Assembly: GCF_014652535.1 (NCBI RefSeq)
Contig: NZ_BMYZ01000003.1
Span: 1-64,000, forward strand
Direction of reading: 5' to 3'
Source: Cellvibrio zantedeschiae
GTDB taxonomy: Bacteria > Pseudomonadota > Gammaproteobacteria > Pseudomonadales > Cellvibrionaceae
DNA: 64,000 bases
In this document: in pieces, positions 1 through 64,000 of the stretch
How positions within the stretch are numbered: the stretch's first letter is position 1
How the letters are laid out: each line of letters starts with the position of its first letter
The notes under the pieces: model-generated
What the model was told of the DNA's origin: nothing
The model's input: the letters and a program-made list of their open reading frames with translations, nothing else
The model's database searches: none
Made by a program: the position numbers and the translations under genes

Positions 1-42
1 TTTTGCCTCTCGCTTTCGAGTTACCCCTGAAGCGAGGCGCGC

Positions 43-70
43 ATATTACGCTATTTTTTCGATTTGTAAA
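43..70 (-). promoter_or_regulatory. Strong promoter (P2-like) reading out of the left edge
   Basis: On the minus strand a TTTACA -35 box (65-70) and a TAATAT -10 box (43-48) are separated by 16 bases and followed by the GC-rich discriminator GCGCGCC. That discriminator is typical of rRNA and other stringently controlled stable-RNA promoters. The leader beyond it can fold with a 7-bp stem (9-15 with 30-36). No gene for it lies in the window, so an rRNA operon to the left is inference. Confidence 0.6.
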
Positions 71-155
71 CCCTTATTTTCATTCGGTTTTTACAAATTT
101 CGCCGTTCAAGGTTTTTATCCGGAGACTAAAACCGCCTGCTCGGCGAGGGCGCGA

Positions 156-184
156 ACTATAGGCACCCACACATTCCATTGCAA
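156..184 (-). promoter_or_regulatory. Upstream tandem promoter (P1-like), same direction
   Basis: A TTGCAA -35 box (179-184) and a TATAGT -10 box (156-161) have the ideal 17-base spacing. They are again followed by a GC-rich stretch, about 110 bases upstream of the promoter at 43-70. Two tandem strong promoters with GC discriminators is the classical arrangement of an rrn operon. It lies just past the 3' end of pssA. Confidence 0.55.
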
Positions 185-281
185 GCTTTTTTTGAGGAGA
201 TTTTGAAGGGACTTTGTCGCCCCGCTCAACACCTATACAGATGCATCGCAAAGCGACCAATACGCGGAATTTACAAACAGC

Positions 282-1097
282 TTACTCGCCTTTCACGAGC
301 CCCAGCCTTCTCAATACCCAGATTGCTGGAGCGGACAAACCATAAAGAACGGATATCGCCAGCAAGCCTTCTTCACGATAAATAATCAGCAGCGCAAAAG
401 CCATGACGACAAGCGACATGAAACCAAAGGGCACGCGACCGCGAAAATCTACACTCTTGAAGCTGGTATAGCGAAAGTTAGACACCATTGAAAGCCCTAC
501 AAATGCGGTCAAAATGGCCAACCCGGATTTCGCCCAAACAGTTTCTGGCTGGTAGTTAGACACCGTGAGCACGGTAGCCGCAATGATCGCCGCCGCCATG
601 GGGCTAGCAAGACCAATGAAATACTTTTTATCGACCACGCCGATCTGGGTATTGAAACGAGCAAGGCGTAGCGCAGCACATGCCGTATAGATGAAGGCGG
701 CAGCCCAGCCCCAGCGCCCCAAATCCTGCAGCACCCAACTGAACATAACCAAGGCTGGCGCCACCCCAAAGGAAACCATATCGGCCAAGCTGTCGTATTG
801 TTCGCCAAATGCGCTTTGGGTATTGGTCATACGCGCGACGCGACCATCCATCCCATCAAGCAACATCGCCAGAAAAATAGCGACGGCAGCATGGCCAAAA
901 TTCCCATCCATACCCGAAACGATGGCGTAAAAACCACAAAACAAGGCGCCAGTTGTAAATAAATTTGGAAGCAAATAAACACCGCGATGACGAACTTTGC
1001 GCCCGCTTTCGTGCACCTCTTCTACATCATCGAAAACGTCTAATTCTGGATCGTTAACGTCAATGGATTTTTGTTGTTCGGGGTTATTGCTATTCAT
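282..1097 (-). CDS. pssA: CDP-diacylglycerol--serine O-phosphatidyltransferase
   Basis: Integral membrane enzyme that condenses CDP-diacylglycerol with L-serine to make phosphatidylserine, the precursor of phosphatidylethanolamine. The 271-residue protein carries the full CDP-alcohol phosphotransferase signature: DG, two residues, AR, eight residues, G, three residues, D, three residues, D (around residues 90-115). About six to eight hydrophobic segments follow. The N-terminal ~40 residues are acidic and soluble. ATG at 1097 is preferred over an in-frame GTG six bases upstream because GAGGTG sits at a good distance before it. It lies downstream of ilvC on the same strand, the order known from pseudomonads, but a strong terminator separates the two, so pssA probably has its own promoter as well. 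Confidence 0.93.
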   Translation of the reverse strand: MNSNNPEQQKSIDVNDPELDVFDDVEEVHESGRKVRHRGVYLLPNLFTTGALFCGFYAIVSGMDGNFGHAAVAIFLAMLLDGMDGRVARMTNTQSAFGEQYDSLADMVSFGVAPALVMFSWVLQDLGRWGWAAAFIYTACAALRLARFNTQIGVVDKKYFIGLASPMAAAIIAATVLTVSNYQPETVWAKSGLAILTAFVGLSMVSNFRYTSFKSVDFRGRVPFGFMSLVVMAFALLIIYREEGLLAISVLYGLSAPAIWVLRRLGLVKGE

Positions 1098-1171
1098 AAT
1101 CACCTCACCTCAAGAGAGCGGCCATTGTACACACCAAATGACACCTGAACATATTCGATGTTCAAAAACGC

Positions 1172-1208
1172 AAAAGCCCCGCACCAGTTACCCGGTGCGG
1201 GGCTTTTT
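1172..1208 (-). terminator. Rho-independent terminator after ilvC
   Basis: An A-tract, a GC-rich stem (AAAGCCCCGCACC with GGTGCGGGGCTTT), an 8-base loop and a T-tract. The symmetry lets it work in both directions, but the only gene ending here is ilvC (minus). Confidence 0.85.
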
Positions 1209-1225
1209 ACATCAATCAAACCAAA

Positions 1226-2251
<1,026 letters not shown>

Positions 2252-2298
2252 CTAAAGAGAGGGTTATGTCTAATCGACAGGGTTTTAACAAGGCGCGC

Positions 2299-2327
2299 AG
2301 TGTAGAAAAAAACTAATATCACGTAAA
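2299..2327 (-). promoter_or_regulatory. Likely ilvC promoter
   Basis: On the minus strand TTTACG (2322-2327) and TACACT (2299-2304) are 17 bases apart, followed by a GCGCGCC-like discriminator. The -35 box lies inside the inverted repeat 2316-2334, so a regulator bound there would touch RNA polymerase directly. Confidence 0.5.
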
Positions 2328-2364
2328 ATGATATATTTGCATGTTAATGTTGCAGCTTATGCAA
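2316..2364. promoter_or_regulatory. Tandem inverted repeats, probable IlvY operators
   Basis: Two perfect inverted repeats sit between the divergent ilvC and ilvY genes: ATATCA-N7-TGATAT (2316-2334) and TTGCA-N5-TGCAA (2350-2364). The second fits the T-N11-A core typical of LysR-family sites. Two tandem operators between ilvY and ilvC are known in enterobacteria, where inducer-bound IlvY activates ilvC. The assignment here is by position and symmetry. Confidence 0.55.
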
Positions 2365-2382
2365 CGCAGAACGGTCGCCGCC

Positions 2383-3267
2383 ATGGATATCACCAAACTC
2401 AAACTTTTCTGTGCCCTCGCCAGCAGCCTGCACTTTGGCCGCGCTGCTAGCGCCTGCCATGTCAGCCCTTCGACCCTGAGCCGCAATATCAAGCAGCTTG
2501 AAGATGACCTGGGCGTGAGTCTGTTTGAGCGCGATAACCGCTCGGTCGCCCTTACCCATGAAGGCCAAAGCTACCTGCAGTTTGCCAAAGAAGTGTTACA
2601 GCAGTGGGAGACGTATCAGGAATCGCTGCTCGCGCAAGCGGATCAACTGCACGGCCAGCTCAGTATTTATTGCTCGGTGACGGCGAGCTACAGCTTCTTA
2701 TATGACATTCTCACCGAGTTTCGCGTCAAGCACCCAGGCATTGCGATCAAGTTGCACACTGGCGACCCCGCGCAATCCATCGAACGCGTGCTCGCCGGTT
2801 ATGAAGATATCGCGATTGCCGCCAAGCCAGACAAAATGCCCGCCGGGATTAGTTACAAACCTATCACCCGCTCGCCGATGATGTTTATCGCACCGAAAAA
2901 TAATCCCAACTGGCAAGCACCCGCACTCGACACGCCCGATTTTTGGAAAAAAATTCCGATGATTATCTCTGAAGAAGGTTTAGTGCGGGAGCGTTTAGAT
3001 AATTGGTTTGAACAACAAAACATCAAACCTAATATTTACGCCGAAGTAAAAGGCAACGAAGCGATTGTAAGCATGGTGAGTTTGGGATTTGGGGTCGGCG
3101 TGCTGCCAAAAATCGTGGTGGATAACAGCCCACTCGCCGAACGCGTTGAGCCATTTATATTACAGCCAGATTTAGGCCCCTACTCCATGGGAATTTGCGT
3201 GATGGAAAAGCGATTGAAAAGTCCGATTCTAAATGCGTTCTGGGCGCAGCTCACGAGCGAAAAATAA
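2383..3267 (+). CDS. ilvY: LysR-family activator of ilvC
   Basis: DNA-binding regulator that activates ilvC in response to acetolactate or acetohydroxybutyrate. The N-terminal winged helix-turn-helix (about residues 1-60) reads HFGRAASACHVSPSTLSRNI and is IlvY-like, including the FERDNRSVALTHEGQ wing. The rest is a periplasmic-binding-protein-like effector domain, total 294 residues. ATG 2383 was chosen because MDITKLKLFC aligns with the start of known IlvY proteins. In-frame ATGs upstream would place the start inside the operator region. Divergent from ilvC. Confidence 0.9.
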   Translation: MDITKLKLFCALASSLHFGRAASACHVSPSTLSRNIKQLEDDLGVSLFERDNRSVALTHEGQSYLQFAKEVLQQWETYQESLLAQADQLHGQLSIYCSVTASYSFLYDILTEFRVKHPGIAIKLHTGDPAQSIERVLAGYEDIAIAAKPDKMPAGISYKPITRSPMMFIAPKNNPNWQAPALDTPDFWKKIPMIISEEGLVRERLDNWFEQQNIKPNIYAEVKGNEAIVSMVSLGFGVGVLPKIVVDNSPLAERVEPFILQPDLGPYSMGICVMEKRLKSPILNAFWAQLTSEK

Positions 3268-3280
3268 TTCTCGCGAAAAA

Positions 3281-3841
3281 TTAACGAAACGGCCTACTCA
3301 AAAAAGGCGAGCCCGCCAAACCAAATCGCCACGGCAAATCAACTGCTTTTGAAATACCAATACGCGGACCACAGATAACATCAGCCGGTTTTGCTGCAGG
3401 AATTAATTCAAAAGGCGAATCATACAAAGACATGCCGTTAAAGCTATGTTGTATCGCCAATGCTTGCCCCAGCTTACCTGGACCGGAACACAGTAAGTTA
3501 ACCTTATCAACTCCACGTCTTTCCATCATAGTCTGCAAACCTATGATGGGTTCAATCGCGCGAATCAAAACACCCGCACCATGACCTTCTGCTTCGCACA
3601 CAAAATTTAAACACCAATGAATGCCGTAGGAACGATAAACATACGCGCGTGCTGGAGCACCAAACATAGCTATATTACGTGGTGTTTTGCCAACAAATGT
3701 ATGTGATGCCGGTTCGCTCTGGTCGTAGGCTTCTGTCTCGACAATAATTCCACCGACACCATTTACAGTAAAAGTTGCGCCGATCAAATCGCGCGCAACT
3801 TCATGTGATGGACGTAAAAAATTAAGAGCTGTAGATTTCAT
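3281..3841 (-). CDS. 3-methyladenine DNA glycosylase (AAG/MPG family)
   Basis: Base-excision repair enzyme that removes alkylated purines such as 3-methyladenine. The 186 residues match the compact bacterial AAG fold. Visible family blocks are ARDLIGA near the N-terminus, IVETEAY with the catalytic glutamate (about residues 34-40), a RNIAMFG block, YVYRSYGIHWCLN, and LCSGPGKLGQAL followed by a GPRIGIS block. It ends 13 bases from the convergent ilvY stop and appears to be a single-gene unit. Confidence 0.9.
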   Translation of the reverse strand: MKSTALNFLRPSHEVARDLIGATFTVNGVGGIIVETEAYDQSEPASHTFVGKTPRNIAMFGAPARAYVYRSYGIHWCLNFVCEAEGHGAGVLIRAIEPIIGLQTMMERRGVDKVNLLCSGPGKLGQALAIQHSFNGMSLYDSPFELIPAAKPADVICGPRIGISKAVDLPWRFGLAGSPFLSRPFR

Positions 3842-3886
3842 TTAAATAAACTACATATTCAAAAAATATGCATTAAACATTAATTA

Positions 3887-5875
3887 CTAGTGAAGAAACC
3901 CCAAGCCACGCCTGAATGTTTCAAATACTCCCACATAAATTTCTGGATTTTCTACAGGCTTAGTTATTTCGATACCCTGCTTAATATTTTCATTTTCCTT
4001 TACCGTCCCACGAATGAATTCTCTATACCACCCCACCCAATCCGTTTCCCCCTGAAGGTTAGCCTCAGGATAGCCGTGGCACTCAGCACCATGTAAACCA
4101 ATGGTACCAGTAGGGGTAAAATTTCTTAGCACCTGATACTGCTCATAGATATGCAATATCTCATGCAGAATGACTGAATTAGGACGATCATCAGCAAAAG
4201 ACCACAAATCGGATACATAAAAATATCCATTCATTGCCCAAGCTCCTGCACCACCTCCGTTATCAAGGCGTACACCATTTATATCGTACCCTGGATAATG
4301 AAACACAATTATTTGATATTGCGATTTGATGTAATCCAATTTCGCTTTGGTAAGAAATTCGCTACCGTCAAATCCAGATCCCAACGTCGGCATTTCCAGC
4401 GCAACATTTTCAATCGTGGGAATTACATCTACTTGCCACTTTGTTAATCCATATGACAAAGGCTCCACCCATATATCACTTACCATTTGCATGTTTTTAT
4501 TAAATAATGCCAACTCGGAATCACGCAAAATACCCTGTCTTGGCGTATCAGAAACAATAGTTTTTCTAATAGAAACCACAGCTACTTTGTTAACATTCTG
4601 GACACCCAGTGCAGGCGCCTTGGATGCATCAAATTTTACATTAGATGCACCTGCCAATATTTTTTCTTCAACATATCGCGACTTATAATTTAACGGTGCA
4701 TCCGTATACTCACCAATACCAAGCGTCATATTAACCTGAGGAATAAAAAATGATGTTGGAATTTGTTTACCGCTAAAATGGTCATCGATATAGATATTAG
4801 ATTTTTCTGCACCATCGAGTTCTAACAATCGGGCTACCGGCCTACCTGGAGTATTAAGAACCAAACTGGTTTGGTAATAAATTCCCTCATCTACATAAAC
4901 ACCGCATGACTCCGTAACACAATCTCTCAGCAACACCTGTTCACCATTAACCCATAAAGCAACCCAAAATTTGGCCGCCCCTCCCGAATTAGTGGCGTAA
5001 ATTTTTACGGAGTTCGCTCCCCGCCAAAACATGGAGCTTATATCTATTTTTCCTGTTGAAGAATTACCAAAATCAGACCACATCTTTTTCTGGACATCGT
5101 TGACAGTCAAATAGACGAAATCATCTGCAGATCGTATTTCAATTTCCACCTTATCGCTTGTACTTATAACAGATGCCTCAAATGAAATATCATCCAACAA
5201 AACTTCATCTATTGGTTTAGTACTTGATATCTCAAACTTAAATACAAGGTCGTTATATTCGTTATTTAACGCAGTCTTCACATCATCAGGAATATCAAAT
5301 ACGATTTTCTCAAATGCACCAACGTGCAACTTTTCCAGCTCAGTAGTACCAATTTGCTTATCGAATAACGAAAGCGAAGGAATACTGACTAATAACTTAA
5401 TGCTACCCGATTGTGATTGATTTAATTTGACACCAAAACTTACTAGATCACCTATCGCACGCAGAGTATTCAACGGTTTCGATGTCAACGTAGTGGTTTG
5501 GAAATTTTTTATTCCAAGTGAGCTTATCCCTTGAAAAACATCTGTGGATTTATACAAAGTTCCGGTGCTAGCACTCCAACTGCCTGGATCTTCAAATGAC
5601 AACAATAAATAAGGATCGGAGACTAATTTGAACTGTTTAGAAGTGTTAATGTAAACATTCTGAGATCGACTAGAACTAGATGACAACATAGAGCTACTAA
5701 ATGAGCTCTGGCTGGAAGAACTTGATTCCGTAGAGCTTACCGCAGCAGATGAAACCTTGGGAGGAGCTTCAGTGTTAGAACCAGGGCTTGAGCCTGAACC
5801 GCCGCCCCCGCCACACCCCAACAAGCATAAAGAAACGAACAAGAACCATCCCACTTGGTATATTAATTTTATCAT
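3887..5875 (-). CDS. Secreted lipoprotein with polyserine linker and HEXXH motif
   Basis: Function not recognised. The N-terminus is a lipoprotein signal with lipobox LLGC (Cys21), then a glycine run and a serine-rich linker (about residues 40-72) of the kind seen in exported Cellvibrio and Saccharophagus enzymes. Two beta-rich stretches follow (roughly residues 80-235 and 240-350), the first resembling a carbohydrate-binding or jelly-roll module. The C-terminal half contains HEILH at residues 571-575, a zincin-type zinc motif, with further His and Glu residues downstream (LHGAECHGYPE). A cell-surface zinc metallopeptidase is a reasonable inference. Many Asn/Lys codons are AT-rich compared with neighbouring core genes, suggesting an accessory gene. 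Confidence 0.75.
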   Translation of the reverse strand: MIKLIYQVGWFLFVSLCLLGCGGGGGSGSSPGSNTEAPPKVSSAAVSSTESSSSSQSSFSSSMLSSSSSRSQNVYINTSKQFKLVSDPYLLLSFEDPGSWSASTGTLYKSTDVFQGISSLGIKNFQTTTLTSKPLNTLRAIGDLVSFGVKLNQSQSGSIKLLVSIPSLSLFDKQIGTTELEKLHVGAFEKIVFDIPDDVKTALNNEYNDLVFKFEISSTKPIDEVLLDDISFEASVISTSDKVEIEIRSADDFVYLTVNDVQKKMWSDFGNSSTGKIDISSMFWRGANSVKIYATNSGGAAKFWVALWVNGEQVLLRDCVTESCGVYVDEGIYYQTSLVLNTPGRPVARLLELDGAEKSNIYIDDHFSGKQIPTSFFIPQVNMTLGIGEYTDAPLNYKSRYVEEKILAGASNVKFDASKAPALGVQNVNKVAVVSIRKTIVSDTPRQGILRDSELALFNKNMQMVSDIWVEPLSYGLTKWQVDVIPTIENVALEMPTLGSGFDGSEFLTKAKLDYIKSQYQIIVFHYPGYDINGVRLDNGGGAGAWAMNGYFYVSDLWSFADDRPNSVILHEILHIYEQYQVLRNFTPTGTIGLHGAECHGYPEANLQGETDWVGWYREFIRGTVKENENIKQGIEITKPVENPEIYVGVFETFRRGLGFLH

Positions 5876-5949
5876 CCCACCATTTATCCTTTTGAAGTTT
5901 TTGTACTTTTGACATTAACCCGCAGTAAAGCACATTGACCGGCCAAAAC

Positions 5950-6829
5950 TCAATAAGCACCGGTCTCGTCCAGAAAACCTGCATTTATTTTTTTAGCAAG
6001 AACGGAATACAGATCTAATTTCCCAGAAAACTCCACGTGAATATTCCGCAACTCAATCCCCGTACGCGCATCCACCAAACTTAACTCGATATTATTGATG
6101 CCATCCACATCTGTCACACGGCTTTCAATGACCCAAACTGCACCAAATTCATTGGCAAAAATAAGGAAACGGGTTTTGCGGACGCGAATTGATCGCAGCG
6201 GCCGAAAGCAGTTTCACTTGGGCATTTTTGCGCAGCGAATTTAGCAAGGCATCATCCACTGCTTGCGCCAAAGGTTCGATTGAAGGTCGATCAACTACCG
6301 TGGGTAAAACGGCAAGCTTCACCGCCCGGGTTTCCATGGTGTACGAAATACCCCACATCAATGCCATTGCCAATATAATCGCCAATGGCAAACAAATGCT
6401 CATCATTGCCAACCAGCTTTTAGTGGGAGCAGGTGTTAACTGAACCACGGGTTGCTGATCAGCCGAATTGATACCAATACTGCCTGCCGTCGAAGATTTC
6501 AGCGAACGAGGCTCAATACACCAGCGATATCCGCGCTTGGGCAAAGTTTCAATATATTTGGTATCTGAATCCAACTTAGCTAATTGAGTGCGTATATCTG
6601 ATATGGCACGCGTTAAAACATCGTCACTGATTATTTGATTTGGCCAAATTGCATCAAAGAGTTCTGTTCGGCTCACCACCTGATTTTGACGAGCCAACAA
6701 ATAAATCAACAGTTTTAAATTAACCGAACTGAGGCGCTGGGTTTCTCCCAATGAGTTTGCGACCTGCCCTAGCTCAAGATTGAACTCAAGGACGGCACAG
6801 TAAACAGGGTTAGTTAAGTTATTCGTCAT
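5950..6829 (-). pseudogene. CadC/ToxR-like winged-helix membrane regulator, frameshifted
   Basis: The first 226 codons (6829 to 6149) encode an N-terminal OmpR/CadC-type winged-helix DNA-binding domain (about residues 15-105, ending in YIETLPKRGYRW), a polar linker, a transmembrane helix (about residues 140-165) and the start of a periplasmic domain, then stop. In the next frame, from about 6195 to a stop at 5950, the protein continues convincingly: RFLIFANEFGAVWVIESRV, then DARTGIELRN, which fits the usual end of such periplasmic domains. Removing one base near 6190-6196 restores a 292-residue protein. It is either a real inactivating mutation or a sequence error. If translated as is, a truncated membrane-anchored regulator would result. 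Confidence 0.75.
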
Positions 6830-6881
6830 GGATTCAGTTTAACAAACCCCTAACAGCCCCGGTGCATAAATAAAGCCGATG

Positions 6882-7106
6882 TCATTGCAGCTTTTTCGGA
6901 AAAACGATATTGGAAATAAACATTGCCAAAAAGGTGATCACGAACGCACCCGCCGCGATATAGGTGTCCAGCCCAAAGAACTTACCCATAATCATTGAAA
7001 CACACAGGTTAATGCCCGCCCACAACCAACCGCGCTTTTTATCGGCTTCGGCAACCTTAAACATTAAAATAGACGCAAACACCATTGCGTAGATTCCAGC
7101 TCCCAT
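6882..7106 (-). CDS. Small membrane protein of unknown function
   Basis: 74 residues with three hydrophobic segments (about 3-18, 27-43 and 47-68) separated by a basic loop ADKKRGW, and a short basic C-terminus. This resembles small inner-membrane proteins but no family is recognised. GGTGGA precedes the ATG. It lies between the broken winged-helix regulator and a divergent membrane-anchored protein. The composition (Gly, Ala, Ile, Phe) is that of a real membrane protein rather than a chance reading frame. Confidence 0.6.
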   Translation of the reverse strand: MGAGIYAMVFASILMFKVAEADKKRGWLWAGINLCVSMIMGKFFGLDTYIAAGAFVITFLAMFISNIVFPKKLQ

Positions 7107-7254
7107 TATTCCACCCCAGCCAATGATTAGTGTGAGAGAGTATAGCGCTCCACGCCCAACAGATTTCCGCTACAGAGGTTTTACGGAGGTTTTCCTCAGA
7201 TGCTTTTACTAGCTGTATGCCAGAGTTAAAGTGTCATCCACCAAGGAGCCCAAT

Positions 7255-8586
7255 ATGTTCAGCACACGATCACCTCTTCTTAAAATTCTTGTTGGTATTA
7301 TTTTAATTGTCAGTCTTGCACTGGGCATTTTGATTATCCCCAATCTGGCTATTTTCGACGAAGCCCAACTGCCGGAAATTACCGAGCACTTACGTAAACA
7401 AGCTAACCCCAACATAGAGGGCAACGCACTCTATTCCCTGTACGGAATAAACGCAGCAACCAACAAAGATATGGAGACGGTTGGCAAGGCCGTTGTCAAA
7501 AGATTGCAGGAGAAACATGGGAAAGGCCAGTTTGCTCATCTAACAGCTGCGGAGACTCTTGAGCTCTATGGTGACGGCGAATCCCTGGATAAAGAATGGA
7601 GTGACATGTATCCCGCCTCTCAGTGCAATGCACGATTAAAAGCAAATTGCTTTACCGAACTGCTTGCGGAGATTAGTGGAAAGCCCTTCACTCATCCGCG
7701 TTTGCTTGCGCAATTTGAGCGCTATAAACAGATTATTAAAATGCCGCACTTGATTGAAGAAACTCGCTTGATGGATTACAAATCCCCTGTACCTCCCTAC
7801 GGTCAGATGATGCAGCTGGGCAAACTAAACCAGGCCAAAGCTTACGAGCAACAAGGATTAGAGGGCTTGCTTGCAAGCAGTAAAGAAGACATGCGTTTTT
7901 GGAGGATGGCGCTCACCGATAGCCAAATAATGATTGGTCGAATGGTTGCAATAGCAAGCTTGCGCCGAAACCTGTCCGCCATTTCCTATGTCATTAGCAA
8001 AGAAGCCGTGATATCCAGCGACCAAACAAAAGCATTGCAAGCTCTGCTAATACCACTCACCGCCGATGAAACCGATATGGAGAAAGTACTCACTGCAGAA
8101 TTGCGTTTTAGCGCCGAGAATTGGAAAACGGCTCCTAAAGAATTCATTGAAGGATCCTCGGTCATTCTCGCAACCTTGTATCAGCCTACCGCCTCTTCCA
8201 ACTGGTTTTACCGCCAAACGTTAAAGCCCGTATTTGCATTTAACAAAATGTCAGCTTCCGAGTTTTATGAACGCGCACAAGCGGCAACGCAACCATTGGA
8301 GTTCTCACGATTTAACCCATACAACCTGGGTGGAAAAATCAGTCAGTCGCAAAACTGGCAATACGCTCCATATATTGGCCGGAGCCATGACTTAGCGGGG
8401 ATTTATTCGCTGGTTGGATTGCAGTTGGAGTTAAAAACAAATCCGCCACAAAATATAGCTGAAGCAATCAAAACATCGGCTTATAAAAATCCTTACACGA
8501 AAAAGCCATTTGATTACGACGCAACAACAAAAAGCTTAAGCTTCAGATGTTTTGAGGCGAAGGATGAATGCAAGATTTCACTATGA
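7255..8586 (+). CDS. Membrane-anchored protein of unknown function
   Basis: 443 residues. A single N-terminal transmembrane anchor (about residues 10-33) is followed by a largely helical soluble domain, predicted to face the periplasm. I recognise no enzyme motif. The start is ATG 7255, six bases after AAGGAG; the GTG 24 bases upstream lacks such a site. A conserved-looking cysteine pair occurs in the first third (SQCNARLKANC) and another near the C-terminus (FRCFEAKDEC), which could form disulphides and would fit a periplasmic location. The stop overlaps the convergent DUF72 gene by six bases. Confidence 0.75.
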   Translation: MFSTRSPLLKILVGIILIVSLALGILIIPNLAIFDEAQLPEITEHLRKQANPNIEGNALYSLYGINAATNKDMETVGKAVVKRLQEKHGKGQFAHLTAAETLELYGDGESLDKEWSDMYPASQCNARLKANCFTELLAEISGKPFTHPRLLAQFERYKQIIKMPHLIEETRLMDYKSPVPPYGQMMQLGKLNQAKAYEQQGLEGLLASSKEDMRFWRMALTDSQIMIGRMVAIASLRRNLSAISYVISKEAVISSDQTKALQALLIPLTADETDMEKVLTAELRFSAENWKTAPKEFIEGSSVILATLYQPTASSNWFYRQTLKPVFAFNKMSASEFYERAQAATQPLEFSRFNPYNLGGKISQSQNWQYAPYIGRSHDLAGIYSLVGLQLELKTNPPQNIAEAIKTSAYKNPYTKKPFDYDATTKSLSFRCFEAKDECKISL

Positions 8587-9657
8587 ATCTTTACCAACAC
8601 TATAATTGTTTATCGCTTTCGATAATTCCACTACAGACAAGGGAGCGGAACCCTCGGCTTTATTGCTGAGGCTGACATAAACATTCTGGCCGGCACCCGC
8701 TATTTTTGAAATCACTTTTGCAAGCTCTTCTCGCGTTTGCACATCTGGGTCAACTATTTTGTTATAGGGCGAATAAATTTCTGCAGCATCTTCATAACCA
8801 TAAGCGCCATGCACTGGATTCAAGTTCCAACGACACACCAGCGGCCCCGGCCACAACGCACGGAGAATGGGGAGTTGCTCATCAATCGGCGGCATTTTTG
8901 CGTGTAAACCCATGCAATAAGTTGTGCGTGTGTCTCTCAATGCTTGAACAAATTGCGGCGTAAGCCATTCGCGATCACGCACTTCAACCGCGACTACGCC
9001 GTCTGGTGCTCTGTGGCGAAAATCTGGAATTGATTTTAATAAATGATGCAAGCGATTGATCATTTCCGGCATGCGCATCAGCCACATGTTGGGTAGCGGG
9101 CTAATCTGAAACACCAACGCACCAAGCTTGTGACCCAAGCCTTCCAATGCGGGCTCTACAAACATTTGCAAGGCGTCGTCTGCATTGAGGAACCGGTTGT
9201 TAGTCCGCATGCCGCGACCCGATTCATCGCGAACTAACGCATCCGTCACTAAGCTCGGTGCTTTCACCATAAATCGAAAATTATCGTCCACCTGTGAAGC
9301 GTAGGCGCCAAATTGCATAACATTCATTGGCTGGTAAAAACTGCGGTCAACACTCACAGTGCGAAACAAGGGATGCTTATGATATGCCGTGAGACCATAG
9401 CGGGATAATGTGCTTTCTGAATAGTCTCCATCCCACACAATCCCGTTCCATCCTGGACAACTCCATGAGGAAGTACCCAACCGTAAATTTGGAGACAGAG
9501 TTTTCGCTAAGGTAAATAATTCCGGCGGAAATTCCAAAGGCTCGACTAGCGTGCTGGATTTTTTAACCGATTTACTAGAGGCAATTTTCGTAGAGCTATT
9601 TTTATGAGAAGAGCTTTCAGAAGAATCTTCAGGTTCGCCAAAAAGCGTGTCTTGCAT
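8581..9657 (-). CDS. DUF72 (YecE-like) family protein
   Basis: 358 residues. After a serine/lysine-rich N-terminal tail (about 1-45) comes a TIM-barrel-like DUF72 domain with the family blocks LRLGTSSWSCPGW, FRTVSVDRSFYQP, FRFMVKAP, VAVEVRDREWL and a C-terminal VYVSLSNKAEGSAP. The biochemical role of the family is unsettled. Transcribed alone, convergent with the preceding gene with a six-base overlap of stops. Confidence 0.85.
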   Translation of the reverse strand: MQDTLFGEPEDSSESSSHKNSSTKIASSKSVKKSSTLVEPLEFPPELFTLAKTLSPNLRLGTSSWSCPGWNGIVWDGDYSESTLSRYGLTAYHKHPLFRTVSVDRSFYQPMNVMQFGAYASQVDDNFRFMVKAPSLVTDALVRDESGRGMRTNNRFLNADDALQMFVEPALEGLGHKLGALVFQISPLPNMWLMRMPEMINRLHHLLKSIPDFRHRAPDGVVAVEVRDREWLTPQFVQALRDTRTTYCMGLHAKMPPIDEQLPILRALWPGPLVCRWNLNPVHGAYGYEDAAEIYSPYNKIVDPDVQTREELAKVISKIAGAGQNVYVSLSNKAEGSAPLSVVELSKAINNYSVGKDS

Positions 9658-9818
9658 AATTCGGTATTTCTCAGATAGGCTTAAGCATTAGCAAGAATTA
9701 TCACCTATAAAGAGCTGCAAATAAAGTTAGAGCCATCTTCTGCATATAAAGATCATTATTATAAAAATGAGTATTTTCATTGAAGCGCCATCCGTATCCA
9801 CACGCTATAGAAATAACA

Positions 9819-10946
9819 TTAATTGATTTTGTAAAATCGCTCTATCAACAAACGAATATTAATTTGATCCATTGCGGCTCTTTCCCCACCATTAGCCAAC
9901 ACCACATATTCAACTCCGTAGGCTTGATCGATGACGAACAAGGTGGCATAGCCATCGCGCATAGCGCGCAGGCTAAGCTGCGGTGCGCCATTCACATAAC
10001 CATCTATTGCCAAACCATAACCGTATTCCCGTCCATCTAATACCACCTGTGCCTGCGCCATCAACACAAGACTTTCAATAGATACAATTCTTCCGAAGGC
10101 TAATGCATCAAAAAAATGATTAAAGTCATTCGTTGAACTTACCTGATTATTATCACCTTGTGTGTATAAGTGAATTCCGTACCAGTCATCGCGCAAACCA
10201 TAATTCAATGCGTCTTTTTCTTTCAATGGCCGATGCGCATCATTGATATAGGTATCTATCATGCCTGAAGGCGAGAAAATATAATTCTCCATATATTTTG
10301 AAAATTCCATACCAGATGCGCGCTCAACAATTTCAGCAAGCATTACATAAGCCGAGTTGTTATATTCTGTTTTGGTTCCAGGAATAGCTTTTAAAACAGG
10401 ATTTTTCACAAAATATTCCAACATAAGCTGGCTATTAAGATCACCAACACTGCCTTTGGGGCGTAAATCCATAATGTAATCGTAAATGCCCGAGCGATGG
10501 CTGAGTAATCTCTCAACTGTAATAGCCCTCCATGTTTCAGGTAGTTCAGGTAAATATTTAAGAATGGAATCATTCAAATGCAGTCGCCCCTGTTCACGCA
10601 ATTGCATAATCGCCAGCACACAAAATGTTTTACTCAATGCAGCTATGTGAAAACCTGTACTATTTTCTACAGGTTTCTGCGCAGCTATATCCGCCATACC
10701 CCGGCTTTTTTGATAAACAACCTGACCGTTCTTGCGCACCAGAATTGAAAGCCCCGCCGCCTTGCCATCCTGATTTTTATCCAGATAATCATCCAAAGTT
10801 TGTTCCAACGTAGCCGCAACAGGTGTTAACACAGGAAAATCGGGCGACAAATTTTTCAATTGCGCTGGCGCATCTCCACCACCGCCACAGGCAGTGACCA
10901 AGAAAAAAGTCAATAGCGTAATAAAGAGGATTTTTATAGATTTCAT
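9819..10946 (-). CDS. Beta-lactamase-fold lipoprotein lacking the catalytic serine
   Basis: 375 residues beginning at MKSIKILF, where a lipobox LVTAC followed by GGGG marks an outer-membrane or periplasmic lipoprotein. The rest is a serine beta-lactamase / penicillin-binding-protein-C fold: KNGQVVYQKSRGMAD, HIAALSKTF and TEYNNSAYVMLAEI are the usual landmarks. In the first active-site motif (S-x-x-K) the serine is replaced by alanine: A103-L-S-K106. The Tyr-x-Asn motif is kept (YNN), but the third motif (H/K-x-G) near the C-terminus appears as LRAMRDGYAT, without it. It is therefore probably a non-catalytic relative acting in binding or sensing. It is divergent from the ECF sigma gene and may belong with that system. 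Confidence 0.85.
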   Translation of the reverse strand: MKSIKILFITLLTFFLVTACGGGGDAPAQLKNLSPDFPVLTPVAATLEQTLDDYLDKNQDGKAAGLSILVRKNGQVVYQKSRGMADIAAQKPVENSTGFHIAALSKTFCVLAIMQLREQGRLHLNDSILKYLPELPETWRAITVERLLSHRSGIYDYIMDLRPKGSVGDLNSQLMLEYFVKNPVLKAIPGTKTEYNNSAYVMLAEIVERASGMEFSKYMENYIFSPSGMIDTYINDAHRPLKEKDALNYGLRDDWYGIHLYTQGDNNQVSSTNDFNHFFDALAFGRIVSIESLVLMAQAQVVLDGREYGYGLAIDGYVNGAPQLSLRAMRDGYATLFVIDQAYGVEYVVLANGGERAAMDQINIRLLIERFYKIN

Positions 10947-11104
10947 TGCAACTCCATATATGGCACTCATACCTGGACAGGTTAGAGTAGGCATATTGGA
11001 AATATCCTTCGCCGCCAATAAAAATAAGCGTTAAAAGAAAATTCTTAATTGCGCGAAGGATTTTCGCAAAGGATGACTCTAATAAGCCAAAACATAACAG
11101 GCAG

Positions 11105-11716
11105 ATGAGAATGCAACAAACAGACTTATATTGGGTTGAAAAATTGCGGTCGAAGCGGGAACGGGATTTTAACGAATTCTTCGATCACTTTTTTCCACGA
11201 TTGTATCGCTTTGCCAATAGCCGCTTGCGCGATGCAAATCTGGCTGAGGAGGTTGTTCAAGAAGCCTTGGGCAAGGCCATTATTAATATCCACAGCTATT
11301 TGGGTGAAGCCGCCCTTTTCACTTGGCTATGCACTATTACCCGCCATGAAATCAGCCGGGTTCTTAAACGCGAAGAAATTTCTTTGAATCAAGCCATATC
11401 CATTGCTGACGAAAACCTGTTGGCGGCTTTGGATTCATTGGGAAGTTTTCAGGCCGAAGATCCTCATCACCAAATCAATAAATTGCAGCTCGCAGAAAAA
11501 GTTCGCCTGGTAATGGCAAGCCTTCCATCCCATTACGCCGACATTCTGGAATGGCGTTACCTGCACGGAGATTCCGTGAAAGAAATAGCCGAAAAAATAG
11601 ATAAAAGTTACAAATCAACCGAGTCACTCCTCTCAAGGGCGCGAGACGTTTTTCGCGATGCATTTATCAGCATCCACAAGGCCGAAGATGACTATCTGAA
11701 TATGGAGGGGCATTGA
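11105..11716 (+). CDS. ECF sigma factor (FecI-like)
   Basis: 203 residues. Region 2 (about residues 20-90) includes RLYRFANSRLRDANLAEEVV and WLCTITRHEISRVLKRE. Region 4 (about 135-190) includes LPSHYADILEWRYLHGDSVKEIA, the sigma-70 helix-turn-helix. It heads a three-gene unit with a FecR-type anti-sigma and a TonB receptor; the stop overlaps the next reading frame. By family, the receptor signals across the envelope to release this sigma, which then transcribes the receptor operon. The trigger is unknown. Confidence 0.9.
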   Translation: MRMQQTDLYWVEKLRSKRERDFNEFFDHFFPRLYRFANSRLRDANLAEEVVQEALGKAIINIHSYLGEAALFTWLCTITRHEISRVLKREEISLNQAISIADENLLAALDSLGSFQAEDPHHQINKLQLAEKVRLVMASLPSHYADILEWRYLHGDSVKEIAEKIDKSYKSTESLLSRARDVFRDAFISIHKAEDDYLNMEGH

Positions 11717-11718
11717 TC

Positions 11719-12729
11719 ATGCAGAAAGAAAATCCAAACCAACTAAAAAGTGCAGACCAATCTGATGAAGCTCACATTGAACAATTGATTCGCTTGGGCG
11801 GCACGCGCGATGAAATAGATCCCATCCGCCACGAACGCGTGCGCCAAAACTTGCTAAAAATATGGGAAGAACAACATGCCAATAACGTCACAAGCAAAGC
11901 TGTTGCAAAACGAAAAGTATTTTGGCAACAACCCTGGGCTTTAGCTGCCAGCGTTGTTTGTTTGTGCGCTGCTCTATTTTTTGTAAATAGCTATAAGCAG
12001 CAAGAATTGGTTGCCCGAATTACGCAAGTGCAGGGAAACGCCGATGACAATCTATCGTTAAAACCCGGCAACGGTATTTATGCAGGGCAGGAAATCAATA
12101 CCGAAAATAATCTTTTAGAAATCAGCTGGAAAGACTCCGGCATATTGAAAGTCAATAAGGGTACCCAAATTATTTTTGTTGATGACAATGAAATTCATTT
12201 GATTAAAGGCGCGGTGTATTTTGACTCCCATCATCAATCCAATATACACATAAGAACTGCACACGGAACACTTAATGATATAGGAACTCAATTTGAAACT
12301 CGGACGGAGCCACAGTCTTTATCCGTCTTTGTGCGCGAGGGAAAAGTAAAATTTGAAAACCAGGAAAACAAAAATTTAATGATTCCAGATGGAAAAGCTC
12401 TGCATTTAACTCAAGGTAGCGCGAAAGTTCTGGACATTGATAAAGAAAAAAAGCCCTGGATGTGGGCAGATGCTATGGACGGGAATATCAATTTTGATAA
12501 TAAAACGCTCGATAACCACACCATGGCCGACGTTTTAACATGGATAGCTAAACGCGAAGGGTGGAAGCTTGAATTTAAAACCAGCATTGATCGACAGCAT
12601 GCAGAGCGCGATAGGTTACATGGGCAATTTAAAACGACTGACAGCCGAAAACTACTGGATCAATTAACCCTTGTTTCAAACATGCGCTATCAAATAATAA
12701 ATAATACATTGCTGGTGAGCTACCTATGA
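11719..12729 (+). CDS. FecR-family anti-sigma / transmembrane signal transducer
   Basis: 336 residues. A cytoplasmic N-terminal part (about 1-70) would hold the sigma factor, one transmembrane helix follows (about 74-94, ALAASVVCLCAALFFV), then a periplasmic FecR domain (about 105-220, with GTLNDIGTQFETR) and a C-terminal domain (about 255-336) that resembles the STN-like fold contacting TonB receptors. The ATG at 11719 follows GGAGGGG by nine bases; an in-frame TTG at 11713 overlapping the sigma stop is an alternative. The 3' end overlaps the receptor start by four bases (ATGA), indicating translational coupling. Confidence 0.88.
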   Translation: MQKENPNQLKSADQSDEAHIEQLIRLGGTRDEIDPIRHERVRQNLLKIWEEQHANNVTSKAVAKRKVFWQQPWALAASVVCLCAALFFVNSYKQQELVARITQVQGNADDNLSLKPGNGIYAGQEINTENNLLEISWKDSGILKVNKGTQIIFVDDNEIHLIKGAVYFDSHHQSNIHIRTAHGTLNDIGTQFETRTEPQSLSVFVREGKVKFENQENKNLMIPDGKALHLTQGSAKVLDIDKEKKPWMWADAMDGNINFDNKTLDNHTMADVLTWIAKREGWKLEFKTSIDRQHAERDRLHGQFKTTDSRKLLDQLTLVSNMRYQIINNTLLVSYL

Positions 12730-15311
12730 TCTCTTTAACCATCATGGAACTACCTCATAAAAAATATACACTAGCGGCAATATCATTGCTTTCGCTGATT
12801 GCTAATATAGCCAATGCGGAAAATATTCAAAGCAATAATTCCCAGAGAATGATCAATGAGATTTTTAACCAATGTGATCGTGACCCCTTGCTGCAAGATG
12901 TACTCAAAAGCGAACCAGCAAAACAATTGCAACTGATTTACAGTGATAGTTTGATCACCACTCAAATGCGCGCTATTGGCACGCGCACGGGCTCATTTGA
13001 GGAAAAACTATCGAGCTGGCTGGCGCTTTACGGATTAAAGCTTGCAAATACTTCTTCGGGAAATTATTTGATTACCCGTGCGCCCTCATCTGATTTTATC
13101 GCCGGAAAAATTAATGGCTTAAATCAAGCCACAAATCAAACCCCAATTTCTATTTCAGGCATAAGCAATAGCGTCGTCCTATCGCCCAGCAATTGTTTTT
13201 ATAGTGATGACCAACACAAATCGCCACCTCGAAAGCCGACAATACGAACTAACAAAACAGAAATTCCCGTTGCTGTAAGTACACAAAATAATTGGTGGAA
13301 TATCCAGGTTAATCATGTAGCTTCGACAGATATTGAAGAGGTTATTATTATTGGTAGTAGCCATCAGGTTATGCACAACAGCGTTTCACAAAAAACACTT
13401 TTTGATCGCGAGCAAATTGAAACCATGCCACATATTGGTGACGACATTGCGCGCGTGTTCCGTCAATTGCCAGGTGCATCTTCCGGCGATTTCTCGCCCA
13501 AAATCAATGTACGCGGCGGCGAGCAAAATGAAACGGCTATGGTAGTTGATGGACTTGAATTACATAAGCCATGGTATTTCAAAGGTATGGATGGACTAGG
13601 CAGTATTGTCGACGCAAATTTGATTGCGTCGGCAGATGTTTTATCCGGTGGTTACACTGCAGAATATGCTGACAAAAGCAGCGCTATTATTGACATCAAA
13701 ACCATGGACGCTGTGGAAGTAAAATCCCGTGTCGGCCTCAGTTTTTTAACGGCGTTTGCGCAAACAAGTGGTCAATTTAATAATAACACTGGCAACTGGT
13801 ACGGATCATTACGTGGTGGTTATCTGGATTTAGTATTCCAACTGGCAGGAGCCGAAGCAGATATTCAACCGCGCTACAGCGATTTATTTGCGAAAGCAGA
13901 TTTTGAGTTAAGCGAAAATCACAAACTCAGTATTGATATGTTGCTAGCCGGGGATCGTTTCTTTTGGGAAGACAACGACCCTAACAAACATATTTATCTA
14001 GATGAAACATCATGGAATAACAATATCTGGTTGAATTTAAACAGCCATATCGGCGACTTTATCGAGGCAAAAACTGCATTGTCATTCATTGATTTTAATC
14101 ATGAAATGCAAGGCTATTACGAAGACCCCTATGTTGTTTGGCAAGACAATAGAAAATACCGGGCATTGGGATTTAAATCAGATTGGACAGCTACGCCAAC
14201 ACCAGAACACTTATTTAAGTGGGGCCTAGATATCAAAGACCTCACTGCAAAATATGATTATTTTCTCGCAATCCATGTTTCACCCCAGCACGAAAATCAC
14301 TTGCACATGGAAACTACCTATCATCAAGCCGATATGGAACCGGAAGGACAAGATCGCGCAGCTTACCTTGCATGGCGCTATAAGGTTTCAGAAAAATGGG
14401 TTACTGAATTAGGTGGGCGCTGGAGTGAACACACCTATGTTGAATTAGATAATGCGCCTTTATTCAGTCCACGCTTTAATGCCATTTACAACATTAATGA
14501 TTCAAGCCAACTCAATTTTTCCTGGGGAAAATTTTATCAAGCTCAAGCTATAGATGATCTATATCCCGGTGGCGACGATGTTGAATTTCATCCCAGCCAG
14601 CTAGCGGAACATAGCATCATAGGTTTACACCACAGGTTGAATGAGAAAATAGCCTTGCGTATGGATGCTTATCAAAAAAAATATTCGCAATTAATACCGC
14701 GTTATGAAAATGTGTACCCTAGCCTCGAAAAAGTCATCAAGGAAGCCAGCAATGACTGGTTGAGAATTGCACCGGACTCCGCAAAAGCAGAAGGTATAGA
14801 ACTAGCAGTCACTTACGACAACCAAAAACATTTTTCTACATGGGCAAATTACACATATAGCAAGGTTAATGATTATTTAAACGGAAAAGAAACACCGCGT
14901 AGCTGGGATCAACAAAATGTATTTAATTTTGGCTTTGAATGGAAATACACAGAATGGCATTTTAACCTTAGCGGAATGATTCGCTCTGGTTGGCCAACCA
15001 CTCCTGCACGCATAGATTCCAGCCGGGCACGCAACCTTCATGCGACTAAACCTGACTTTGAAAAATACAACACCAACAAGCAAGATGGATATTCGCGCCT
15101 GGATTTACGTATTTTGAAAAAACAACGTTTTGCCAGCGGCAGTTCGCTGGAGTACTACCTCGAAATTTTTAATTTATTAGACAGCGAAAACCCTTGCTGC
15201 GCTCAATACGAAGCTGAGTTTTCAGGTAGTGATTCAGAAGGAAAAACTGTACCTCACTTCGATAACTGGCTTCCATTCCTACCTTCGTTTGGCATTCAGT
15301 ACATCTTTTAA
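12726..15311 (+). CDS. TonB-dependent receptor/transducer with N-terminal STN domain
   Basis: 861 residues. A signal peptide ends near ANA (about residue 31). An STN signalling domain (about 50-135) follows, then a spacer with a likely TonB box (EEVIIIGS, about 203-210), a plug domain (about 215-335, with NVRGGEQNETAMVVDGLELH) and a 22-strand barrel ending in FGIQYIF. The STN domain marks it as a transducer that signals to the FecR protein encoded immediately upstream. The substrate is not evident; in this group such systems import iron complexes or glycans. No Fur box was identified upstream of the operon. An alternative start is ATG 12744. Confidence 0.9.
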   Translation: MISLTIMELPHKKYTLAAISLLSLIANIANAENIQSNNSQRMINEIFNQCDRDPLLQDVLKSEPAKQLQLIYSDSLITTQMRAIGTRTGSFEEKLSSWLALYGLKLANTSSGNYLITRAPSSDFIAGKINGLNQATNQTPISISGISNSVVLSPSNCFYSDDQHKSPPRKPTIRTNKTEIPVAVSTQNNWWNIQVNHVASTDIEEVIIIGSSHQVMHNSVSQKTLFDREQIETMPHIGDDIARVFRQLPGASSGDFSPKINVRGGEQNETAMVVDGLELHKPWYFKGMDGLGSIVDANLIASADVLSGGYTAEYADKSSAIIDIKTMDAVEVKSRVGLSFLTAFAQTSGQFNNNTGNWYGSLRGGYLDLVFQLAGAEADIQPRYSDLFAKADFELSENHKLSIDMLLAGDRFFWEDNDPNKHIYLDETSWNNNIWLNLNSHIGDFIEAKTALSFIDFNHEMQGYYEDPYVVWQDNRKYRALGFKSDWTATPTPEHLFKWGLDIKDLTAKYDYFLAIHVSPQHENHLHMETTYHQADMEPEGQDRAAYLAWRYKVSEKWVTELGGRWSEHTYVELDNAPLFSPRFNAIYNINDSSQLNFSWGKFYQAQAIDDLYPGGDDVEFHPSQLAEHSIIGLHHRLNEKIALRMDAYQKKYSQLIPRYENVYPSLEKVIKEASNDWLRIAPDSAKAEGIELAVTYDNQKHFSTWANYTYSKVNDYLNGKETPRSWDQQNVFNFGFEWKYTEWHFNLSGMIRSGWPTTPARIDSSRARNLHATKPDFEKYNTNKQDGYSRLDLRILKKQRFASGSSLEYYLEIFNLLDSENPCCAQYEAEFSGSDSEGKTVPHFDNWLPFLPSFGIQYIF

Positions 15312-15345
15312 GTTTGAATAATTGCGGATTTTTTTGCAAAAAAGG

Positions 15346-15395
15346 CCAGCTGAGTTAAGTATAATTTTTTCAAACCTGGCCATTTTTGATTTACT
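15346..15395 (+). terminator. Possible terminator hairpin after the TonB receptor
   Basis: GGCCAG and CTGGCC arms separated by about 25 bases and flanked by A and T tracts, positioned between convergent genes. The loop is long, so this is a weak candidate. Confidence 0.35.
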
Positions 15396-15400
15396 TTACT

Positions 15401-16318
15401 TCACTGCAATGTTTCGGGTTTTTTCAGCGGTGGTAATCCCTCTGGCTGCCATTTGTCACCGCGTTTAGTTGACCACACAACGAGATGAATATGTTGGCCG
15501 ATGTTCGCATCCTTAAGGTTCACATTATATTCTTGGTCTAATTCTGTAACAAAATGGCCGTTGTGATAATGAGTAGTTGCTCCGTACACAGGCACCATAC
15601 CGGAATACATAATCAAACCACCTTCGGGACCTATTTTGCCCTGGTAGGCATAAAGCCCTTTGGCGCTTTCAAGTAAATCTGGAACGCCTGGGTCTTTGGT
15701 AGGCACGGCATCAATCGTAAATTCCAGTTTACAAACATCTTTACTTTTATCGGCTTCGTGCGATGCGCAAAACATTGGGCGTGCATGCATTATCTCGGTA
15801 TCAGCCATCGCGGCTTTTTTAGTCCCGTTGACGGGCGCTTCAATTTCAACACCTACACTAAATCCCTCACCCAAAAGAGATGGTTCGGGAAGCTTAATCA
15901 TAAATTTTCCTTCAGGCTGAGTGGTTAAGGCACTCCATTCATTATGCATATCATAGGATTCATCAGCCGACCCCTCGCTAAGCTTGATTGAAGATGATCC
16001 TGAAGCGACCAGCGAGCCCTGCACGCGCGACGTCTCTGAATCTAGCGCGAAGCTAGCACTGGCACCGCTACCTTCGCGTGTCACGTCCATTTCTATATAA
16101 ATTGATGCGTTAAGTTTGCGACTGGAATTAATGGCTGGCGATGCATATGAATCCACAAAGTCCAAACGTGCATGCAGGGTAATAGGTTCGCCCGATGGAC
16201 TGGCGGACGTCTCGGCAGCAGGTGCCTCAGACTCTTCTTGCTGATTCTCTTTGGAGGATTGGCCACAGCTGGCTAACAACAGCAAACTGAATGCGCAGAC
16301 AGACATTAAATTTTTCAT
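15401..16318 (-). CDS. Lipoprotein of unknown function
   Basis: 305 residues starting at MKNLMSV. The lipobox LLASC (Cys18) is followed by a Gln/Glu/Ser/Ala-rich linker (about 19-45). The remaining beta-rich part has no recognised motif. It contains four cysteines, two of them in FCASHEADKSKDVCKLEF, which could be oxidised in the periplasm. The C-terminal part (YGATTHYHNGHFVTELDQEY, then IGQHIHLVVW) is histidine-rich, so metal binding is possible. An upstream ATG would add 13 residues before the signal sequence and is less likely. It lies between the TonB receptor (convergent) and ilvH (same strand, after a terminator). Confidence 0.7.
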   Translation of the reverse strand: MKNLMSVCAFSLLLLASCGQSSKENQQEESEAPAAETSASPSGEPITLHARLDFVDSYASPAINSSRKLNASIYIEMDVTREGSGASASFALDSETSRVQGSLVASGSSSIKLSEGSADESYDMHNEWSALTTQPEGKFMIKLPEPSLLGEGFSVGVEIEAPVNGTKKAAMADTEIMHARPMFCASHEADKSKDVCKLEFTIDAVPTKDPGVPDLLESAKGLYAYQGKIGPEGGLIMYSGMVPVYGATTHYHNGHFVTELDQEYNVNLKDANIGQHIHLVVWSTKRGDKWQPEGLPPLKKPETLQ

Positions 16319-16483
16319 AAACAATCCTTGGTGAAAAAAAGTGTGGATACGCGCCATATGCAGCGTAAATTCGCAGTTAATCTAACGAACCAAGATTACA
16401 AAAAATAAAACTACAGCGCTATTTGCGATTAGCTAAATGTGATGGCCGGCAAGAATTTATTTTCGCCGAATAAAACATTGAAT

Positions 16484-16519
16484 AAAAAAAGCCGAATCAT
16501 TTTGTGATTCGGCTTTTTT
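16484..16519 (-). terminator. Rho-independent terminator after ilvIH
   Basis: Nine-base perfect stem GCCGAATCA / TGATTCGGC with a five-base loop, flanked by seven A and six T. It lies 25 bases past the ilvH stop and closes the ilvIH unit, so ilvC is not co-transcribed here. Confidence 0.85.
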
Positions 16520-16543
16520 GTACAAGTGGATTGACGTGTAAAA

Positions 16544-17035
16544 TTACAAACTCAAAACCTTCTCGCCGCGTGAAATTCCGCTTACGCCGGAACGCACAAC
16601 TTCGATAATCGCTGCATCGCCTACCGCCAACAAAAAAGCATCAAGCTTGTCGCTCGCGCCGGTGATTTGAATGGTATAGAGCGAGCTGGTGACATCGATA
16701 ATTTGGCCGCGGAAAATATCCACACAACGTTTTACTTCTGCACGTTGTGCGCCTGATGCTTTGACTTTAATCAGCATCAGTTCACGTTCGATGTGTGCTC
16801 CTTCGGTAAGATCAACCAACTTCACAACATCCACAAGCTTGTTGAGATGCTTGGTGATTTGTTCGATTTTGTGATCGTCGCCAAGTGTGGTTAGCGTCAA
16901 ACGTGAAAGCGTTGGATCTTCCGTTGGCGCTACCGTCAAGCTCTCAATGTTGTAACCGCGCTGTGAGAACAAACCAACAACGCGTGACAAAGCACCGGGG
17001 GCGTTTTCTAATAAAACAGAAATGATACGTCTCAT
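16544..17035 (-). CDS. ilvH: Acetolactate synthase small (regulatory) subunit
   Basis: 163 residues. The N-terminal ACT domain (about 1-75) opens with the family-typical ISVLLENAPGALSRVVGLFSQ. The C-terminal domain follows (about 85-160, with ELMLIKVKA and FLLAVGDAAIIEVVRSG). The subunit stabilises the catalytic subunit and confers valine feedback inhibition. Its ATG overlaps the ilvI stop by one base (TAATG), so the two are translationally coupled. Confidence 0.96.
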   Translation of the reverse strand: MRRIISVLLENAPGALSRVVGLFSQRGYNIESLTVAPTEDPTLSRLTLTTLGDDHKIEQITKHLNKLVDVVKLVDLTEGAHIERELMLIKVKASGAQRAEVKRCVDIFRGQIIDVTSSLYTIQITGASDKLDAFLLAVGDAAIIEVVRSGVSGISRGEKVLSL

Positions 17036-18771
17036 TATGTGCGCTCCGTTTTGCTTAACAACATATCGCGCATTGAACCATTAGGCGCAACTTGCATTGG
17101 ATAAACGTGCTCTGATTGATCAACCATAATGTCCATAAACACTACGCGATCTTTCATGGCAAAACATTCTTCCAATTTCGCTTTCAGCTCTTCTTTTTTG
17201 GTTACGCGAATACCAACGTGACCATAGGCTTCAGCAAGCTTGATGAAATCTGGTAAAGAATCTTCATACAAACTTTCGGCGTAGCGGCTGGAGTACTGCA
17301 TGTCTTGCCACTGGCGAACCATGCCGAGCGCCTGGTTGTTCAAGCAAATAATTTTTACCGGCAAATGGTATTGCGTGCAGCAAGATAATTCCTGGATACA
17401 CATTTGGATTGAACCTTCGCCAGTTACACACACAACGGTCGCATCGCGATACGCCATTTGTACACCCATAGCCGCAGGCAAACCAAAGCCCATGGTGCCG
17501 AGGCCGCCGGAATTGATCCAACGACGTGGCTTATCAAACTTGTAGTATTGCGCCGCAAACATTTGATGCTGACCAACGTCAGAAGTTACATAAGCATCGC
17601 CTTTGGTAACTTCCCAAATCGCTTGAATAACTTCTTGCGGTTTGATTTTGTCACTTGTGGTATCGAAACGATTTTGCGCATAAATCCCGTGGCGCTCGCG
17701 CCATTCGTTGATCTGTTTCCACCAGGCCGCAATCGCTTCTGCATCCGGTTTTTCGCTCGACTCTTTAATGAGTGCAAGCATATCGGTCAGCACGCTTTCT
17801 ACTGAACCAACAATAGGTACGTCAGCCACAACCGTTTTCGAAATTGAAGCCGGGTCTATATCTACGTGAATAATTTTTGCGTTAGGGCAAAACTTGCTCA
17901 CGGTGTTAGTTACGCGGTCATCAAAGCGCGCGCCTACAGCGAGGATTACATCGCTGTGATGCATAGCGGTATTAGCTTCGAAAGTACCGTGCATACCGAG
18001 CATGCCGAGGAAGCGCTTGCCGGTGCCTGGGTAAGCACCCAAACCCATCAAGGTATTGGTTACCGGGTAATCCAGCGTATCCACCAACTTAACCAGCAAC
18101 TCAGATGCATTGCCTTGCACCACACCGCCACCGGTATAAATCATTGGGCGCTTGGCTGCCAACAATAACTGCACGGCCTTTTTGATTTGACCAGCATGAC
18201 CGCGCGTTGCGGGCGTGTAGGAGCGCAACTTAACCTTGTCCGGATATTCATAAGGAAAAGTGAAAGCCGGGTGCGTTAAATCTTTAGGCACGTCAATAAC
18301 AACCGGACCGGGACGGCCAGTCGATGCAATGTAGTAAGCCTTTTTAACGGTTTCAGCGATTTCGCTTTGGTGCTTGATCATAAAACTGTGTTTCACGATC
18401 GGGCGGGAAATACCGACCATGTCTGTTTCCTGGAAAGCATCTTCACCGATCAAATGGCTCTGGACCTGACCAGAAATCACCACCATCGGGATAGAGTCCA
18501 TATAGGCCGTCGCAATACCAGTAATGGCATTGGTCGCACCTGGACCTGAAGTCACGAGTACAGTGCCCACTTTGCCGGTTGAGCGGCTGTAGCCGTCCGC
18601 AGCGTGAGTAGCAGCTTGTTCGTGACGAACGAGAATATGTTTAACGTCTTTTTGACGAAAGATGGCATCGTAAATATGCAGTGCAGCACCACCTGGATAG
18701 CCGAAAATGTATTCAACACCTTCGTCTTTCAGGGCGCGTATGAGCATATCTCCGCCGGATAGCATTTCCAC
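17035..18771 (-). CDS. ilvI: Acetolactate synthase large (catalytic) subunit
   Basis: 578 residues. ThDP- and FAD-dependent enzyme making acetolactate and acetohydroxybutyrate, the first common step of branched-chain amino acid synthesis. Visible blocks are [17 protein letters not shown], the ThDP-activating glutamate in [23 protein letters not shown]-like substrate segments, and the C-terminal ThDP motif around [15 protein letters not shown] with [13 protein letters not shown]. The frame is open 47 codons further upstream, but GTG 18771 gives MEMLSGG, matching the known IlvI N-terminus, and is preceded by AAAAGGGG seven bases away. A long leader precedes it. Confidence 0.95.
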
Positions 18772-18975
18772 AATCATTCCCCTTTTAGAATGTATTAAGG
18801 TGCAATAGCCTGCAGCAGCCTGATTGCTGCAAAAAAATGGACAGGTTATAGACACTGAAAAAATACGTTGGCGACTGAGTCTACCCACGCAATGTGAATG
18901 ATCCACGATCAAAACCCGGCAAGGTGAGGATCGGACCAGCGAAAACCGTGCAGGTAAACAGCGGCTTTCTTGGCA

Positions 18976-19079
18976 GCACCCAAGGTTTTTGAGCGCCTAC
19001 CGCAGATGGTTCGCCAAGAGGGTGACTTGGCTGGGTGCAGATGAGATTCCGAGCTTATCGGTCATCTTGCAGCCATCTG
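18976..19079 (-). ncRNA. Structured 5' leader of ilvIH (candidate cis-regulatory RNA)
   Basis: In the minus-strand transcript a hairpin forms between 19062-19070 and 19037-19044 with one bulged base and an inner CCGA/TCGG stem (49-52 with 58-61). A second hairpin pairs 19026-19031 with 19013-19018. An enclosing stem pairs 19033-19038 with 18976-18981. A seven-base alternative pairing joins 19073-19079 with 19003-19009 and crosses the enclosing stem, so a pseudoknot or a switch is possible. The structure begins within a few bases of the predicted transcript start. I saw no run of Leu/Val/Ile codons that would mark a classical leader peptide. It should be compared with published ilvB/ilvH-associated RNA motifs; the match is not established here. 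Confidence 0.5.
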
Positions 19080-19090
19080 GAGGAGCGACA

Positions 19091-19118
19091 ATTTTCGCAG
19101 CTGGGGCGGGGATGTCAA
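19091..19118 (-). promoter_or_regulatory. Likely ilvIH promoter
   Basis: A consensus TTGACA (19113-19118) and a weaker GAAAAT (19091-19096) with 16-base spacing on the minus strand. Transcription would start near 19084, giving a leader of about 310 bases that opens directly with the folded region 18976-19079. Confidence 0.5.
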
Positions 19119-19271
19119 GGGAAATAGCCAAATGGTGCTAATTTAAGCATTTTGGATTTACAAAAATGTAAAACTAAACACTTTGTTGCCAGCGAATCAC
19201 AACTTAAACTGCCCGTCCTTGAACTTACCGTAAGATTTGCAGACCAATTGCCATCACAAAAAACAACCTGA

Positions 19272-20390
<1,119 letters not shown>

Positions 20391-20441
20391 TTGCTCGCAA
20401 TTAAAAATAATCGCAGCGTATTCTCAACCGAGAGCCGATGT

Positions 20442-21293
20442 ATGACTGAAGTTGAATCCAATTTAACACTTATCTCCGCCACCAAAAGTTTTGATGGCTG
20501 GATCAAGCGTTATCAGCATTACTCCAACACACTTAAATGCAACATGATTTTTGCAATCTACTTGCCGCCGCAAGCAGAAACGAATCCTGTGCCGCTCTTA
20601 TGGTGGCTCTCTGGATTAACCTGCACTGATGAAAACTTCATGCAGAAATCCGGTGCACAACAAGTTGCTGCAAAATTAGGTATCGCCATTATTTGCCCGG
20701 ACACCAGCCCGCGCGGCGTAGATATTCCCGGTGCTGATGACAGTTATGATTTTGGTTCTGGCGCAGGTTTTTATGTCAACGCAACGCAAGAGCCTTGGGC
20801 CACGCATTACCAAATGTTTGATTACGTTGCGAAGGAATTACCTGAATTAGTTTTTGCTAATTTCCCACTCAACGGCAAAGAAAGTATTAGTGGTCACTCC
20901 ATGGGAGGCCACGGTGCGCTTGTGCTCGCCTTACGTCAACCGGGTCGCTATGCATCTGTTTCTGCATTTGCACCCATTGTTAGCCCAAGCACAGTACCTT
21001 GGGGGCAAAAAGCCTTGAGCGGTTATTTAGGTGATGACCAACAGGCCTGGGCCGAATACGATGCCTGCGCACTGGTTAAGAAAGGCGAATCCAAACAACC
21101 CTTTTTTATCGATCAGGGAACTGCAGATAATTTTTTAACGGAGCAATTGCGCCCCGAATTGTTGGAGCAAATTTGTTATCAGCGCCAACACCCGTTAGTG
21201 CTGCGTCATCAAGAAGGTTACGACCACAGTTATTTTTTTATAGCAACCTTTATCGACGATCACTTGCGCTATCACGCACAACATTTATCGTAA
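20442..21293 (+). CDS. fghA: S-formylglutathione hydrolase
   Basis: 283 residues, esterase D family, alpha/beta hydrolase. Hydrolyses S-formylglutathione to formate and glutathione. Motifs are PLLWWLSGLTCTDENFMQKSG, DTSPRGVDIPGADDSYDFGSGAGFY, the nucleophile elbow SGHSMGGHGAL, and the C-terminal HQEGYDHSYFFI containing the catalytic His. Start ATG 20442 (MTEVESN) is favoured over an in-frame upstream codon because it matches family length. It follows frmA by about 50 bases in the same transcription unit and ends before a bidirectional terminator. Confidence 0.94.
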   Translation: MTEVESNLTLISATKSFDGWIKRYQHYSNTLKCNMIFAIYLPPQAETNPVPLLWWLSGLTCTDENFMQKSGAQQVAAKLGIAIICPDTSPRGVDIPGADDSYDFGSGAGFYVNATQEPWATHYQMFDYVAKELPELVFANFPLNGKESISGHSMGGHGALVLALRQPGRYASVSAFAPIVSPSTVPWGQKALSGYLGDDQQAWAEYDACALVKKGESKQPFFIDQGTADNFLTEQLRPELLEQICYQRQHPLVLRHQEGYDHSYFFIATFIDDHLRYHAQHLS

Positions 21294-21308
21294 GTTTTTG
21301 TATGCTAT

Positions 21309-21346
21309 AAAAAAGCCCCGGCAGATTTCTCTACCGGGGCTTTTTT
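21309..21346. terminator. Bidirectional terminator between fghA and the MFS gene
   Basis: A 13-base stem (six A plus GCCCCGG with CCGGGGC plus six T) and a 12-base loop. It sits between two convergent genes and can serve both. Confidence 0.9.
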
Positions 21347-21358
21347 GTTTGAGCTCAA

Positions 21359-22564
21359 TTATTTGTTCGCAAATTTTTTGCGGAAAATATACAAGCCAGT
21401 GAACACAACGATCAACACTGCAGGGAAGAGTGCGAGGTTTTGCAAGGTTGCTTGTCCAGCAACCAACTCCACTGCTTCAGGCGCTACACCTTTTGCAGCG
21501 GCTTCTGCTTTTGCAGTGTCTAACCAGCCGCCGATAACGGGGTTCCAGATGCTCAAGGAGAACATACCTGCGCCGCCCATTAACGACATGCCAAGCGCAC
21601 CGGTTTTTGGTTGGTATTCGCTGATGAAACCAATCATGCATGGCCAGAAATAAGTTACGCCTATAGCGAACACCATCGCCGAAACATAAATCAAACCGCC
21701 AGACGCCATGCTCAACAAATAAATACCAATGGTGGTAACAACTGCTGACATGAGCAACACACCGACGGGATTCAATGCTTCAACAATTGGGCCCGCGAAG
21801 TAACGACCCAAGGCCATCAAACCAGTCACCAAAGCCAACACCAACATTGGGTGTGCGCCTGATGCACCGAAAATACGATCAACCCATTGTTGCGTACCGA
21901 ATTCTGACGCTGCAGTAACTGTCATAACGAGCAACATGAAAATGAACAAGGGTGAGAAGAGCGCGCGAATATTATTTTTGGTTGAGGTTTCGGTGTTAAC
22001 AGGCACAGGGAATGTTTGGCCGAAAATCATGAAACCGTAAATGGCCGTTGGCACCAACATAACAGCGATTTGTGCTTGCCAGCCCATGTTCAATTTGGTC
22101 ATCAATGCAGAAATCAAAGAACCAATAACAATACCGCCCGGGAACCACATGTGGAATTTATTCAGTTTGGTGGTTTTATTGGTGTGGTAAATATCTACGA
22201 TCAATGGATTACATGCTGCTTCAACGGAACCGTTAGCAAAACCGATACAGAACGAAGACAGCAACAAACCCCAGAAACCGCCTGCGGTAATTGTGAGGAT
22301 CAAACCGAGCAAGTGGCAAATAAACGCGAGGTACAAAAGCGTGCGAGCACCTAAAGCGTTATAAAGTAAACCACCCACCATCATAGCAACCGGGAAGCCC
22401 AGGAACGCCATGCTGTTGATCCAACCTAATTGCGCATCAGTAAACTGAAAAGTCGCACTGAGTTGAGTCAAAATGCCAGCGCGAATTGCAAAAGTCATTG
22501 CAGTGACAATTAAGGCCACGCAGCACGCCGTAAATAAGCGATTTGGGTTAATCGTGTTAGACAT
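21359..22564 (-). CDS. MFS transporter, sugar-type (FucP/NagP-like)
   Basis: 401 residues with about twelve transmembrane helices in two halves, separated by a cytoplasmic loop near residues 190-205 (PVPVNTETSTKNN). GWINSMAFLGFPVAMMVGGLLYNALGARTLL is the typical helix 2-3 segment; the second half has GRYFAGPIVEALNP. The substrate is unknown. Two downstream-type sugar enzymes lie immediately upstream on the same strand (Gfo/Idh/MocA oxidoreductase and TIM-barrel isomerase), so uptake of a sugar, polyol or uronate is likely by context. Confidence 0.85.
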   Translation of the reverse strand: MSNTINPNRLFTACCVALIVTAMTFAIRAGILTQLSATFQFTDAQLGWINSMAFLGFPVAMMVGGLLYNALGARTLLYLAFICHLLGLILTITAGGFWGLLLSSFCIGFANGSVEAACNPLIVDIYHTNKTTKLNKFHMWFPGGIVIGSLISALMTKLNMGWQAQIAVMLVPTAIYGFMIFGQTFPVPVNTETSTKNNIRALFSPLFIFMLLVMTVTAASEFGTQQWVDRIFGASGAHPMLVLALVTGLMALGRYFAGPIVEALNPVGVLLMSAVVTTIGIYLLSMASGGLIYVSAMVFAIGVTYFWPCMIGFISEYQPKTGALGMSLMGGAGMFSLSIWNPVIGGWLDTAKAEAAAKGVAPEAVELVAGQATLQNLALFPAVLIVVFTGLYIFRKKFANK

Positions 22565-22613
22565 AGTTTTCTACCTTTTTATTGTTAATAGAGTTTCCTG
22601 TGAAGCCAGGCAC

Positions 22614-22688
22614 TAGTAGGTCGTTAAAAACCTGCGGAAAAGTGTGCATTTATTACATAAGCGCTTTTTCCGCAGACTTTGCCTACTA
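22614..22688. repeat. Two-part inverted repeat in the intercistronic gap
   Basis: Outer arms TAGTAGG (22614-22620) and CCTACTA (22682-22688) enclose a perfect ten-base stem CTGCGGAAAA (22632-22641) with TTTTCCGCAG (22666-22675). There is no T-tract on either side, so it is not a standard terminator. It could act as an mRNA-stabilising or processing hairpin between the oxidoreductase and the transporter, or as a regulator site. Confidence 0.6.
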
Positions 22689-22745
22689 CTGCCATCGCCG
22701 GAAGATATCAGCGATCACAAAAAAATAATTATAGTTATAGAGCGA

Positions 22746-23885
22746 TTACAGCGATTTCCAACTACCATCAGCCAATGATGAATTAATCACCGCCTGAATA
22801 AACTTCATACCTTCAACGCCAGTATCAATACTGGGCACCCAGTCTTGCAGATAATGACGCTCGCCCGCTTCATGCGCAATTAAAATATCGGCGATGTCGT
22901 TATACAAGTTGGCGAAGGCTTCCAGGTAACCTTCTGGATGGCCGCCCGGAGTACGCATACCACGCGCCGCAATGTCACTGCCAATATCGCCACGGCGAGT
23001 CACGCGCTGACGGGGCTTATTCAGCTCAGCGAACCATAATTCATTGGGAGTTTCTTGCGCCCACTCAATGCTGGCTTTCTCGCCATAGACGCGAATACGC
23101 AAACCATTTTCGCAGCCGGGAGCAACCTGGCTCGCCCATAACATACCGCGTGCACCGCCGTTAAAACGTAAGAGCACATGAATATTGTCGTCCACTTGGC
23201 GTCCGTCGACACAACTCATTACATCTGAGCAAACAGCTTCCACTTTTTGTTGCGAAATAAACTGCGCAAGTTGAAATGCGTGAGTGCCAATATCACCAAG
23301 ACAACCAGTTCCTGTCAACGCAGGATTAGTGCGCCATGATGCTTGCTTGTTATCCGCAGCAGCGGCAACTGTGAGCCACTCTTGTGGGTACTCCACTTGC
23401 ACTACACGAATTTTTCCAAGCACACCTTTACCAACCAATTCACGCGCATAGCGTACAAGCGGATAAGCACTGTAATTGTGAGTCAATGCAAAATAAGCAG
23501 TGCTTTTTGCGGCGATTTGTTGCAGCTCCAAAGCTTCTTCTAATGTGCGCGTAACAGGCTTATCACAAATCACATTGATGCCAGCTTCCAAGGCCGCTTT
23601 TGCAACGGGGAAGTGCATGTGGTTTGGAGTCACAATCACAACAGCCTGAATACCATCTGCGCGCGTTTTTTCCACACGCAACATTTCTTCAAAGGATGTA
23701 TAAGCGCGATCTGCAGCAATATGTAAATCTGCCGCAGATGCTTTTGCGTTTTCTGGATTGGATGAGAGTGCACCAGCAACCAATTCATAGCGGTCGTCCA
23801 TACGCGCAGCGATACGGTGTACGGCACCGATAAAAGCACCGCGCCCACCACCAACCATTGCATAACGAATTCTTGGAGTAGTCAT
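22746..23885 (-). CDS. Gfo/Idh/MocA-family NAD(P)-dependent oxidoreductase
   Basis: 379 residues. N-terminal Rossmann domain with YAMVGGGRGAFIG (about residues 8-20) and VIVTPNHMHFPVAKAAL. The EKP-type motif appears as VICDKPVTRTLEEA, carrying the usual catalytic lysine. The C-terminal alpha/beta domain includes GCLGDIGTHAFQLAQF, with Asp and His of the usual active site. Probable dehydrogenase of a sugar, inositol or glycoside; substrate not readable from sequence. It lies between the TIM-barrel isomerase and the MFS transporter on one strand, with repeat-bearing gaps on both sides. Confidence 0.9.
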   Translation of the reverse strand: MTTPRIRYAMVGGGRGAFIGAVHRIAARMDDRYELVAGALSSNPENAKASAADLHIAADRAYTSFEEMLRVEKTRADGIQAVVIVTPNHMHFPVAKAALEAGINVICDKPVTRTLEEALELQQIAAKSTAYFALTHNYSAYPLVRYARELVGKGVLGKIRVVQVEYPQEWLTVAAAADNKQASWRTNPALTGTGCLGDIGTHAFQLAQFISQQKVEAVCSDVMSCVDGRQVDDNIHVLLRFNGGARGMLWASQVAPGCENGLRIRVYGEKASIEWAQETPNELWFAELNKPRQRVTRRGDIGSDIAARGMRTPGGHPEGYLEAFANLYNDIADILIAHEAGERHYLQDWVPSIDTGVEGMKFIQAVINSSLADGSWKSL

Positions 23886-23945
23886 ATTGTTTTCTTCAAT
23901 TTAGTAAGGAGTGATTAACAATAACTCTTTATTGTCAGAAATCTT

Positions 23946-24140
23946 TTTCGCCTCTTGGCGAATCACTTTTCTTTGCTTCGCCAAAGAAAAGTAATCAAAA
24001 GAAAAGCGACCCTATGGCTTTGTTTTTCCTGCGCGCTTCAGAAAATTGGCGTCGTTCCGGTGCGACATCCGTGTCGCATCGTCACTCAAACGCACATCCT
24101 GTGCGTTTGCCGTCAATTTTCTTCCAGTGCTCGGCAAAGC
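23946..24140 (+). repeat. Dispersed structured repeat, family A copy 1 (full length)
   Basis: Head: CGCC/GGCG mini-hairpin, then an 11-base stem ACTTTTCTTTG/CAAAGAAAAGT. Body: outer stem 24041-24051 with 24111-24121, enclosing hairpin 1 (24061-24067 with 24072-24078) and hairpin 2 (24087-24096 with 24100-24109, loop TCC). It is related to copies at 37.8-38.0 kb and 38.8-38.96 kb, and the head also to 36.38 kb. It fills the gap between the oxidoreductase and the TIM-barrel gene. Confidence 0.85.
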
Positions 24141-24177
24141 CATAAGGGAAGTGAACATCAAAAGCTAAAAGCAAAAA

Positions 24178-25242
24178 CTATTTCAAACCCAAAATACGAC
24201 GATTCGCTGCGTGATCTGTACCACCGCTTGCAAAATCATCAAACGCGCGTTCAGTGACTTTAATAATATGTTGCGCGATAAATGGAGCGCCTTCTGCTGC
24301 ACCAACTTCTGGATGCTTCAAGCAGCATTCCCATTCCAACACCGCCCAACCTTCATAATTGTATGCAGCGAATTTTGAGAAAATTTGTTTGAAGTCCACT
24401 TGGCCATCGCCGAGAGAACGGAAGCGACCAGCGCGATCAACCCATGACTCATAACCGCCGTACACACCTTGTTGTGCAGTTGGATTAAATTCCGCATCTT
24501 TAACATGGAACATTTTAATGCGGTCGTGATAGCGATCGATAAACGCCAAATAATCGAGTTGTTGCAAAACAAAGTGCGATGGGTCGAACAAAATATTGCA
24601 GCGTGGATGATTGTCTACGGCTTTCAAAAAGCGCTCGAAAGTTGCACCGTCATGCAAGTCTTCACCAGGGTGAATTTCGTAGCAAACGTCAACGCCTACT
24701 GCATCGAACGCATCCAAAATTGGTTTCCAGCGTTTTGCCAATTCACCAAAACCTGCATCGACCAAACCAGCAGGGCGCTGTGGCCACGGATACAAATAAG
24801 GCCACAACAAAGCACCAGAAAAAGTCGCGTGCGCTTTCAAACCTAAATTTTTACTCGCCTTGGCGGCCAACATTAATTGCTCTACTGCCCATGCCTGGCG
24901 AGCGGTTGGGTTACCGCGTACAGATTCAGGAGCGAAGCCGTCAAACATTTCATCATAAGCCGGGTGAACGGCTACTAACTGACCTTGTAAATGGGTGGAT
25001 AACTCGGTGGGAACCAAACCGTGTTTGGCTAAAGTCGCCAGAAACTGTGAGCAGTATTCAGTGCTGTTTGCAGCTTGCTCAAGGTCGAACACGCGCTTGT
25101 CCCAAGTAGGGATTTGCACACCTTTAAAACCCAGGCTTGCCACCCAACCAGCAATGCTATCAAGACTGTTAAATGGAGCTTTATCGCTTAAAAATTGCGC
25201 CAGGAATATGGCTGGACCCTTAAGAGTTTTCATGGTTTTCAC
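24178..25242 (-). CDS. TIM-barrel sugar phosphate isomerase/epimerase-like protein
   Basis: 354 residues of the xylose-isomerase-like / AP-endonuclease-2 barrel superfamily. Landmarks are FKGVQIPTWDKRVFDL, GLKAHATFSGALLWPYLYPW, VCYEIHPGEDLHDG, CNILFDPSHFVLQQLDYLAF and IKMFHVKDAEF, which place the Glu, Asp and His metal ligands of the family. Substrate unknown. It is the promoter-proximal gene of a probable three-gene sugar unit with the Gfo/Idh/MocA oxidoreductase and MFS transporter. Confidence 0.88.
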   Translation of the reverse strand: MKTMKTLKGPAIFLAQFLSDKAPFNSLDSIAGWVASLGFKGVQIPTWDKRVFDLEQAANSTEYCSQFLATLAKHGLVPTELSTHLQGQLVAVHPAYDEMFDGFAPESVRGNPTARQAWAVEQLMLAAKASKNLGLKAHATFSGALLWPYLYPWPQRPAGLVDAGFGELAKRWKPILDAFDAVGVDVCYEIHPGEDLHDGATFERFLKAVDNHPRCNILFDPSHFVLQQLDYLAFIDRYHDRIKMFHVKDAEFNPTAQQGVYGGYESWVDRAGRFRSLGDGQVDFKQIFSKFAAYNYEGWAVLEWECCLKHPEVGAAEGAPFIAQHIIKVTERAFDDFASGGTDHAANRRILGLK

Positions 25243-25492
25243 CCTTTTATCTTATAAATATGAATCGTCATTATGACTATAAGCACAGCGGCTTACAACA
25301 CGCGTTTTGCCTTAGCGGCCACAAGTGAAACCTAGACCAGAAGACACAAAAATAGTTGCCAGATGGGGCGAACCCAAGCCAAAGATGCGTTTTATAACAC
25401 GCAGCTTCGGTCAGGAAAATAAACTCTTGGTAGATTGGGGTGAACTTTGCAAATCTTGAGAAACCTGGCCAAGTTTTGGCCTATCAGATGGC
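25243..25492. other. Intergenic region, little recognisable
   Basis: About 250 bases between the TIM-barrel gene and the terminator of the OmpA-family gene. It should contain the promoter of the sugar unit, but I see no convincing -35/-10 pair. A short perfect palindrome GTCAT-T-ATGAC (25267-25277) lies 25 bases before the start codon and could be an operator. Confidence 0.3.
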
Positions 25493-25517
25493 AAAAAAGG
25501 CCTCATTTGGTGAGGCC
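25493..25517 (-). terminator. Rho-independent terminator of the OmpA-family gene
   Basis: On the minus strand a seven-base perfect stem GGCCTCA/TGAGGCC with a five-base loop is followed by six T. It lies 25 bases beyond the stop codon. Confidence 0.9.
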
Positions 25518-25541
25518 TGCAGGATGAAACTTTACTTAAGA

Positions 25542-27023
25542 TTACTGTAAGCGCTTAACCAACTCGACGCGTCGATTTTTTTGCTTGCCCGCCTCACTGG
25601 TGTTGTTACCCGCCGGTGCGTAAGGCCCAACACCTTGGGCCTGCAATCGGGCAGCCGGAATTTGGTAGGTTTTGACCAACTCATTTACCACCGCAGTAGC
25701 GCGCTGGCGCGATAGCTCTAAATTTGCAGCGCCCGCCCCCGTATCGTCGGTGTGGCCCACAACGTAGAGCAACAAATCTTTATTTTTAGTGAGCAGCTGG
25801 GCGATAGCGTCAAGAGTTGGTTTTGATTCAGGCTTAACAACTGATTTACCTGTATCAAAATAAATTCCATAAATAAGTGCTTTACCGTCAGCATCAATTT
25901 GTTGTTTCAAGCCATCGGCATCGACTTTAATTAAACCTGTAACAACTCCTTTTTGTTGCAAAATTAATTGTTCCACGCCAACTTCACTTTCATAAGCGCC
26001 GACAAAAATCGCAACATAAATATCACCAGCATCAGAAGCTTTTTTGGCAAGCACGTAATAAGGTTTGCGATACCAGTTATACACCGTGTTATCCATTGAA
26101 ACTTTATCACCCACTTTACGAATCGCCTCTTCACTTCCGCATTCAGCCAACTCACACTTGGACAAAATGCTAAAGCCGGCCTTGCTCAAAGCTTGTTTGT
26201 AATTTTCAAAAACCTTAAGACTTGAAACATCTTGAATGGTATAAACATGACGCGATAGATCACCCGTTAAATTTAATGGTGTGCGATCTGCAGCATTAGG
26301 TGCAACAGGAATGACTACAGTTTCAGTATCTACATGATGTGATTTTCGCAAATAAGCATTAGGGTAGCGCGCAAACAATTTATGGTCTTTGGCCAATTCC
26401 CTGGCATCCGTTTTATCTGCAGCTTCAGGTACAGGAGCTTTATTGGCATAAGCTGCATCAATTTTAATTAAATTATTTTCCAGAGGTTTAGCCTCCAAAA
26501 TAACTTGCTGCACAGCCACTTCATTATCATAAGCTCCCACGAACCATGCGCCATATATTTTAATTCCATTAGCGCCTTGTTTTTCGGCAACCATGTAATA
26601 GGGCTTTTGTTTATAGTTATAAACCGTATCTTCATTTGATACTAATCCACCCAACTCTTCAGCTTGATCTTCAGTTCCGCACGCATTCAACTGACAGGAA
26701 AATATAATATTGAAACCAAGTTTTTTAACGGCCGCCGCGTAGTTTTCGTAAACTTTTAAGCTTGAAACATCCTTGATGCGATAAAAATGACGCGACAAAT
26801 CGCCCTTTACATCCAAGGTTGAATATTTATAAGGTTTACTGCTGACATTAATAATGGAGGTGGGAATTTGGAAAGGCTCATAGGCCTGAACAATTGTTTT
26901 GCGAATTTCAGCACCGGGATAGCCCGCAATCAGCGGATGATCTTCACGCTCGGAACCAGCAAAACTTGTCACTGAAAAAGTCGCGGCCAGCAATGCAAAG
27001 ACTGTAAGGTATTTATTCAGCAT
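25542..27023 (-). CDS. OmpA-family protein with two tandem DUF4892-like domains
   Basis: 493 residues. Signal peptide of about 20 residues (ending SFAG). Two homologous repeats follow, about 22-190 and 205-360; both show LSRHxYxIKDVSSLKVxENY, a Cys-x4-Cys block (SCQLNACGTED and KCELAECGSEE), and TVYNxxxKPYYxxA. The C-terminal OmpA/MotB peptidoglycan-binding domain (about 380-493) has FDTGKSVVKPESKPTLD, VVGHTDDTG and NRRVELV. Likely a periplasmic or outer-membrane protein tied to peptidoglycan. Start ATG 27023 (MLNKYL) has GAGGG before it. It has its own terminator. Confidence 0.85.
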   Translation of the reverse strand: MLNKYLTVFALLAATFSVTSFAGSEREDHPLIAGYPGAEIRKTIVQAYEPFQIPTSIINVSSKPYKYSTLDVKGDLSRHFYRIKDVSSLKVYENYAAAVKKLGFNIIFSCQLNACGTEDQAEELGGLVSNEDTVYNYKQKPYYMVAEKQGANGIKIYGAWFVGAYDNEVAVQQVILEAKPLENNLIKIDAAYANKAPVPEAADKTDARELAKDHKLFARYPNAYLRKSHHVDTETVVIPVAPNAADRTPLNLTGDLSRHVYTIQDVSSLKVFENYKQALSKAGFSILSKCELAECGSEEAIRKVGDKVSMDNTVYNWYRKPYYVLAKKASDAGDIYVAIFVGAYESEVGVEQLILQQKGVVTGLIKVDADGLKQQIDADGKALIYGIYFDTGKSVVKPESKPTLDAIAQLLTKNKDLLLYVVGHTDDTGAGAANLELSRQRATAVVNELVKTYQIPAARLQAQGVGPYAPAGNNTSEAGKQKNRRVELVKRLQ

Positions 27024-27259
27024 ATTAAGTTCCCTCATGACGTAATGTAAATAACACGCGACAACCACCGCATCAAACGGAGGCTAGACTAGCGAAATTT
27101 TCTTAACAGTATGTGAATAATTTACATGCTCTTTTGCAATTGTGAACGCAGGCACGCTTTTTATCCTGTGTCTTCATGGTTATAATTGCGCCACGTCACA
27201 AGCAGACCAACCTAAAGTTTTTGACCTACCAATAGCACTACCCTCAGGGACAGATCATA

Positions 27260-28039
27260 ATGATAAAAATTTTCAGCTTCGTGTGTATCCCGTTTATTAT
27301 CCTAGCCATTTTTCTAAGTATTTTTATACCACTCAACCACGCTATCTTTAGCACCATTAATCATGCACTGCCCTTTAAAGCACTTTGGATGACCATTACC
27401 AACATAGGTGACGCGACTTTTTTAAGCTGCGCCTTGTTGATAGCTTTGCATAATCACAAACGACTATTAACAAACGCTGTGATTTGCGGAGTTTTTATTC
27501 ATTATACAATTAAATTTACCAAAAATATTTTTGCCGTACTTCGCCCTGAACATACATTAGACCTTACTAACCTGATTACGCTCGGCCCCGCATTAAAGCT
27601 CGACAATTACGCAATGCCATCAGGCCATACCGCTAGTGCTTTCATGGCGGTTATTTTTATCGCTTCCGCTTATCAATTGCGCAGCTGGAAACTATGGCTA
27701 CTAATTAGCTATGCATGCCTGGTAGGAATTTCACGCATTGCCGTTGGCGCCCATTGGCCAGCCGACGTCTTTGCTGGTGCAGTTATTGGTATATTTTTCG
27801 GATTACTTTGTACACATGAAAAATGGAATATCACTCATATCGCCGTACAATATTTAACGCTCGCGCTTTATCTTCCCTTTATTTATATTGCGATTCACCG
27901 CGTAAAATCTATACATGATGCCACCAGCTTAATTAATGAAGGTGCTATGGTTTTAGCGGGTATTTTAGGGCTAGCTATTTGGTTGTTAAGTGTAAAATCC
28001 CACTTCAATAAAAAAACCCCGCTACTCACTACTGAATAG
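27260..28039 (+). CDS. PAP2-superfamily membrane phosphatase
   Basis: 259 residues with about six transmembrane helices. All three phosphatase motifs are visible: K-x6-RP (KNIFAVLRP, about 90-98), PSGHT (about 121-125) and SRIAVGAHWPADV (about 158-170) with the catalytic His and Asp. Typical activities are dephosphorylation of undecaprenyl pyrophosphate or phosphatidylglycerol phosphate; which applies is not decidable here. Divergent from the OmpA-family gene; the stop codon lies inside the following terminator stem. Confidence 0.9.
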   Translation: MIKIFSFVCIPFIILAIFLSIFIPLNHAIFSTINHALPFKALWMTITNIGDATFLSCALLIALHNHKRLLTNAVICGVFIHYTIKFTKNIFAVLRPEHTLDLTNLITLGPALKLDNYAMPSGHTASAFMAVIFIASAYQLRSWKLWLLISYACLVGISRIAVGAHWPADVFAGAVIGIFFGLLCTHEKWNITHIAVQYLTLALYLPFIYIAIHRVKSIHDATSLINEGAMVLAGILGLAIWLLSVKSHFNKKTPLLTTE

Positions 28040-28044
28040 CGGGG
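28011..28044 (-). terminator. Terminator of the outer-membrane barrel gene, overlapping the PAP2 stop
   Basis: CCCCGCTA (28017-28024) and TAGCGGGG (28037-28044) form an eight-base stem; on the minus strand it is followed by a T-tract. The PAP2 stop codon TAG is part of the stem. Confidence 0.8.
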
Positions 28045-28066
28045 CTTATTGATCAAGATAAATCAA

Positions 28067-28645
28067 TTAGAAATGATAAGTTGCACCAATGGTTACTGCA
28101 GACAACTTGGTGTCATCCCATTTTGCAAATTGGCTGTACTCAGCACGCAATGCAATTTGTGGAGTAATTTTGTAACTTGCACCAACACCTAACAGAGCTT
28201 TGGTTTTTGATTCGGAATCAGAATCGCTCCAGCTACTGTTGCCGCTAGTTTCAACTGAATCATAATCTACATCTATTTTAGCCACACCTACGCGGCCAAA
28301 CAGACTGAAGTCTTCGCTGATTGGCAAGCTACCAACAACCGAAGCTTGCAATGCGGTAGCGCTCGTTTTATCGCGATAGTTATAGTTGATTCCTGCCTCT
28401 GTATAACTGCCACGATCAGAAACACTACCTAAATCACGATATGCTAATTCAACAGCAAAAAACTTATTAATATCGAAGCCAGCACCAAATGAATAGCTGG
28501 TGTCACTTTTACTGAAGGTATAATCGTCGCCAGCGTCAACCTCCACCTTACCGCTACCTACATCGCCTAGCACGTAAAAATTATCTGCCATGGCCGGCAA
28601 AGTAAATGCACCCAACACACATGCTGCTAATAATTGCTTTTTCAT
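28067..28645 (-). CDS. Small outer-membrane beta-barrel protein (OmpA-like porin fold)
   Basis: 192 residues from MKKQLL. Signal peptide cleaved after PAMA (about residue 20). Eight alternating amphipathic strands separated by polar loops and a C-terminal strand ending in phenylalanine (ATIGATYHF) identify an eight-stranded barrel. The outer loops are rich in Ser, Asp and Lys (WSDSDSESKTK). No ligand assigned. It faces the PAP2 gene and has its own terminator. Confidence 0.85.
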   Translation of the reverse strand: MKKQLLAACVLGAFTLPAMADNFYVLGDVGSGKVEVDAGDDYTFSKSDTSYSFGAGFDINKFFAVELAYRDLGSVSDRGSYTEAGINYNYRDKTSATALQASVVGSLPISEDFSLFGRVGVAKIDVDYDSVETSGNSSWSDSDSESKTKALLGVGASYKITPQIALRAEYSQFAKWDDTKLSAVTIGATYHF

Positions 28646-28808
28646 AAAATATTCCTTAATTGCTTCAGATGAAAAGTCGAAATACATTTTATGTATAAAT
28701 GTATTGCAGCGAACTTTAACAATCGGGAATGAATTTAACCTGAATGCATTTTTCGTTTAAATTTGCATAAACAAAATAAGATCACAAATCAACCAGATGT
28801 TAATTTGA

Positions 28809-29315
28809 TTACAAGTCCAGCAATTTATATTTTTCTTTATGGGCCAAGAGCATTTTTTGATAGGTCTTATTGTTGCGAGCCTTTTGCCACACTTCATAAA
28901 AGATATTGGCGCTTTCAGCTTTGATCAGATCTTCATCTTTTGGTAACTGCGAACGACCATGTGCGCCGCTTTGTGATTTTTTATCTGCAGGAACAGGGCC
29001 GTCATATTTTTTGCCACTTTTATGATTCGCGTAACGACGACTGCGGGTATAGCCCATTTGCAAAAATTTCCTCGCCATATCCATTCCAACAAAATCTTTT
29101 TGTTGTTTGTAAGCGAGAAAAAGTTGGTAGATTTTTGCAGCCGATTTTTTTGCAATATCTGGCGTTTTAAATCGCCAATGAGGAAGAATTTCGCTTTTAT
29201 ATGGCTCTACCAGCAGAACACCCTGCTCGCCGATTCCAGTGCGATACAACTCTGGATGCGTTCGCAAATCGAGGCTTTTGTAATCCAGCGAGTAATCGAA
29301 TTTTGCGAAAGGCAT
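28809..29315 (-). CDS. DUF4385-type protein of unknown function
   Basis: 168 residues, basic, with no signal peptide. The N-terminal part begins DYSLDYKSLDLRTHPELYRTG, and the middle has ILPHWRFKTPDIAKKSA and a lysine-rich GKKYDG stretch, resembling proteins annotated DUF4385. The function of that family is not known to me. Start at MPFAKFDY (29315); an ATG two codons upstream is possible. It is a monocistronic unit on the minus strand between the barrel gene and the GH55-like gene. Confidence 0.7.
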   Translation of the reverse strand: MPFAKFDYSLDYKSLDLRTHPELYRTGIGEQGVLLVEPYKSEILPHWRFKTPDIAKKSAAKIYQLFLAYKQQKDFVGMDMARKFLQMGYTRSRRYANHKSGKKYDGPVPADKKSQSGAHGRSQLPKDEDLIKAESANIFYEVWQKARNNKTYQKMLLAHKEKYKLLDL

Positions 29316-29418
29316 TATCAATTCCTGTTAGTTGATCTGTATTAACAGGAGACAATTGCTTCGCTTGTCGGTTGCATCAAGTGAATGCTGATTAACTTTA
29401 TTGATGTGAGTTAGCGAA

Positions 29419-29445
29419 GGCATGCTGAGTATTTATCAGCATGCC
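29419..29445. repeat. Perfect 10-bp inverted repeat between genes
   Basis: GGCATGCTGA and TCAGCATGCC with a seven-base loop. There is no T-tract on either side. It lies 31 bases past the stop of the GH55-like gene (minus) and about 100 bases upstream of the next gene, so it could protect the mRNA 3' end or be an operator. Confidence 0.6.
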
Positions 29446-29476
29446 ATTCCTCACAATCGTTATTTAGCTCTCAGCT

Positions 29477-32455
29477 TTACAGAGCAATGGAGTAAAGCGC
29501 GTGGTGCGCAAGAATGAACAACGTCTTCTTATCCTTGCCACCAATCACCAACTGGGTAGGACGATCAGGCACGTTAATTTGATTGATCAATTTGCCGTCT
29601 GGTGCATAGACAAAGACTTGGCCATTCGCGACATAAACTCGCCCATCCTGCCCAACCGCAACACTTTCACCACCGCGTTCTGCAAACATCTTAAGGTCAG
29701 TTACAACGCCTCCAGTGCCGACCACACCGTGATAAGTACGATTCTCTGATGAATTATTCAGGAACACGCGCTCACCCACTTTGGCTGTCACCAAACCCAT
29801 AGTGTCCATGGTATCCGAGAAGCGCCAATCACCTTGGCGGAAAGTGCGGAACGCAGGCAACACAAGGCTGCCATCCGGCGACACATATTCACGCGCTTTG
29901 GGCGTGCCCATGCCCTTGATGAATTGCTCAGCCAAGGTTGAATAACGGTAAGTGACGTAATCGAGCTGATCCTGGAACTCGCCATCGTTTTTCCAAACAT
30001 TGCCCGGCAACGCAACCTGTACATTGGGTCGAGCTACTGCAGCGGTAGGCTGGATGATGTCGATTTTATCGAACGGAGTATCTGGCTTGAACGCATATAC
30101 CGTGATCTCGGAGCCTTGGGGCGACATAACCATTACGTTGCCGGATTTATCGATTGCAAGGTTGACCGGATCAAGCGTGTTGTCACGCACAATTTCCAGG
30201 CCTTTTGTTGGTGTCCAGCGGTAGATACGTTGGAAGTATCGCTCCACAAAATAGAGCGCTCCGTCCGGCGCGACAGCCGCACCCGATATTGAATAAAAGC
30301 TATCAGCCAATTTCTGGATGGGTGCGGCAGTGTAGAGCGGCGCAACAGGTTCAGTCTTCGGCATCTTATCGGTCACGTCGAAGACCGCAAATTCGCGCTC
30401 ACGTATATCCCAACCCGCAGTTACATTGCGAATAGCGTTTTCAAACGGAAATTTGCTCGCGCGCAAATAAGGTGCGCAGCCGTTTTCGTCGCACATCGCA
30501 AATCCGCTTTCTGCATTTGAGTGGAGGTTGCGGAAACGAATATCCGTCGAGTTTTGCAGACGCACGGCAAAAGCATTTGGCTTGGGCGAGCGAGTCACGC
30601 GGTACGCGTGGTAATTGGCAAAAAGAATGTTGCGTGAATTGCGCACATCAAGACTGTTCGCATCAGAGCTAATGCGCACTTCTTCCTCGGTTTGAGGAGC
30701 CAAGAACTCCCAGTTCTCAACGCCATCCAAAACGATTTCATTGCGGAAATGGTGTTCGGTAGACAGCTCGTAAACGTGGCCGGGCGTTTTGGTGTTAGAT
30801 ACATAGAAACCAGCGTGTGCAGCTTCATGCGGAGTCCAAATGTCTGCAAAGGTACCGCCGCCGCCATCCGTAATCCAAATACTGGGGTACTGCCCGTCAT
30901 CGCGCCCTTTAACCGGCTGATCGCGTTGATCGCGCGGTGTGCCGCTACCGCCCTGAATCTTAACGTCATCCACCAGCGAATCCGCACCTGCTTTCCACAA
31001 CAAACCCACCGCGCGTGGATTGGTAACGCCGGTATAAATACCAATGCCACTTACAATAGCGTTGCCGCCTTTAGCACTTTCTACCAAGGCTTTAGGCGTA
31101 CCAAGACCGGCGTATGCGGGAGAATTCTCTGGAATAATCAGTTGCGTTTGAGCAGGGTGCAAGCCAACCAACACCGTATCTTTTTTCAATTTCAGAGTAT
31201 CGTTAACGATGTAGTTGCCTTGTGGGAAGTAGACAACTTTGTGCGAATCTATAGCGCGCTGAATAGCGGCGGTATCGTCTGTTTTACCATCACCTTTTGC
31301 ACCGGTATCACGTACGCTAAACCATGCTGTAGTTGAGGGGAGTGGACGAATGGCACGCTTTGCGGCTGGCATGCTGTTGAGCGGTTCAGCTTGCCAGTTG
31401 GTTTTGATCTGCCCCATTTGACGCGGGTCAACCAGCGTCAGGCCATAATTAAATTCTTTAATGCGGTAGCCTTTGCCCACGCCCTCAATCGTTTTGCCGC
31501 TGTCGCGGAAGCGCGCAAAAGTCGGCACATTGGTCGCCAACGCATTCTCGAAACCAATTTGTGTGAAAACACTATTCTCAGCGCTAATTACCACCGCGGC
31601 TTTGGAAACGTTGTTGAAACGAACATCCTTGCCCCACAGTGAATCTGAGTAACCCTCATCAATATCAATTCCCACAGGAACATTGCTGATGGAAACATTC
31701 ACAAGGGTGAGATCAACTTCATGTTCGCGAATGGCAGCTTCGCGCTGACCATCGAAAGAACTATCAATCAAGGTGAACTGCCATGCGGGAGAGGTCTTTT
31801 CGGTAAGGATGCCGTAGCGCCCGCCATGGAAGTGAACATTCTCCATCACATTGCCGGCGAGATAGACGCCCGCCAAGCCCGAACCGAGATTGAAATCCAT
31901 ATGCGACAAGAACGCGTGCTGTGCAACGTGGAAGCGCGCGGCTACGGCACCTGCGTTGCCTTGGCCAATTTCAATATCGATATTCGCCATGGCGGAGTAG
32001 AAGGTGCTTGAGTTTGCATCAAACAATTTATCGTTAAAGGGCACCACAGTCTTAGGCGGGAATGGTGGCTGCTTATTGCCATATTGGTCGTTGCCGACAA
32101 AGGTAAACATGGTTGCCACGCCTTCGCCAAAACCAGGAGTGTTGTCACCCAGCACAATCACCGGGCGCGTCTTACCCACACCAAAGAGTCGTACCGCTGG
32201 ATGCATGATGATCGTTCGAGAGATGAGGTAGCGACCCGATGGAAGAAACACAACACCACCCCGCCACTTATCCACAACAGCGGAATCAATTGCACGTTGG
32301 ATCGCAGCACTGTCATCGGTACGGCCATCTCCAACAGCCTTGACCACAACAGCGTTGGGATCTTTTGGCATAGTCTCCAAAACCGAGTTTGTCGCCGCCT
32401 GCGCGGACAACGACATCCCCAGCAGCCAAGCTGCCGTTACTAACTTTAGATTCAT
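29477..32455 (-). CDS. GH55-like double beta-helix protein with C-terminal beta-propeller
   Basis: 992 residues from MNLKLV; signal peptide ends SAQA (about residue 20). Two pectate-lyase-3-type right-handed beta-helix domains follow, each opened by the same signature (GDGRTDDSAAIQRAIDSA at about 42-59 and GDGKTDDTAAIQRAID at about 395-410). This twin arrangement is typical of GH55 exo-beta-1,3-glucanases. From about residue 730 a repetitive part (GAAVAPDGALYFVERY, GQDGRVYVANGQVFVYAPDG) looks like an NHL/SMP-30 beta-propeller. Usual GH55 enzymes are shorter, so this tail is an addition. The start is supported by the signal peptide; 55 upstream codons are rejected. Paired operator-like sites lie upstream. 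Confidence 0.8.
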   Translation of the reverse strand: MNLKLVTAAWLLGMSLSAQAATNSVLETMPKDPNAVVVKAVGDGRTDDSAAIQRAIDSAVVDKWRGGVVFLPSGRYLISRTIIMHPAVRLFGVGKTRPVIVLGDNTPGFGEGVATMFTFVGNDQYGNKQPPFPPKTVVPFNDKLFDANSSTFYSAMANIDIEIGQGNAGAVAARFHVAQHAFLSHMDFNLGSGLAGVYLAGNVMENVHFHGGRYGILTEKTSPAWQFTLIDSSFDGQREAAIREHEVDLTLVNVSISNVPVGIDIDEGYSDSLWGKDVRFNNVSKAAVVISAENSVFTQIGFENALATNVPTFARFRDSGKTIEGVGKGYRIKEFNYGLTLVDPRQMGQIKTNWQAEPLNSMPAAKRAIRPLPSTTAWFSVRDTGAKGDGKTDDTAAIQRAIDSHKVVYFPQGNYIVNDTLKLKKDTVLVGLHPAQTQLIIPENSPAYAGLGTPKALVESAKGGNAIVSGIGIYTGVTNPRAVGLLWKAGADSLVDDVKIQGGSGTPRDQRDQPVKGRDDGQYPSIWITDGGGGTFADIWTPHEAAHAGFYVSNTKTPGHVYELSTEHHFRNEIVLDGVENWEFLAPQTEEEVRISSDANSLDVRNSRNILFANYHAYRVTRSPKPNAFAVRLQNSTDIRFRNLHSNAESGFAMCDENGCAPYLRASKFPFENAIRNVTAGWDIREREFAVFDVTDKMPKTEPVAPLYTAAPIQKLADSFYSISGAAVAPDGALYFVERYFQRIYRWTPTKGLEIVRDNTLDPVNLAIDKSGNVMVMSPQGSEITVYAFKPDTPFDKIDIIQPTAAVARPNVQVALPGNVWKNDGEFQDQLDYVTYRYSTLAEQFIKGMGTPKAREYVSPDGSLVLPAFRTFRQGDWRFSDTMDTMGLVTAKVGERVFLNNSSENRTYHGVVGTGGVVTDLKMFAERGGESVAVGQDGRVYVANGQVFVYAPDGKLINQINVPDRPTQLVIGGKDKKTLFILAHHALYSIAL

Positions 32456-32605
32456 GCGAATACCCTCTGTCTGGTTGATTATTGTTGACATAGGCCGGGA
32501 ACGGGCGAACCAGGTAATTGATTGGCCGTAATCCCGGCTGGTTTCATTTTCTTCTAGCGAAACCAGGATTGATCCTGACTTCAAAGAGCAACAAAAGCGT
32601 TTATT

Positions 32606-32619
32606 TGTTTGCGCTACCA
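32606..32619. promoter_or_regulatory. LacI-type operator-like site 1
   Basis: TGTTTGCGCTACCA, an imperfect palindrome centred on GCGC, about 150 bases upstream of the GH55-like start. It resembles the A/T-flanked GCGC operators of LacI-family sugar regulators. Confidence 0.4.
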
Positions 32620-32678
32620 TAAATGGCGATAGAAAATCTTTTTAGCGATTGTGGCTATTATTTTTAAATGGCGTGCAA

Positions 32679-32692
32679 TGATAGCGCAACCA
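32679..32692. promoter_or_regulatory. LacI-type operator-like site 2
   Basis: TGATAGCGCAACCA, matching the complement of site 1 (TGGTAGCGCAAACA) at 12 of 14 positions. The two sites are 73 bases apart, close to seven helical turns, which would suit looping by a tetrameric repressor. Confidence 0.4.
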
Positions 32693-32827
32693 TACTCCTT
32701 AAAAAAAACTCCAGTCAACAGGGTTTGCGCGCCGTTTACAATTATTGACCTTGAAGGAGGTAACGAGGGATATAGGAAAAAGGATTCGTTTTAAGTTGCT
32801 TGATAAACTCAGCGAAGACAGCAGCCG

Positions 32828-33286
32828 TCATTTAGGCAGCTGCCCCATCAATTGTTCCATAACATTCCGCCAAGCCTGCTCCCCGGCAACCCCCGCTTGC
32901 TCAAAGGTTTGATTCAACAATTTACGCTGGGCCCCACTCAATGCGGCTTCCAACTTTTCACCCTCAGGCGTAAGCCTTAGGCACTTGCCGCGCTTATCAC
33001 TGGCGTGGGGTGAATCCTGAACCAAGCCCATGGCTATAAGTTGGCGCAAGGGAGCATGCAGCGCTTGCTTGGTCACACCCAGGATGGCGAGCAGGCCGCT
33101 TACCCGAATCTCCGGGTTGCGGCCTACAAAGTAGAGGATTCGGTGATGAACACGTTGAAGCCCGCGCGCCTCCAGCAACTGATCTGGCTTGGCGGTAAAA
33201 GCGCGGAAGGCGAAGTGGAATAACTCCAAAGCGCGATTAAGCTCGTCTTCGCGAGCGCTGGACATTAAATTTGATTGGTCAATCAT
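32828..33286 (-). CDS. MarR-family transcriptional regulator
   Basis: 152 residues from MIDQSN. A winged helix-turn-helix (about 45-120) includes HRILYFVGRNPEIRVSGLLAILGVTKQALHAPLRQLIAMGLV, followed by the wing DSPHASDKRGKCLRLTPEGE. Divergent from a PLP-dependent aminotransferase, with symmetric sites in and beside its own start, so it probably regulates both. An in-frame ATG ten codons upstream is possible, but the MIDQSN start is closer to the typical length. Confidence 0.9.
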   Translation of the reverse strand: MIDQSNLMSSAREDELNRALELFHFAFRAFTAKPDQLLEARGLQRVHHRILYFVGRNPEIRVSGLLAILGVTKQALHAPLRQLIAMGLVQDSPHASDKRGKCLRLTPEGEKLEAALSGAQRKLLNQTFEQAGVAGEQAWRNVMEQLMGQLPK

Positions 33287-33334
33287 ATTGACTTTTTTCC
33301 TTAAGAGGCGAATCATAGGTCAATATACATGACC
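33278..33334. promoter_or_regulatory. Two inverted repeats, likely MarR-type operators
   Basis: GTCAAT-CAT-ATTGAC (33278-33292) spans the start codon of the MarR gene, and GGTCA-N7-TGACC (33318-33334) lies between the two divergent genes. Both share the GTCA/TGAC half-site. Position suggests autoregulation and control of the aminotransferase. Confidence 0.55.
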
Positions 33335-33360
33335 AAATTTATTCAAACAACGAGTCCAGT

Positions 33361-34551
33361 ATGCCTTCGTCTCCACAACTCTCCGAGCGCATCTCCCGCT
33401 TAACCTCCTCATTGGTACGCGAAATTCTTGCCGCTGCACAAGCGCCGGGCATGATTTCCTTTGCGGGCGGCTTGCCCAGTGCGGAAGCCATGCCGCTCTT
33501 GCGCGATACGCCCCACTCACATGATTGGTTGAGCCCGGTGTTTCAACAGTACGGACAAAGTGAAGGCGAACCGATTTTGCGCGCGCGTTTGGCCGATTGG
33601 TTAGCCGAATGCGGTATGCAGGTATCGCCGCATCAAACGCTGGTGCTTTCCGGTTCGCAACAAGGTATAGACCTGGCCGCAAAATTATTTGTTGACCCGG
33701 GCACGCCTTTGCTCTGCGAAGCGCCCACCTATTTGGCTGCGCTACAAGCTTTTCAATTGTTCGGTGCAAACTGTTTGGGATTGCCTTTAACCAATGACGG
33801 TATTGATCCCGAGTTGCTTGCGCAAATAATTGAAACATATCAGCCGCGCGCAATTTATTTAATCCCTACTTTTCAAAATCCATCCGGTCATTGTTACAGC
33901 GCGGAAAATCGCCGCGCTATTGCTGAAGTGCTCGATCATTATGCTTTGCCGTTAATTGAAGATGAGCCTTATCGTGAACTCATGTACGACAATGTAGATC
34001 GCACGCCGATTTGCAGTTTGCTCAAGCGTGCTCCCTGGATTTATTTGGGTAGCTTTTCCAAAACATTGTGGCCCGGTTGGCGCGTAGGATTTTTAGCCGC
34101 GTCTGATGATTTATTTCCGCATTTGTTGCGATTAAAACAAGCGGGCGATTTGCACACCAATCGCCCCGGCCAAATTCGCGTTGCCAATTGGTTGGCTTGC
34201 GATGAACGCCACAAAGATTTAGCGCACCTGCGTGAAACTTATCGCAAAAAACGCGATGCAATGAACGACGCACTCACCAATACCTTTGGAGATTTAGCCG
34301 ATTGGGAAATTCCTGCCGGTGGGTTATTTTTTTGGTTGAAGTTGCGCAACGCAATTGACACGCGACCGCTGTTGAAAATTGCGTTGGAAAATAATGTAGC
34401 GTTTATGCCGGGCGAAGCTTTTTATCCTGCGAGTGGGCAGCCTGTATTCGGCACTATGCGGCTGAATTTTAGCCACGCCAATTCAACCGATATGAGAAAA
34501 GGATTAACGACTCTAGCCAGGATAATTGAGAATAATAAGCCCGACGTTTAA
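33361..34551 (+). CDS. PLP-dependent aminotransferase, class I/II (LysN/2-aminoadipate type)
   Basis: 396 residues of fold-type I. Motifs are ISFAGGLPSAEAMP near the N-terminus, the PLP-ring contact region GSQQGIDLAAKLFVDPG, FQNPSGHCYSAENRRA, the Asp in IEDEPYRELMYD, and the Schiff-base lysine in GSFSKTLWPGWRVGF (about residue 230). It resembles the enzymatic half of MocR proteins but without the DNA-binding domain. The amino donor or acceptor is not evident. Divergent from a MarR regulator; its stop overlaps the convergent Yip1-like gene by four bases. Confidence 0.9.
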   Translation: MPSSPQLSERISRLTSSLVREILAAAQAPGMISFAGGLPSAEAMPLLRDTPHSHDWLSPVFQQYGQSEGEPILRARLADWLAECGMQVSPHQTLVLSGSQQGIDLAAKLFVDPGTPLLCEAPTYLAALQAFQLFGANCLGLPLTNDGIDPELLAQIIETYQPRAIYLIPTFQNPSGHCYSAENRRAIAEVLDHYALPLIEDEPYRELMYDNVDRTPICSLLKRAPWIYLGSFSKTLWPGWRVGFLAASDDLFPHLLRLKQAGDLHTNRPGQIRVANWLACDERHKDLAHLRETYRKKRDAMNDALTNTFGDLADWEIPAGGLFFWLKLRNAIDTRPLLKIALENNVAFMPGEAFYPASGQPVFGTMRLNFSHANSTDMRKGLTTLARIIENNKPDV

Positions 34552-35396
34552 GTCGGGCAGTTTCTCATAATACTGGACACCAAAATTCCAGCGTTAATCA
34601 TACTTACCAGAAGCGATACAACAAACACCGCTACCGCAGTGAGCACAATAATCGCAATTGATTTTCCTGTGCCTACGCCAGCAGCAGTTGTGTATGAAAA
34701 CCATGCTTTAAGCAACCAAAGAAGCGCAACCAAGGCCACAAAAGCCTGCATAACAAATGCGATTTTGGGCAAGGTTCTTTGCATAGCGGCAAGGTAAATT
34801 TCCTGCTGACTTTTAAACTCTGGCGATTTTTCAACAACATCTTGCACAGCAGAAAAATTTCCCGTCTTTAAATCAATTGAACAGAACTGACTGTGTATCT
34901 GCGGCATAAATGCTTTGGTGAATTTTTCAGATTCAATCCATGCTTTCGCAAAAAATGGATCGGCCATTGCAATATTGCTAATTGCATTAGCAAAAACTAA
35001 CAGCACCAAACTACAACCGCAAAAATAAAAGACCAATGTGAAAAAAATATGCGGGTCTGCCAATTTTCCAAAAAGCTTTAAAAAACCCATCGCAATTGCG
35101 CAGGCACCCACCAAATAAAAAAGCATTAACAGCGCCTCTGAACCCGTGCGGATAAACTCATTTTCATTGGCAGGCAGCACTTTTAATGGGCTAGTTACTT
35201 CCGGCAATGCGTAAGAAAGGAATAGCGAAATTAGGAATGAGGTAACAATAAACGCAACGGACTTTTCAAATGCTGGCGATGCATCTGTTGCGGCAAGTTT
35301 TTCCGTTACGAACCTTTTGGGGTGCAGCAGACAGCTAATGAATTGACTCAGGTACCCCGGTAACTCGGTGATGACCTTTTCGAGATAAGATTTCAT
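34548..35396 (-). CDS. Yip1-like integral membrane protein
   Basis: 282 residues. A short N-terminal amphipathic segment containing LLHPKRF is followed by about five transmembrane helices (around 50-68, 95-115, 125-150, 215-240 and 245-270), with a large polar loop at roughly 155-210. This pattern matches bacterial Yip1/DUF1282-type membrane proteins; function unknown. The start at MKSYLEK has AGGAA seven bases before it. Convergent with the aminotransferase. Confidence 0.7.
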   Translation of the reverse strand: MKSYLEKVITELPGYLSQFISCLLHPKRFVTEKLAATDASPAFEKSVAFIVTSFLISLFLSYALPEVTSPLKVLPANENEFIRTGSEALLMLFYLVGACAIAMGFLKLFGKLADPHIFFTLVFYFCGCSLVLLVFANAISNIAMADPFFAKAWIESEKFTKAFMPQIHSQFCSIDLKTGNFSAVQDVVEKSPEFKSQQEIYLAAMQRTLPKIAFVMQAFVALVALLWLLKAWFSYTTAAGVGTGKSIAIIVLTAVAVFVVSLLVSMINAGILVSSIMRNCPT

Positions 35397-35510
35397 GCAG
35401 TGTTCCTTCAGTAGCAAGTTGAGTTGGCTAGCGAATCAGGATTCTATAGCAGTCCGCCTAAAGGGCGCGAGTGAAATTAGTTAATCACACACCAACTTAA
35501 ACAATACATC

Positions 35511-36227
35511 CTATTGTTTACGGCGGCGCATCAGCCAAACCCCAGCTATAGCAAATGAAATTAACGCGGTAATTATTTTTTCGGGGGAAAGAGACTTTTT
35601 ACCAAACTGTTTATATCGGGCGGGAATCTCGCCCTGCCCCACAATTACATTAAGCATTACCGGCTGTATACCTTTGACCCGATTGAAACTGGTCATCAAT
35701 CTTACATCCCGTTTACCATCGGTTTGGTATTCTTTGACGATAGTGCCCGTAAGATATGTACCTTCATTTCTACTGATTGCTTCATAGGCTGCATACATGT
35801 CAGCCCCAAACATCGCTTTTAATTCTTCTGGCTTACGCTCACCAACGTTTGCCGTTAGTTGATCCCCCAAACCTTTGGTCGCCTTAACGATTTCCATATT
35901 TTTTGGTTTGAAAACCACAACGGAATCTCCCATGGAAAGCGGAATCATTTCAAATGAAGAGTCGAGCACCATTTCTCCTTCAGGTTTCGCATCTGCCGAC
36001 ACACCCACCATTTGATATATAACCCATACAGGTTGTTTAGGATCTATGGATAGCAAATCTATCGACAAGGATTTTTGTGAGCCAGGGATTAAAGGAGTAA
36101 CCAATTGGCTTGTGGCAAGAACAGCCGCCTGCGCAGATAGCATTAGGAAAAGCTGCAGTGTTATTACAGAAATTAAACTGGAAAGGTTTTTTATTGTTAA
36201 CTTCACTTTGATTCCTTGCTTTAGCAA
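35511..36227 (-). CDS. Exported protein with C-terminal TM and arginine cluster
   Basis: 238 residues. An N-terminal signal sequence (about 15-35, ending AQA) is followed by a soluble periplasmic part of unknown fold, then SPEKIITALISFAIAG and WLMRRRKQ: a short polar motif, a single hydrophobic helix and a terminal Arg/Lys cluster. That tripartite tail resembles PEP-CTERM-type sorting signals, though the Pro-Glu-Pro motif is not present (SPEK instead) and no exosortase lies in this window. An ordinary C-terminal membrane anchor is equally possible. Confidence 0.65.
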   Translation of the reverse strand: MLKQGIKVKLTIKNLSSLISVITLQLFLMLSAQAAVLATSQLVTPLIPGSQKSLSIDLLSIDPKQPVWVIYQMVGVSADAKPEGEMVLDSSFEMIPLSMGDSVVVFKPKNMEIVKATKGLGDQLTANVGERKPEELKAMFGADMYAAYEAISRNEGTYLTGTIVKEYQTDGKRDVRLMTSFNRVKGIQPVMLNVIVGQGEIPARYKQFGKKSLSPEKIITALISFAIAGVWLMRRRKQ

Positions 36228-36456
36228 ATTGTTTGTTGGTAGCGATGGGGACTTAGCGCAATATTGGGGAACGCTTATTCTGCATGAGTTTTTTTCGATC
36301 TGATGAGAAGTAATTCGCTGATATAGTAGAATTATTTAAACGTTTTTTAAGATGAAGGGAATTGAGTTCAAATCGAACATTTATTTCGCCTCTTGGCGAG
36401 CTCCTTTTATTTACTTGCATAAAGAAAAAGGAACCACAAAATTGCAGGAATGATAG
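36228..36456. other. Intergenic region with partial repeat
   Basis: It holds the truncated family A repeat (36383-36436) and the unassigned promoter of the upstream exported-protein gene. Nothing else recognised. Confidence 0.4.
36383..36436 (+). repeat. Dispersed structured repeat, family A copy 2 (head only)
   Basis: Matches the head of copy 3 (37831-37882) almost base for base: TTTCGCCTCTTGGCGAG, then an imperfect stem around loop CTTGCA. The body with the two TCC hairpins is absent, so this is a truncated copy just past the GH105 stop codon. Confidence 0.75.
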
Positions 36457-37623
36457 TTAATTTTCCATTACCGAAGCCGCCATTAGCACACCAATATAAC
36501 CGTGTGGATAATGTGCTCCCTCTGCAACAGGAACACTCACGGGGCGAATTGCTACATAACCGTCGTAATTAATTTGGCTGCCCATAGGCGGCGCCACAGA
36601 ATTAATTTGCGGACCACCGTCATTAAAGGTTGCAACTTTGGTTTTTATCCCAGACCAACCTTTTTCCGCAATATCATGATAAGCCGCATCAATCAATTTT
36701 AAATTTACGCCTTTTTGCAAAGCATAAACAATCATGGCTGAGCCGCTGGTTTCGGGGTAATTGAGTGGTTTGTCATAAGCATCCAACACTTGATACCACA
36801 AACCATCTTGTGGATTTTGCGAAGCCTTTATACCTTGCGCCAAACTTTGGAAAGCCAACAAAATATTATTGTATGCGGGGTGATCTTTAGGAAAATATTC
36901 CAACACATCCACCAAGGCCATGGAATACCAGCCCGTTGTGCGCGACCAAAATTGCGAGGACGTGCCCGTAATTTTATTAGCCCAAGGTTTTTCTTTATCG
37001 TAATTCCATGCGTGATAAGGCAAGTTCGCTTTTATGTTGTAGGATCGTTCAGCAGCTAACAAGATCTGTTTGGCCGCAACATCCAACAACTCTTTTTCAT
37101 TAGCGATAACGGCGTAGTGAACCAGAAACGGATAAGCCATGTACAAGCCGTCCACCGACATTACATTTTTATATTTTTCGTCGGTTTTGTGCCAGTAGCC
37201 ACCTTCTGGCGTTTTATTAAATTGGGAGGGTTTGATAGGCGTACCAATCAAATGGTCACGCATGGTTTTGGCTGCAAGTAGATATTTCTTATCGCCCGTT
37301 TGTTCATATAAAAATAAACAAATAACGCCAGGGTGCATACCATCCAAAGTCAGCAATAGGCCTTTAATGCTGCCATCCGCATTTACGAATTGGTCAGCAT
37401 AGGCTTTGATGTACCTGAGGTATTTTTTATCGTGATTTTTTAAATAGATTTTTTCGATGCCGTGCAAAATTGCACTATTGGAGTGATCCCAGCCGTGATG
37501 GGTCATTGCGTCGATTGTTGGGGTGTAGCGCTTAACAATTGAACCGGCCAACCAGTTTCCGTAATTTACTTCAGCCATTGCCAAGCTAGGCAATAGCCAT
37601 AACACACATAAAATGATACGCAC
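36457..37623 (-). CDS. GH105 unsaturated rhamnogalacturonyl/glucuronyl hydrolase
   Basis: 388 residues with an N-terminal signal peptide (ends SLAMA, about residue 17). It forms an (alpha/alpha)6 barrel of GH88/GH105. Landmarks are LTLDGMHPGVICLFLYEQTGD, MSVDGLYMAYPFLVHYA carrying the likely catalytic Asp, WSRTTGWYSMALVDVLEYFP and ETSGSAMIVYALQKGV. Such enzymes act after pectate or rhamnogalacturonan lyases on unsaturated oligosaccharides. The signal peptide places it in the periplasm. It has no CAZyme neighbours in an operon; repeats lie on both sides. Confidence 0.88.
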   Translation of the reverse strand: MRIILCVLWLLPSLAMAEVNYGNWLAGSIVKRYTPTIDAMTHHGWDHSNSAILHGIEKIYLKNHDKKYLRYIKAYADQFVNADGSIKGLLLTLDGMHPGVICLFLYEQTGDKKYLLAAKTMRDHLIGTPIKPSQFNKTPEGGYWHKTDEKYKNVMSVDGLYMAYPFLVHYAVIANEKELLDVAAKQILLAAERSYNIKANLPYHAWNYDKEKPWANKITGTSSQFWSRTTGWYSMALVDVLEYFPKDHPAYNNILLAFQSLAQGIKASQNPQDGLWYQVLDAYDKPLNYPETSGSAMIVYALQKGVNLKLIDAAYHDIAEKGWSGIKTKVATFNDGGPQINSVAPPMGSQINYDGYVAIRPVSVPVAEGAHYPHGYIGVLMAASVMEN

Positions 37624-37770
37624 TCAGATGTCTCCCTAATTCACTAATATAAATTGAGTGATAGAGACAGATGACCAAAGCCGGGGGTTACAATTATTTT
37701 TAGTTGGGGGATGATAGATGAGCAAAAGATGGATTGAAAGTAGTTTTAGGTTTGGCGACTTAACTTTCTT

Positions 37771-37799
37771 ATCGTCATCCCCGCAGGGAATCCAGTGAC
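37771..37799 (+). repeat. REP-like unit, family B
   Basis: ATCGTCATCCCCGCAGGGAA followed by TCCAGTGAC, a shortened form of the GTCATCC...GATCCAGC unit found repeatedly between 37.7 and 43.9 kb. Confidence 0.6.
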
Positions 37800-37830
37800 T
37801 TTGTTTTGCATCTCTAATTTTATAGATTTC

Positions 37831-38010
37831 ATTTCGCCTCTTGGCGAGTTCCTTTTCTTTACTTGCATAAAGAAAAGGAACCAAAAGAAAGTGCACCCTA
37901 CGTCTTCGTGTTTCCGTGCGCTTCGGAAAATATCCGTCGTTCCGACGCGGCATCCTTGCCGCGTAGTCACTCAAACAAACGTCCTGTTTGTTTGACGGAA
38001 ATTTTCCTCC
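37831..38010 (+). repeat. Dispersed structured repeat, family A copy 3 (full length)
   Basis: Head stem TTCCTTTTCTTTA/TAAAGAAAAGGAA (13 bases) around CTTGCA. Body: outer stem 37925-37938 with 37994-38007 (one mismatch), hairpin 1 ACGCGGCA/TGCCGCGT (37945-37952 with 37957-37964) and hairpin 2 CAAACAAAC/GTTTGTTTG (37972-37980 with 37986-37994). The arms differ from copy 1 by compensating base changes. Confidence 0.85.
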
Positions 38011-38027
38011 ACAAAAACGCAGGAGCA

Positions 38028-38074
38028 TTTTTGCACAGCGAAGCTGCCCGAAGGGTGAAGGCCATGGATGGCCT
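38028..38074 (+). repeat. 47-bp tail module, copy 1
   Basis: Begins TTTTGCACAGCGAAGCTGCC and ends in the hairpin GGCCAT-GG-ATGGCC. A copy differing at one base lies at 38978-39024 in the same orientation, although the neighbouring family A repeats are in opposite orientations. Confidence 0.8.
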
Positions 38075-38181
38075 GAATGAGTACTCGGCGAAGCGATAAG
38101 GGGGTGTAACAGCAAAAGCAAAAAAGCGGAGAGCCATTTTTTCACGAAGGTGAAACTTGGGAATAAGGCAAAAATCTACAT

Positions 38182-38221
38182 AAGTAGGGAATCGTCATCT
38201 TCGCGAAGCGGAGATCCAGCT
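38182..38221 (+). repeat. 40-bp REP-like unit, left inverted repeat of the GIY-YIG gene
   Basis: Begins AAGTAGGGAATCGTCATC and ends GATCCAGCT; 37 of 40 positions match the inverted unit at 38541-38580. It lies eight bases past the GIY-YIG stop codon. Confidence 0.8.
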
Positions 38222-38228
38222 TTTGTTC

Positions 38229-38516
38229 TTAAGTTATTCTCTCGTACAAGTCCAACCAATCAGGATTGCTAGCTTCGATTAGTTGTATTTTCTCTTCACG
38301 CCCAATTTTCTTAAGTGTTTTTTCACGAGCTATTGCAGATTCCATTGTTTCTGTTAGTTCGTAATACACTAAATTAGTGGCGTTATATTTTTTGGTGAAA
38401 CCTTCGGTTAGATGATTCTTATGTTGCCAAATACGCTGGGGTAAATTGCTGGTTACACCAATGTACAGTGTTCCATCTTTTTTGCTGGCGAGGATATATA
38501 CGGCAGGATTTTTCAA
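38229..38516 (-). CDS. GIY-YIG nuclease-domain protein
   Basis: 95 residues, a single GIY-YIG domain of the YhbQ/UvrC-like type: VYILASKKDGTLYIGVTSNL holds the two motif tyrosines, QRIWQHK the conserved Arg, and a later Glu lies in the ESAIAREKTLKK block. The start is the TTG at 38516, which gives MKNPAVYILA as in relatives and has AAGGA seven bases upstream. The frame is open 54 codons further, but that part is only repeat DNA. The gene is enclosed by 40-bp inverted repeats, suggesting it travels or spreads with them. Activity on DNA is inferred from the fold. Confidence 0.85.
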   Translation of the reverse strand: MKNPAVYILASKKDGTLYIGVTSNLPQRIWQHKNHLTEGFTKKYNATNLVYYELTETMESAIAREKTLKKIGREEKIQLIEASNPDWLDLYERIT

Positions 38517-38540
38517 TTCAAATTCCTTTTTAAAAGCAAG

Positions 38541-38580
38541 AGCTGGATCCCCGCTGCGCGAGGATGACGATTCCCTACTT
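38541..38580 (-). repeat. 40-bp REP-like unit, right inverted repeat of the GIY-YIG gene
   Basis: Inverted partner of 38182-38221 with three mismatches. Together they bracket only the GIY-YIG gene and its ribosome-binding site. Confidence 0.8.
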
Positions 38581-38594
38581 AATAAGATATAAGT

Positions 38595-38643
38595 GTGTTT
38601 CGTGTTTCGTGTTTCGTGTTTCGTGTTTCGTGTTTCGTGTTTC
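38595..38643. repeat. Heptamer tandem array, seven perfect GTGTTTC units
   Basis: 49 bases of perfect seven-base repeats upstream of the GIY-YIG gene. The unit is not a multiple of three, so it is unlikely to encode protein. Perfect identity suggests recent slippage. Confidence 0.95.
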
Positions 38644-38725
38644 GTAAAAATATAATCTAAAACCGTAAGCCAAATCAAACCTATTAAACGCAGACAGCTT
38701 TATCTATCACTATCGAGTTATATCC

Positions 38726-38765
38726 AAGCAGGGAGTCGTCATCCTCGCGCAGCGGGGATCCAGCC
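38726..38765 (+). repeat. REP-like unit, family B
   Basis: Begins AAGCAGGGAGTCGTCATCC and ends GGGGATCCAGCC; same orientation as 38182-38221 and very similar to it. Confidence 0.75.
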
Positions 38766-38795
38766 TTTGCTCTTTGCTCTTCATCCCATGCGAGC

Positions 38796-38958
38796 ACCCC
38801 GAGCACTAGAAGAAAATCGTTGGAAAACAAACAGGAAGTTTGTTTTAGTGACTACGCGACAAGGATGTCGCGTCGGAACGACAGCGATTTTCTGAAGCGC
38901 GCAGGATAAGGGGCGAACCGGGTCGCCTTTCTTTTGGTTACTTTTCTTTCGGCGAAGC
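38796..38958 (-). repeat. Dispersed structured repeat, family A copy 4 (inverted)
   Basis: Outer stem 38811-38822 with 38882-38893; hairpin 1 ACGCGACA/TGTCGCGT (38854-38861 with 38866-38873); hairpin 2 AAAACAAAC/GTTTGTTTT (38824-38832 with 38838-38846). The head is cut short at 38958. Closest to copy 1 in the parts outside the stems (TGCTCGG, GCGCGCTTCAGAAAAT). Confidence 0.85.
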
Positions 38959-38977
38959 ACAAAATTACAGGATAGTA

Positions 38978-39024
38978 ATTTTGCACAGCGAAGCTGCCCG
39001 AAGGGTAAAGGCCATGGATGGCCT
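38978..39024 (+). repeat. 47-bp tail module, copy 2
   Basis: Differs from 38028-38074 at a single base and lies in the same orientation. Confidence 0.8.
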
Positions 39025-39121
39025 TTATGAAAAAAAGTGACTCACCAGGAGACGAAAATAAATCTGAAATTGTAAGAGAATGTTAGGTATTGTCATCCAA
39101 ACCATAAAAGAATTTATTTAA

Positions 39122-40159
39122 TTATGAAAACCCTAAGCTTCTAGAGTAATCCTTAAAAATTTTATTACACGTTGAGTTTTCAATATGAACATAAACAGGG
39201 CAATTGTATAAATATTGAATAGATTCAGCTATAGAATCTCGATCACTTTTTGACATTTCAAAAGCAGTTGCGATGCATTTAATAGCATTCTCGCTGTCAT
39301 ATCCATTGGAGCTTCCACGAAGTAAATTCATATTCAATCGATGAAAAGCAAAGCCTAAAAATACTAACCGCTCAGCATTTTTCATATTAGCTTCTAGTAT
39401 TTCCATAGACTCAGAATGGGCGCCCTCTGTAAATGTTCTGATTCCATTCGCATAGGCAACCAACTGACTAACATGAAGTTCGCCGCCAAACTCTATCGCT
39501 ACCGACCTCTTAGGATTAAGCCATGAAAGGGCACCAACAGTCCCGTAAGGGTGAATAATTGTTAAATTACTAATTATTGAGGCTGCCGCATCCTGTGAAA
39601 GACGGTAATAACTCGTTAGTGCTTGCAGAAGAAAATGTTCAACACATCGGTCATAATTAAAGATAATCAAAGTAATATTCTGGAATCTTAGTAGGAGGTC
39701 TTCAACACTACAATTCTCTGTAATGGTTCGAAAAAATAACAGATACCAAGTTTTTTCAAGAGAAGAAAAATTTAATGTTCTCTGACCATTATTCCTATCG
39801 AAAAATAGCTTGCTTCCTTTTTCGGCTTTTAAAATAGATTTTGTGATGGCTAACTTTCCACAGAGAGCTAACTTATCATTTTCTCTTTGTGAATCTATAA
39901 AATTATCAATTGATATTGCCAATGGCATATTTTCACTAATATGTCGGCACTCACGCAAATACTCATTTAGCGAATTGAATGTTCTATCTTCTTCTGTATG
40001 AAGCCTCAACGATTGCTGAATTTCATAATCACCAGATGTTTGCTCGTGGTGATTAAACTTCATATTCAATAGTGTTGCTATTTCACCTTTCAGCATATCG
40101 CCTGTAGGTAAATTAGCCTCATAACTGGCGCCCGCTCCTATGACATAAACTGTTTTCAA
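39122..40159 (-). CDS. SIR2-like domain protein, putative anti-phage NADase
   Basis: 345 residues. N-terminal Rossmann motif VYVIGAGASYEANLPTGDML (about residues 4-23), central IIFNYDRCVEHFL with the conserved Asn/Asp, IIHPYGTVG with the catalytic-type His, and LVFLGFAFHRLNMNLL near the end: the pattern of SIR2-like proteins used in bacterial defence, where NAD+ is degraded on infection. No partner gene (Argonaute, TIR, HerA, ThsB) is adjacent. Start TTG 40159 lies nine bases after GGAGG and yields MKTVYVIGAG; 28 upstream codons overlap the dnaJ terminator and are rejected. It is visibly AT-rich against its neighbours and lies at the edge of a repeat-dense island, which suggests horizontal acquisition. 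Defence function is inference. Confidence 0.75.
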   Translation of the reverse strand: MKTVYVIGAGASYEANLPTGDMLKGEIATLLNMKFNHHEQTSGDYEIQQSLRLHTEEDRTFNSLNEYLRECRHISENMPLAISIDNFIDSQRENDKLALCGKLAITKSILKAEKGSKLFFDRNNGQRTLNFSSLEKTWYLLFFRTITENCSVEDLLLRFQNITLIIFNYDRCVEHFLLQALTSYYRLSQDAAASIISNLTIIHPYGTVGALSWLNPKRSVAIEFGGELHVSQLVAYANGIRTFTEGAHSESMEILEANMKNAERLVFLGFAFHRLNMNLLRGSSNGYDSENAIKCIATAFEMSKSDRDSIAESIQYLYNCPVYVHIENSTCNKIFKDYSRSLGFS

Positions 40160-40221
40160 GATTTTAAACCTCCATATCAACTGAATTAATGAGCCAGCAA
40201 AAAGTCTATTATATTTAAAAC

Positions 40222-40254
40222 AAAAAACGGGCTGATTTCTCAATCAGCCCGTTT
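40222..40254 (-). terminator. Rho-independent terminator after dnaJ
   Basis: Eleven-base stem AAACGGGCTGA / TCAGCCCGTTT with an eight-base loop and a T-run on the minus strand. It ends the grpE-dnaK-dnaJ unit just before the SIR2-like gene. Confidence 0.9.
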
Positions 40255-40270
40255 CGTTTTCAACTACTTA

Positions 40271-41383
40271 TTAGTCATTAAAAAACTTCTTAACCCCATC
40301 CAACCAACTCGATTGTTTGGGCGAGAACTTCCCGCCTTTCATACTCGCTTGGAAATCTCTCAGCATTTCTTTCTGCTTGTTAGTGAGGTTCACCGGAGTC
40401 TCCACCACTACACGACAGAGCAAATCCCCCACTCCACCGCCGCGCACTGGCGTTACACCTTTACCGCGTAACTTAAACAACTTACCGGTTTGCGTTTCTG
40501 CCGGAACTTTTAATTTCACGCGACCATCTAATGTTGGAACTTCCAATTCACCGCCAAGCGCCGCATCCACAAAATCAATGGGAACTTCGCAATATAAATC
40601 TGCGCCTTCGCGTTTGAAGATGGCGTGTTCGCGCACGTGAACTTGCACGTATAAATCACCTGATGGCCCACCGGATTCACCTGCTTCGCCTTCGCCACTT
40701 AAACGAATGCGATCACCGGTATCAACACCTGCTGGTACTTTAACTTGCAGAGTTTTGGTTTCTTCTACGCGGCCCTGACCGTTACAAGATTTGCAGGGGT
40801 CAGCAATAATAGTTCCGCGACCGCGGCAATTCGGGCAGGTTTGTTGTACGGAGAAAAAGCCTTGCTGCATGCGCACTTGGCCGTGGCCGCCACAAGTTGT
40901 ACAGGTAACAGGTTTGCTGCCTGCTTTTGCGCCGGAACCATCACAGGTTTTGCACGAAACCAGCGTAGGAACTTTGATTTGTGTGGTGGTGCCTTTTACC
41001 GCTTCTTCTAAATTTAATTCGAGGTTGTAGCGTAAATCGGAGCCACGTGTTGGCCCACCGCGACGGCCACCACCGCCACCAAAAATATCGCCAAAGACAT
41101 CGCCGAAAATATCGCTGAAGTTGCTATAGCCTGCACCGCCGCCACCGCCTGCTTGACCTTCTACGCCCGCGTGACCGAAGCGATCATAGGCAGCGCGTTT
41201 TTGGTCGTCCGACAGAACTTCATAAGCTTCGTTTGCTTCTTTGAATTTTTCTTCGGCTTTTGGATCATCCGGATTTCTATCGGGGTGAAATTTCATCGCC
41301 ACGCGGCGATAGGCTTTTTTCAAATCAGCAGCGTCTACGCCTTTTTCGACGCCGAGCACTTCGTAATAATCGCGTTTTGCCAT
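40271..41383 (-). CDS. dnaJ: Chaperone DnaJ (Hsp40)
   Basis: 370 residues with the full class I architecture: J domain (about 1-70) with the HPD tripeptide at 33-35, a Gly/Phe-rich linker (about 75-115), a zinc-finger domain with four CxxCxGxG repeats ([32 protein letters not shown], about 140-215), and the C-terminal substrate-binding domains. It stimulates DnaK ATPase and delivers unfolded clients. Last gene of the grpE-dnaK-dnaJ cluster; the gap to dnaK contains hairpins and a pair of REP-like units. Confidence 0.98.
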
Positions 41384-41421
41384 GGTTACACCAATTCACC
41401 AATATTTATTTGGTTTCTGCT

Positions 41422-41461
41422 GTCATTCTCAACTACGCGTTCCGGCGAGCGAAAATCCAGC
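41422..41461 (+). repeat. REP-like unit, family B (diverged)
   Basis: GTCATTCTC...AAAATCCAGC, forming an inverted pair with 41483-41531 in the dnaK-dnaJ gap. Confidence 0.6.
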
Positions 41462-41482
41462 TTTTAAGGAATGAAAATCAAG

Positions 41483-41531
41483 AGCTGGATCCCCGCAAGC
41501 GGCTGGCGCCTAGCTGAGGATGACGACTCCC
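41483..41531 (-). repeat. REP-like unit, family B
   Basis: AGCTGGATCCCCGC...GAGGATGACGACTCCC, opposite orientation to 41422-41461. The centre carries extra bases (CTGGCGCCTAG) not seen in other copies. Confidence 0.7.
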
Positions 41532-41563
41532 TATTAGAATAAATTTCTTAAGTTTCTTACACG

Positions 41564-41589
41564 ACAAATGCGGGCAAGCCCGCATTTGT
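41564..41589. terminator. Perfect 12-bp hairpin in the dnaK-dnaJ gap
   Basis: ACAAATGCGGGC and GCCCGCATTTGT are separated by two bases. It lies 48 bases past dnaK. On the dnaK strand no T-run follows, so it would act as a partial attenuator or mRNA-processing site lowering dnaJ relative to dnaK. On the plus strand TTTTAT follows. Confidence 0.55.
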
Positions 41590-41600
41590 TTTATCATTTA

Positions 41601-41632
41601 CATGCGGCAAATTTTTTAGAATTTACCGCATG
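41601..41632 (-). repeat. Hairpin directly after the dnaK stop
   Basis: CATGCGG and CCGCATG, with inner AAATT/AATTT arms and one mismatch, four bases beyond the dnaK stop codon. Probably an mRNA-stabilising 3' structure. Confidence 0.5.
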
Positions 41633-41636
41633 CAAC

Positions 41637-43559
41637 TTACTTGTCTTTTACTTCTTCAAACTCAGCATCTACAACACCATCATCTTCTGGTTTGCCGCCA
41701 GCTTGTTGCGCACCTGGGCCACCCTGTGCGCCAGCTGCTTGCTGCTCAGCGTAAAGTTTTTGTGCGAGTGAGCCAGAAGCTTCAGTCAACTTGGTGGTTG
41801 CAGCTTCAATCTTCGCCAGATCATCTGCTTTCAACGCATCACGTGCTTCAGTCAACGCAGCTTCAATTGCAGATTTTTCTTCTGCAGTTGCTTTATCGCC
41901 CGCTTCTTTTACGGTTTTTTCAGTTGCGTGAATCAAACCGTCAAGTGTGTTGCGTGCAGTGACTACTTCAGCAAACTTGCGATCTGCTTCTGCGTTTGCT
42001 TCTGCGTCTTTTACCATTTTTTCGATTTCAGCATCAGACAAACCAGATGATGCTTTGATCACGATGGATTGCTCTTTGCCAGTTGCTTTGTCTTTCGCGC
42101 TTACATTCAAAATACCGTTAGCGTCGATGTCAAAAGTAACTTCGATTTGCGGCATGCCACGTGGCGCTGGTGGAATGTCACTCAAATCGAAACGACCAAG
42201 TGATTTGTTTTGTGATGCTTGTTTGCGCTCACCTTGAACCACGTGAATCGTTACTGCTGACTGGTTGTCATCTGCTGTCGAAAACACTTGTGATTTCTTG
42301 GTAGGAATCGTGGTGTTTTTGTCGATCAATGGAGTTGCAACGCCACCCATGGTTTCGATACCGAGAGTTAAGGGAGTTACGTCCAACAACAATACGTTGG
42401 TGGTGTCACCAGACAAAACAGAACCTTGAATTGCAGCACCGATTGCTACAGCTTCGTCAGGGTTTACGTCTTTACGTGGCTCTTTGCCGAAGAAATCTGC
42501 TACGGCTTTTTGCACTAATGGCATACGGGTTTGACCGCCTACCAAAATGACGTCGTCGATTTTTTTCAAATCTACGCCTGAATCTTTAATCGCTTGTTTT
42601 ACTGGCTCCATTGAACGAGCCACTAAATCTTCAACCAAAGATTCCAACTTCGCACGAGTTAATTTAACAACCAAGTGTTTTGGGCCAGTTGCATCAGCGG
42701 TGATGTATGGCAAATTCACTTCAGTTTGTTGGCTTGATGACAATTCGATTTTCGCTTTTTCTGCCGCTTCTTTTAAGCGTTGCAGTGCGAGCGGATCGTT
42801 GTGCAAATCAATGCCAGTATCTTTCTTGAAAGTGTCTGCGAGAAATTCGATCAAACGCATATCGAAATCTTCACCGCCAAGGAATGTATCGCCGTTGGTT
42901 GAAAGCACTTCAAATTGGTGTTCGCCATCTACGTCTGCAATTTCGATAATAGAAATATCGAAAGTACCACCACCCAAGTCATAAACTGCGATAGTGCGAT
43001 CACCTACGCCTTTATCCAAACCGTAAGCCAATGCAGCAGCGGTTGGTTCGTTGATGATACGTTTTACATCCAAGCCTGCGATACGGCCTGCGTCTTTTGT
43101 TGCTTGACGTTGTGAGTCATTGAAGTAAGCAGGAACGGTAATTACTGCTTCTGTTACAGATTCGCCGAGATAATCTTCAGCGGTTTTTTTCATTTTCTTT
43201 AATACTTCAGCAGAAATTTGTGGCGGTGCTTTTTTATCGCCTTTGATTTCTACCCATGCGTCGCCGTTATCGGCAGCAACGATTTTGTACGGAACCATTT
43301 TGATATCTTTCTGTACAACATCGTCTTTAAATTTACGGCCGATCAAACGCTTTACCGCGTACAAAGTGTTGTGCGGGTTGGTTACTGATTGGCGTTTTGC
43401 AGATTGGCCGACAAGAATTTCGTCGTCGTTAGTGAACGCAATAATGGATGGCGTGGTGCGATCGCCTTCGGCGTTCTCGATAACTTTTGGCTTGCCGCCT
43501 TCTAATACTGATACGCAAGAGTTGGTGGTACCCAAGTCGATGCCGATAATTTTACCCAT
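41637..43559 (-). CDS. dnaK: Chaperone DnaK (Hsp70)
   Basis: 640 residues from [18 protein letters not shown]. The N-terminal ATPase domain (about 1-385) shows [35 protein letters not shown] and [10 protein letters not shown]. The substrate-binding domain and helical lid follow ([17 protein letters not shown] onwards), ending in the acidic EEVKDK-type tail with a glycine/glutamine-rich stretch before it. GAGGAG precedes the ATG, and the 27 codons open upstream are leader. A sigma-32-like promoter lies about 170-200 bases upstream, in addition to read-through from grpE. Confidence 0.98.
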
Positions 43560-43728
43560 AATATTGCTCCTCTTATCTCTGATACTTTCTCTGTGACGAG
43601 ATTTCTCTGTTGCGGCGCGGACCCTTTCTATAAAAAGCAATCAGCGCGATGTTAATTAATGGTGGTTTTGCTTTGCATCTCCTGCATTTTGGCAGCGAGT
43701 TGCAGGCTTTTCCCTACCGTTGAAATCT

Positions 43729-43756
43729 ATATTGGAGCTGACAAATGTAATTCAAG
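43729..43756 (-). promoter_or_regulatory. Sigma-32-like promoter for dnaK
   Basis: CTTGAA (43751-43756) and TCCAATAT (43729-43736) with 14-base spacing. The -10 matches CCCCATAT at six of eight positions. Weaker than the grpE promoter, but with the same geometry. Confidence 0.5.
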
Positions 43757-43820
43757 GTCAGCGATTAAAAATTCCTTACAAAATTTGGTGATATTGCAGC
43801 TTCATCTCACAGTTCATTTC

Positions 43821-43890
43821 ATCGTCATCCTCGCAGAGGATCCAGCGTCCTGGCTTTTTAAGTCACTGGATCCTCTACGAGGATGACGAC
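43821..43890. repeat. Inverted pair of REP-like units (long hairpin)
   Basis: GTCATCCTCGCAGAGGATCC... (43824-43845) pairs with its complement ending at 43890, differing at one of 22 positions, with about 20 bases between. Same family B as at 38.2-38.8 kb. Confidence 0.85.
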
Positions 43891-43915
43891 TCTCCGTTTA
43901 ACTAGATCGCCCTAT

Positions 43916-44467
43916 TTATGGCGCTTTTGAAACGACGACCATCGCCGGGCGCAATAAACGACCATGCAAGGTGTAACCTTTTTGGAACACATTGATAACG
44001 GTATTTGGCTCTACATCTGGATTGGGAACGGCAGAAACGGCCTGATGTAAATTTGGATCAAAAGGTTCACCGTGTGGATTCACAACGATCACCTGGTGAC
44101 GCGCAAGCGCATCGATAAAGGATTTGTGAGTCAGCTGGATACCTTCTGCAATTGCGGTGAAAGCTTCATTGCTTGCGTCAATAGTGGAGAGTGCGCGCTC
44201 AAGGTTATCTACCACCGGCAATAAATCATTAACGATTTTGTCCTGGCCGAATTTGTGCGCTTTTTCGATATCTTGCTCTGCGCGGCGGCGTGCGTTTTGC
44301 GCCTCTGCCTGTGAGCGTAAGGATTGTTCTTTTGCAGATTCGTAAGCGGCAGCCAAAGTTGCTAACTGGGCCTGCAGGCCTTCAATGCTGACTTCTGGCG
44401 CTTCGTTGGCCTCGGTATCTGCCTTGGCGTCGGCGTTTTGGATGTCTTGGTAATCTTCTGTGGACAC
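43916..44467 (-). CDS. grpE: Nucleotide exchange factor GrpE
   Basis: 183 residues. Acidic N-terminus, a long coiled coil (about 30-95, with LAAAYESAKEQSLRSQAEAQNARRRAEQDIEKA) and the C-terminal beta domain with VNPHGEPFDPNLHQAV and VINVFQKGYTLHGRLLRPAMV, the GrpE signature. It releases ADP from DnaK. The start is GTG 44467 (MSTEDYQD), seven bases after AGGAG; upstream in-frame codons lack a site. First gene of the heat-shock cluster. Confidence 0.95.
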   Translation of the reverse strand: MSTEDYQDIQNADAKADTEANEAPEVSIEGLQAQLATLAAAYESAKEQSLRSQAEAQNARRRAEQDIEKAHKFGQDKIVNDLLPVVDNLERALSTIDASNEAFTAIAEGIQLTHKSFIDALARHQVIVVNPHGEPFDPNLHQAVSAVPNPDVEPNTVINVFQKGYTLHGRLLRPAMVVVSKAP

Positions 44468-44527
44468 TTGGGTTCTCCTACATATTTTCAGGCGGCTTGC
44501 TTGCCGCAAAACAAATCAGTGCTCGCT

Positions 44528-44555
44528 ATATGGGGTTGGGATTGGCGGATTCAAG
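44528..44555 (-). promoter_or_regulatory. Sigma-32 (RpoH) heat-shock promoter of grpE
   Basis: CTTGAA (44550-44555), 14 bases, then CCCCATAT (44528-44535): near-perfect match to the RpoH consensus, about 60 bases upstream of the grpE start. Confidence 0.85.
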
Positions 44556-44584
44556 TGCGGTGAAAACTGCTTTACATCACGCAT

Positions 44585-44620
44585 AAAAAAAGGCGACACC
44601 CTTGCGGGTATCGCCTTTTA
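44585..44620 (-). terminator. Rho-independent terminator of the GH3 gene
   Basis: GGCGA-C-ACCC TTGC GGGT-A-TCGCC hairpin flanked by A and T runs, 16 bases past the GH3 stop codon. Confidence 0.85.
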
Positions 44621-44635
44621 ATCTTGCCCTTGGGC

Positions 44636-47293
44636 TTACTTGGGCAATTCAACCTCACCTGTAACACTCAAACGCGCCGCAGCTGTTTTCGCGTACTTAG
44701 GCTGGCCGCCACCCAAATGCAGGGTGTAATCACCGGCTTGTACTTTGCGAACGCCTTTGGCATCTACAAGGGACAGTGCACGTGCATCAACCTTCAAGGT
44801 AACTGGTTTGGTTTGGCCAGCCTTGAGGTTTACACGAGCGAAGCCAGCCAATACCGGGTTGGCAGTATCATTTGGTTTGGTGATGTAGAGCTGAACTACT
44901 TCATCACCATCCACCTTGCCGGCGTTGGTCACATCAACAGTCACATCAAGCGCATCGCCCGCCTTAAGGGTTTTGGTCGACAAGCTTGGTACTGCGTAGT
45001 TAAAGCTGGTGTAGCTCAAACCGTGGCCGAATGGATAAAGCACATCGCCCTTAAAGTAACGGTAGGTACGACCATCCATTTTGTAATCGCCAAAGGCTGG
45101 CAATTGATCAGCAGACTTGTAGAAAGTTACAGGTAAGCGACCCGCCGGGCTGTAATCACCCGCCAGCAATTGAGCGACTGCAGTACCGCCTTCACTACCT
45201 GGGTACCAGGCTTCAACAATGGCTGGAACATTTTTATCAGCCCAGTTTACAGACAAGGCACTGCCGTTCATCAACACCAATACCAATGGTTTCTTGGTAG
45301 CGTGCAGGCGCTCAAGCAGTTTTTGCTGCGGCGCTGGCAAATCGAGACTGGTGCGGTCGCCGCCGGCAAAGCCATCAGCTTTCACTTTCATCTCTTCGCC
45401 TTCCACGCGGGCAGACAAACCGCCTACGAAGACAACCAAGTCAGCTTTTTTCGCTGCATCGACAGCTTCTTTACCTGCATCACCCGGTAAGCTCCATACC
45501 AGCTTTTGATCGCCAATTGGGCCAATTTGGAAGGCTTCAACTTTAACAGGGTAAATTTCACCGGCTTTCAAAGTGGTTGAGCCCGCGAGCATTGAAGGCG
45601 CATCGCCTACGCCCCACTCGTCCACCACCAATTTGTCGCCCACCCAAACGCGGTAGCCGCCTTCACTGGAGAAACGGAATTGATAATCACCGCTTGCGGG
45701 TGCTTTGATGAAACCCGTCCAACGGATAGAGGATTCACGCTCTTCGCCCTTCCACTCAAAATGCGCACCTGTATCAGTTTGGGTTAGAGTCGCAGCACCG
45801 GCGAGTTTTGCACCCGCGTAATGCTCAGCTTTTAAACCTGGGGTTTTGCAAGCGGCGTCAAGGCAGAAGGCTGAATCAGGCACGGGCGGCTCAGCTGGGC
45901 CCACCAAACCTGTACCTTCCACGTAAACGATTTTGGACTCAGGGAAGCGCGCGCGAATACCGTCCACTACAGTGACCGGATTGGATGGCTTACCGTAATA
46001 GTTGCCCACTAAAGCATCGTAACTATCAGCATTAGGGCCGATGACGGCGATGGTTTTAGGTGCTTTTTTGAGTGGCAACAGGCCATCGTTCTTCAGCAGA
46101 ACCATCGCTTTTTTGGCCATATCCAAAGACACCGCGTGGTTTGCAGCTGTGTCGTAATCTGTTTTCTTAATATTGGCGAAGGGCAAGGATGGCTCAAACA
46201 TACCCAATTGGATGCGGCCTACAAACAGGCGAACCAACGACTTATCAACAACGGCTTGCGGCAAGAGACCTTGCTTAACAGCATTGATAATCGGCTGAAC
46301 CTCAGTAGTCATATGGTTGCGGTAGTCACCACAAATTAAATCCATACCGGCTTTAATACCTGCAGCAACACCCTCTTCCGGTGTTTTCTTGTAGTGCAAG
46401 CTATCTTCGCGGTAGATGTTGGCGGCGGCACCACAGTCAGATACTACGTAACCTTTAAAGCCCCAGGATTTACGCAGGTAGTTTTCCATCAACTCTTCGT
46501 TGGCACAGCCGGGTACGCCATTAACCGCGTTATAAACGCACATGGCCGATTGCACATTCGCTTCCGTCACAGTCGCGCGGAAAGCAGGCAAATAAGTGTC
46601 TTCCAGATCGTGCGGTGTTGGATACACGCTTTCTTTATGGCGGTTGGATTCCGGCCCGCTGTGTACCGCAAAGTGCTTGGACGTGGCGATAGTTTTAAAG
46701 AACTTGGGGTCATCGCCCTGCAAACCTTTGATGTAACCAATACCGATACGCGAGGTGAGGTACGGGTCTTCACCGTAAGTTTCCTGGCCGCGGCCCCAGC
46801 GTGGATCACGGAAAATATTGATGTTGGGCGACCAGACCGTTAGGCCACGGTAGAAATCAGAACCACCGTTGGGGTGCAAATGCTCGATGTATTTAGCGCG
46901 GAATTCAGTACTGACGACATCGCCAACTTTTTGCATCATAGGTTCGTCCCAGGATGCCGCCATACCAATGGCTTGCGGGAACACAGTCGCGAAACCCGCG
47001 CGAGCTACACCGTGCAAACCTTCGTTCCACCAGTTGTATTGGGGCACACCGAGGCGTGGAATAGCAGGTGCGGTGTGGCCGAGCTGGGCAGCTTTTTCTT
47101 CCAGCGTCATACGCGACACCAAATCAGCAGCGCGCTCTTGTGGGGTTAGCGATGGCTCAAGATATTTACAGGTTGCGCCTTTCTTCAAATCTTTACAGGC
47201 CGCTGGTGTTTCTGCGTGAACTGCCACGCTTGAGACCAGCAAACTGCCTAGCAGCGCCAGTGGCGCAAGGTTAAAACGGCGATTAAATTGCAT
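44636..47293 (-). CDS. GH3 beta-glucosidase/beta-xylosidase with PA14 domain
   Basis: 885 residues from MQFNRR (AAGGAG six bases before). Signal peptide ends VHA (about residue 27). The GH3 N-terminal barrel (about 50-340) has the nucleophile in GYVVSDCGAA (Asp286). The GH3 C-terminal alpha/beta domain is interrupted by a PA14 carbohydrate-binding insert (about 495-635, with EWKGEERESSIRWTGFI and GGYRVWVGDKLVVDEWG). A fibronectin-III-like domain closes the protein (about 785-870). SDC in place of SDW is common in xylosidase-like GH3 enzymes. It releases monosaccharides from oligosaccharides in the periplasm. Divergent from recN; an inverted repeat 88 bases upstream may be its operator. Confidence 0.92.
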   Translation of the reverse strand: MQFNRRFNLAPLALLGSLLVSSVAVHAETPAACKDLKKGATCKYLEPSLTPQERAADLVSRMTLEEKAAQLGHTAPAIPRLGVPQYNWWNEGLHGVARAGFATVFPQAIGMAASWDEPMMQKVGDVVSTEFRAKYIEHLHPNGGSDFYRGLTVWSPNINIFRDPRWGRGQETYGEDPYLTSRIGIGYIKGLQGDDPKFFKTIATSKHFAVHSGPESNRHKESVYPTPHDLEDTYLPAFRATVTEANVQSAMCVYNAVNGVPGCANEELMENYLRKSWGFKGYVVSDCGAAANIYREDSLHYKKTPEEGVAAGIKAGMDLICGDYRNHMTTEVQPIINAVKQGLLPQAVVDKSLVRLFVGRIQLGMFEPSLPFANIKKTDYDTAANHAVSLDMAKKAMVLLKNDGLLPLKKAPKTIAVIGPNADSYDALVGNYYGKPSNPVTVVDGIRARFPESKIVYVEGTGLVGPAEPPVPDSAFCLDAACKTPGLKAEHYAGAKLAGAATLTQTDTGAHFEWKGEERESSIRWTGFIKAPASGDYQFRFSSEGGYRVWVGDKLVVDEWGVGDAPSMLAGSTTLKAGEIYPVKVEAFQIGPIGDQKLVWSLPGDAGKEAVDAAKKADLVVFVGGLSARVEGEEMKVKADGFAGGDRTSLDLPAPQQKLLERLHATKKPLVLVLMNGSALSVNWADKNVPAIVEAWYPGSEGGTAVAQLLAGDYSPAGRLPVTFYKSADQLPAFGDYKMDGRTYRYFKGDVLYPFGHGLSYTSFNYAVPSLSTKTLKAGDALDVTVDVTNAGKVDGDEVVQLYITKPNDTANPVLAGFARVNLKAGQTKPVTLKVDARALSLVDAKGVRKVQAGDYTLHLGGGQPKYAKTAAARLSVTGEVELPK

Positions 47294-47380
47294 GACTTTC
47301 TCCTTCATGAGACGCCCGATGATTTTTTGGTGGAGTTATAGCTTTCAGGATCGTACAGCTTAATTATTGTGAACGCAGAT

Positions 47381-47399
47381 TATAGTCCATAAGACTATA
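47381..47399. promoter_or_regulatory. Perfect 7-bp inverted repeat upstream of the GH3 gene
   Basis: TATAGTC-CATAA-GACTATA, nineteen bases, 88 bases before the GH3 start codon. Candidate operator for a sugar-responsive regulator not encoded here. Confidence 0.45.
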
Positions 47400-47496
47400 T
47401 CGGCGTCAGACTTTTCTCATTTTTACAGTAAATTGATAACGAATAACTATAGCTGGATTTTTAGTGACCGGGAGGCTAGCCCATTTAGCGCATTTA

Positions 47497-47512
47497 CTGT
47501 ATAAACAGCCAG
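47497..47512. promoter_or_regulatory. LexA (SOS) box of recN
   Basis: CTGTATAAACAGCCAG fits CTG-N10-CAG and closely resembles the strong recN operators of other gammaproteobacteria. It lies 40 bases before the recN start. Confidence 0.85.
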
Positions 47513-47552
47513 ATAATATTTTTGCTCTTTTCACGTTGCACGGAGCCGCGCC

Positions 47553-49223
47553 ATGCTCACTCATCTCAGTATCCAAAATTTCACTTTAGTAGAAAAGCTC
47601 GATCTCGATATGAGGCCCGGTATGACAGTCATTACCGGTGAGACAGGTGCGGGGAAATCCATTTTACTCGACGCCCTTGGCCAGACCTTGGGTGACCGCG
47701 CAGAGGCTGATCGCGTGCGCCTGGGCGCGACCCGCGCAGACATTACCGCCAGTTTTGATACCAGCCGCATTCCCGCCGCACAAGAATGGTTAGTCGCTAA
47801 CGACTTGCAACAAATCGATTCGCCCAACGAATGCTTGCTGCGCCGCCTGATTAACAATGAGGGTAAATCCAAATCCTACATTAACGGCCAACCAGCCACT
47901 TTGCAGCAATTGCGCATGCTTGGCGAAATGCTGATTGATATCCACAGCCAGCATGAGCATCAATCACTCCTGTTAAAAGAAACTCATCGTCGCCTGCTAG
48001 ACGAATTCGGCGGCCAGGCCGAACTTGCCAAGCAAGTACGCCTCGCCTACCGCGAATGGCAAAGCCGTTTGGAACATTATTTACATTTGCGCGATAACGC
48101 TGCAGAAGTAAGCGCACGTTTTCAACTGCTGAGCTATCAAGTGAGCGAATTGGACCAGCTGGGCTTGCAACCCGGCGAGCTGGAAAAATTGGAAGCTGAA
48201 CAGCGCAGCCTGGCAAATGCTGGCGATATTTTGCAAGGCAGCCACGAATTACTGGCGCTGTGCAACGACGACGAACTTGGCCTTAACACCAATCTGCATC
48301 GCGCGCTCCATATCCTGCGCGATATGCCGGAAAAATCTGCCTCTCTAATTGCCGCCGAAGAATTACTGATCAGCGCGCAAATTCAGGTGGAAGAGGCTTG
48401 CCACGAAATCGATCATCACATAGATACTTTTAATCTCGACCCCGAACGCTTGCAGTTGGTAGAGGAGCGCCTGAGTGCCGTTTACGATATAGCTCGCAAA
48501 CACCGCATTCGCCCGGAAGAGTTGCAAGAATTTACCGCGCGCTTAAGTTTGGAACTCGACCAACTGCAAAGCGGCGATGCGAAACTGGATCAACTCGCTC
48601 AACAAGTCACTGCGGCAGAAAACGCCTTTTTGCAACTCGCCGGGCAGCTTTCCAACAAACGTCTTAAATCGGCAACGACGCTCGCGAAATTAGTTAACGA
48701 ACAACTCAAAAATTTGGCGATGGAAAATGCCAAGCTCACCGTGAACTTGCATCCTTTGATTGATAAACCTTCAGCCAATGGTTTGGAAGAAGTGGAGTTT
48801 TTAATTAGCACCAACCCGGGCCAAGCGCCCAAACCGCTCGCGAAAGTTGCATCGGGTGGTGAGCTTTCGCGTATTAGCCTGGCAATACAAGTCATCACCG
48901 CACAAACCTCTGCCACACCAACTTTGGTATTTGACGAAGTGGATGTGGGAATTGGCGGCGCAACTGCCGATGTAGTCGGCAAACTTTTACGTCAGCTGGG
49001 TGAAAAAGGCCAGGTCATTTGCGTAACCCACTTGGCGCAAGTCGCCAGCAAGGGTCACCAGCATTTATTGGTCAGTAAAAAATCCACCAAAACCAGCGCA
49101 GAATCCACGCTTGTGCTTTTGGAAGGCGAAGACAAAGTTGGCGAAATCGCCCGCATGCTCGGCGGCGCTAAAGTGACAGAACAATCCCTGGCGCATGCGC
49201 GGGAAATTTTGGAAAGTCGTTAG
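47553..49223 (+). CDS. recN: DNA repair ATPase RecN
   Basis: 556 residues, an SMC-like protein for double-strand break repair. Walker A GETGAGKS (about 29-36) lies near the N-terminus, a long coiled-coil middle (about 150-350) follows, then the ABC signature LAKVASGGELSRISLA (about 425-440) and Walker B TLVFDEVDVGIGG (about 458-470). IDIHSQHEHQSLL is the RecN-typical Q-loop region. GGAG precedes the ATG. The LexA box upstream indicates SOS induction. Confidence 0.97.
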   Translation: MLTHLSIQNFTLVEKLDLDMRPGMTVITGETGAGKSILLDALGQTLGDRAEADRVRLGATRADITASFDTSRIPAAQEWLVANDLQQIDSPNECLLRRLINNEGKSKSYINGQPATLQQLRMLGEMLIDIHSQHEHQSLLLKETHRRLLDEFGGQAELAKQVRLAYREWQSRLEHYLHLRDNAAEVSARFQLLSYQVSELDQLGLQPGELEKLEAEQRSLANAGDILQGSHELLALCNDDELGLNTNLHRALHILRDMPEKSASLIAAEELLISAQIQVEEACHEIDHHIDTFNLDPERLQLVEERLSAVYDIARKHRIRPEELQEFTARLSLELDQLQSGDAKLDQLAQQVTAAENAFLQLAGQLSNKRLKSATTLAKLVNEQLKNLAMENAKLTVNLHPLIDKPSANGLEEVEFLISTNPGQAPKPLAKVASGGELSRISLAIQVITAQTSATPTLVFDEVDVGIGGATADVVGKLLRQLGEKGQVICVTHLAQVASKGHQHLLVSKKSTKTSAESTLVLLEGEDKVGEIARMLGGAKVTEQSLAHAREILESR

Positions 49224-49389
49224 CCGCTTCACGAAATAATAATTAAACGCGGATTTGCGTGCGCATCGGGTTTTCTTTTCAAACCATCTCTGGCATCTTA
49301 ACCCTGTTTTCACACCTGCAAGGAATAGCTCGGGGTCACTCAGGCGTTTTCTTGTGCACCAAGAATAAATACCTAGATGGATTTTCAAC

Positions 49390-51342
49390 ATGGATATTAA
49401 ACGCGCTCTTACCTGTATTTTCTTTTTATCTACACTCCTAAGCAGCACTACTTTCGCAACTCCAAGCGCTAGCGATTACGGCGCACTTCCCGTTACGCAA
49501 ATGGTCGCAATTTCCCCCAGCGGAAATCTTATTGCATTCCGCCGTGTCAGCGACGGACGAGACATGGTGACTGTTAACTCCCTCAGTGAAAAGAAAGTTG
49601 TGTTTATGGCTGATGTGTCCAAGATCCAGCCACAAACTATCGAATTTTTTACTGATGATAAGATCAAGTTAGTGGCCTCTGATTTCACGCGCGTTAAAGG
49701 ATTCCGTGGCCAGTTCGATCTGAGCACTGCCTACGTATTGGATATTAAAGACAAAAAAATTCGCCAATTGCTGATTCCAGGCGAGCTAATTCTTGCAGGC
49801 CAAACTGGACTTGGTCGTGTGGTGGGGGTAAGCCCGGATGGCCACTACGCTTATATGCCAGCTTGGTCAGACGTGGACAATCAGTTCCCAAATTCCGAGT
49901 ACAGTTTATACAAAGTAGATTTGACGAAAAGAGCAGTCACCCCCGCAACGCGCGGCGGCCAACGCGTGAAAGATTTCTTTATTGACAAAGAAGGCGAAAC
50001 GATTGCAATTGAAGAGTTTGACGAGCGCAATAGCTTGCACAAAATTCGCTCCAAACTTAACGGCGGAAAATGGACCGAAATTTTTACTGAAAAAACAACT
50101 ATTCGTAAAAAAAATTTCGTTGGCTTAACGCCTGATTATGCATCGCTGGTATTCGTAGAAAGCGATGAAAAAACGGGTAGAGACACCTATAACTTAATGA
50201 AGCTTTCTGACGGAACTATTACCAACGCTGTGTTAAGCAGAGAAGATGCCGACATAGAAGCGGGACTCGTTGACTTGCACCGGGTTGTTCAAGGTGTACG
50301 CTTCTCTGGTTTTTCTCCCAGCTATAAATTCTTTGATGCCGCATTAGATCAACGCATGAAAGATTTAATTGCACAGTTTCCAGAACATTCTGTTTACCTA
50401 ACCGATTGGTCGCCGGACTGGAAACATATTGTTATTAACGTGCAAGGTTCAAATTACGCGAGTGATTATTTCCTAGCTAGCGAAAACCAGACGCCTGTAT
50501 TCCTGACCGCTGGTCTCCCACAAATTCAACAAGCAGATATTAACCCGCTCGGTAAACTTAAGGTAACAGCGCGCGATGGCTTGAAAATTCCAACACTTCT
50601 GACTATTCCGCGCAGCAAAGCCAGTGAAATCAAAAAATTGCCCGCGATTATTTATCCTCACGGTGGACCAGCTGCGCACGACGAAATTGGTTTTGATTAT
50701 TTTGCACAAGCGCTCGCTAGCCAAGGTTATCTAGTTATACAACCACAATTCCGAGGTTCGTCAGGTTTCGGCGCAAAATTTAGCAACGCCGGTTTGGGTG
50801 AATGGGGCAGAAAAATGCAGGACGATATTACCGATGCCGTGAAATTTTTTGTCGATAAGGGTTATATAGACCCTGAAAAGGTGTGCATTGTTGGTTCCAG
50901 TTATGGTGGGTACGCAGCATTAGCAGGAGGAGCATTCACACCAGATTTGTATAAATGCATAGTTTCTATCAATGGCATTGGAGACCTAAACGCAATGTTA
51001 GCTCACGATAGAGACACCAATATTGAAAATAGTGAGGAGACTATTTATTGGGAGCGGCAATTAGCAAATGCCAATGGCGACATTGATAAAAAAGATTTGG
51101 AGAGTAGATCACCCGAGAAATTTGCGCAGCAATTTAAAGCCAAGACACTTTTGATCAGCTCTGCAAACGATAAAATTGTATCTCCAGAGCAATCAGAAAA
51201 CATGTACAAGGCTTTAGTCAAAAACAATAAACAAGTTGAGAAAGTCGAGCTTGAAGGCGATGACCATCACTTGAGAAAAGGCCCAACGCGTACCAAAGCG
51301 GTGGAGGAAGTCGTAAAATTTGTTAATACCCAACTGAAATAG
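49390..51342 (+). CDS. S9-family prolyl oligopeptidase-like peptidase (exported)
   Basis: 650 residues. Signal peptide of about 22 residues ending TTFA. An N-terminal beta-propeller-like region (about 25-390) and a C-terminal alpha/beta hydrolase domain follow. The nucleophile Ser504 is in GSSYGGYAALAG, the Asp in LLISSANDKIV and the His in EGDDHHLRKG. LPAIIYPHGGPAAHDEIGFDYFAQALASQGYLVIQPQFRGS is the classical S9 oxyanion block. Likely a periplasmic dipeptidyl- or acylaminoacyl-type peptidase. Monocistronic. Confidence 0.92.
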   Translation: MDIKRALTCIFFLSTLLSSTTFATPSASDYGALPVTQMVAISPSGNLIAFRRVSDGRDMVTVNSLSEKKVVFMADVSKIQPQTIEFFTDDKIKLVASDFTRVKGFRGQFDLSTAYVLDIKDKKIRQLLIPGELILAGQTGLGRVVGVSPDGHYAYMPAWSDVDNQFPNSEYSLYKVDLTKRAVTPATRGGQRVKDFFIDKEGETIAIEEFDERNSLHKIRSKLNGGKWTEIFTEKTTIRKKNFVGLTPDYASLVFVESDEKTGRDTYNLMKLSDGTITNAVLSREDADIEAGLVDLHRVVQGVRFSGFSPSYKFFDAALDQRMKDLIAQFPEHSVYLTDWSPDWKHIVINVQGSNYASDYFLASENQTPVFLTAGLPQIQQADINPLGKLKVTARDGLKIPTLLTIPRSKASEIKKLPAIIYPHGGPAAHDEIGFDYFAQALASQGYLVIQPQFRGSSGFGAKFSNAGLGEWGRKMQDDITDAVKFFVDKGYIDPEKVCIVGSSYGGYAALAGGAFTPDLYKCIVSINGIGDLNAMLAHDRDTNIENSEETIYWERQLANANGDIDKKDLESRSPEKFAQQFKAKTLLISSANDKIVSPEQSENMYKALVKNNKQVEKVELEGDDHHLRKGPTRTKAVEEVVKFVNTQLK

Positions 51343-51370
51343 CAGCTATTCATTTGTTGGGCACAGCAAA

Positions 51371-51394
51371 AGGTGGTCACACATGCGACCACCT
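51371..51394. terminator. Possible hairpin after the S9 peptidase
   Basis: AGGTGGTC / GACCACCT, an eight-base perfect stem with an eight-base loop, 29 bases past the stop codon; only a distant T-rich stretch follows, so termination is uncertain. Confidence 0.45.
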
Positions 51395-51502
51395 GCACTT
51401 CATATTTTTATCTACTAGTCTTTTATCTACTAACCTTGTCACTTCTGCCAGCTATTGCTCCACATAGCGAGACAATAGCGCTGAGGTTACGCAAATATGG
51501 CG

Positions 51503-51958
51503 TCAAGCACCCTGCTGTACAAACCCCACTGCTTTTTTCAATAGGCCTTGTTCATTGAATTCAAAGTAATCCGCCCCTTTAAATAACAGCGAGCCGTCAG
51601 GTTTATTGACAACAAAATTACACAACACATGGTTACCTGTGCGATGGAGAGTAGTGAGTTGGATTTTTACGTTGGGATAGGTTTTGACGAAGCCATCAAT
51701 TTCTTTGTTGATGGCTTCCAAACCATCTGAAAGACCAAATGGGCTTTCGTGGGTCGCATCCTGTACCCAAATCTTTTGTAACTTTGTACGGCGCGCAACA
51801 GGATCTGTCGTGACCCAGGCTTCGCTATAGTTTTTTAACTGCAACTCAATTACCGCTGTCTCCAATTTGGGAGACTGGGTTTGGGCTGGGGTCTGGGCAT
51901 TGGCCATAAACACGCAAGCTATCAGACCGGCAATGCATAACCGAATAACAAATTTCAT
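51503..51958 (-). CDS. Exported NTF2/SnoaL-like protein
   Basis: 151 residues from MKFVIR. Signal peptide ends MANA (about residue 20), followed by a TPAQTQSP linker. The remaining 120 residues have the size and pattern of an NTF2-like cone: an initial helix with LKNYSEAWVTTDPVARRTKLQKIW, strands such as VQLTTLHRTGNHVLCNFVV and a final YFEFNEQGLLKKAVGF. The pocket residues do not identify a ligand. Its role is unknown; it is the only gene between the S9 peptidase and fur. Confidence 0.75.
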   Translation of the reverse strand: MKFVIRLCIAGLIACVFMANAQTPAQTQSPKLETAVIELQLKNYSEAWVTTDPVARRTKLQKIWVQDATHESPFGLSDGLEAINKEIDGFVKTYPNVKIQLTTLHRTGNHVLCNFVVNKPDGSLLFKGADYFEFNEQGLLKKAVGFVQQGA

Positions 51959-52086
51959 CATTTACACCTCGCTTAATGAGTGGGAGATGCAAAGCTATAG
52001 CGCTATAGACGAAGAAAAGTATGTTTTGATAAAGAATGACTGTCTGGCGCGCGCGGTTCTGGTCCGCGCAGCCAAAAGGAAGATAC

Positions 52087-52500
52087 TTATTGCGGCTTTA
52101 AAGGCTTAACGTACAACACCAAGCTATGGTCGGTTAATTCGTAACCGTGATCAGCAGCGATTCTGCGCTGCAAGGCTTCAATTTCATCATTATGGAACTC
52201 TATGACAGTTCCGCTATCTATATCGACCATGTGGTCGTGATGCTCGCCACGGGCGACTTCGAATACCGAGTGACCGCCGTCAAAGTTGTGTCTAACAACC
52301 AAACCTGCGGTTTCAAATTGCGTCAAAACTCGATAAACAGTTGCCAAACCAACGTCATCACCCTGCTCCATCAAGGACTTATAAACATCCTCGGCGCTCA
52401 TGTGGTGCTGCTCGGCGGATTCCAGCATTTGCAGGATTTTAATCCGCGGCAAGGTGACCTTAAGGCCTACTTTGCGCAACTCTTGGTTTTCGTCCGCCAT
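52087..52500 (-). CDS. fur: Ferric uptake regulator Fur
   Basis: 137 residues. Winged helix N-terminal domain (about 1-85: KVTLPRIKILQMLESAEQHHMSAEDVY, GLATVYRVLTQFETAGLV) and the metal-binding dimerisation domain with HHDHMVDIDSGTVIEF (about 88-103). The CxxC structural-zinc pairs of Escherichia coli Fur are absent, as in pseudomonad Fur. Represses iron uptake genes when loaded with Fe2+. Divergent from bamE, the usual arrangement in pseudomonads and relatives. Confidence 0.96.
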   Translation of the reverse strand: MADENQELRKVGLKVTLPRIKILQMLESAEQHHMSAEDVYKSLMEQGDDVGLATVYRVLTQFETAGLVVRHNFDGGHSVFEVARGEHHDHMVDIDSGTVIEFHNDEIEALQRRIAADHGYELTDHSLVLYVKPLKPQ

Positions 52501-52577
52501 TTTTCCCCCAAAACCTTCTCAGTATTCCTGTGGTTCGGGTATTATCCGTGTTCAAATAATTTAGTGGAAGCCCTCTT

Positions 52578-53027
52578 ATGAAATTAGCCAGTCGTATTTT
52601 ACTGGTCACCCTGTGTGCGTTTAGTCTTGCCAGCTGTAAATTGTTCCCCAGCGTGCACAAACTTAACATTCAACAAGGGCACATTATCACCCCTGAAATG
52701 GTCGATCAGCTAAAGCTGGGAATGAACAAGCGCCAAGTGCGTTTCGTATTGGGCAACACCCTGCTGCCGGATACCTTCAACGATAACCGTTGGGATTATT
52801 TTTACAGCATCAAACGCGGTAGCGATGGCAGCTATACCAAGCATTTGTTTAGCGTTTATTTTGAGAACGATAAGCTGGTGAAAACCGAGGGTGATTATCT
52901 GCCGGGCCCGGCGCCTTTGAGCGAAGAAAAATCCGAGAAATATTTGGACAACGCCAAGCGCGACATGCCTTTGCCAACCAATATCGAGAAGAAACCGGAA
53001 CCGGTAGTAGAACAACCTAAAAAATAG
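52578..53027 (+). CDS. bamE: Outer membrane assembly lipoprotein BamE (SmpA/OmlA)
   Basis: 149 residues. Lipoprotein signal with LASC (Cys20). The SmpA/OmlA domain follows: NIQQGHIITPEMVDQLKLGMNKRQVRFVLGNTLLPDTFNDNRWDYFY, containing the conserved L-x-x-GM-x-x-x-V pattern. It is an accessory subunit of the BAM complex. The C-terminal tail (about 110-149) is Pro/Glu/Lys-rich and variable. Divergent from fur with only 77 bases between start codons. Confidence 0.95.
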   Translation: MKLASRILLVTLCAFSLASCKLFPSVHKLNIQQGHIITPEMVDQLKLGMNKRQVRFVLGNTLLPDTFNDNRWDYFYSIKRGSDGSYTKHLFSVYFENDKLVKTEGDYLPGPAPLSEEKSEKYLDNAKRDMPLPTNIEKKPEPVVEQPKK

Positions 53028-53255
53028 AACAACCAAAGAAATAGTCCCATCAACGCAATCCAGTACCAAGGCACAAGGATGTGCCCTGACAACTTCCCCC
53101 AAACTATGGCGCTCGCCCAACCTTGACACCCCCCTCCCCTCAACTAGGCTGAATATAAGCATCAGCTGTTTCATGTTTATTTTGCGCCCAGCATACACAT
53201 TCAAACCATAAGCTTGGCGCGCAACTTTTTTTCCTTAATCTGTGAAAGTTTTCCA

Positions 53256-55688
53256 ATGGATTATTTCACCAAACGCTGGCGTTACGCAGCGCGAATTCTA
53301 GCGGCGCAATTTCGTATTTATGAGGCTGATGCCGGAGTTACGGCAGGTTTTCGCGCGCAGCAAATTAAAGCAATTTTGCGTTTAACTCCACTCACCATGC
53401 TCGCTAATGCATTCAATACCTGTGTGCTTTTGGCGATCTATTGGAACACGAGTTATTTTTACGCCGTTAGCATTTGGTCAATTTTTTTAACCCTGGCGAT
53501 TTTTTTGGGCACGCGCGCCTGGTTAAAGCAACGCAAGCTACCCGCACCAACCCATGTATCCAAAGGCGCACTCAAACGTGCGACCTTGCATGCAACTGTT
53601 CTGGCAATCATTTGGGGCATGTTGCCAATACTAACGTTTAACTCCCATCCCGATTCTGCCAATACCTTGCTCTTAACAACCATTTGTACCGGCATGATCT
53701 GCGCCGGTGGTTTTGCTCTCGCCACTGTACCGCAAGCGGCAATCAGTTACGTTTGCGTTTTAACACTCGGTTGTGAAATTGCAATTTTCCAGGATGATAT
53801 TGCGCGCAATTGGAACCTGGCCCTCTTACTTCTTTTGTATGCATTTATTATTTGCTTTGCGGTGATCGCCAGCGCAAAAACATTTGGCGCTCGCCTTATG
53901 GCGGAAGCGACGGCTGAGCATCAACAACAACTTGTCAGCTTGCTGCTGCACGATTTTGAATCCCACGCGAGCGACTGGTTGTGGGAGCTCAATGCATCCG
54001 GTTTTTTGCACGCGCCCTCCAAGAAATTACTCAGCCTTTTGGGCACCCGTGCCGGTGGTTTAACGCACACGCCTTTTACGGCATTGTTTGATGCCGACTA
54101 TTCACGTATCGAATTCATTGACAACAATCCTATCACCCAGCTTGAGCAACATTTGTTAAACCGCACGCCGTTTCGCGAACTGGTAATTCCTATACAAATT
54201 CATGGCGAGCGCCATTGGTGGCAATTAACCGCAAAACCTTTATTAAATAACAAAGAACAATTTATTGGCTGGCGTGGTGTGGGCGCGGATGTCACCCACA
54301 AATACAACGCTGAATTGGAAATGCGTCGCCTGGCTAATTTTGATTCACTCACCAACCTCGCCAATCGCCATTATTTTTATATGCAACTGGAAGCATTAAA
54401 AAAGCAAAACCAGTTTAGCTGTTTCACTTTATTCTTTTTAGATTTGGATAATTTTAAAAATGTGAATGATTCACTCGGCCACGGCGTGGGCGATTTGGTA
54501 TTGAAAAATATTGCACAACGTTTATTAAAAACTGTGCGCAGCAACGATTTATTAGCGCGCCTCGGCGGCGATGAATTCGCTATCATAAGCCACGGTGAAG
54601 ATTCTGCCACGCAAGCGAGCGTGTTGGCGCAACGGCTACTAAATACCTTTGTCGCGCCCTGCGTAATCGACGGAAAAAATTTACAAATTGGCTGCAGTAT
54701 TGGAATCGCCCTCGCACCTGACCACGGTAATGACACAGAAACCTTATTAAAAAATGCAGACATGGCGCTTTACGCAGCAAAATCTGCGGGGCGTAATACT
54801 TTCCGCTTTTATGAACCGGGAATGGAAATAGTCGCGCAACAAAAACTGCATTTGCTCAACGACATGCGCGCCGCATTAGAAGAACACGCTGCCACCAACA
54901 AACTATTGAACAAACGCTTCAGCGAAGATTTGGTGTGGCCGCAGACGCCTATCGTGGGGCAATTCGAAATATTTTTTCAGCCGCAAATTAAATTAGCGAC
55001 GCAAGAAGTCATAGGTTTTGAAGCGCTAATTCGCTGGCGCCACCCGGAGCTGGGATTGATTCCGCCAGCGCAGTTTATTCCGCTGGCAGAAGAATCTAAC
55101 CTCATAGTGCCTATTGGAACCTGGGTGCTGGTAGAGTCCTGTAAATATGCGGCTAAATGGCCCAACAATTGGCGTGTTGCCATTAACTTGTCCGCGGTGC
55201 AATTTCGTGAAGGCAATGTAGTCGATATTGTGCGCTGGGCATTGCAGATTAGTCGTTTGGCACCTGAGCGGCTCGAGCTGGAGATTACTGAATCCCTGTT
55301 GATTCAGGACAATATTTCCGCGCAAGAAACCTTGACTGCGCTACGCAAACTCGGCGTTCGCATAGCGCTGGATGATTTTGGCACTGGCTATTCATCGCTC
55401 GCCTACTTGCGCACCTTCCCGCTCAATAAATTAAAAATTGACCGCTCATTTGTCAGCGCACTTTCCAAAGACACGGGCGCCCTTGCCATAGTCAACGCCA
55501 TTATCCAACTGGCAGATGCTTTGATGCTGGATACCACCGCCGAAGGCATAGAATCGCAAGTGGAAGCAGAAATACTGCGCTCCTGCGGTTGTAGCGATGC
55601 ACAGGGCTTCTATTTCGGCAAACCCCTCCCCCTGCAAGATGCCCTATCCCATGCGCGGCAATTCGAACAACACCCAAAATTTGATTGA
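53256..55688 (+). CDS. Membrane GGDEF-EAL bifunctional c-di-GMP protein
   Basis: 810 residues. Five or six transmembrane helices (about 35-205), a PAS-like sensor (about 235-365), GGDEF domain (about 370-530) with intact GGDEF at 437-441 and the inhibitory I-site RSND five residues before it, and EAL domain (about 560-805) with EAL at 589-591, DDFGTGYSSLAYLR and a later EGIES block. Both catalytic centres look intact, so it may switch between synthesis and hydrolysis of c-di-GMP. ATG 53256 is taken as start; a TTG 42 bases upstream is possible. Close to an HD-GYP gene, suggesting a local c-di-GMP module. Confidence 0.92.
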   Translation: MDYFTKRWRYAARILAAQFRIYEADAGVTAGFRAQQIKAILRLTPLTMLANAFNTCVLLAIYWNTSYFYAVSIWSIFLTLAIFLGTRAWLKQRKLPAPTHVSKGALKRATLHATVLAIIWGMLPILTFNSHPDSANTLLLTTICTGMICAGGFALATVPQAAISYVCVLTLGCEIAIFQDDIARNWNLALLLLLYAFIICFAVIASAKTFGARLMAEATAEHQQQLVSLLLHDFESHASDWLWELNASGFLHAPSKKLLSLLGTRAGGLTHTPFTALFDADYSRIEFIDNNPITQLEQHLLNRTPFRELVIPIQIHGERHWWQLTAKPLLNNKEQFIGWRGVGADVTHKYNAELEMRRLANFDSLTNLANRHYFYMQLEALKKQNQFSCFTLFFLDLDNFKNVNDSLGHGVGDLVLKNIAQRLLKTVRSNDLLARLGGDEFAIISHGEDSATQASVLAQRLLNTFVAPCVIDGKNLQIGCSIGIALAPDHGNDTETLLKNADMALYAAKSAGRNTFRFYEPGMEIVAQQKLHLLNDMRAALEEHAATNKLLNKRFSEDLVWPQTPIVGQFEIFFQPQIKLATQEVIGFEALIRWRHPELGLIPPAQFIPLAEESNLIVPIGTWVLVESCKYAAKWPNNWRVAINLSAVQFREGNVVDIVRWALQISRLAPERLELEITESLLIQDNISAQETLTALRKLGVRIALDDFGTGYSSLAYLRTFPLNKLKIDRSFVSALSKDTGALAIVNAIIQLADALMLDTTAEGIESQVEAEILRSCGCSDAQGFYFGKPLPLQDALSHARQFEQHPKFD

Positions 55689-55841
55689 GATTAAGCTAGG
55701 GCAGAAAACTGTATAAATAATCTAAGCCGCTGATAAAGCTCACCTATACTCACACTATCAAGCTGTTCGATCTCCAAACAGTTATATCCAAACCTATACC
55801 AAAAAAAGAGCCACATCAGCCAAGCTCGAGGTTTCTGCTCC

Positions 55842-57062
55842 ATGCTCAAACGTATTGCCGTCAAAGATGTCCGCATGGGAATGTTCATTACTGAACTTTG
55901 CGGTTCCTGGATGGAACACCCTTTTTTTAAAACCAAGTTCCTGTTGGAAGATAAACAGGATTTGGACAGCTTGCTTAAAAGCGGCATAAAAGAAGTGTGG
56001 ATTAATACAACAAAAGGTTTGGATGCTGACGAAATTGTTCCCGGTAAAACACTGTCTGACATAGAACTTGAAACAGAACTCATGCTGCGCGATACCTTAC
56101 GTGTGAAAAGCACGGAAAAAACCAGCATGGATGACGAAGTTCGAATCGCGCAAAAAATCTGTAGCAAATCCAAAGCCGCAGTTATCTCTATGTTCAACGA
56201 TGCGCGCATGGGCAACGCCATTGAAGTTGCACAAGCAAAAGAATTAGTGGAAGAAATTTCCGAATCAGTTTTACGCCAGCCCCATGCGCTCATTAGCCTG
56301 GCGCGCTTAAAAAACGCGGACGAATACACTTATATGCATTCTGTTGCGGTGTGCGCGCTCATGATTGCATTGGCCCGACAATTAAATCTGGATGAAGAAT
56401 TAGTGCGCGAATCTGGCCTGGCTGGCTTGCTGCATGACTTGGGGAAGATGGGAATTCCCAATAAAATTTTAAATAAACCCGGCAAATTAACCGACGACGA
56501 ATTCAACACCATAAAATCCCATCCGGAAATTGGTGCAAATATTTTAATGGACAATCCTTTGGTTAGCGCCATGGTATTGGACGTGGTCTTGCATCATCAC
56601 GAAAAAGTTGACGGCAGTGGATACCCGCATAAATTGGCAGGCGACACCATCAGTCTGTTTGCAAAAATGGGCGCAGTGTGCGATGTATATGATGCAATCA
56701 CATCCAACCGCCCCTATAAAAAAGGTTGGTCACCTGCCGAATCAATTCGCAAAATGGCGGAGTGGAGCAAAGGCCATTTTGATGAAGCAGTTTTTCAAGC
56801 CTTTGTAAAAACTGTGGGGATTTATCCTACGGGTTCGCTGGTGCGATTGGAAAGCGGCCGCTTGGGCGTTGTTACCGAACAAAGTGAAACATCATTGCTT
56901 ACGCCGAAAGTAAAAGTATTTTTTTCCGCAAAATTAAAAACCCCTATTCTGCAAGAAACCTTGGACTTGGCAAAACTTATTGGCAAGGAAAAAATTATTG
57001 GCCGCGAATCACCAGACGATTGGGGCTTTCGCAATCTGGATGAATTATGGAGTGGCTTGTAA
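55842..57062 (+). CDS. HD-GYP cyclic-di-GMP phosphodiesterase
   Basis: 406 residues. N-terminal DUF3391 domain (about 1-120: VKDVRMGMFITELCGSWMEHPFF), then an HD-GYP domain (about 150-330) with HD at 198-199 in GLLHDLGKMGIPNKIL, HHHEKVDGSGYP with GYP at 260-262, and MGAVCDVYDAITSNRPYKKGW. All metal ligands appear present. It hydrolyses c-di-GMP to GMP or pGpG. The stop lies four bases from the stop of the convergent histidine kinase. Confidence 0.93.
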   Translation: MLKRIAVKDVRMGMFITELCGSWMEHPFFKTKFLLEDKQDLDSLLKSGIKEVWINTTKGLDADEIVPGKTLSDIELETELMLRDTLRVKSTEKTSMDDEVRIAQKICSKSKAAVISMFNDARMGNAIEVAQAKELVEEISESVLRQPHALISLARLKNADEYTYMHSVAVCALMIALARQLNLDEELVRESGLAGLLHDLGKMGIPNKILNKPGKLTDDEFNTIKSHPEIGANILMDNPLVSAMVLDVVLHHHEKVDGSGYPHKLAGDTISLFAKMGAVCDVYDAITSNRPYKKGWSPAESIRKMAEWSKGHFDEAVFQAFVKTVGIYPTGSLVRLESGRLGVVTEQSETSLLTPKVKVFFSAKLKTPILQETLDLAKLIGKEKIIGRESPDDWGFRNLDELWSGL

Positions 57063-57066
57063 GACG

Positions 57067-59196
57067 TTAATGCACCACCGGAAACTCCGCGTAAAATGTA
57101 CTGCCCTCGCCCAACACTGACGAAAAACCTACCCGCCCATTCATACGCTCAACAATTTCTTTAGTAATCGCCAAACCTAGACCTGTGCCGCCTTTTTTAC
57201 GCGTGTCTGACGAATCCGCTTGATAAAATTTTTCAAAAATATGGCTTTTGCTTTCGTCATCCAAACCTACACCAGTATCGGTAACTGAAATCCTTGCGTA
57301 GTCATCTATCACACTTAATTTAATAACGACTTCTGAATCGGGTTTGGAAAATTTTGCAGCATTGGATAAAAAATTAGCCATGATTTGTAGAAACCGAATA
57401 TCTTCAATATCAACGCGTGGTGCCACACTCATGGGGGCAATAACAAAACGCACCTGCATTTGGTCTGCGTAAGCGCGATTTTCCATCACTGCTCGCTCAA
57501 TTAACGGCATAAGCGTTTGCGGTTCGCAGTGGAACTCCAATTTTCCAGCCAGCAACTTATCCATATCCAACAAATCATTGATAAGTAGCTTAAGGCGCTG
57601 CGCATTTTTGTAAGCGATATCCAGTACTTGCTTGGCCTTATCAGGCAAGTCACAAAGAGCACCGCCAACAGCTAAACCTAAAGCACCGGTAATTGCCGTT
57701 AAGGGCGTACGTAATTCGTGGCTAACGGTAGATACAAATTCGGTTTTTACTTTATCCAAACGTTTACGTTCACTAATGTCCCAACAGGTACCAATCATGG
57801 ACACGGCGTCGTCACCTTCGTAAATAATTTTTGCGCGCGATGCCAAATAATGAACACTATGATCAGGCCAAACAACACGGTATTCAGTGTCATAACCTTT
57901 TTTGCCTTCAATTGCCTGTGCAATTTCAGCATATACTCGTTGGCGATCATCTTTATGTACAAAGGAAAGAAAACGTTCGTAAGTTGATATAGGTTCTTCT
58001 GTATGCACACCAAAAAGCGCACCCATGGAGGAATCCCATTGCATATGGTCATCGCCAAAACGCAAACTCCAAATGCCCATGGCAGAGGATTCCAACGCAA
58101 GTTCAAAACGCTCCTGATTATTTTTTAATTGCGCATTTTTAGCTTGTACATCTTCGGTCATGATTTGCGCCAACGAAAGTGCATGTTGGCGTTGGTTCAC
58201 TAAAACATAAAATATTGCACACAATAAAAAATTAATGACCACACCAAACGCAAAAACAATCAACGCCAAATGCGATTTATGGCTTCGCTCAAACACTTCA
58301 TCACTCACAACTTTTAGCAGCCAGGGCTGCCCATACAATTCCAAATGAAGAACTTTTTCGTAGGCTGGCGTAAAATTTTCCTGAGATGTTTTTGCCGAAG
58401 CATATAATTCTTGCCCTGGCGCAGCAGAATCACCTGCGTACAAGGTAAAGTGCATATTAAGTTTGCGCTGCTGTAAAACGCCATCCATTAAATCGCCCAT
58501 GCGGAATGCCGCATACACAAAACCAGCAAGGGAATTCCAACGCTGCGCTTCAGTATCTATCATCGAATGTTTATTAAAGATGGGTAAATACAACAAGGTA
58601 CCAGCTTGAACGCTGCCAGACTGCTCTTGCAAGAGAATAACTTTGCCAGATAATCGCGCCTGGTTAGTTGCAACCGCCGCACTCATGGCCTGCCGCCTAA
58701 CCGGTTCTGAAAACATATCAAAACCAAACACGGATATATTCCTGCTGGTGTAAGGCTCCATAAATATAATGGCGGAATAATGATCGCGCTTGCCCATTGG
58801 GCGAATATTAAATTGCGGAAACCCCTGGTCGCGGATGCGCGTGGTAAATTCAGCAATTTTGTCGGGCTTTATCCATTCACTAAACCCAACAACCTGGATG
58901 CCTGGATATTTTTTTGAAACATCCAAACTATTTACATATAAATGAAATTCATCGCGCTCTACGGTTTGGCTCGCCTCATATAATCCTTTTGCGCCCAACA
59001 GTAATTGTTCATGATCACGCATGCGTAATTGAATGCTTTGTACGAGTTCGTCAACTTGCGCATCAAATGCTAACTGCATAAAACGTAGCGACTGCCGATG
59101 CATAGTCCAACTAATAAAAAAAGTCAGCAACAACAAAAGCGCTAACAATAGCGCTGCTGATACTTTACTATTTTTACGATGAACCAATTCATGCAT
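57067..59196 (-). CDS. CHASE-PAS sensor histidine kinase
   Basis: 709 residues. Transmembrane helix 1 (about 12-31), extracytoplasmic CHASE domain (about 75-240, with KKYPGIQVVGFSEWI), transmembrane helix 2 (about 313-335), PAS (about 355-480), HisKA with phosphoacceptor His in TVSHELRTPLTAI, and HATPase with the N box LSNAAKFSKPD, G1 VTDTGVGLDDE and G2 KGGTGLGLAI. No receiver domain, so it must signal to a separate response regulator; the stand-alone receiver at 59253 immediately upstream is the obvious partner. Confidence 0.92.
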   Translation of the reverse strand: MHELVHRKNSKVSAALLLALLLLLTFFISWTMHRQSLRFMQLAFDAQVDELVQSIQLRMRDHEQLLLGAKGLYEASQTVERDEFHLYVNSLDVSKKYPGIQVVGFSEWIKPDKIAEFTTRIRDQGFPQFNIRPMGKRDHYSAIIFMEPYTSRNISVFGFDMFSEPVRRQAMSAAVATNQARLSGKVILLQEQSGSVQAGTLLYLPIFNKHSMIDTEAQRWNSLAGFVYAAFRMGDLMDGVLQQRKLNMHFTLYAGDSAAPGQELYASAKTSQENFTPAYEKVLHLELYGQPWLLKVVSDEVFERSHKSHLALIVFAFGVVINFLLCAIFYVLVNQRQHALSLAQIMTEDVQAKNAQLKNNQERFELALESSAMGIWSLRFGDDHMQWDSSMGALFGVHTEEPISTYERFLSFVHKDDRQRVYAEIAQAIEGKKGYDTEYRVVWPDHSVHYLASRAKIIYEGDDAVSMIGTCWDISERKRLDKVKTEFVSTVSHELRTPLTAITGALGLAVGGALCDLPDKAKQVLDIAYKNAQRLKLLINDLLDMDKLLAGKLEFHCEPQTLMPLIERAVMENRAYADQMQVRFVIAPMSVAPRVDIEDIRFLQIMANFLSNAAKFSKPDSEVVIKLSVIDDYARISVTDTGVGLDDESKSHIFEKFYQADSSDTRKKGGTGLGLAITKEIVERMNGRVGFSSVLGEGSTFYAEFPVVH

Positions 59197-59252
59197 CAGA
59201 ACTAACCCATGAACACTGGATGGCAGTTAGGTAGTTAAATAGCTACGCTATT

Positions 59253-59645
59253 TTATTTGGTAACAACACGCGCCCAGATTTCCCGCAACTGATCTGCCAG
59301 GGTCATAGGATCAAAAGGCTTTGCGATAACACCGACCGCACCCAATTCCAAATAACCTTGCACTTCTTGCGGCTGCACTTTTGCGGTCATAAATACTACG
59401 GGAGTATTTGCAAGCTCCGGCAATTTACGCAAAGCTTGCAAAGTTTCTGGACCGTCCATTCCGGGCATCATTACATCCAGCAAAATTAAATCCGGATTAA
59501 ATGCAACCGCTTTATTCACGGCTTCACTTCCTGATGAGCAGGGTTCCAGGGTGAATCCGCTAATCGCATCCAACACCATGACGGCAATTGCCTGAATATC
59601 CGGGTCATCCTCTACGTATAATATTTTATCTAATGCTGTAGCCAT
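59253..59645 (-). CDS. Single-domain response regulator (CheY-like)
   Basis: 130 residues, one receiver domain: acidic pair in YVEDDPD, phosphoacceptor Asp in PDLILLDVMMPGMDG (about residue 55), Thr in VVFMTAKV and Lys in GVIAKPFDPM. No output domain, so it acts by protein contact or as a phosphorelay intermediate. It sits between two histidine kinase genes on the same strand. Confidence 0.93.
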   Translation of the reverse strand: MATALDKILYVEDDPDIQAIAVMVLDAISGFTLEPCSSGSEAVNKAVAFNPDLILLDVMMPGMDGPETLQALRKLPELANTPVVFMTAKVQPQEVQGYLELGAVGVIAKPFDPMTLADQLREIWARVVTK

Positions 59646-59709
59646 ATCTGTGTCCTTAAGAGTCTGTTAAATCATCGAAACATTTTCATAAACAAAAATT
59701 TTTAAAAGC

Positions 59710-61173
59710 TTAGGCGTTTTCTATTCGCTTGAATTCAGCAAAGAAACAAGTGCCTTTACCAAGCTCACTGTGAAAACCAATTTTACCGCCCATACGCTCT
59801 ACCAATTCTTTACTAATAGCCAAGCCTAAACCCGTACCGCCTTTATGCCTGCTATCAGAAGAATCGGCTTGCGAGAATTTTTCAAAAATATGAACTTTAA
59901 AATCCTCTGGAATACCATCACCATAATCACGAACCGAAACACGTAGATAACCAGAAACATCCTCAATGCTGATAATGACATTTTTACCGCGTGGTGAAAA
60001 TTTTGCGGCGTTAGATAAAAAATTATTAAGAACTTGCTGAAAACGAAAGCCATCCAGTTTCACCATGGCAACATCAAGTTGATTTTTTATCTCATACTCA
60101 ACGCCGTATTTATCGGCATAGGCTCTATTCTCTTCTACTGTCTGCTCCACAAGAGGCAACAGATTTTGCATCTCTATGTCGAGGTGCATTTTTCCTGCCA
60201 ACAACTTCTCCATATCCAGTAGATCATCAATCAGCTGGGTTAAACGCTTGCTATTTTTATAAGCTATATCCAACACTTCACGTATTTTGTCAGGCAATGT
60301 GCCCAACATATCGTGCGCCAACAAACTTAAGGCGCCACTAATGGAGGTCAATGGGGTGCGCAGTTCATGGCTTACCGTGGAGACAAATTCTTTTTTCATG
60401 CGTTCAACGCGTTTGCGTTCGCTAATATCCTGCAAGGTGACAATAAAATGTTCTATATGTCCGAGCCTATTGGTTAACGGAGAAATGGTTAAATCGAGCT
60501 CAAGCAAATGCTGATCTTTGTGCAGAGCAGTTACCTCTCCACTCCATCCATTATCGAACTCATAAGTTTTCCACATATTGCCATTTTGATTTTTCTCACC
60601 TGAGGACAACGGCTTCAACTTTATCAGCTTACTCAAAACCTGCCCGATAGCTTGTGCAGTGCTAATACCGGATATTTTTTCAAATGCGGGATTGCACCAT
60701 TCAATATGGGAGTGAGCATTAGTGATTAAAACGCCGTATGGAACGTTTTTTAACGCGGACACCAATAGAAAATTATTGCGTTCACTTTTACTGCGCGAAA
60801 GTGCGTAACGTATTGATCGAAAAATATTTTCCTGGTCTACGTTACTTTTAATTAAATAATCCTGCGCGCCTTTGGTCAGCGCGGTCATTGCAATTTTTTC
60901 GTCAGAGAGCCCTGTTAGCACTATGATAGGGGTTCGATCCGCCACAGCTAAAACTTCACTAAGGGTTTCCATGCCATCTGAATCGGGCAAGGTTAAATCC
61001 AGTAAGATGACATCAGGTAAATGCCCCCGCAAAAAACTTTTCGCCGCTGCCAAGGTTTCCACCCAATCTATTTTTATTGCGGGCGACTTAACACTCAATA
61101 AATGCTCACGCAAAATTATCGCCTGTGAGTGGTTGTCTTCCACCAATAATAAATGGATATTTTCTATCATCAT
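59710..61173 (-). CDS. Hybrid kinase: receiver-PAS-HisKA-HATPase
   Basis: 487 residues. N-terminal receiver (about 1-125, Asp in PDVILLDLTLPDSDG), PAS with PAC (about 135-255, NAHSHIEWCNPAFEKISGI), HisKA (STVSHELRTPLTSISGALSL) and HATPase (LSNAAKFSPRG, GTGLGLAISKELVERMGG). The receiver in front of the sensor suggests input by phosphotransfer from another kinase rather than from a membrane signal. Cytoplasmic. ATGA overlap with the kinase gene upstream couples translation. Confidence 0.92.
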   Translation of the reverse strand: MMIENIHLLLVEDNHSQAIILREHLLSVKSPAIKIDWVETLAAAKSFLRGHLPDVILLDLTLPDSDGMETLSEVLAVADRTPIIVLTGLSDEKIAMTALTKGAQDYLIKSNVDQENIFRSIRYALSRSKSERNNFLLVSALKNVPYGVLITNAHSHIEWCNPAFEKISGISTAQAIGQVLSKLIKLKPLSSGEKNQNGNMWKTYEFDNGWSGEVTALHKDQHLLELDLTISPLTNRLGHIEHFIVTLQDISERKRVERMKKEFVSTVSHELRTPLTSISGALSLLAHDMLGTLPDKIREVLDIAYKNSKRLTQLIDDLLDMEKLLAGKMHLDIEMQNLLPLVEQTVEENRAYADKYGVEYEIKNQLDVAMVKLDGFRFQQVLNNFLSNAAKFSPRGKNVIISIEDVSGYLRVSVRDYGDGIPEDFKVHIFEKFSQADSSDSRHKGGTGLGLAISKELVERMGGKIGFHSELGKGTCFFAEFKRIENA

Positions 61174-63155
61174 GGCAAATGCCTCCCTTGCAACCAGGAA
61201 GCATCTTCACTAAAAGATTTAAACTCAGCGTAAAAGCACGTGCCTTTCCCCAACTCACTTTCAAAACCAATGTGGCCGTCCATGCGTTCAACTAACTCTT
61301 TACTGATAGCCAAGCCCAAACCCGTACCACCTTTGTCACGCGTATTTGACGAATCGGCTTGCGAGAATTTTTGGAATATATGCTTTTTAAATTCTTCTGG
61401 AATACCCTGGCCATGATCTTGAATTGAGATACGAACGTAGCCGTGAATTTTTTCAATATAAATGTCAACAGGCGCTTGTGCTGGCGAGTATTTGGCAGCA
61501 TTACTTAAAAAATTATTCAACACTTGCTGCAATCTGAATGCATCTATGAGGATATGCGCGTCTTGTGCTTTATCGTGCAAAACAAAGCGAACCTGATATT
61601 TATCCGCATAGGATTTGTTCTCCACCATAGCCTGTTGCACCAAAGGCGCAACCGCCTGCTCGCTCATATCGAATGACATTTTTCCGGCAATTAATTTTTC
61701 CATGTCCAACAAATCGTTAATGAGATAACTCAAACGTTGGCTATTTTTGTAGGCTATATCCAGCATGCTTTTAACTTTATCGGGCAGAACACCTAAAACA
61801 TTGCTGGAAATTAAACCTAAAGCCCCGGATATAGACGTCAAAGGCGTGCGTAACTCGTGGCTTACCGTAGAAATAAATTCGCTCTTCATACGATCCATGC
61901 GTTTTTGCTCGCGAATATCTTTTACTAATGTCCACCAGGTTTGTCCGTGGCCTTCGTGGATATTAATGAGGGAGCCACTGATTTCGACTGGAATAGTGTC
62001 GCCATTTTTGTGCAAATAGGTTTTTTCAACAGGCCCAAAACGCCCGGTCGCCTTAATACTTTCTACTGCAAGATTGCTGCGCCACCAATCATGTTCAGGC
62101 GTAATATCCAAAAAACTTAAACCTTTTAATTCAGCTTCGGTGTAGCCCAACATTTTATTAAATTCAGGATTGGTCGCTAAAATGCGCCCATCACTGTGAA
62201 CTTGCAAAATACCTATGGGAGCTGTTTCAAAAAGTTGCGCAAGTTTATTTGCCATTGCGCGCTTTTCATATTCATCATCGATACGCGCTTGTATATCCCA
62301 AATAAAGCCGTCAATAAATTCCAGCTCGCCTTGCTTGTTAAAAACACCACGCCCGGTTTCGTGCACATAGCGCCAATTTCCATCTGCGCGACGAATAGCG
62401 TACTCAAGCTCAAATGACGTTTTATTTTGCAGTGCTTGTTCAGAGATTTCGTTCAACCGCAGAACGTCACTGGTATGCATAAGATCCGCAAAACTTAATT
62501 CAGGTTCGTGCATAAATGCATGTGCGGGGTAACCCGTTAATTGCTCAACAGCGTCACTCAAATAATGCATAGTCCATTTTTCGTCGTTACTGCAGCGATA
62601 GGCAGCACCGGGAAAATTTTTTAACAAGCTACTTACTAATTTTTCTTTTTCCTGGATAACATCATGTGCAGAGCGCAATCGTAACAATTGCACAACTTGG
62701 CGAGACAATGCCAATAAAACATTGCATTGCTCCCGCGTAAGTTGGCGCGGCTTATAATCAACTACACACAATGTCCCCAGCGCCATACCATCGGCGGTAA
62801 CCAGCGGAGCTCCCGCATAAAAGCGTATATAAGGTTCCCCAGTAACTAACTCGTTATCAGCAAAACGCACATCTTTTGTAGCGTCTTCAACCAAGGTTAA
62901 ATCAGCAGGCGTTAAAATAGCGTGAGCACAAAAGGCCAGATCACGTGGTGTTTCTGTTGCGTCTAACCCCAAACAACTTTTAAACCATTGGCGATCTTTA
63001 TCAATCAATGAAATCACTGCTACGGGTACATCGCAAACGTGCATGGCAGCAAGCGCAACATCATCAAAACTCTGTTCGCGCGGTGAATCTAAAATAGCCA
63101 AATCTTGCAAGGCCTTTAGACGCAGCGATTCATTGATTGGCAATTCAGCTTTCAT
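61170..63155 (-). CDS. GAF-PAS-PAS histidine kinase
   Basis: 661 residues from MKAELPINE. GAF domain (about 25-165, with LIDKDRQWFKSCLGLDATETPRDLAFCAHAI), two PAS domains (about 185-310 and 315-435), then HisKA (STVSHELRTPLTSISGALGL) and HATPase (LSNAAKYSPAQ, GTGLGLAISKELVERMDG). No transmembrane segment, so it is a cytoplasmic sensor. The GAF subtype is the redox/light-type seen in many soluble kinases; ligand unknown. It begins 13 bases after the preceding kinase and overlaps the next by four bases. Confidence 0.92.
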   Translation of the reverse strand: MKAELPINESLRLKALQDLAILDSPREQSFDDVALAAMHVCDVPVAVISLIDKDRQWFKSCLGLDATETPRDLAFCAHAILTPADLTLVEDATKDVRFADNELVTGEPYIRFYAGAPLVTADGMALGTLCVVDYKPRQLTREQCNVLLALSRQVVQLLRLRSAHDVIQEKEKLVSSLLKNFPGAAYRCSNDEKWTMHYLSDAVEQLTGYPAHAFMHEPELSFADLMHTSDVLRLNEISEQALQNKTSFELEYAIRRADGNWRYVHETGRGVFNKQGELEFIDGFIWDIQARIDDEYEKRAMANKLAQLFETAPIGILQVHSDGRILATNPEFNKMLGYTEAELKGLSFLDITPEHDWWRSNLAVESIKATGRFGPVEKTYLHKNGDTIPVEISGSLINIHEGHGQTWWTLVKDIREQKRMDRMKSEFISTVSHELRTPLTSISGALGLISSNVLGVLPDKVKSMLDIAYKNSQRLSYLINDLLDMEKLIAGKMSFDMSEQAVAPLVQQAMVENKSYADKYQVRFVLHDKAQDAHILIDAFRLQQVLNNFLSNAAKYSPAQAPVDIYIEKIHGYVRISIQDHGQGIPEEFKKHIFQKFSQADSSNTRDKGGTGLGLAISKELVERMDGHIGFESELGKGTCFYAEFKSFSEDASWLQGRHLP

Positions 63156-63168
63156 AATATTGATGCCT

Positions 63169-64000
63169 TCAGTGGGAAAGCGCTGATTTAACAGCAGAAG
63201 CAATTGCTAGAGCTGATTGGGGCTTCTGTAACCATTGAACGCCAGAAAACATAGATGTCCTTCGATTTGACATACGCTCTGCATCCAGATTGGCTGAAAT
63301 AACAATAATAGGAATATCTTTGGTGACCGCATCGCTGCGCAATTGTCGAATTAAATCAAGGCCACTCATATCAGGTAATTCAATATCCATAGTCATAGCT
63401 TGATAAGCGTAAAGCGCTAAACGCTCCAATGCGGCTTGCCCTGAATAAGCAATGTCGACGCGATAATTTTTTCCACGCAAAATAGTAGCAAAGAGTTCCG
63501 CAACTTCTGGATCATCTTCCACCACTAATAAACGTTCACCAGTTGCAAGGCGATGACTGTCTGACTGATGATTTTGATGTGGAGACTCTTCGGTAGGTAT
63601 ATCAAAATAAAATTGCGAACCTTTTATGCCATCGGAAAAGAAACCAATTTTCCCACCCATGCGCTCAATAATTTCTTTGCAGATAGCCAGCCCCAAACCA
63701 GTTCCGCCTTTTTGACGCGTGTCGGATGAATCTGCCTGCGAGAATTTTTGGAATATGCGACCGCGAAATTCTTCTGGAATACCAGGGCCTTTATCGATTA
63801 CTGATACGCGTACAGTGTTGTAGAAATATTCAATGCGCAGTTCTATAACTTCTGCGGGTGGAGAAAATTTTGCGGCGTTGGATAAAAAATTGGCGAGCAC
63901 TTGCTGCAAACGTTGAGCATCCACATTTACACGCAGATCATCACGCACCTGGCTAACGAGTTTGAATTTAACATTGTACTGCGCTGCGTAAGCAGCATTT
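63169..64000 (-). CDS. Hybrid histidine kinase, partial (C-terminal HATPase + receiver)
   Basis: The gene runs off the right edge; only the last 277 codons are visible. They hold the end of the dimerisation domain, a HATPase domain (QVLANFLSNAAKFSPPAEVI, VIDKGPGIPEEFRG, QKGGTGLGLAICKEIIERMGG) and a C-terminal receiver with DDPEVAELFATIL, Asp in AMTMDIELPDMSG and IIVISANLDAERM. The reading frame is open back to base 64000 (an AAYAAQYNVKFKLVSQV stretch precedes the HATPase), so no internal start is used. First visible gene of the kinase cluster. Confidence 0.9.
   Translation of the reverse strand, partial: NAAYAAQYNVKFKLVSQVRDDLRVNVDAQRLQQVLANFLSNAAKFSPPAEVIELRIEYFYNTVRVSVIDKGPGIPEEFRGRIFQKFSQADSSDTRQKGGTGLGLAICKEIIERMGGKIGFFSDGIKGSQFYFDIPTEESPHQNHQSDSHRLATGERLLVVEDDPEVAELFATILRGKNYRVDIAYSGQAALERLALYAYQAMTMDIELPDMSGLDLIRQLRSDAVTKDIPIIVISANLDAERMSNRRTSMFSGVQWLQKPQSALAIASAVKSALSH

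What the first reader, a model, noticed from the sequence alone, without database searches (positions are those of the whole stretch)
23946..39024. Dispersed repeat with covarying three-stem fold (four copies in 15 kb)
Seen directly: copies at 23946-24140, 37831-38010 and 38796-38958 (inverted) share an outer stem enclosing two hairpins with TCC-containing loops; a head-only copy lies at 36383-36436. Stem arms differ between copies but stay paired: hairpin 1 is TGCGACA/TGTCGCA, ACGCGGCA/TGCCGCGT or ACGCGACA/TGTCGCGT; hairpin 2 is CAAACGCACA/TGTGCGTTTG, CAAACAAAC/GTTTGTTTG or AAAACAAAC/GTTTGTTTT; the outer stem ends in TTG/CAA in one copy and TCG/CGA in another. Paired changes in all three stems point to selection on folded DNA or RNA, as in attC-like recombination substrates, REP/BIME elements or small RNAs. 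Such sequences may already sit in databases only as spurious translated frames.
Basis: seen in the sequence. Interest (0 to 1): 0.85.

Follow-up and report, generated by a model that had tools for sequence, protein, structure and literature searches.

The report
Dispersed repeats carrying CsrA-type RNA hairpins
A bacterial genome carries some thirty scattered copies of a short repeat that folds into a pair of hairpins resembling the binding site of the global regulator CsrA, and other repeats in this and related genomes carry a similar pair, which hints that mobile DNA has adopted a regulator's binding site.

Summary
The window copies belong to a repeat (M1) with 31 full and 4 partial copies found in this genome. 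Its fold covaries strongly: 25 of 32 pairs show double-sided changes, and a model of it finds the fold in 14 of 96 genomes, multi-copy and patchy. It is not unknown: the copies hit Rfam RF01731 (TwoAYGGAY), one above the cut-off and two below, in one clan with CsrB. The loops, read on the GGA strand, are mostly C-AGGAN-G (CsrB-repeat type) and C-ANGGAU-G (CsrA SELEX type). Two other repeats (M2, M3) and the classic TwoAYGGAY elements of sister species carry a similar pair. In classic outer stems, mismatches on the GGA strand are 47 G.T against 3 A.C, so that strand is what folds. Against a cis-regulatory role: M1 ignores gene orientation, other repeats occupy the copy-1 site in relatives, and classic elements show no promoter or terminator signal. 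Best reading: mobile repeats built around a CsrA-binding hairpin pair; binding and role are inferred, the mobilising enzyme is unknown. New variant of a known kind.

The parts
23946..24140 (-). copy 1 of the repeat (M1), between two minus-strand genes (GFO/IDH/MocA oxidoreductase and AP_endonuc_2)
24028..24134 (-). M1 core of copy 1 (outer stem plus two GGA hairpins); RF01731 42.1 bits (cut-off 43) over 24026-24137
24087..24109 (-). hpA of copy 1, loop C-AGGAU-G
24061..24078 (-). hpB of copy 1, loop C-ACGGAU-G
24041..24048 (-). outer stem of copy 1, 3' arm on the GGA strand
24114..24121 (-). outer stem of copy 1, 5' arm on the GGA strand
23946..24012 (.). head hairpin of copy 1 with a mirror repeat (AAAGAAAAG...AAAAGAAA)
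   Evidence: reading as a triplex-type motif is by eye
36384..36438 (.). head-only copy
37832..38011 (-). copy 2 of M1, upstream of the GH88 gene and on its strand; RF01731 45.4 bits, above cut-off
37972..37994 (-). hpA of copy 2, loop C-AGGAC-G
37945..37964 (-). hpB of copy 2, loop C-AAGGAU-G
38010..38080 (+). second repeat family M2 (two further GGA hairpins) nested at the 5' side of copy 2, opposite orientation
38797..39060 (+). copy 3 of M1 including the nested M2; RF01731 37.9 bits over 38824-38880; right end by eye
38824..38846 (+). hpA of copy 3, loop C-AGGAA-G
38854..38873 (+). hpB of copy 3, loop C-AAGGAU-G
38958..39032 (+). M2 inserted in the loop of copy 3's head hairpin; 22 matches in the own genome

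Best explanation
The repeat (M1) is one member of a group of short interspersed, probably mobile repeats in Cellvibrionaceae-type bacteria. Its GGA strand folds into an outer stem holding a pair of CsrA/RsmA-type hairpins, GGA motifs 29 nt apart. Shown: the repeat, the covarying fold with a strand bias, loops that vary mostly where CsrA tolerates variation, a canonical CsrA gene in the genome, different repeats or none at one orthologous site, and nesting of one repeat in another. Inferred: that RNA from the GGA strand, made by read-through or antisense transcription, binds the CsrA dimer at both hairpins, and that this binding (titrating CsrA, or serving the element's own RNA) explains the conservation. 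How it moves is unknown.
For: RF01731 hits on the GGA strand for all three copies (45.4, 42.1, 37.9 bits, cut-off 43); clan CL00106 is shared with CsrB. hpA loops read CAGGA(A12/C9/T6)G in 27 of 31 copies, the CsrB repeat CAGGA(U/A/C)G; hpB reads ACANGGAUGU in 22 of 31, close to the SELEX site RUACARGGAUGU, and keeps GGA in 31 of 31 (both reference sites from passages of PMC7652899). In 54 classic elements, searched for GGA hexaloops (GGA thus fixed by the search), 48 have at least two; of 105 loops position 1 is A in 104, position 2 free (T65 G30 A7 C3), position 6 T in 89, closing pair C-G in 100. Covariation: and in eight other genomes. Strand: 47 G.T against 3 A.C in 52 outer stems, at many positions (binomial 4e-11 if cells were independent); M1 19 against 3 cells. 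M2 and M3 carry a similar pair. CsrA of the genome matches solved CsrA chains over 57 residues. Mobility: searches (different repeats or none at one site; empty sites), nesting.
Against: No binding, transcript or phenotype could be measured. M1 orientation to genes is random: 13 ++, 15 --, 7 convergent, 0 divergent of 35, partial copies included. Classic elements lie more often with the GGA strand antisense (18 -- against 6 ++ of 36 loci, some orthologous; p 0.02) and flip between species at the same locus. At classic elements promoter-like sites upstream in 1 of 50, as in the control, and no T-run after the stem in 50; around copies 2 and 3 promoter-like sites are 2 (2.7 expected) and terminator-like sites 5 (1.9 expected), one of them (38909-38930) after copy 3's core on the GGA strand. 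In the G003 orthologue of copy 1 hpA has lost GGA; 3 of 31 hpA loops lost it. A strict count finds both hairpins in 26 of 31 own copies and 30 of 42 in other genera. The G.T excess is weak in the other genera (32 to 18) and small in M2 (5 to 1). The opposite strand of copy 1 folds more stably. The stems are longer than in most SELEX ligands. A probable dedicated Csr sRNA exists elsewhere in the genome. G.T is also milder than A.C in single-stranded DNA (recalled), so the bias does not prove RNA.
Confidence: 0.57

Rival explanations
1. A mobile DNA element moved as folded single-stranded DNA (in the manner of IS200/IS605, REP/RAYT or attC): a recombinase reads the GGA hairpins on one strand, and the likeness to CsrA sites is coincidence or secondary.
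For: One strand folds; G.T tolerance fits ssDNA too (recalled). Of 14 M3-like units 8 sit right after CA (7 of these GCA) without target duplication visible by eye; M2 sits after GCA in the head loop of copy 3. Different repeats in either orientation at one site; no gene-strand bias for M1. M3 has GTAG before its second hairpin, as REPs do (by eye; the REP feature is recalled).
Against: G000 has one weak Y1_Tnp hit (26.1 bits), and G001, G015 and G018 have none yet carry M2 (1, 12 and 6 matches). Nothing in this model predicts the CsrA-like pattern of fixed and free loop positions. Other recombinase families were not searched.
Confidence: 0.28
2. Neutral palindromes: template switching copies one arm on the other (quasipalindrome correction, recalled), so stems stay perfect without function.
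For: Arms differ strongly between several orthologous loci yet stay paired; orientation flips are easy between inverted arms.
Against: Does not explain the constant loops nor 47 G.T against 3 A.C on one strand.
Confidence: 0.08
3. Each copy is a cis-regulatory CsrA site for the adjacent gene or a dedicated sRNA gene.
For: Copies 1 and 2 lie on the strand of the downstream gene; the Rfam type of RF01731 is cis-reg; a terminator-like site follows copy 3.
Against: No orientation preference of M1, different repeats or none at the orthologous site of copy 1, no promoter signal.
Confidence: 0.05

Closest known systems
TwoAYGGAY RNA (Rfam RF01731; PMC2864571, passages only)
   Same: Outer stem with two GGA-loop hairpins, tandem G.A in a stem, gammaproteobacteria; copy 2 passes the Rfam cut-off
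   Different: Window type has a 5-nt loop CAGGAN in hpA, GGA spacing 29, a 3' head hairpin, and 31 full copies in one genome; two of three window copies score below the cut-off
CsrB/RsmB sRNA (RF00018, same Rfam clan CL00106)
   Same: Loops CAGGA(U/A/C)G in hairpins (PMC7652899, passages)
   Different: Dispersed, both orientations, one hairpin pair per copy, no promoter signal seen
REP/BIME elements with RAYT transposases (features recalled)
   Same: Short extragenic hairpin repeats, dispersed, sometimes in inverted pairs
   Different: Covarying stems with near-constant GGA loops; one weak Y1_Tnp hit in the genome, none in three carriers of M2
BoxC / PIT / TM(ECO) triplex repeats (PMC4666352: abstract, two parts of the text and one section)
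   Same: The head hairpin has the pyrimidine-purine-purine mirror layout (by eye); BoxC-like repeats occupy the copy-1 site in sister genomes
   Different: Head is A-rich, not C/G-rich; the GGA hairpin pair is not part of the BoxC pattern given there

Membership tests
TwoAYGGAY RNA (RF01731) | score at or above the gathering cut-off of 43 bits | tested here: inconclusive
   45.4 (copy 2), 42.1 (copy 1), 37.9 (copy 3); 12 of 29 own-genome matches are over it, best 54.2
TwoAYGGAY RNA (RF01731) | two hairpins with A-Y-GGA-Y loops inside an outer stem | tested here: inconclusive
   fold and two GGA loops present; hpB is mostly ANGGAU, hpA is a 5-nt AGGAN loop
CsrA-binding RNA | GGA in hairpin loops with the CsrA consensus, sites in pairs | tested here: met
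   against the consensus in PMC7652899 (passages); stems longer than most SELEX ligands
CsrA-binding RNA | physical binding of CsrA/RsmA | not testable with these tools
   no experiment possible
CsrB/RsmZ sRNA gene | single gene with own promoter and terminator | tested here: not met
   35 copies, 4 of them partial; no promoter excess around copies 2 and 3, though one terminator-like site follows copy 3; classic relatives without signal; a separate candidate sRNA at C1:2432090-2432268
REP/BIME with RAYT | a RAYT (Y1_Tnp) gene in genomes that carry the repeat | tested here: inconclusive
   one weak hit in G000, none in G001, G015, G016, G018 of the genus; M2 present in G001, G015, G018
REP/BIME with RAYT | GTAG tetranucleotide next to the hairpin | not tested
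   seen by eye in M3; M1 not searched for it
attC of integrons | one site per gene cassette in an array | tested here: not met
   copies scattered over contigs C1, C2, C3 and C5
attC of integrons | core boxes and an integron integrase in the genome | not tested
   no search run

The most novel reading that the evidence does not exclude
Several unrelated mobile repeat families have converged on the binding site of a host global regulator: each carries a pair of CsrA hairpins that its own life cycle, or a genome-wide distributed CsrA sponge, depends on.
Probability: 0.25. Interest if true: 0.87.

Novelty: new variant of a known kind. Interest (0 to 1): 0.63.

Why it matters
TwoAYGGAY was listed in 2010 and treated in 2014 as a family of unknown function with a proposed CsrA link (PMC2864571 and PMC4333381, passages). 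Here it appears as an abundant interspersed repeat with covarying stems, and other repeats carry a similar hairpin pair. If these RNAs bind CsrA, mobile repeats can load a genome with regulator binding sites, which suggests a source for CsrB-like sponges and a test with CLIP-seq. If instead the folded strand is DNA, a recombinase that reads GGA hairpins awaits discovery.

Tried and rejected
Canonical sRNAs: RsmZ (RF00166) passes its cut-off in 0 of 34 genomes, CsrB (RF00018) in 0 of 21; a sub-threshold CsrB hit in G000 (26.2 bits) looks by eye like a real Csr sRNA, so the idea that the repeats replace a missing sponge was dropped. GacA-box pattern: no excess over the reversed control (116 against 130 per strand). 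Y1 transposase as mobiliser: presence does not follow M2. Viral contigs: no exact match to one classic-core pattern. Outer arms of the classic elements as a copy of the target: arms are not in the empty sites of the one locus looked at. Orthologous empty site for copies 2 and 3: none seen in the capped listing for 21 genomes. Head hairpin as a control for G.T against A.C (6 to 0): not valid, because my search pattern fixed one arm. Scripts gave nothing useful because of faulty patterns and timed out; one search replaced them. The orientation count mis-placed three loci; one search replaces it. Two of 54 classic copies (L135, L157) were dropped from the arm counts for short or poor arms; a group of short flank matches (L036, L140, L156) was not counted as orthologous. 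Paper searches (titles, abstracts' starts and some passages seen) showed no paper that describes TwoAYGGAY or CsrA hairpins as dispersed repeats; the library holds open-licence papers only.
Full report
What was checked. The window lies at G000:C3:1-64000 of a 4.27 Mb genome in 12 contigs. A search of the whole own genome with copy 1 gave 35 matches. An iterated profile, run only on the window and the 19 stretches fetched around those matches, gave 35 (31 full, 4 partial). A covariance model on the whole genome gave 33 at E up to 1e-4.

The fold. On the 31 full copies (A1) I wrote the structure by hand: an outer stem, hpA, and hpB with a basal extension. 25 of 32 pairs show double-sided changes; the covariation score is 0.369 against 0.143 shuffled (0 of 500) and at most 0.104 for slid structures; further pair types are 42 against 36.8 (14 of 500 reach it). 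The structure was derived from these sequences and related copies are not independent. So I also used the model on other genomes: 42 matches in 39 loci of eight genomes outside the genus give 92.2% paired cells and a score of 0.689 against 0.214 shuffled and at most 0.117 slid, while further pair types do not exceed the shuffles (65 against 63.8, 195 of 500). That alignment is fitted to the model and leans towards it. The basal extension is GUGAC/GGAAC with tandem G.A in most copies and Watson-Crick in a few divergent ones; tandem GAs in one stem are noted for TwoAYGGAY in PMC4333381 (passages).

What it matches. cmscan gives RF01731 TwoAYGGAY for all three copies on the GGA strand: 45.4, 42.1 and 37.9 bits, cut-off 43; in the whole own genome 29 matches, 12 over the cut-off. 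RF01731 and CsrB (RF00018) carry the same clan label CL00106. TwoAYGGAY was listed in 2010 as a probable RNA of human gut, gammaproteobacteria and Clostridiales (PMC2864571, passages); a CsrA-binding role was proposed in PMC4333381 (passages).

The loops. hpA loops with closing pair: CAGGAAG 12, CAGGACG 9, CAGGATG 6, CACGACG 2, CAAGAAG 1, CCGGACG 1 of 31; hpB has GGA in 31 of 31 and reads ACANGGATGT in 22. A strict count (stem of 4 or more, loop of 5 or 6) finds both hairpins in 26 of 31 copies, GGA spacing 29 in all 26; in the other genera 30 of 42, spacing 29 in 24, 28 in 4, 27 in 2. PMC7652899 (passages) gives the CsrB repeat as CAGGA(U/A/C)G and the SELEX site as RUACARGGAUGU, mostly in hexaloops with AC and GU paired, and calls the N positions of the RsmE site variable though they affect affinity; it also says most SELEX hairpins have four or fewer pairs, and ours are longer. 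The genome's CsrA matches solved CsrA chains over 57 residues; CsrA is found in 33 of 34 genomes.

Other repeats with a similar pair. M2 (22 matches in the own genome, 14 of 34 genomes) has an AGGA hairpin and an ANGGAN hairpin with changing stems: in 32 of 37 anchored copies both were found, with 28 and 27 distinct forms. M3 carries a TGCA-UGGA-UGCA hairpin and a GCAGGAGC hairpin; of 14 M3-like units seen, 8 follow CA (7 of them GCA), inside M1, M2 or a head hairpin, and 6 sit elsewhere, for instance in BoxC-like repeats. Many RF01731 hits of sister species are a further type ('classic'). I collected 54 copies; a search for GGA hexaloops found two or more in 48, and among 105 loops position 1 is A in 104 and the closing pair C-G in 100, with positions 2 and 6 varying (GGA itself is fixed by the search). 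Their outer stems are mostly 17-35 bp, nearly perfect, and most differ from one another (L157 has only 5).

Which strand. In 52 classic copies the outer stems hold 1284 Watson-Crick, 47 G.T, 3 A.C and 27 other cells on the GGA strand; G.T occurs in 29 of 52 copies and at many positions. M1 gives 19 G.T and 3 A.C cells, M2 5 and 1, the model-fitted set of other genera 32 and 18, a weak bias. Mutation alone should give both equally (inference), so one strand folds. Since G.T is milder than A.C in DNA as well (recalled), this does not separate RNA from single-stranded DNA. Folding energy does not help: for copy 1 the TCC strand folds better than the GGA strand (z -7.33 against -5.13).

Mobility and place. 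The copy-1 site was compared in 18 relatives: G003 has M1 in the same orientation, with hpA's GGA lost; G005 a different GGA element in the opposite orientation; G020 a BoxC-like repeat with M3 in it; G002, G004, G009 and G012 BoxC-like repeats; G001, G006, G008, G013, G014, G015, G016, G018 and G019 a short spacer with none; G007 and G011 other short sequences. A classic locus is filled in G012 and G014, filled in reverse with other arms in G009, empty in G001, G004 and G010, occupied by other sequence in G013 and broken by N in G002. Four of six orthologous groups show flipped elements. M1 copies by flanking ORFs (simple ORF calls, partial copies included): 13 with both genes on the GGA strand, 15 with both opposite, 7 convergent, 0 divergent. 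Classic elements, 36 loci: 18 opposite, 6 same, 8 divergent, 4 convergent. No promoter or terminator signal at 50 classic elements. Around copies 2 and 3: 2 promoter-like sites (2.7 expected), 5 terminator-like sites (1.9 expected), one just after copy 3's core on the GGA strand.

Distribution. The M1 model hits 14 of 96 genomes: G000 33, G003 11, G005 15, G017 12, G020 1 in the genus; G023 7, G038 1, G061 5, G062 38, G064 1, G067 17, G071 10 in the family; G075 1 and G087 1 beyond (with stricter filters that lose weak matches). The window's genus is therefore probably Cellvibrio or a near relative; that name is inferred.

Judgement. That a GGA-strand transcript would bind CsrA is likely from the loop rules; that this is why the fold is kept is less sure, since copies ignore gene direction and show no promoters. 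The rival that the folded strand is DNA in transit explains orientation and nesting better but not the loop pattern. On checking, the strand bias outside the classic elements proved weaker and GGA in the 105 loops proved fixed by my search, so I moved one point of confidence to the rival. I rate the finding as a new variant of a known kind: a TwoAYGGAY-like module that lives as an abundant repeat.

Noticed in passing
window 38229-38678 (-): GIY-YIG endonuclease ORF (Pfam PF01541) between copies 2 and 3, flanked by another multicopy inverted repeat (38174-38232, 38530-38588, 38726-38774; also 41516-41541); a similar stretch lies near M1 copies in G005 (C1:1349315) and a related one in G006 (C189:3868).
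   Followed up: partly
window 38595-38645: Perfect heptamer array GTGTTTC x 7.3 beside the GIY-YIG ORF.
   Followed up: no
window 23946-24012, 37832-37898, 38918-39060: Head hairpin with a mirror repeat (CTTTTCTTT / AAAGAAAAG / AAAAGAAA): by eye the layout of a class II intrastrand triplex motif, an A-rich analogue of BoxC.
   Followed up: partly
G000 C1:2432090-2432268 (-), L205: Probable dedicated Csr sRNA: sub-threshold CsrB hit (26.2 bits) with four CAGGATG and a terminator-like end, by eye.
   Followed up: partly
G000 C5:24909 (L100) and C2:272284-272436 (L101): Tandem M2 or M2-like units, making short arrays of GGA hairpins that resemble a CsrB layout.
   Followed up: no
L142/L143/L146, L127/L132/L147, L141/L152, L031/L033: Classic TwoAYGGAY elements at the same locus in different species are flipped, with arms that differ or are partly alike, yet well paired.
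   Followed up: partly
M3 copies, e.g. L101, L042, L044: GTAG stands before the second hairpin of M3, as in REP units (recalled).
   Followed up: no
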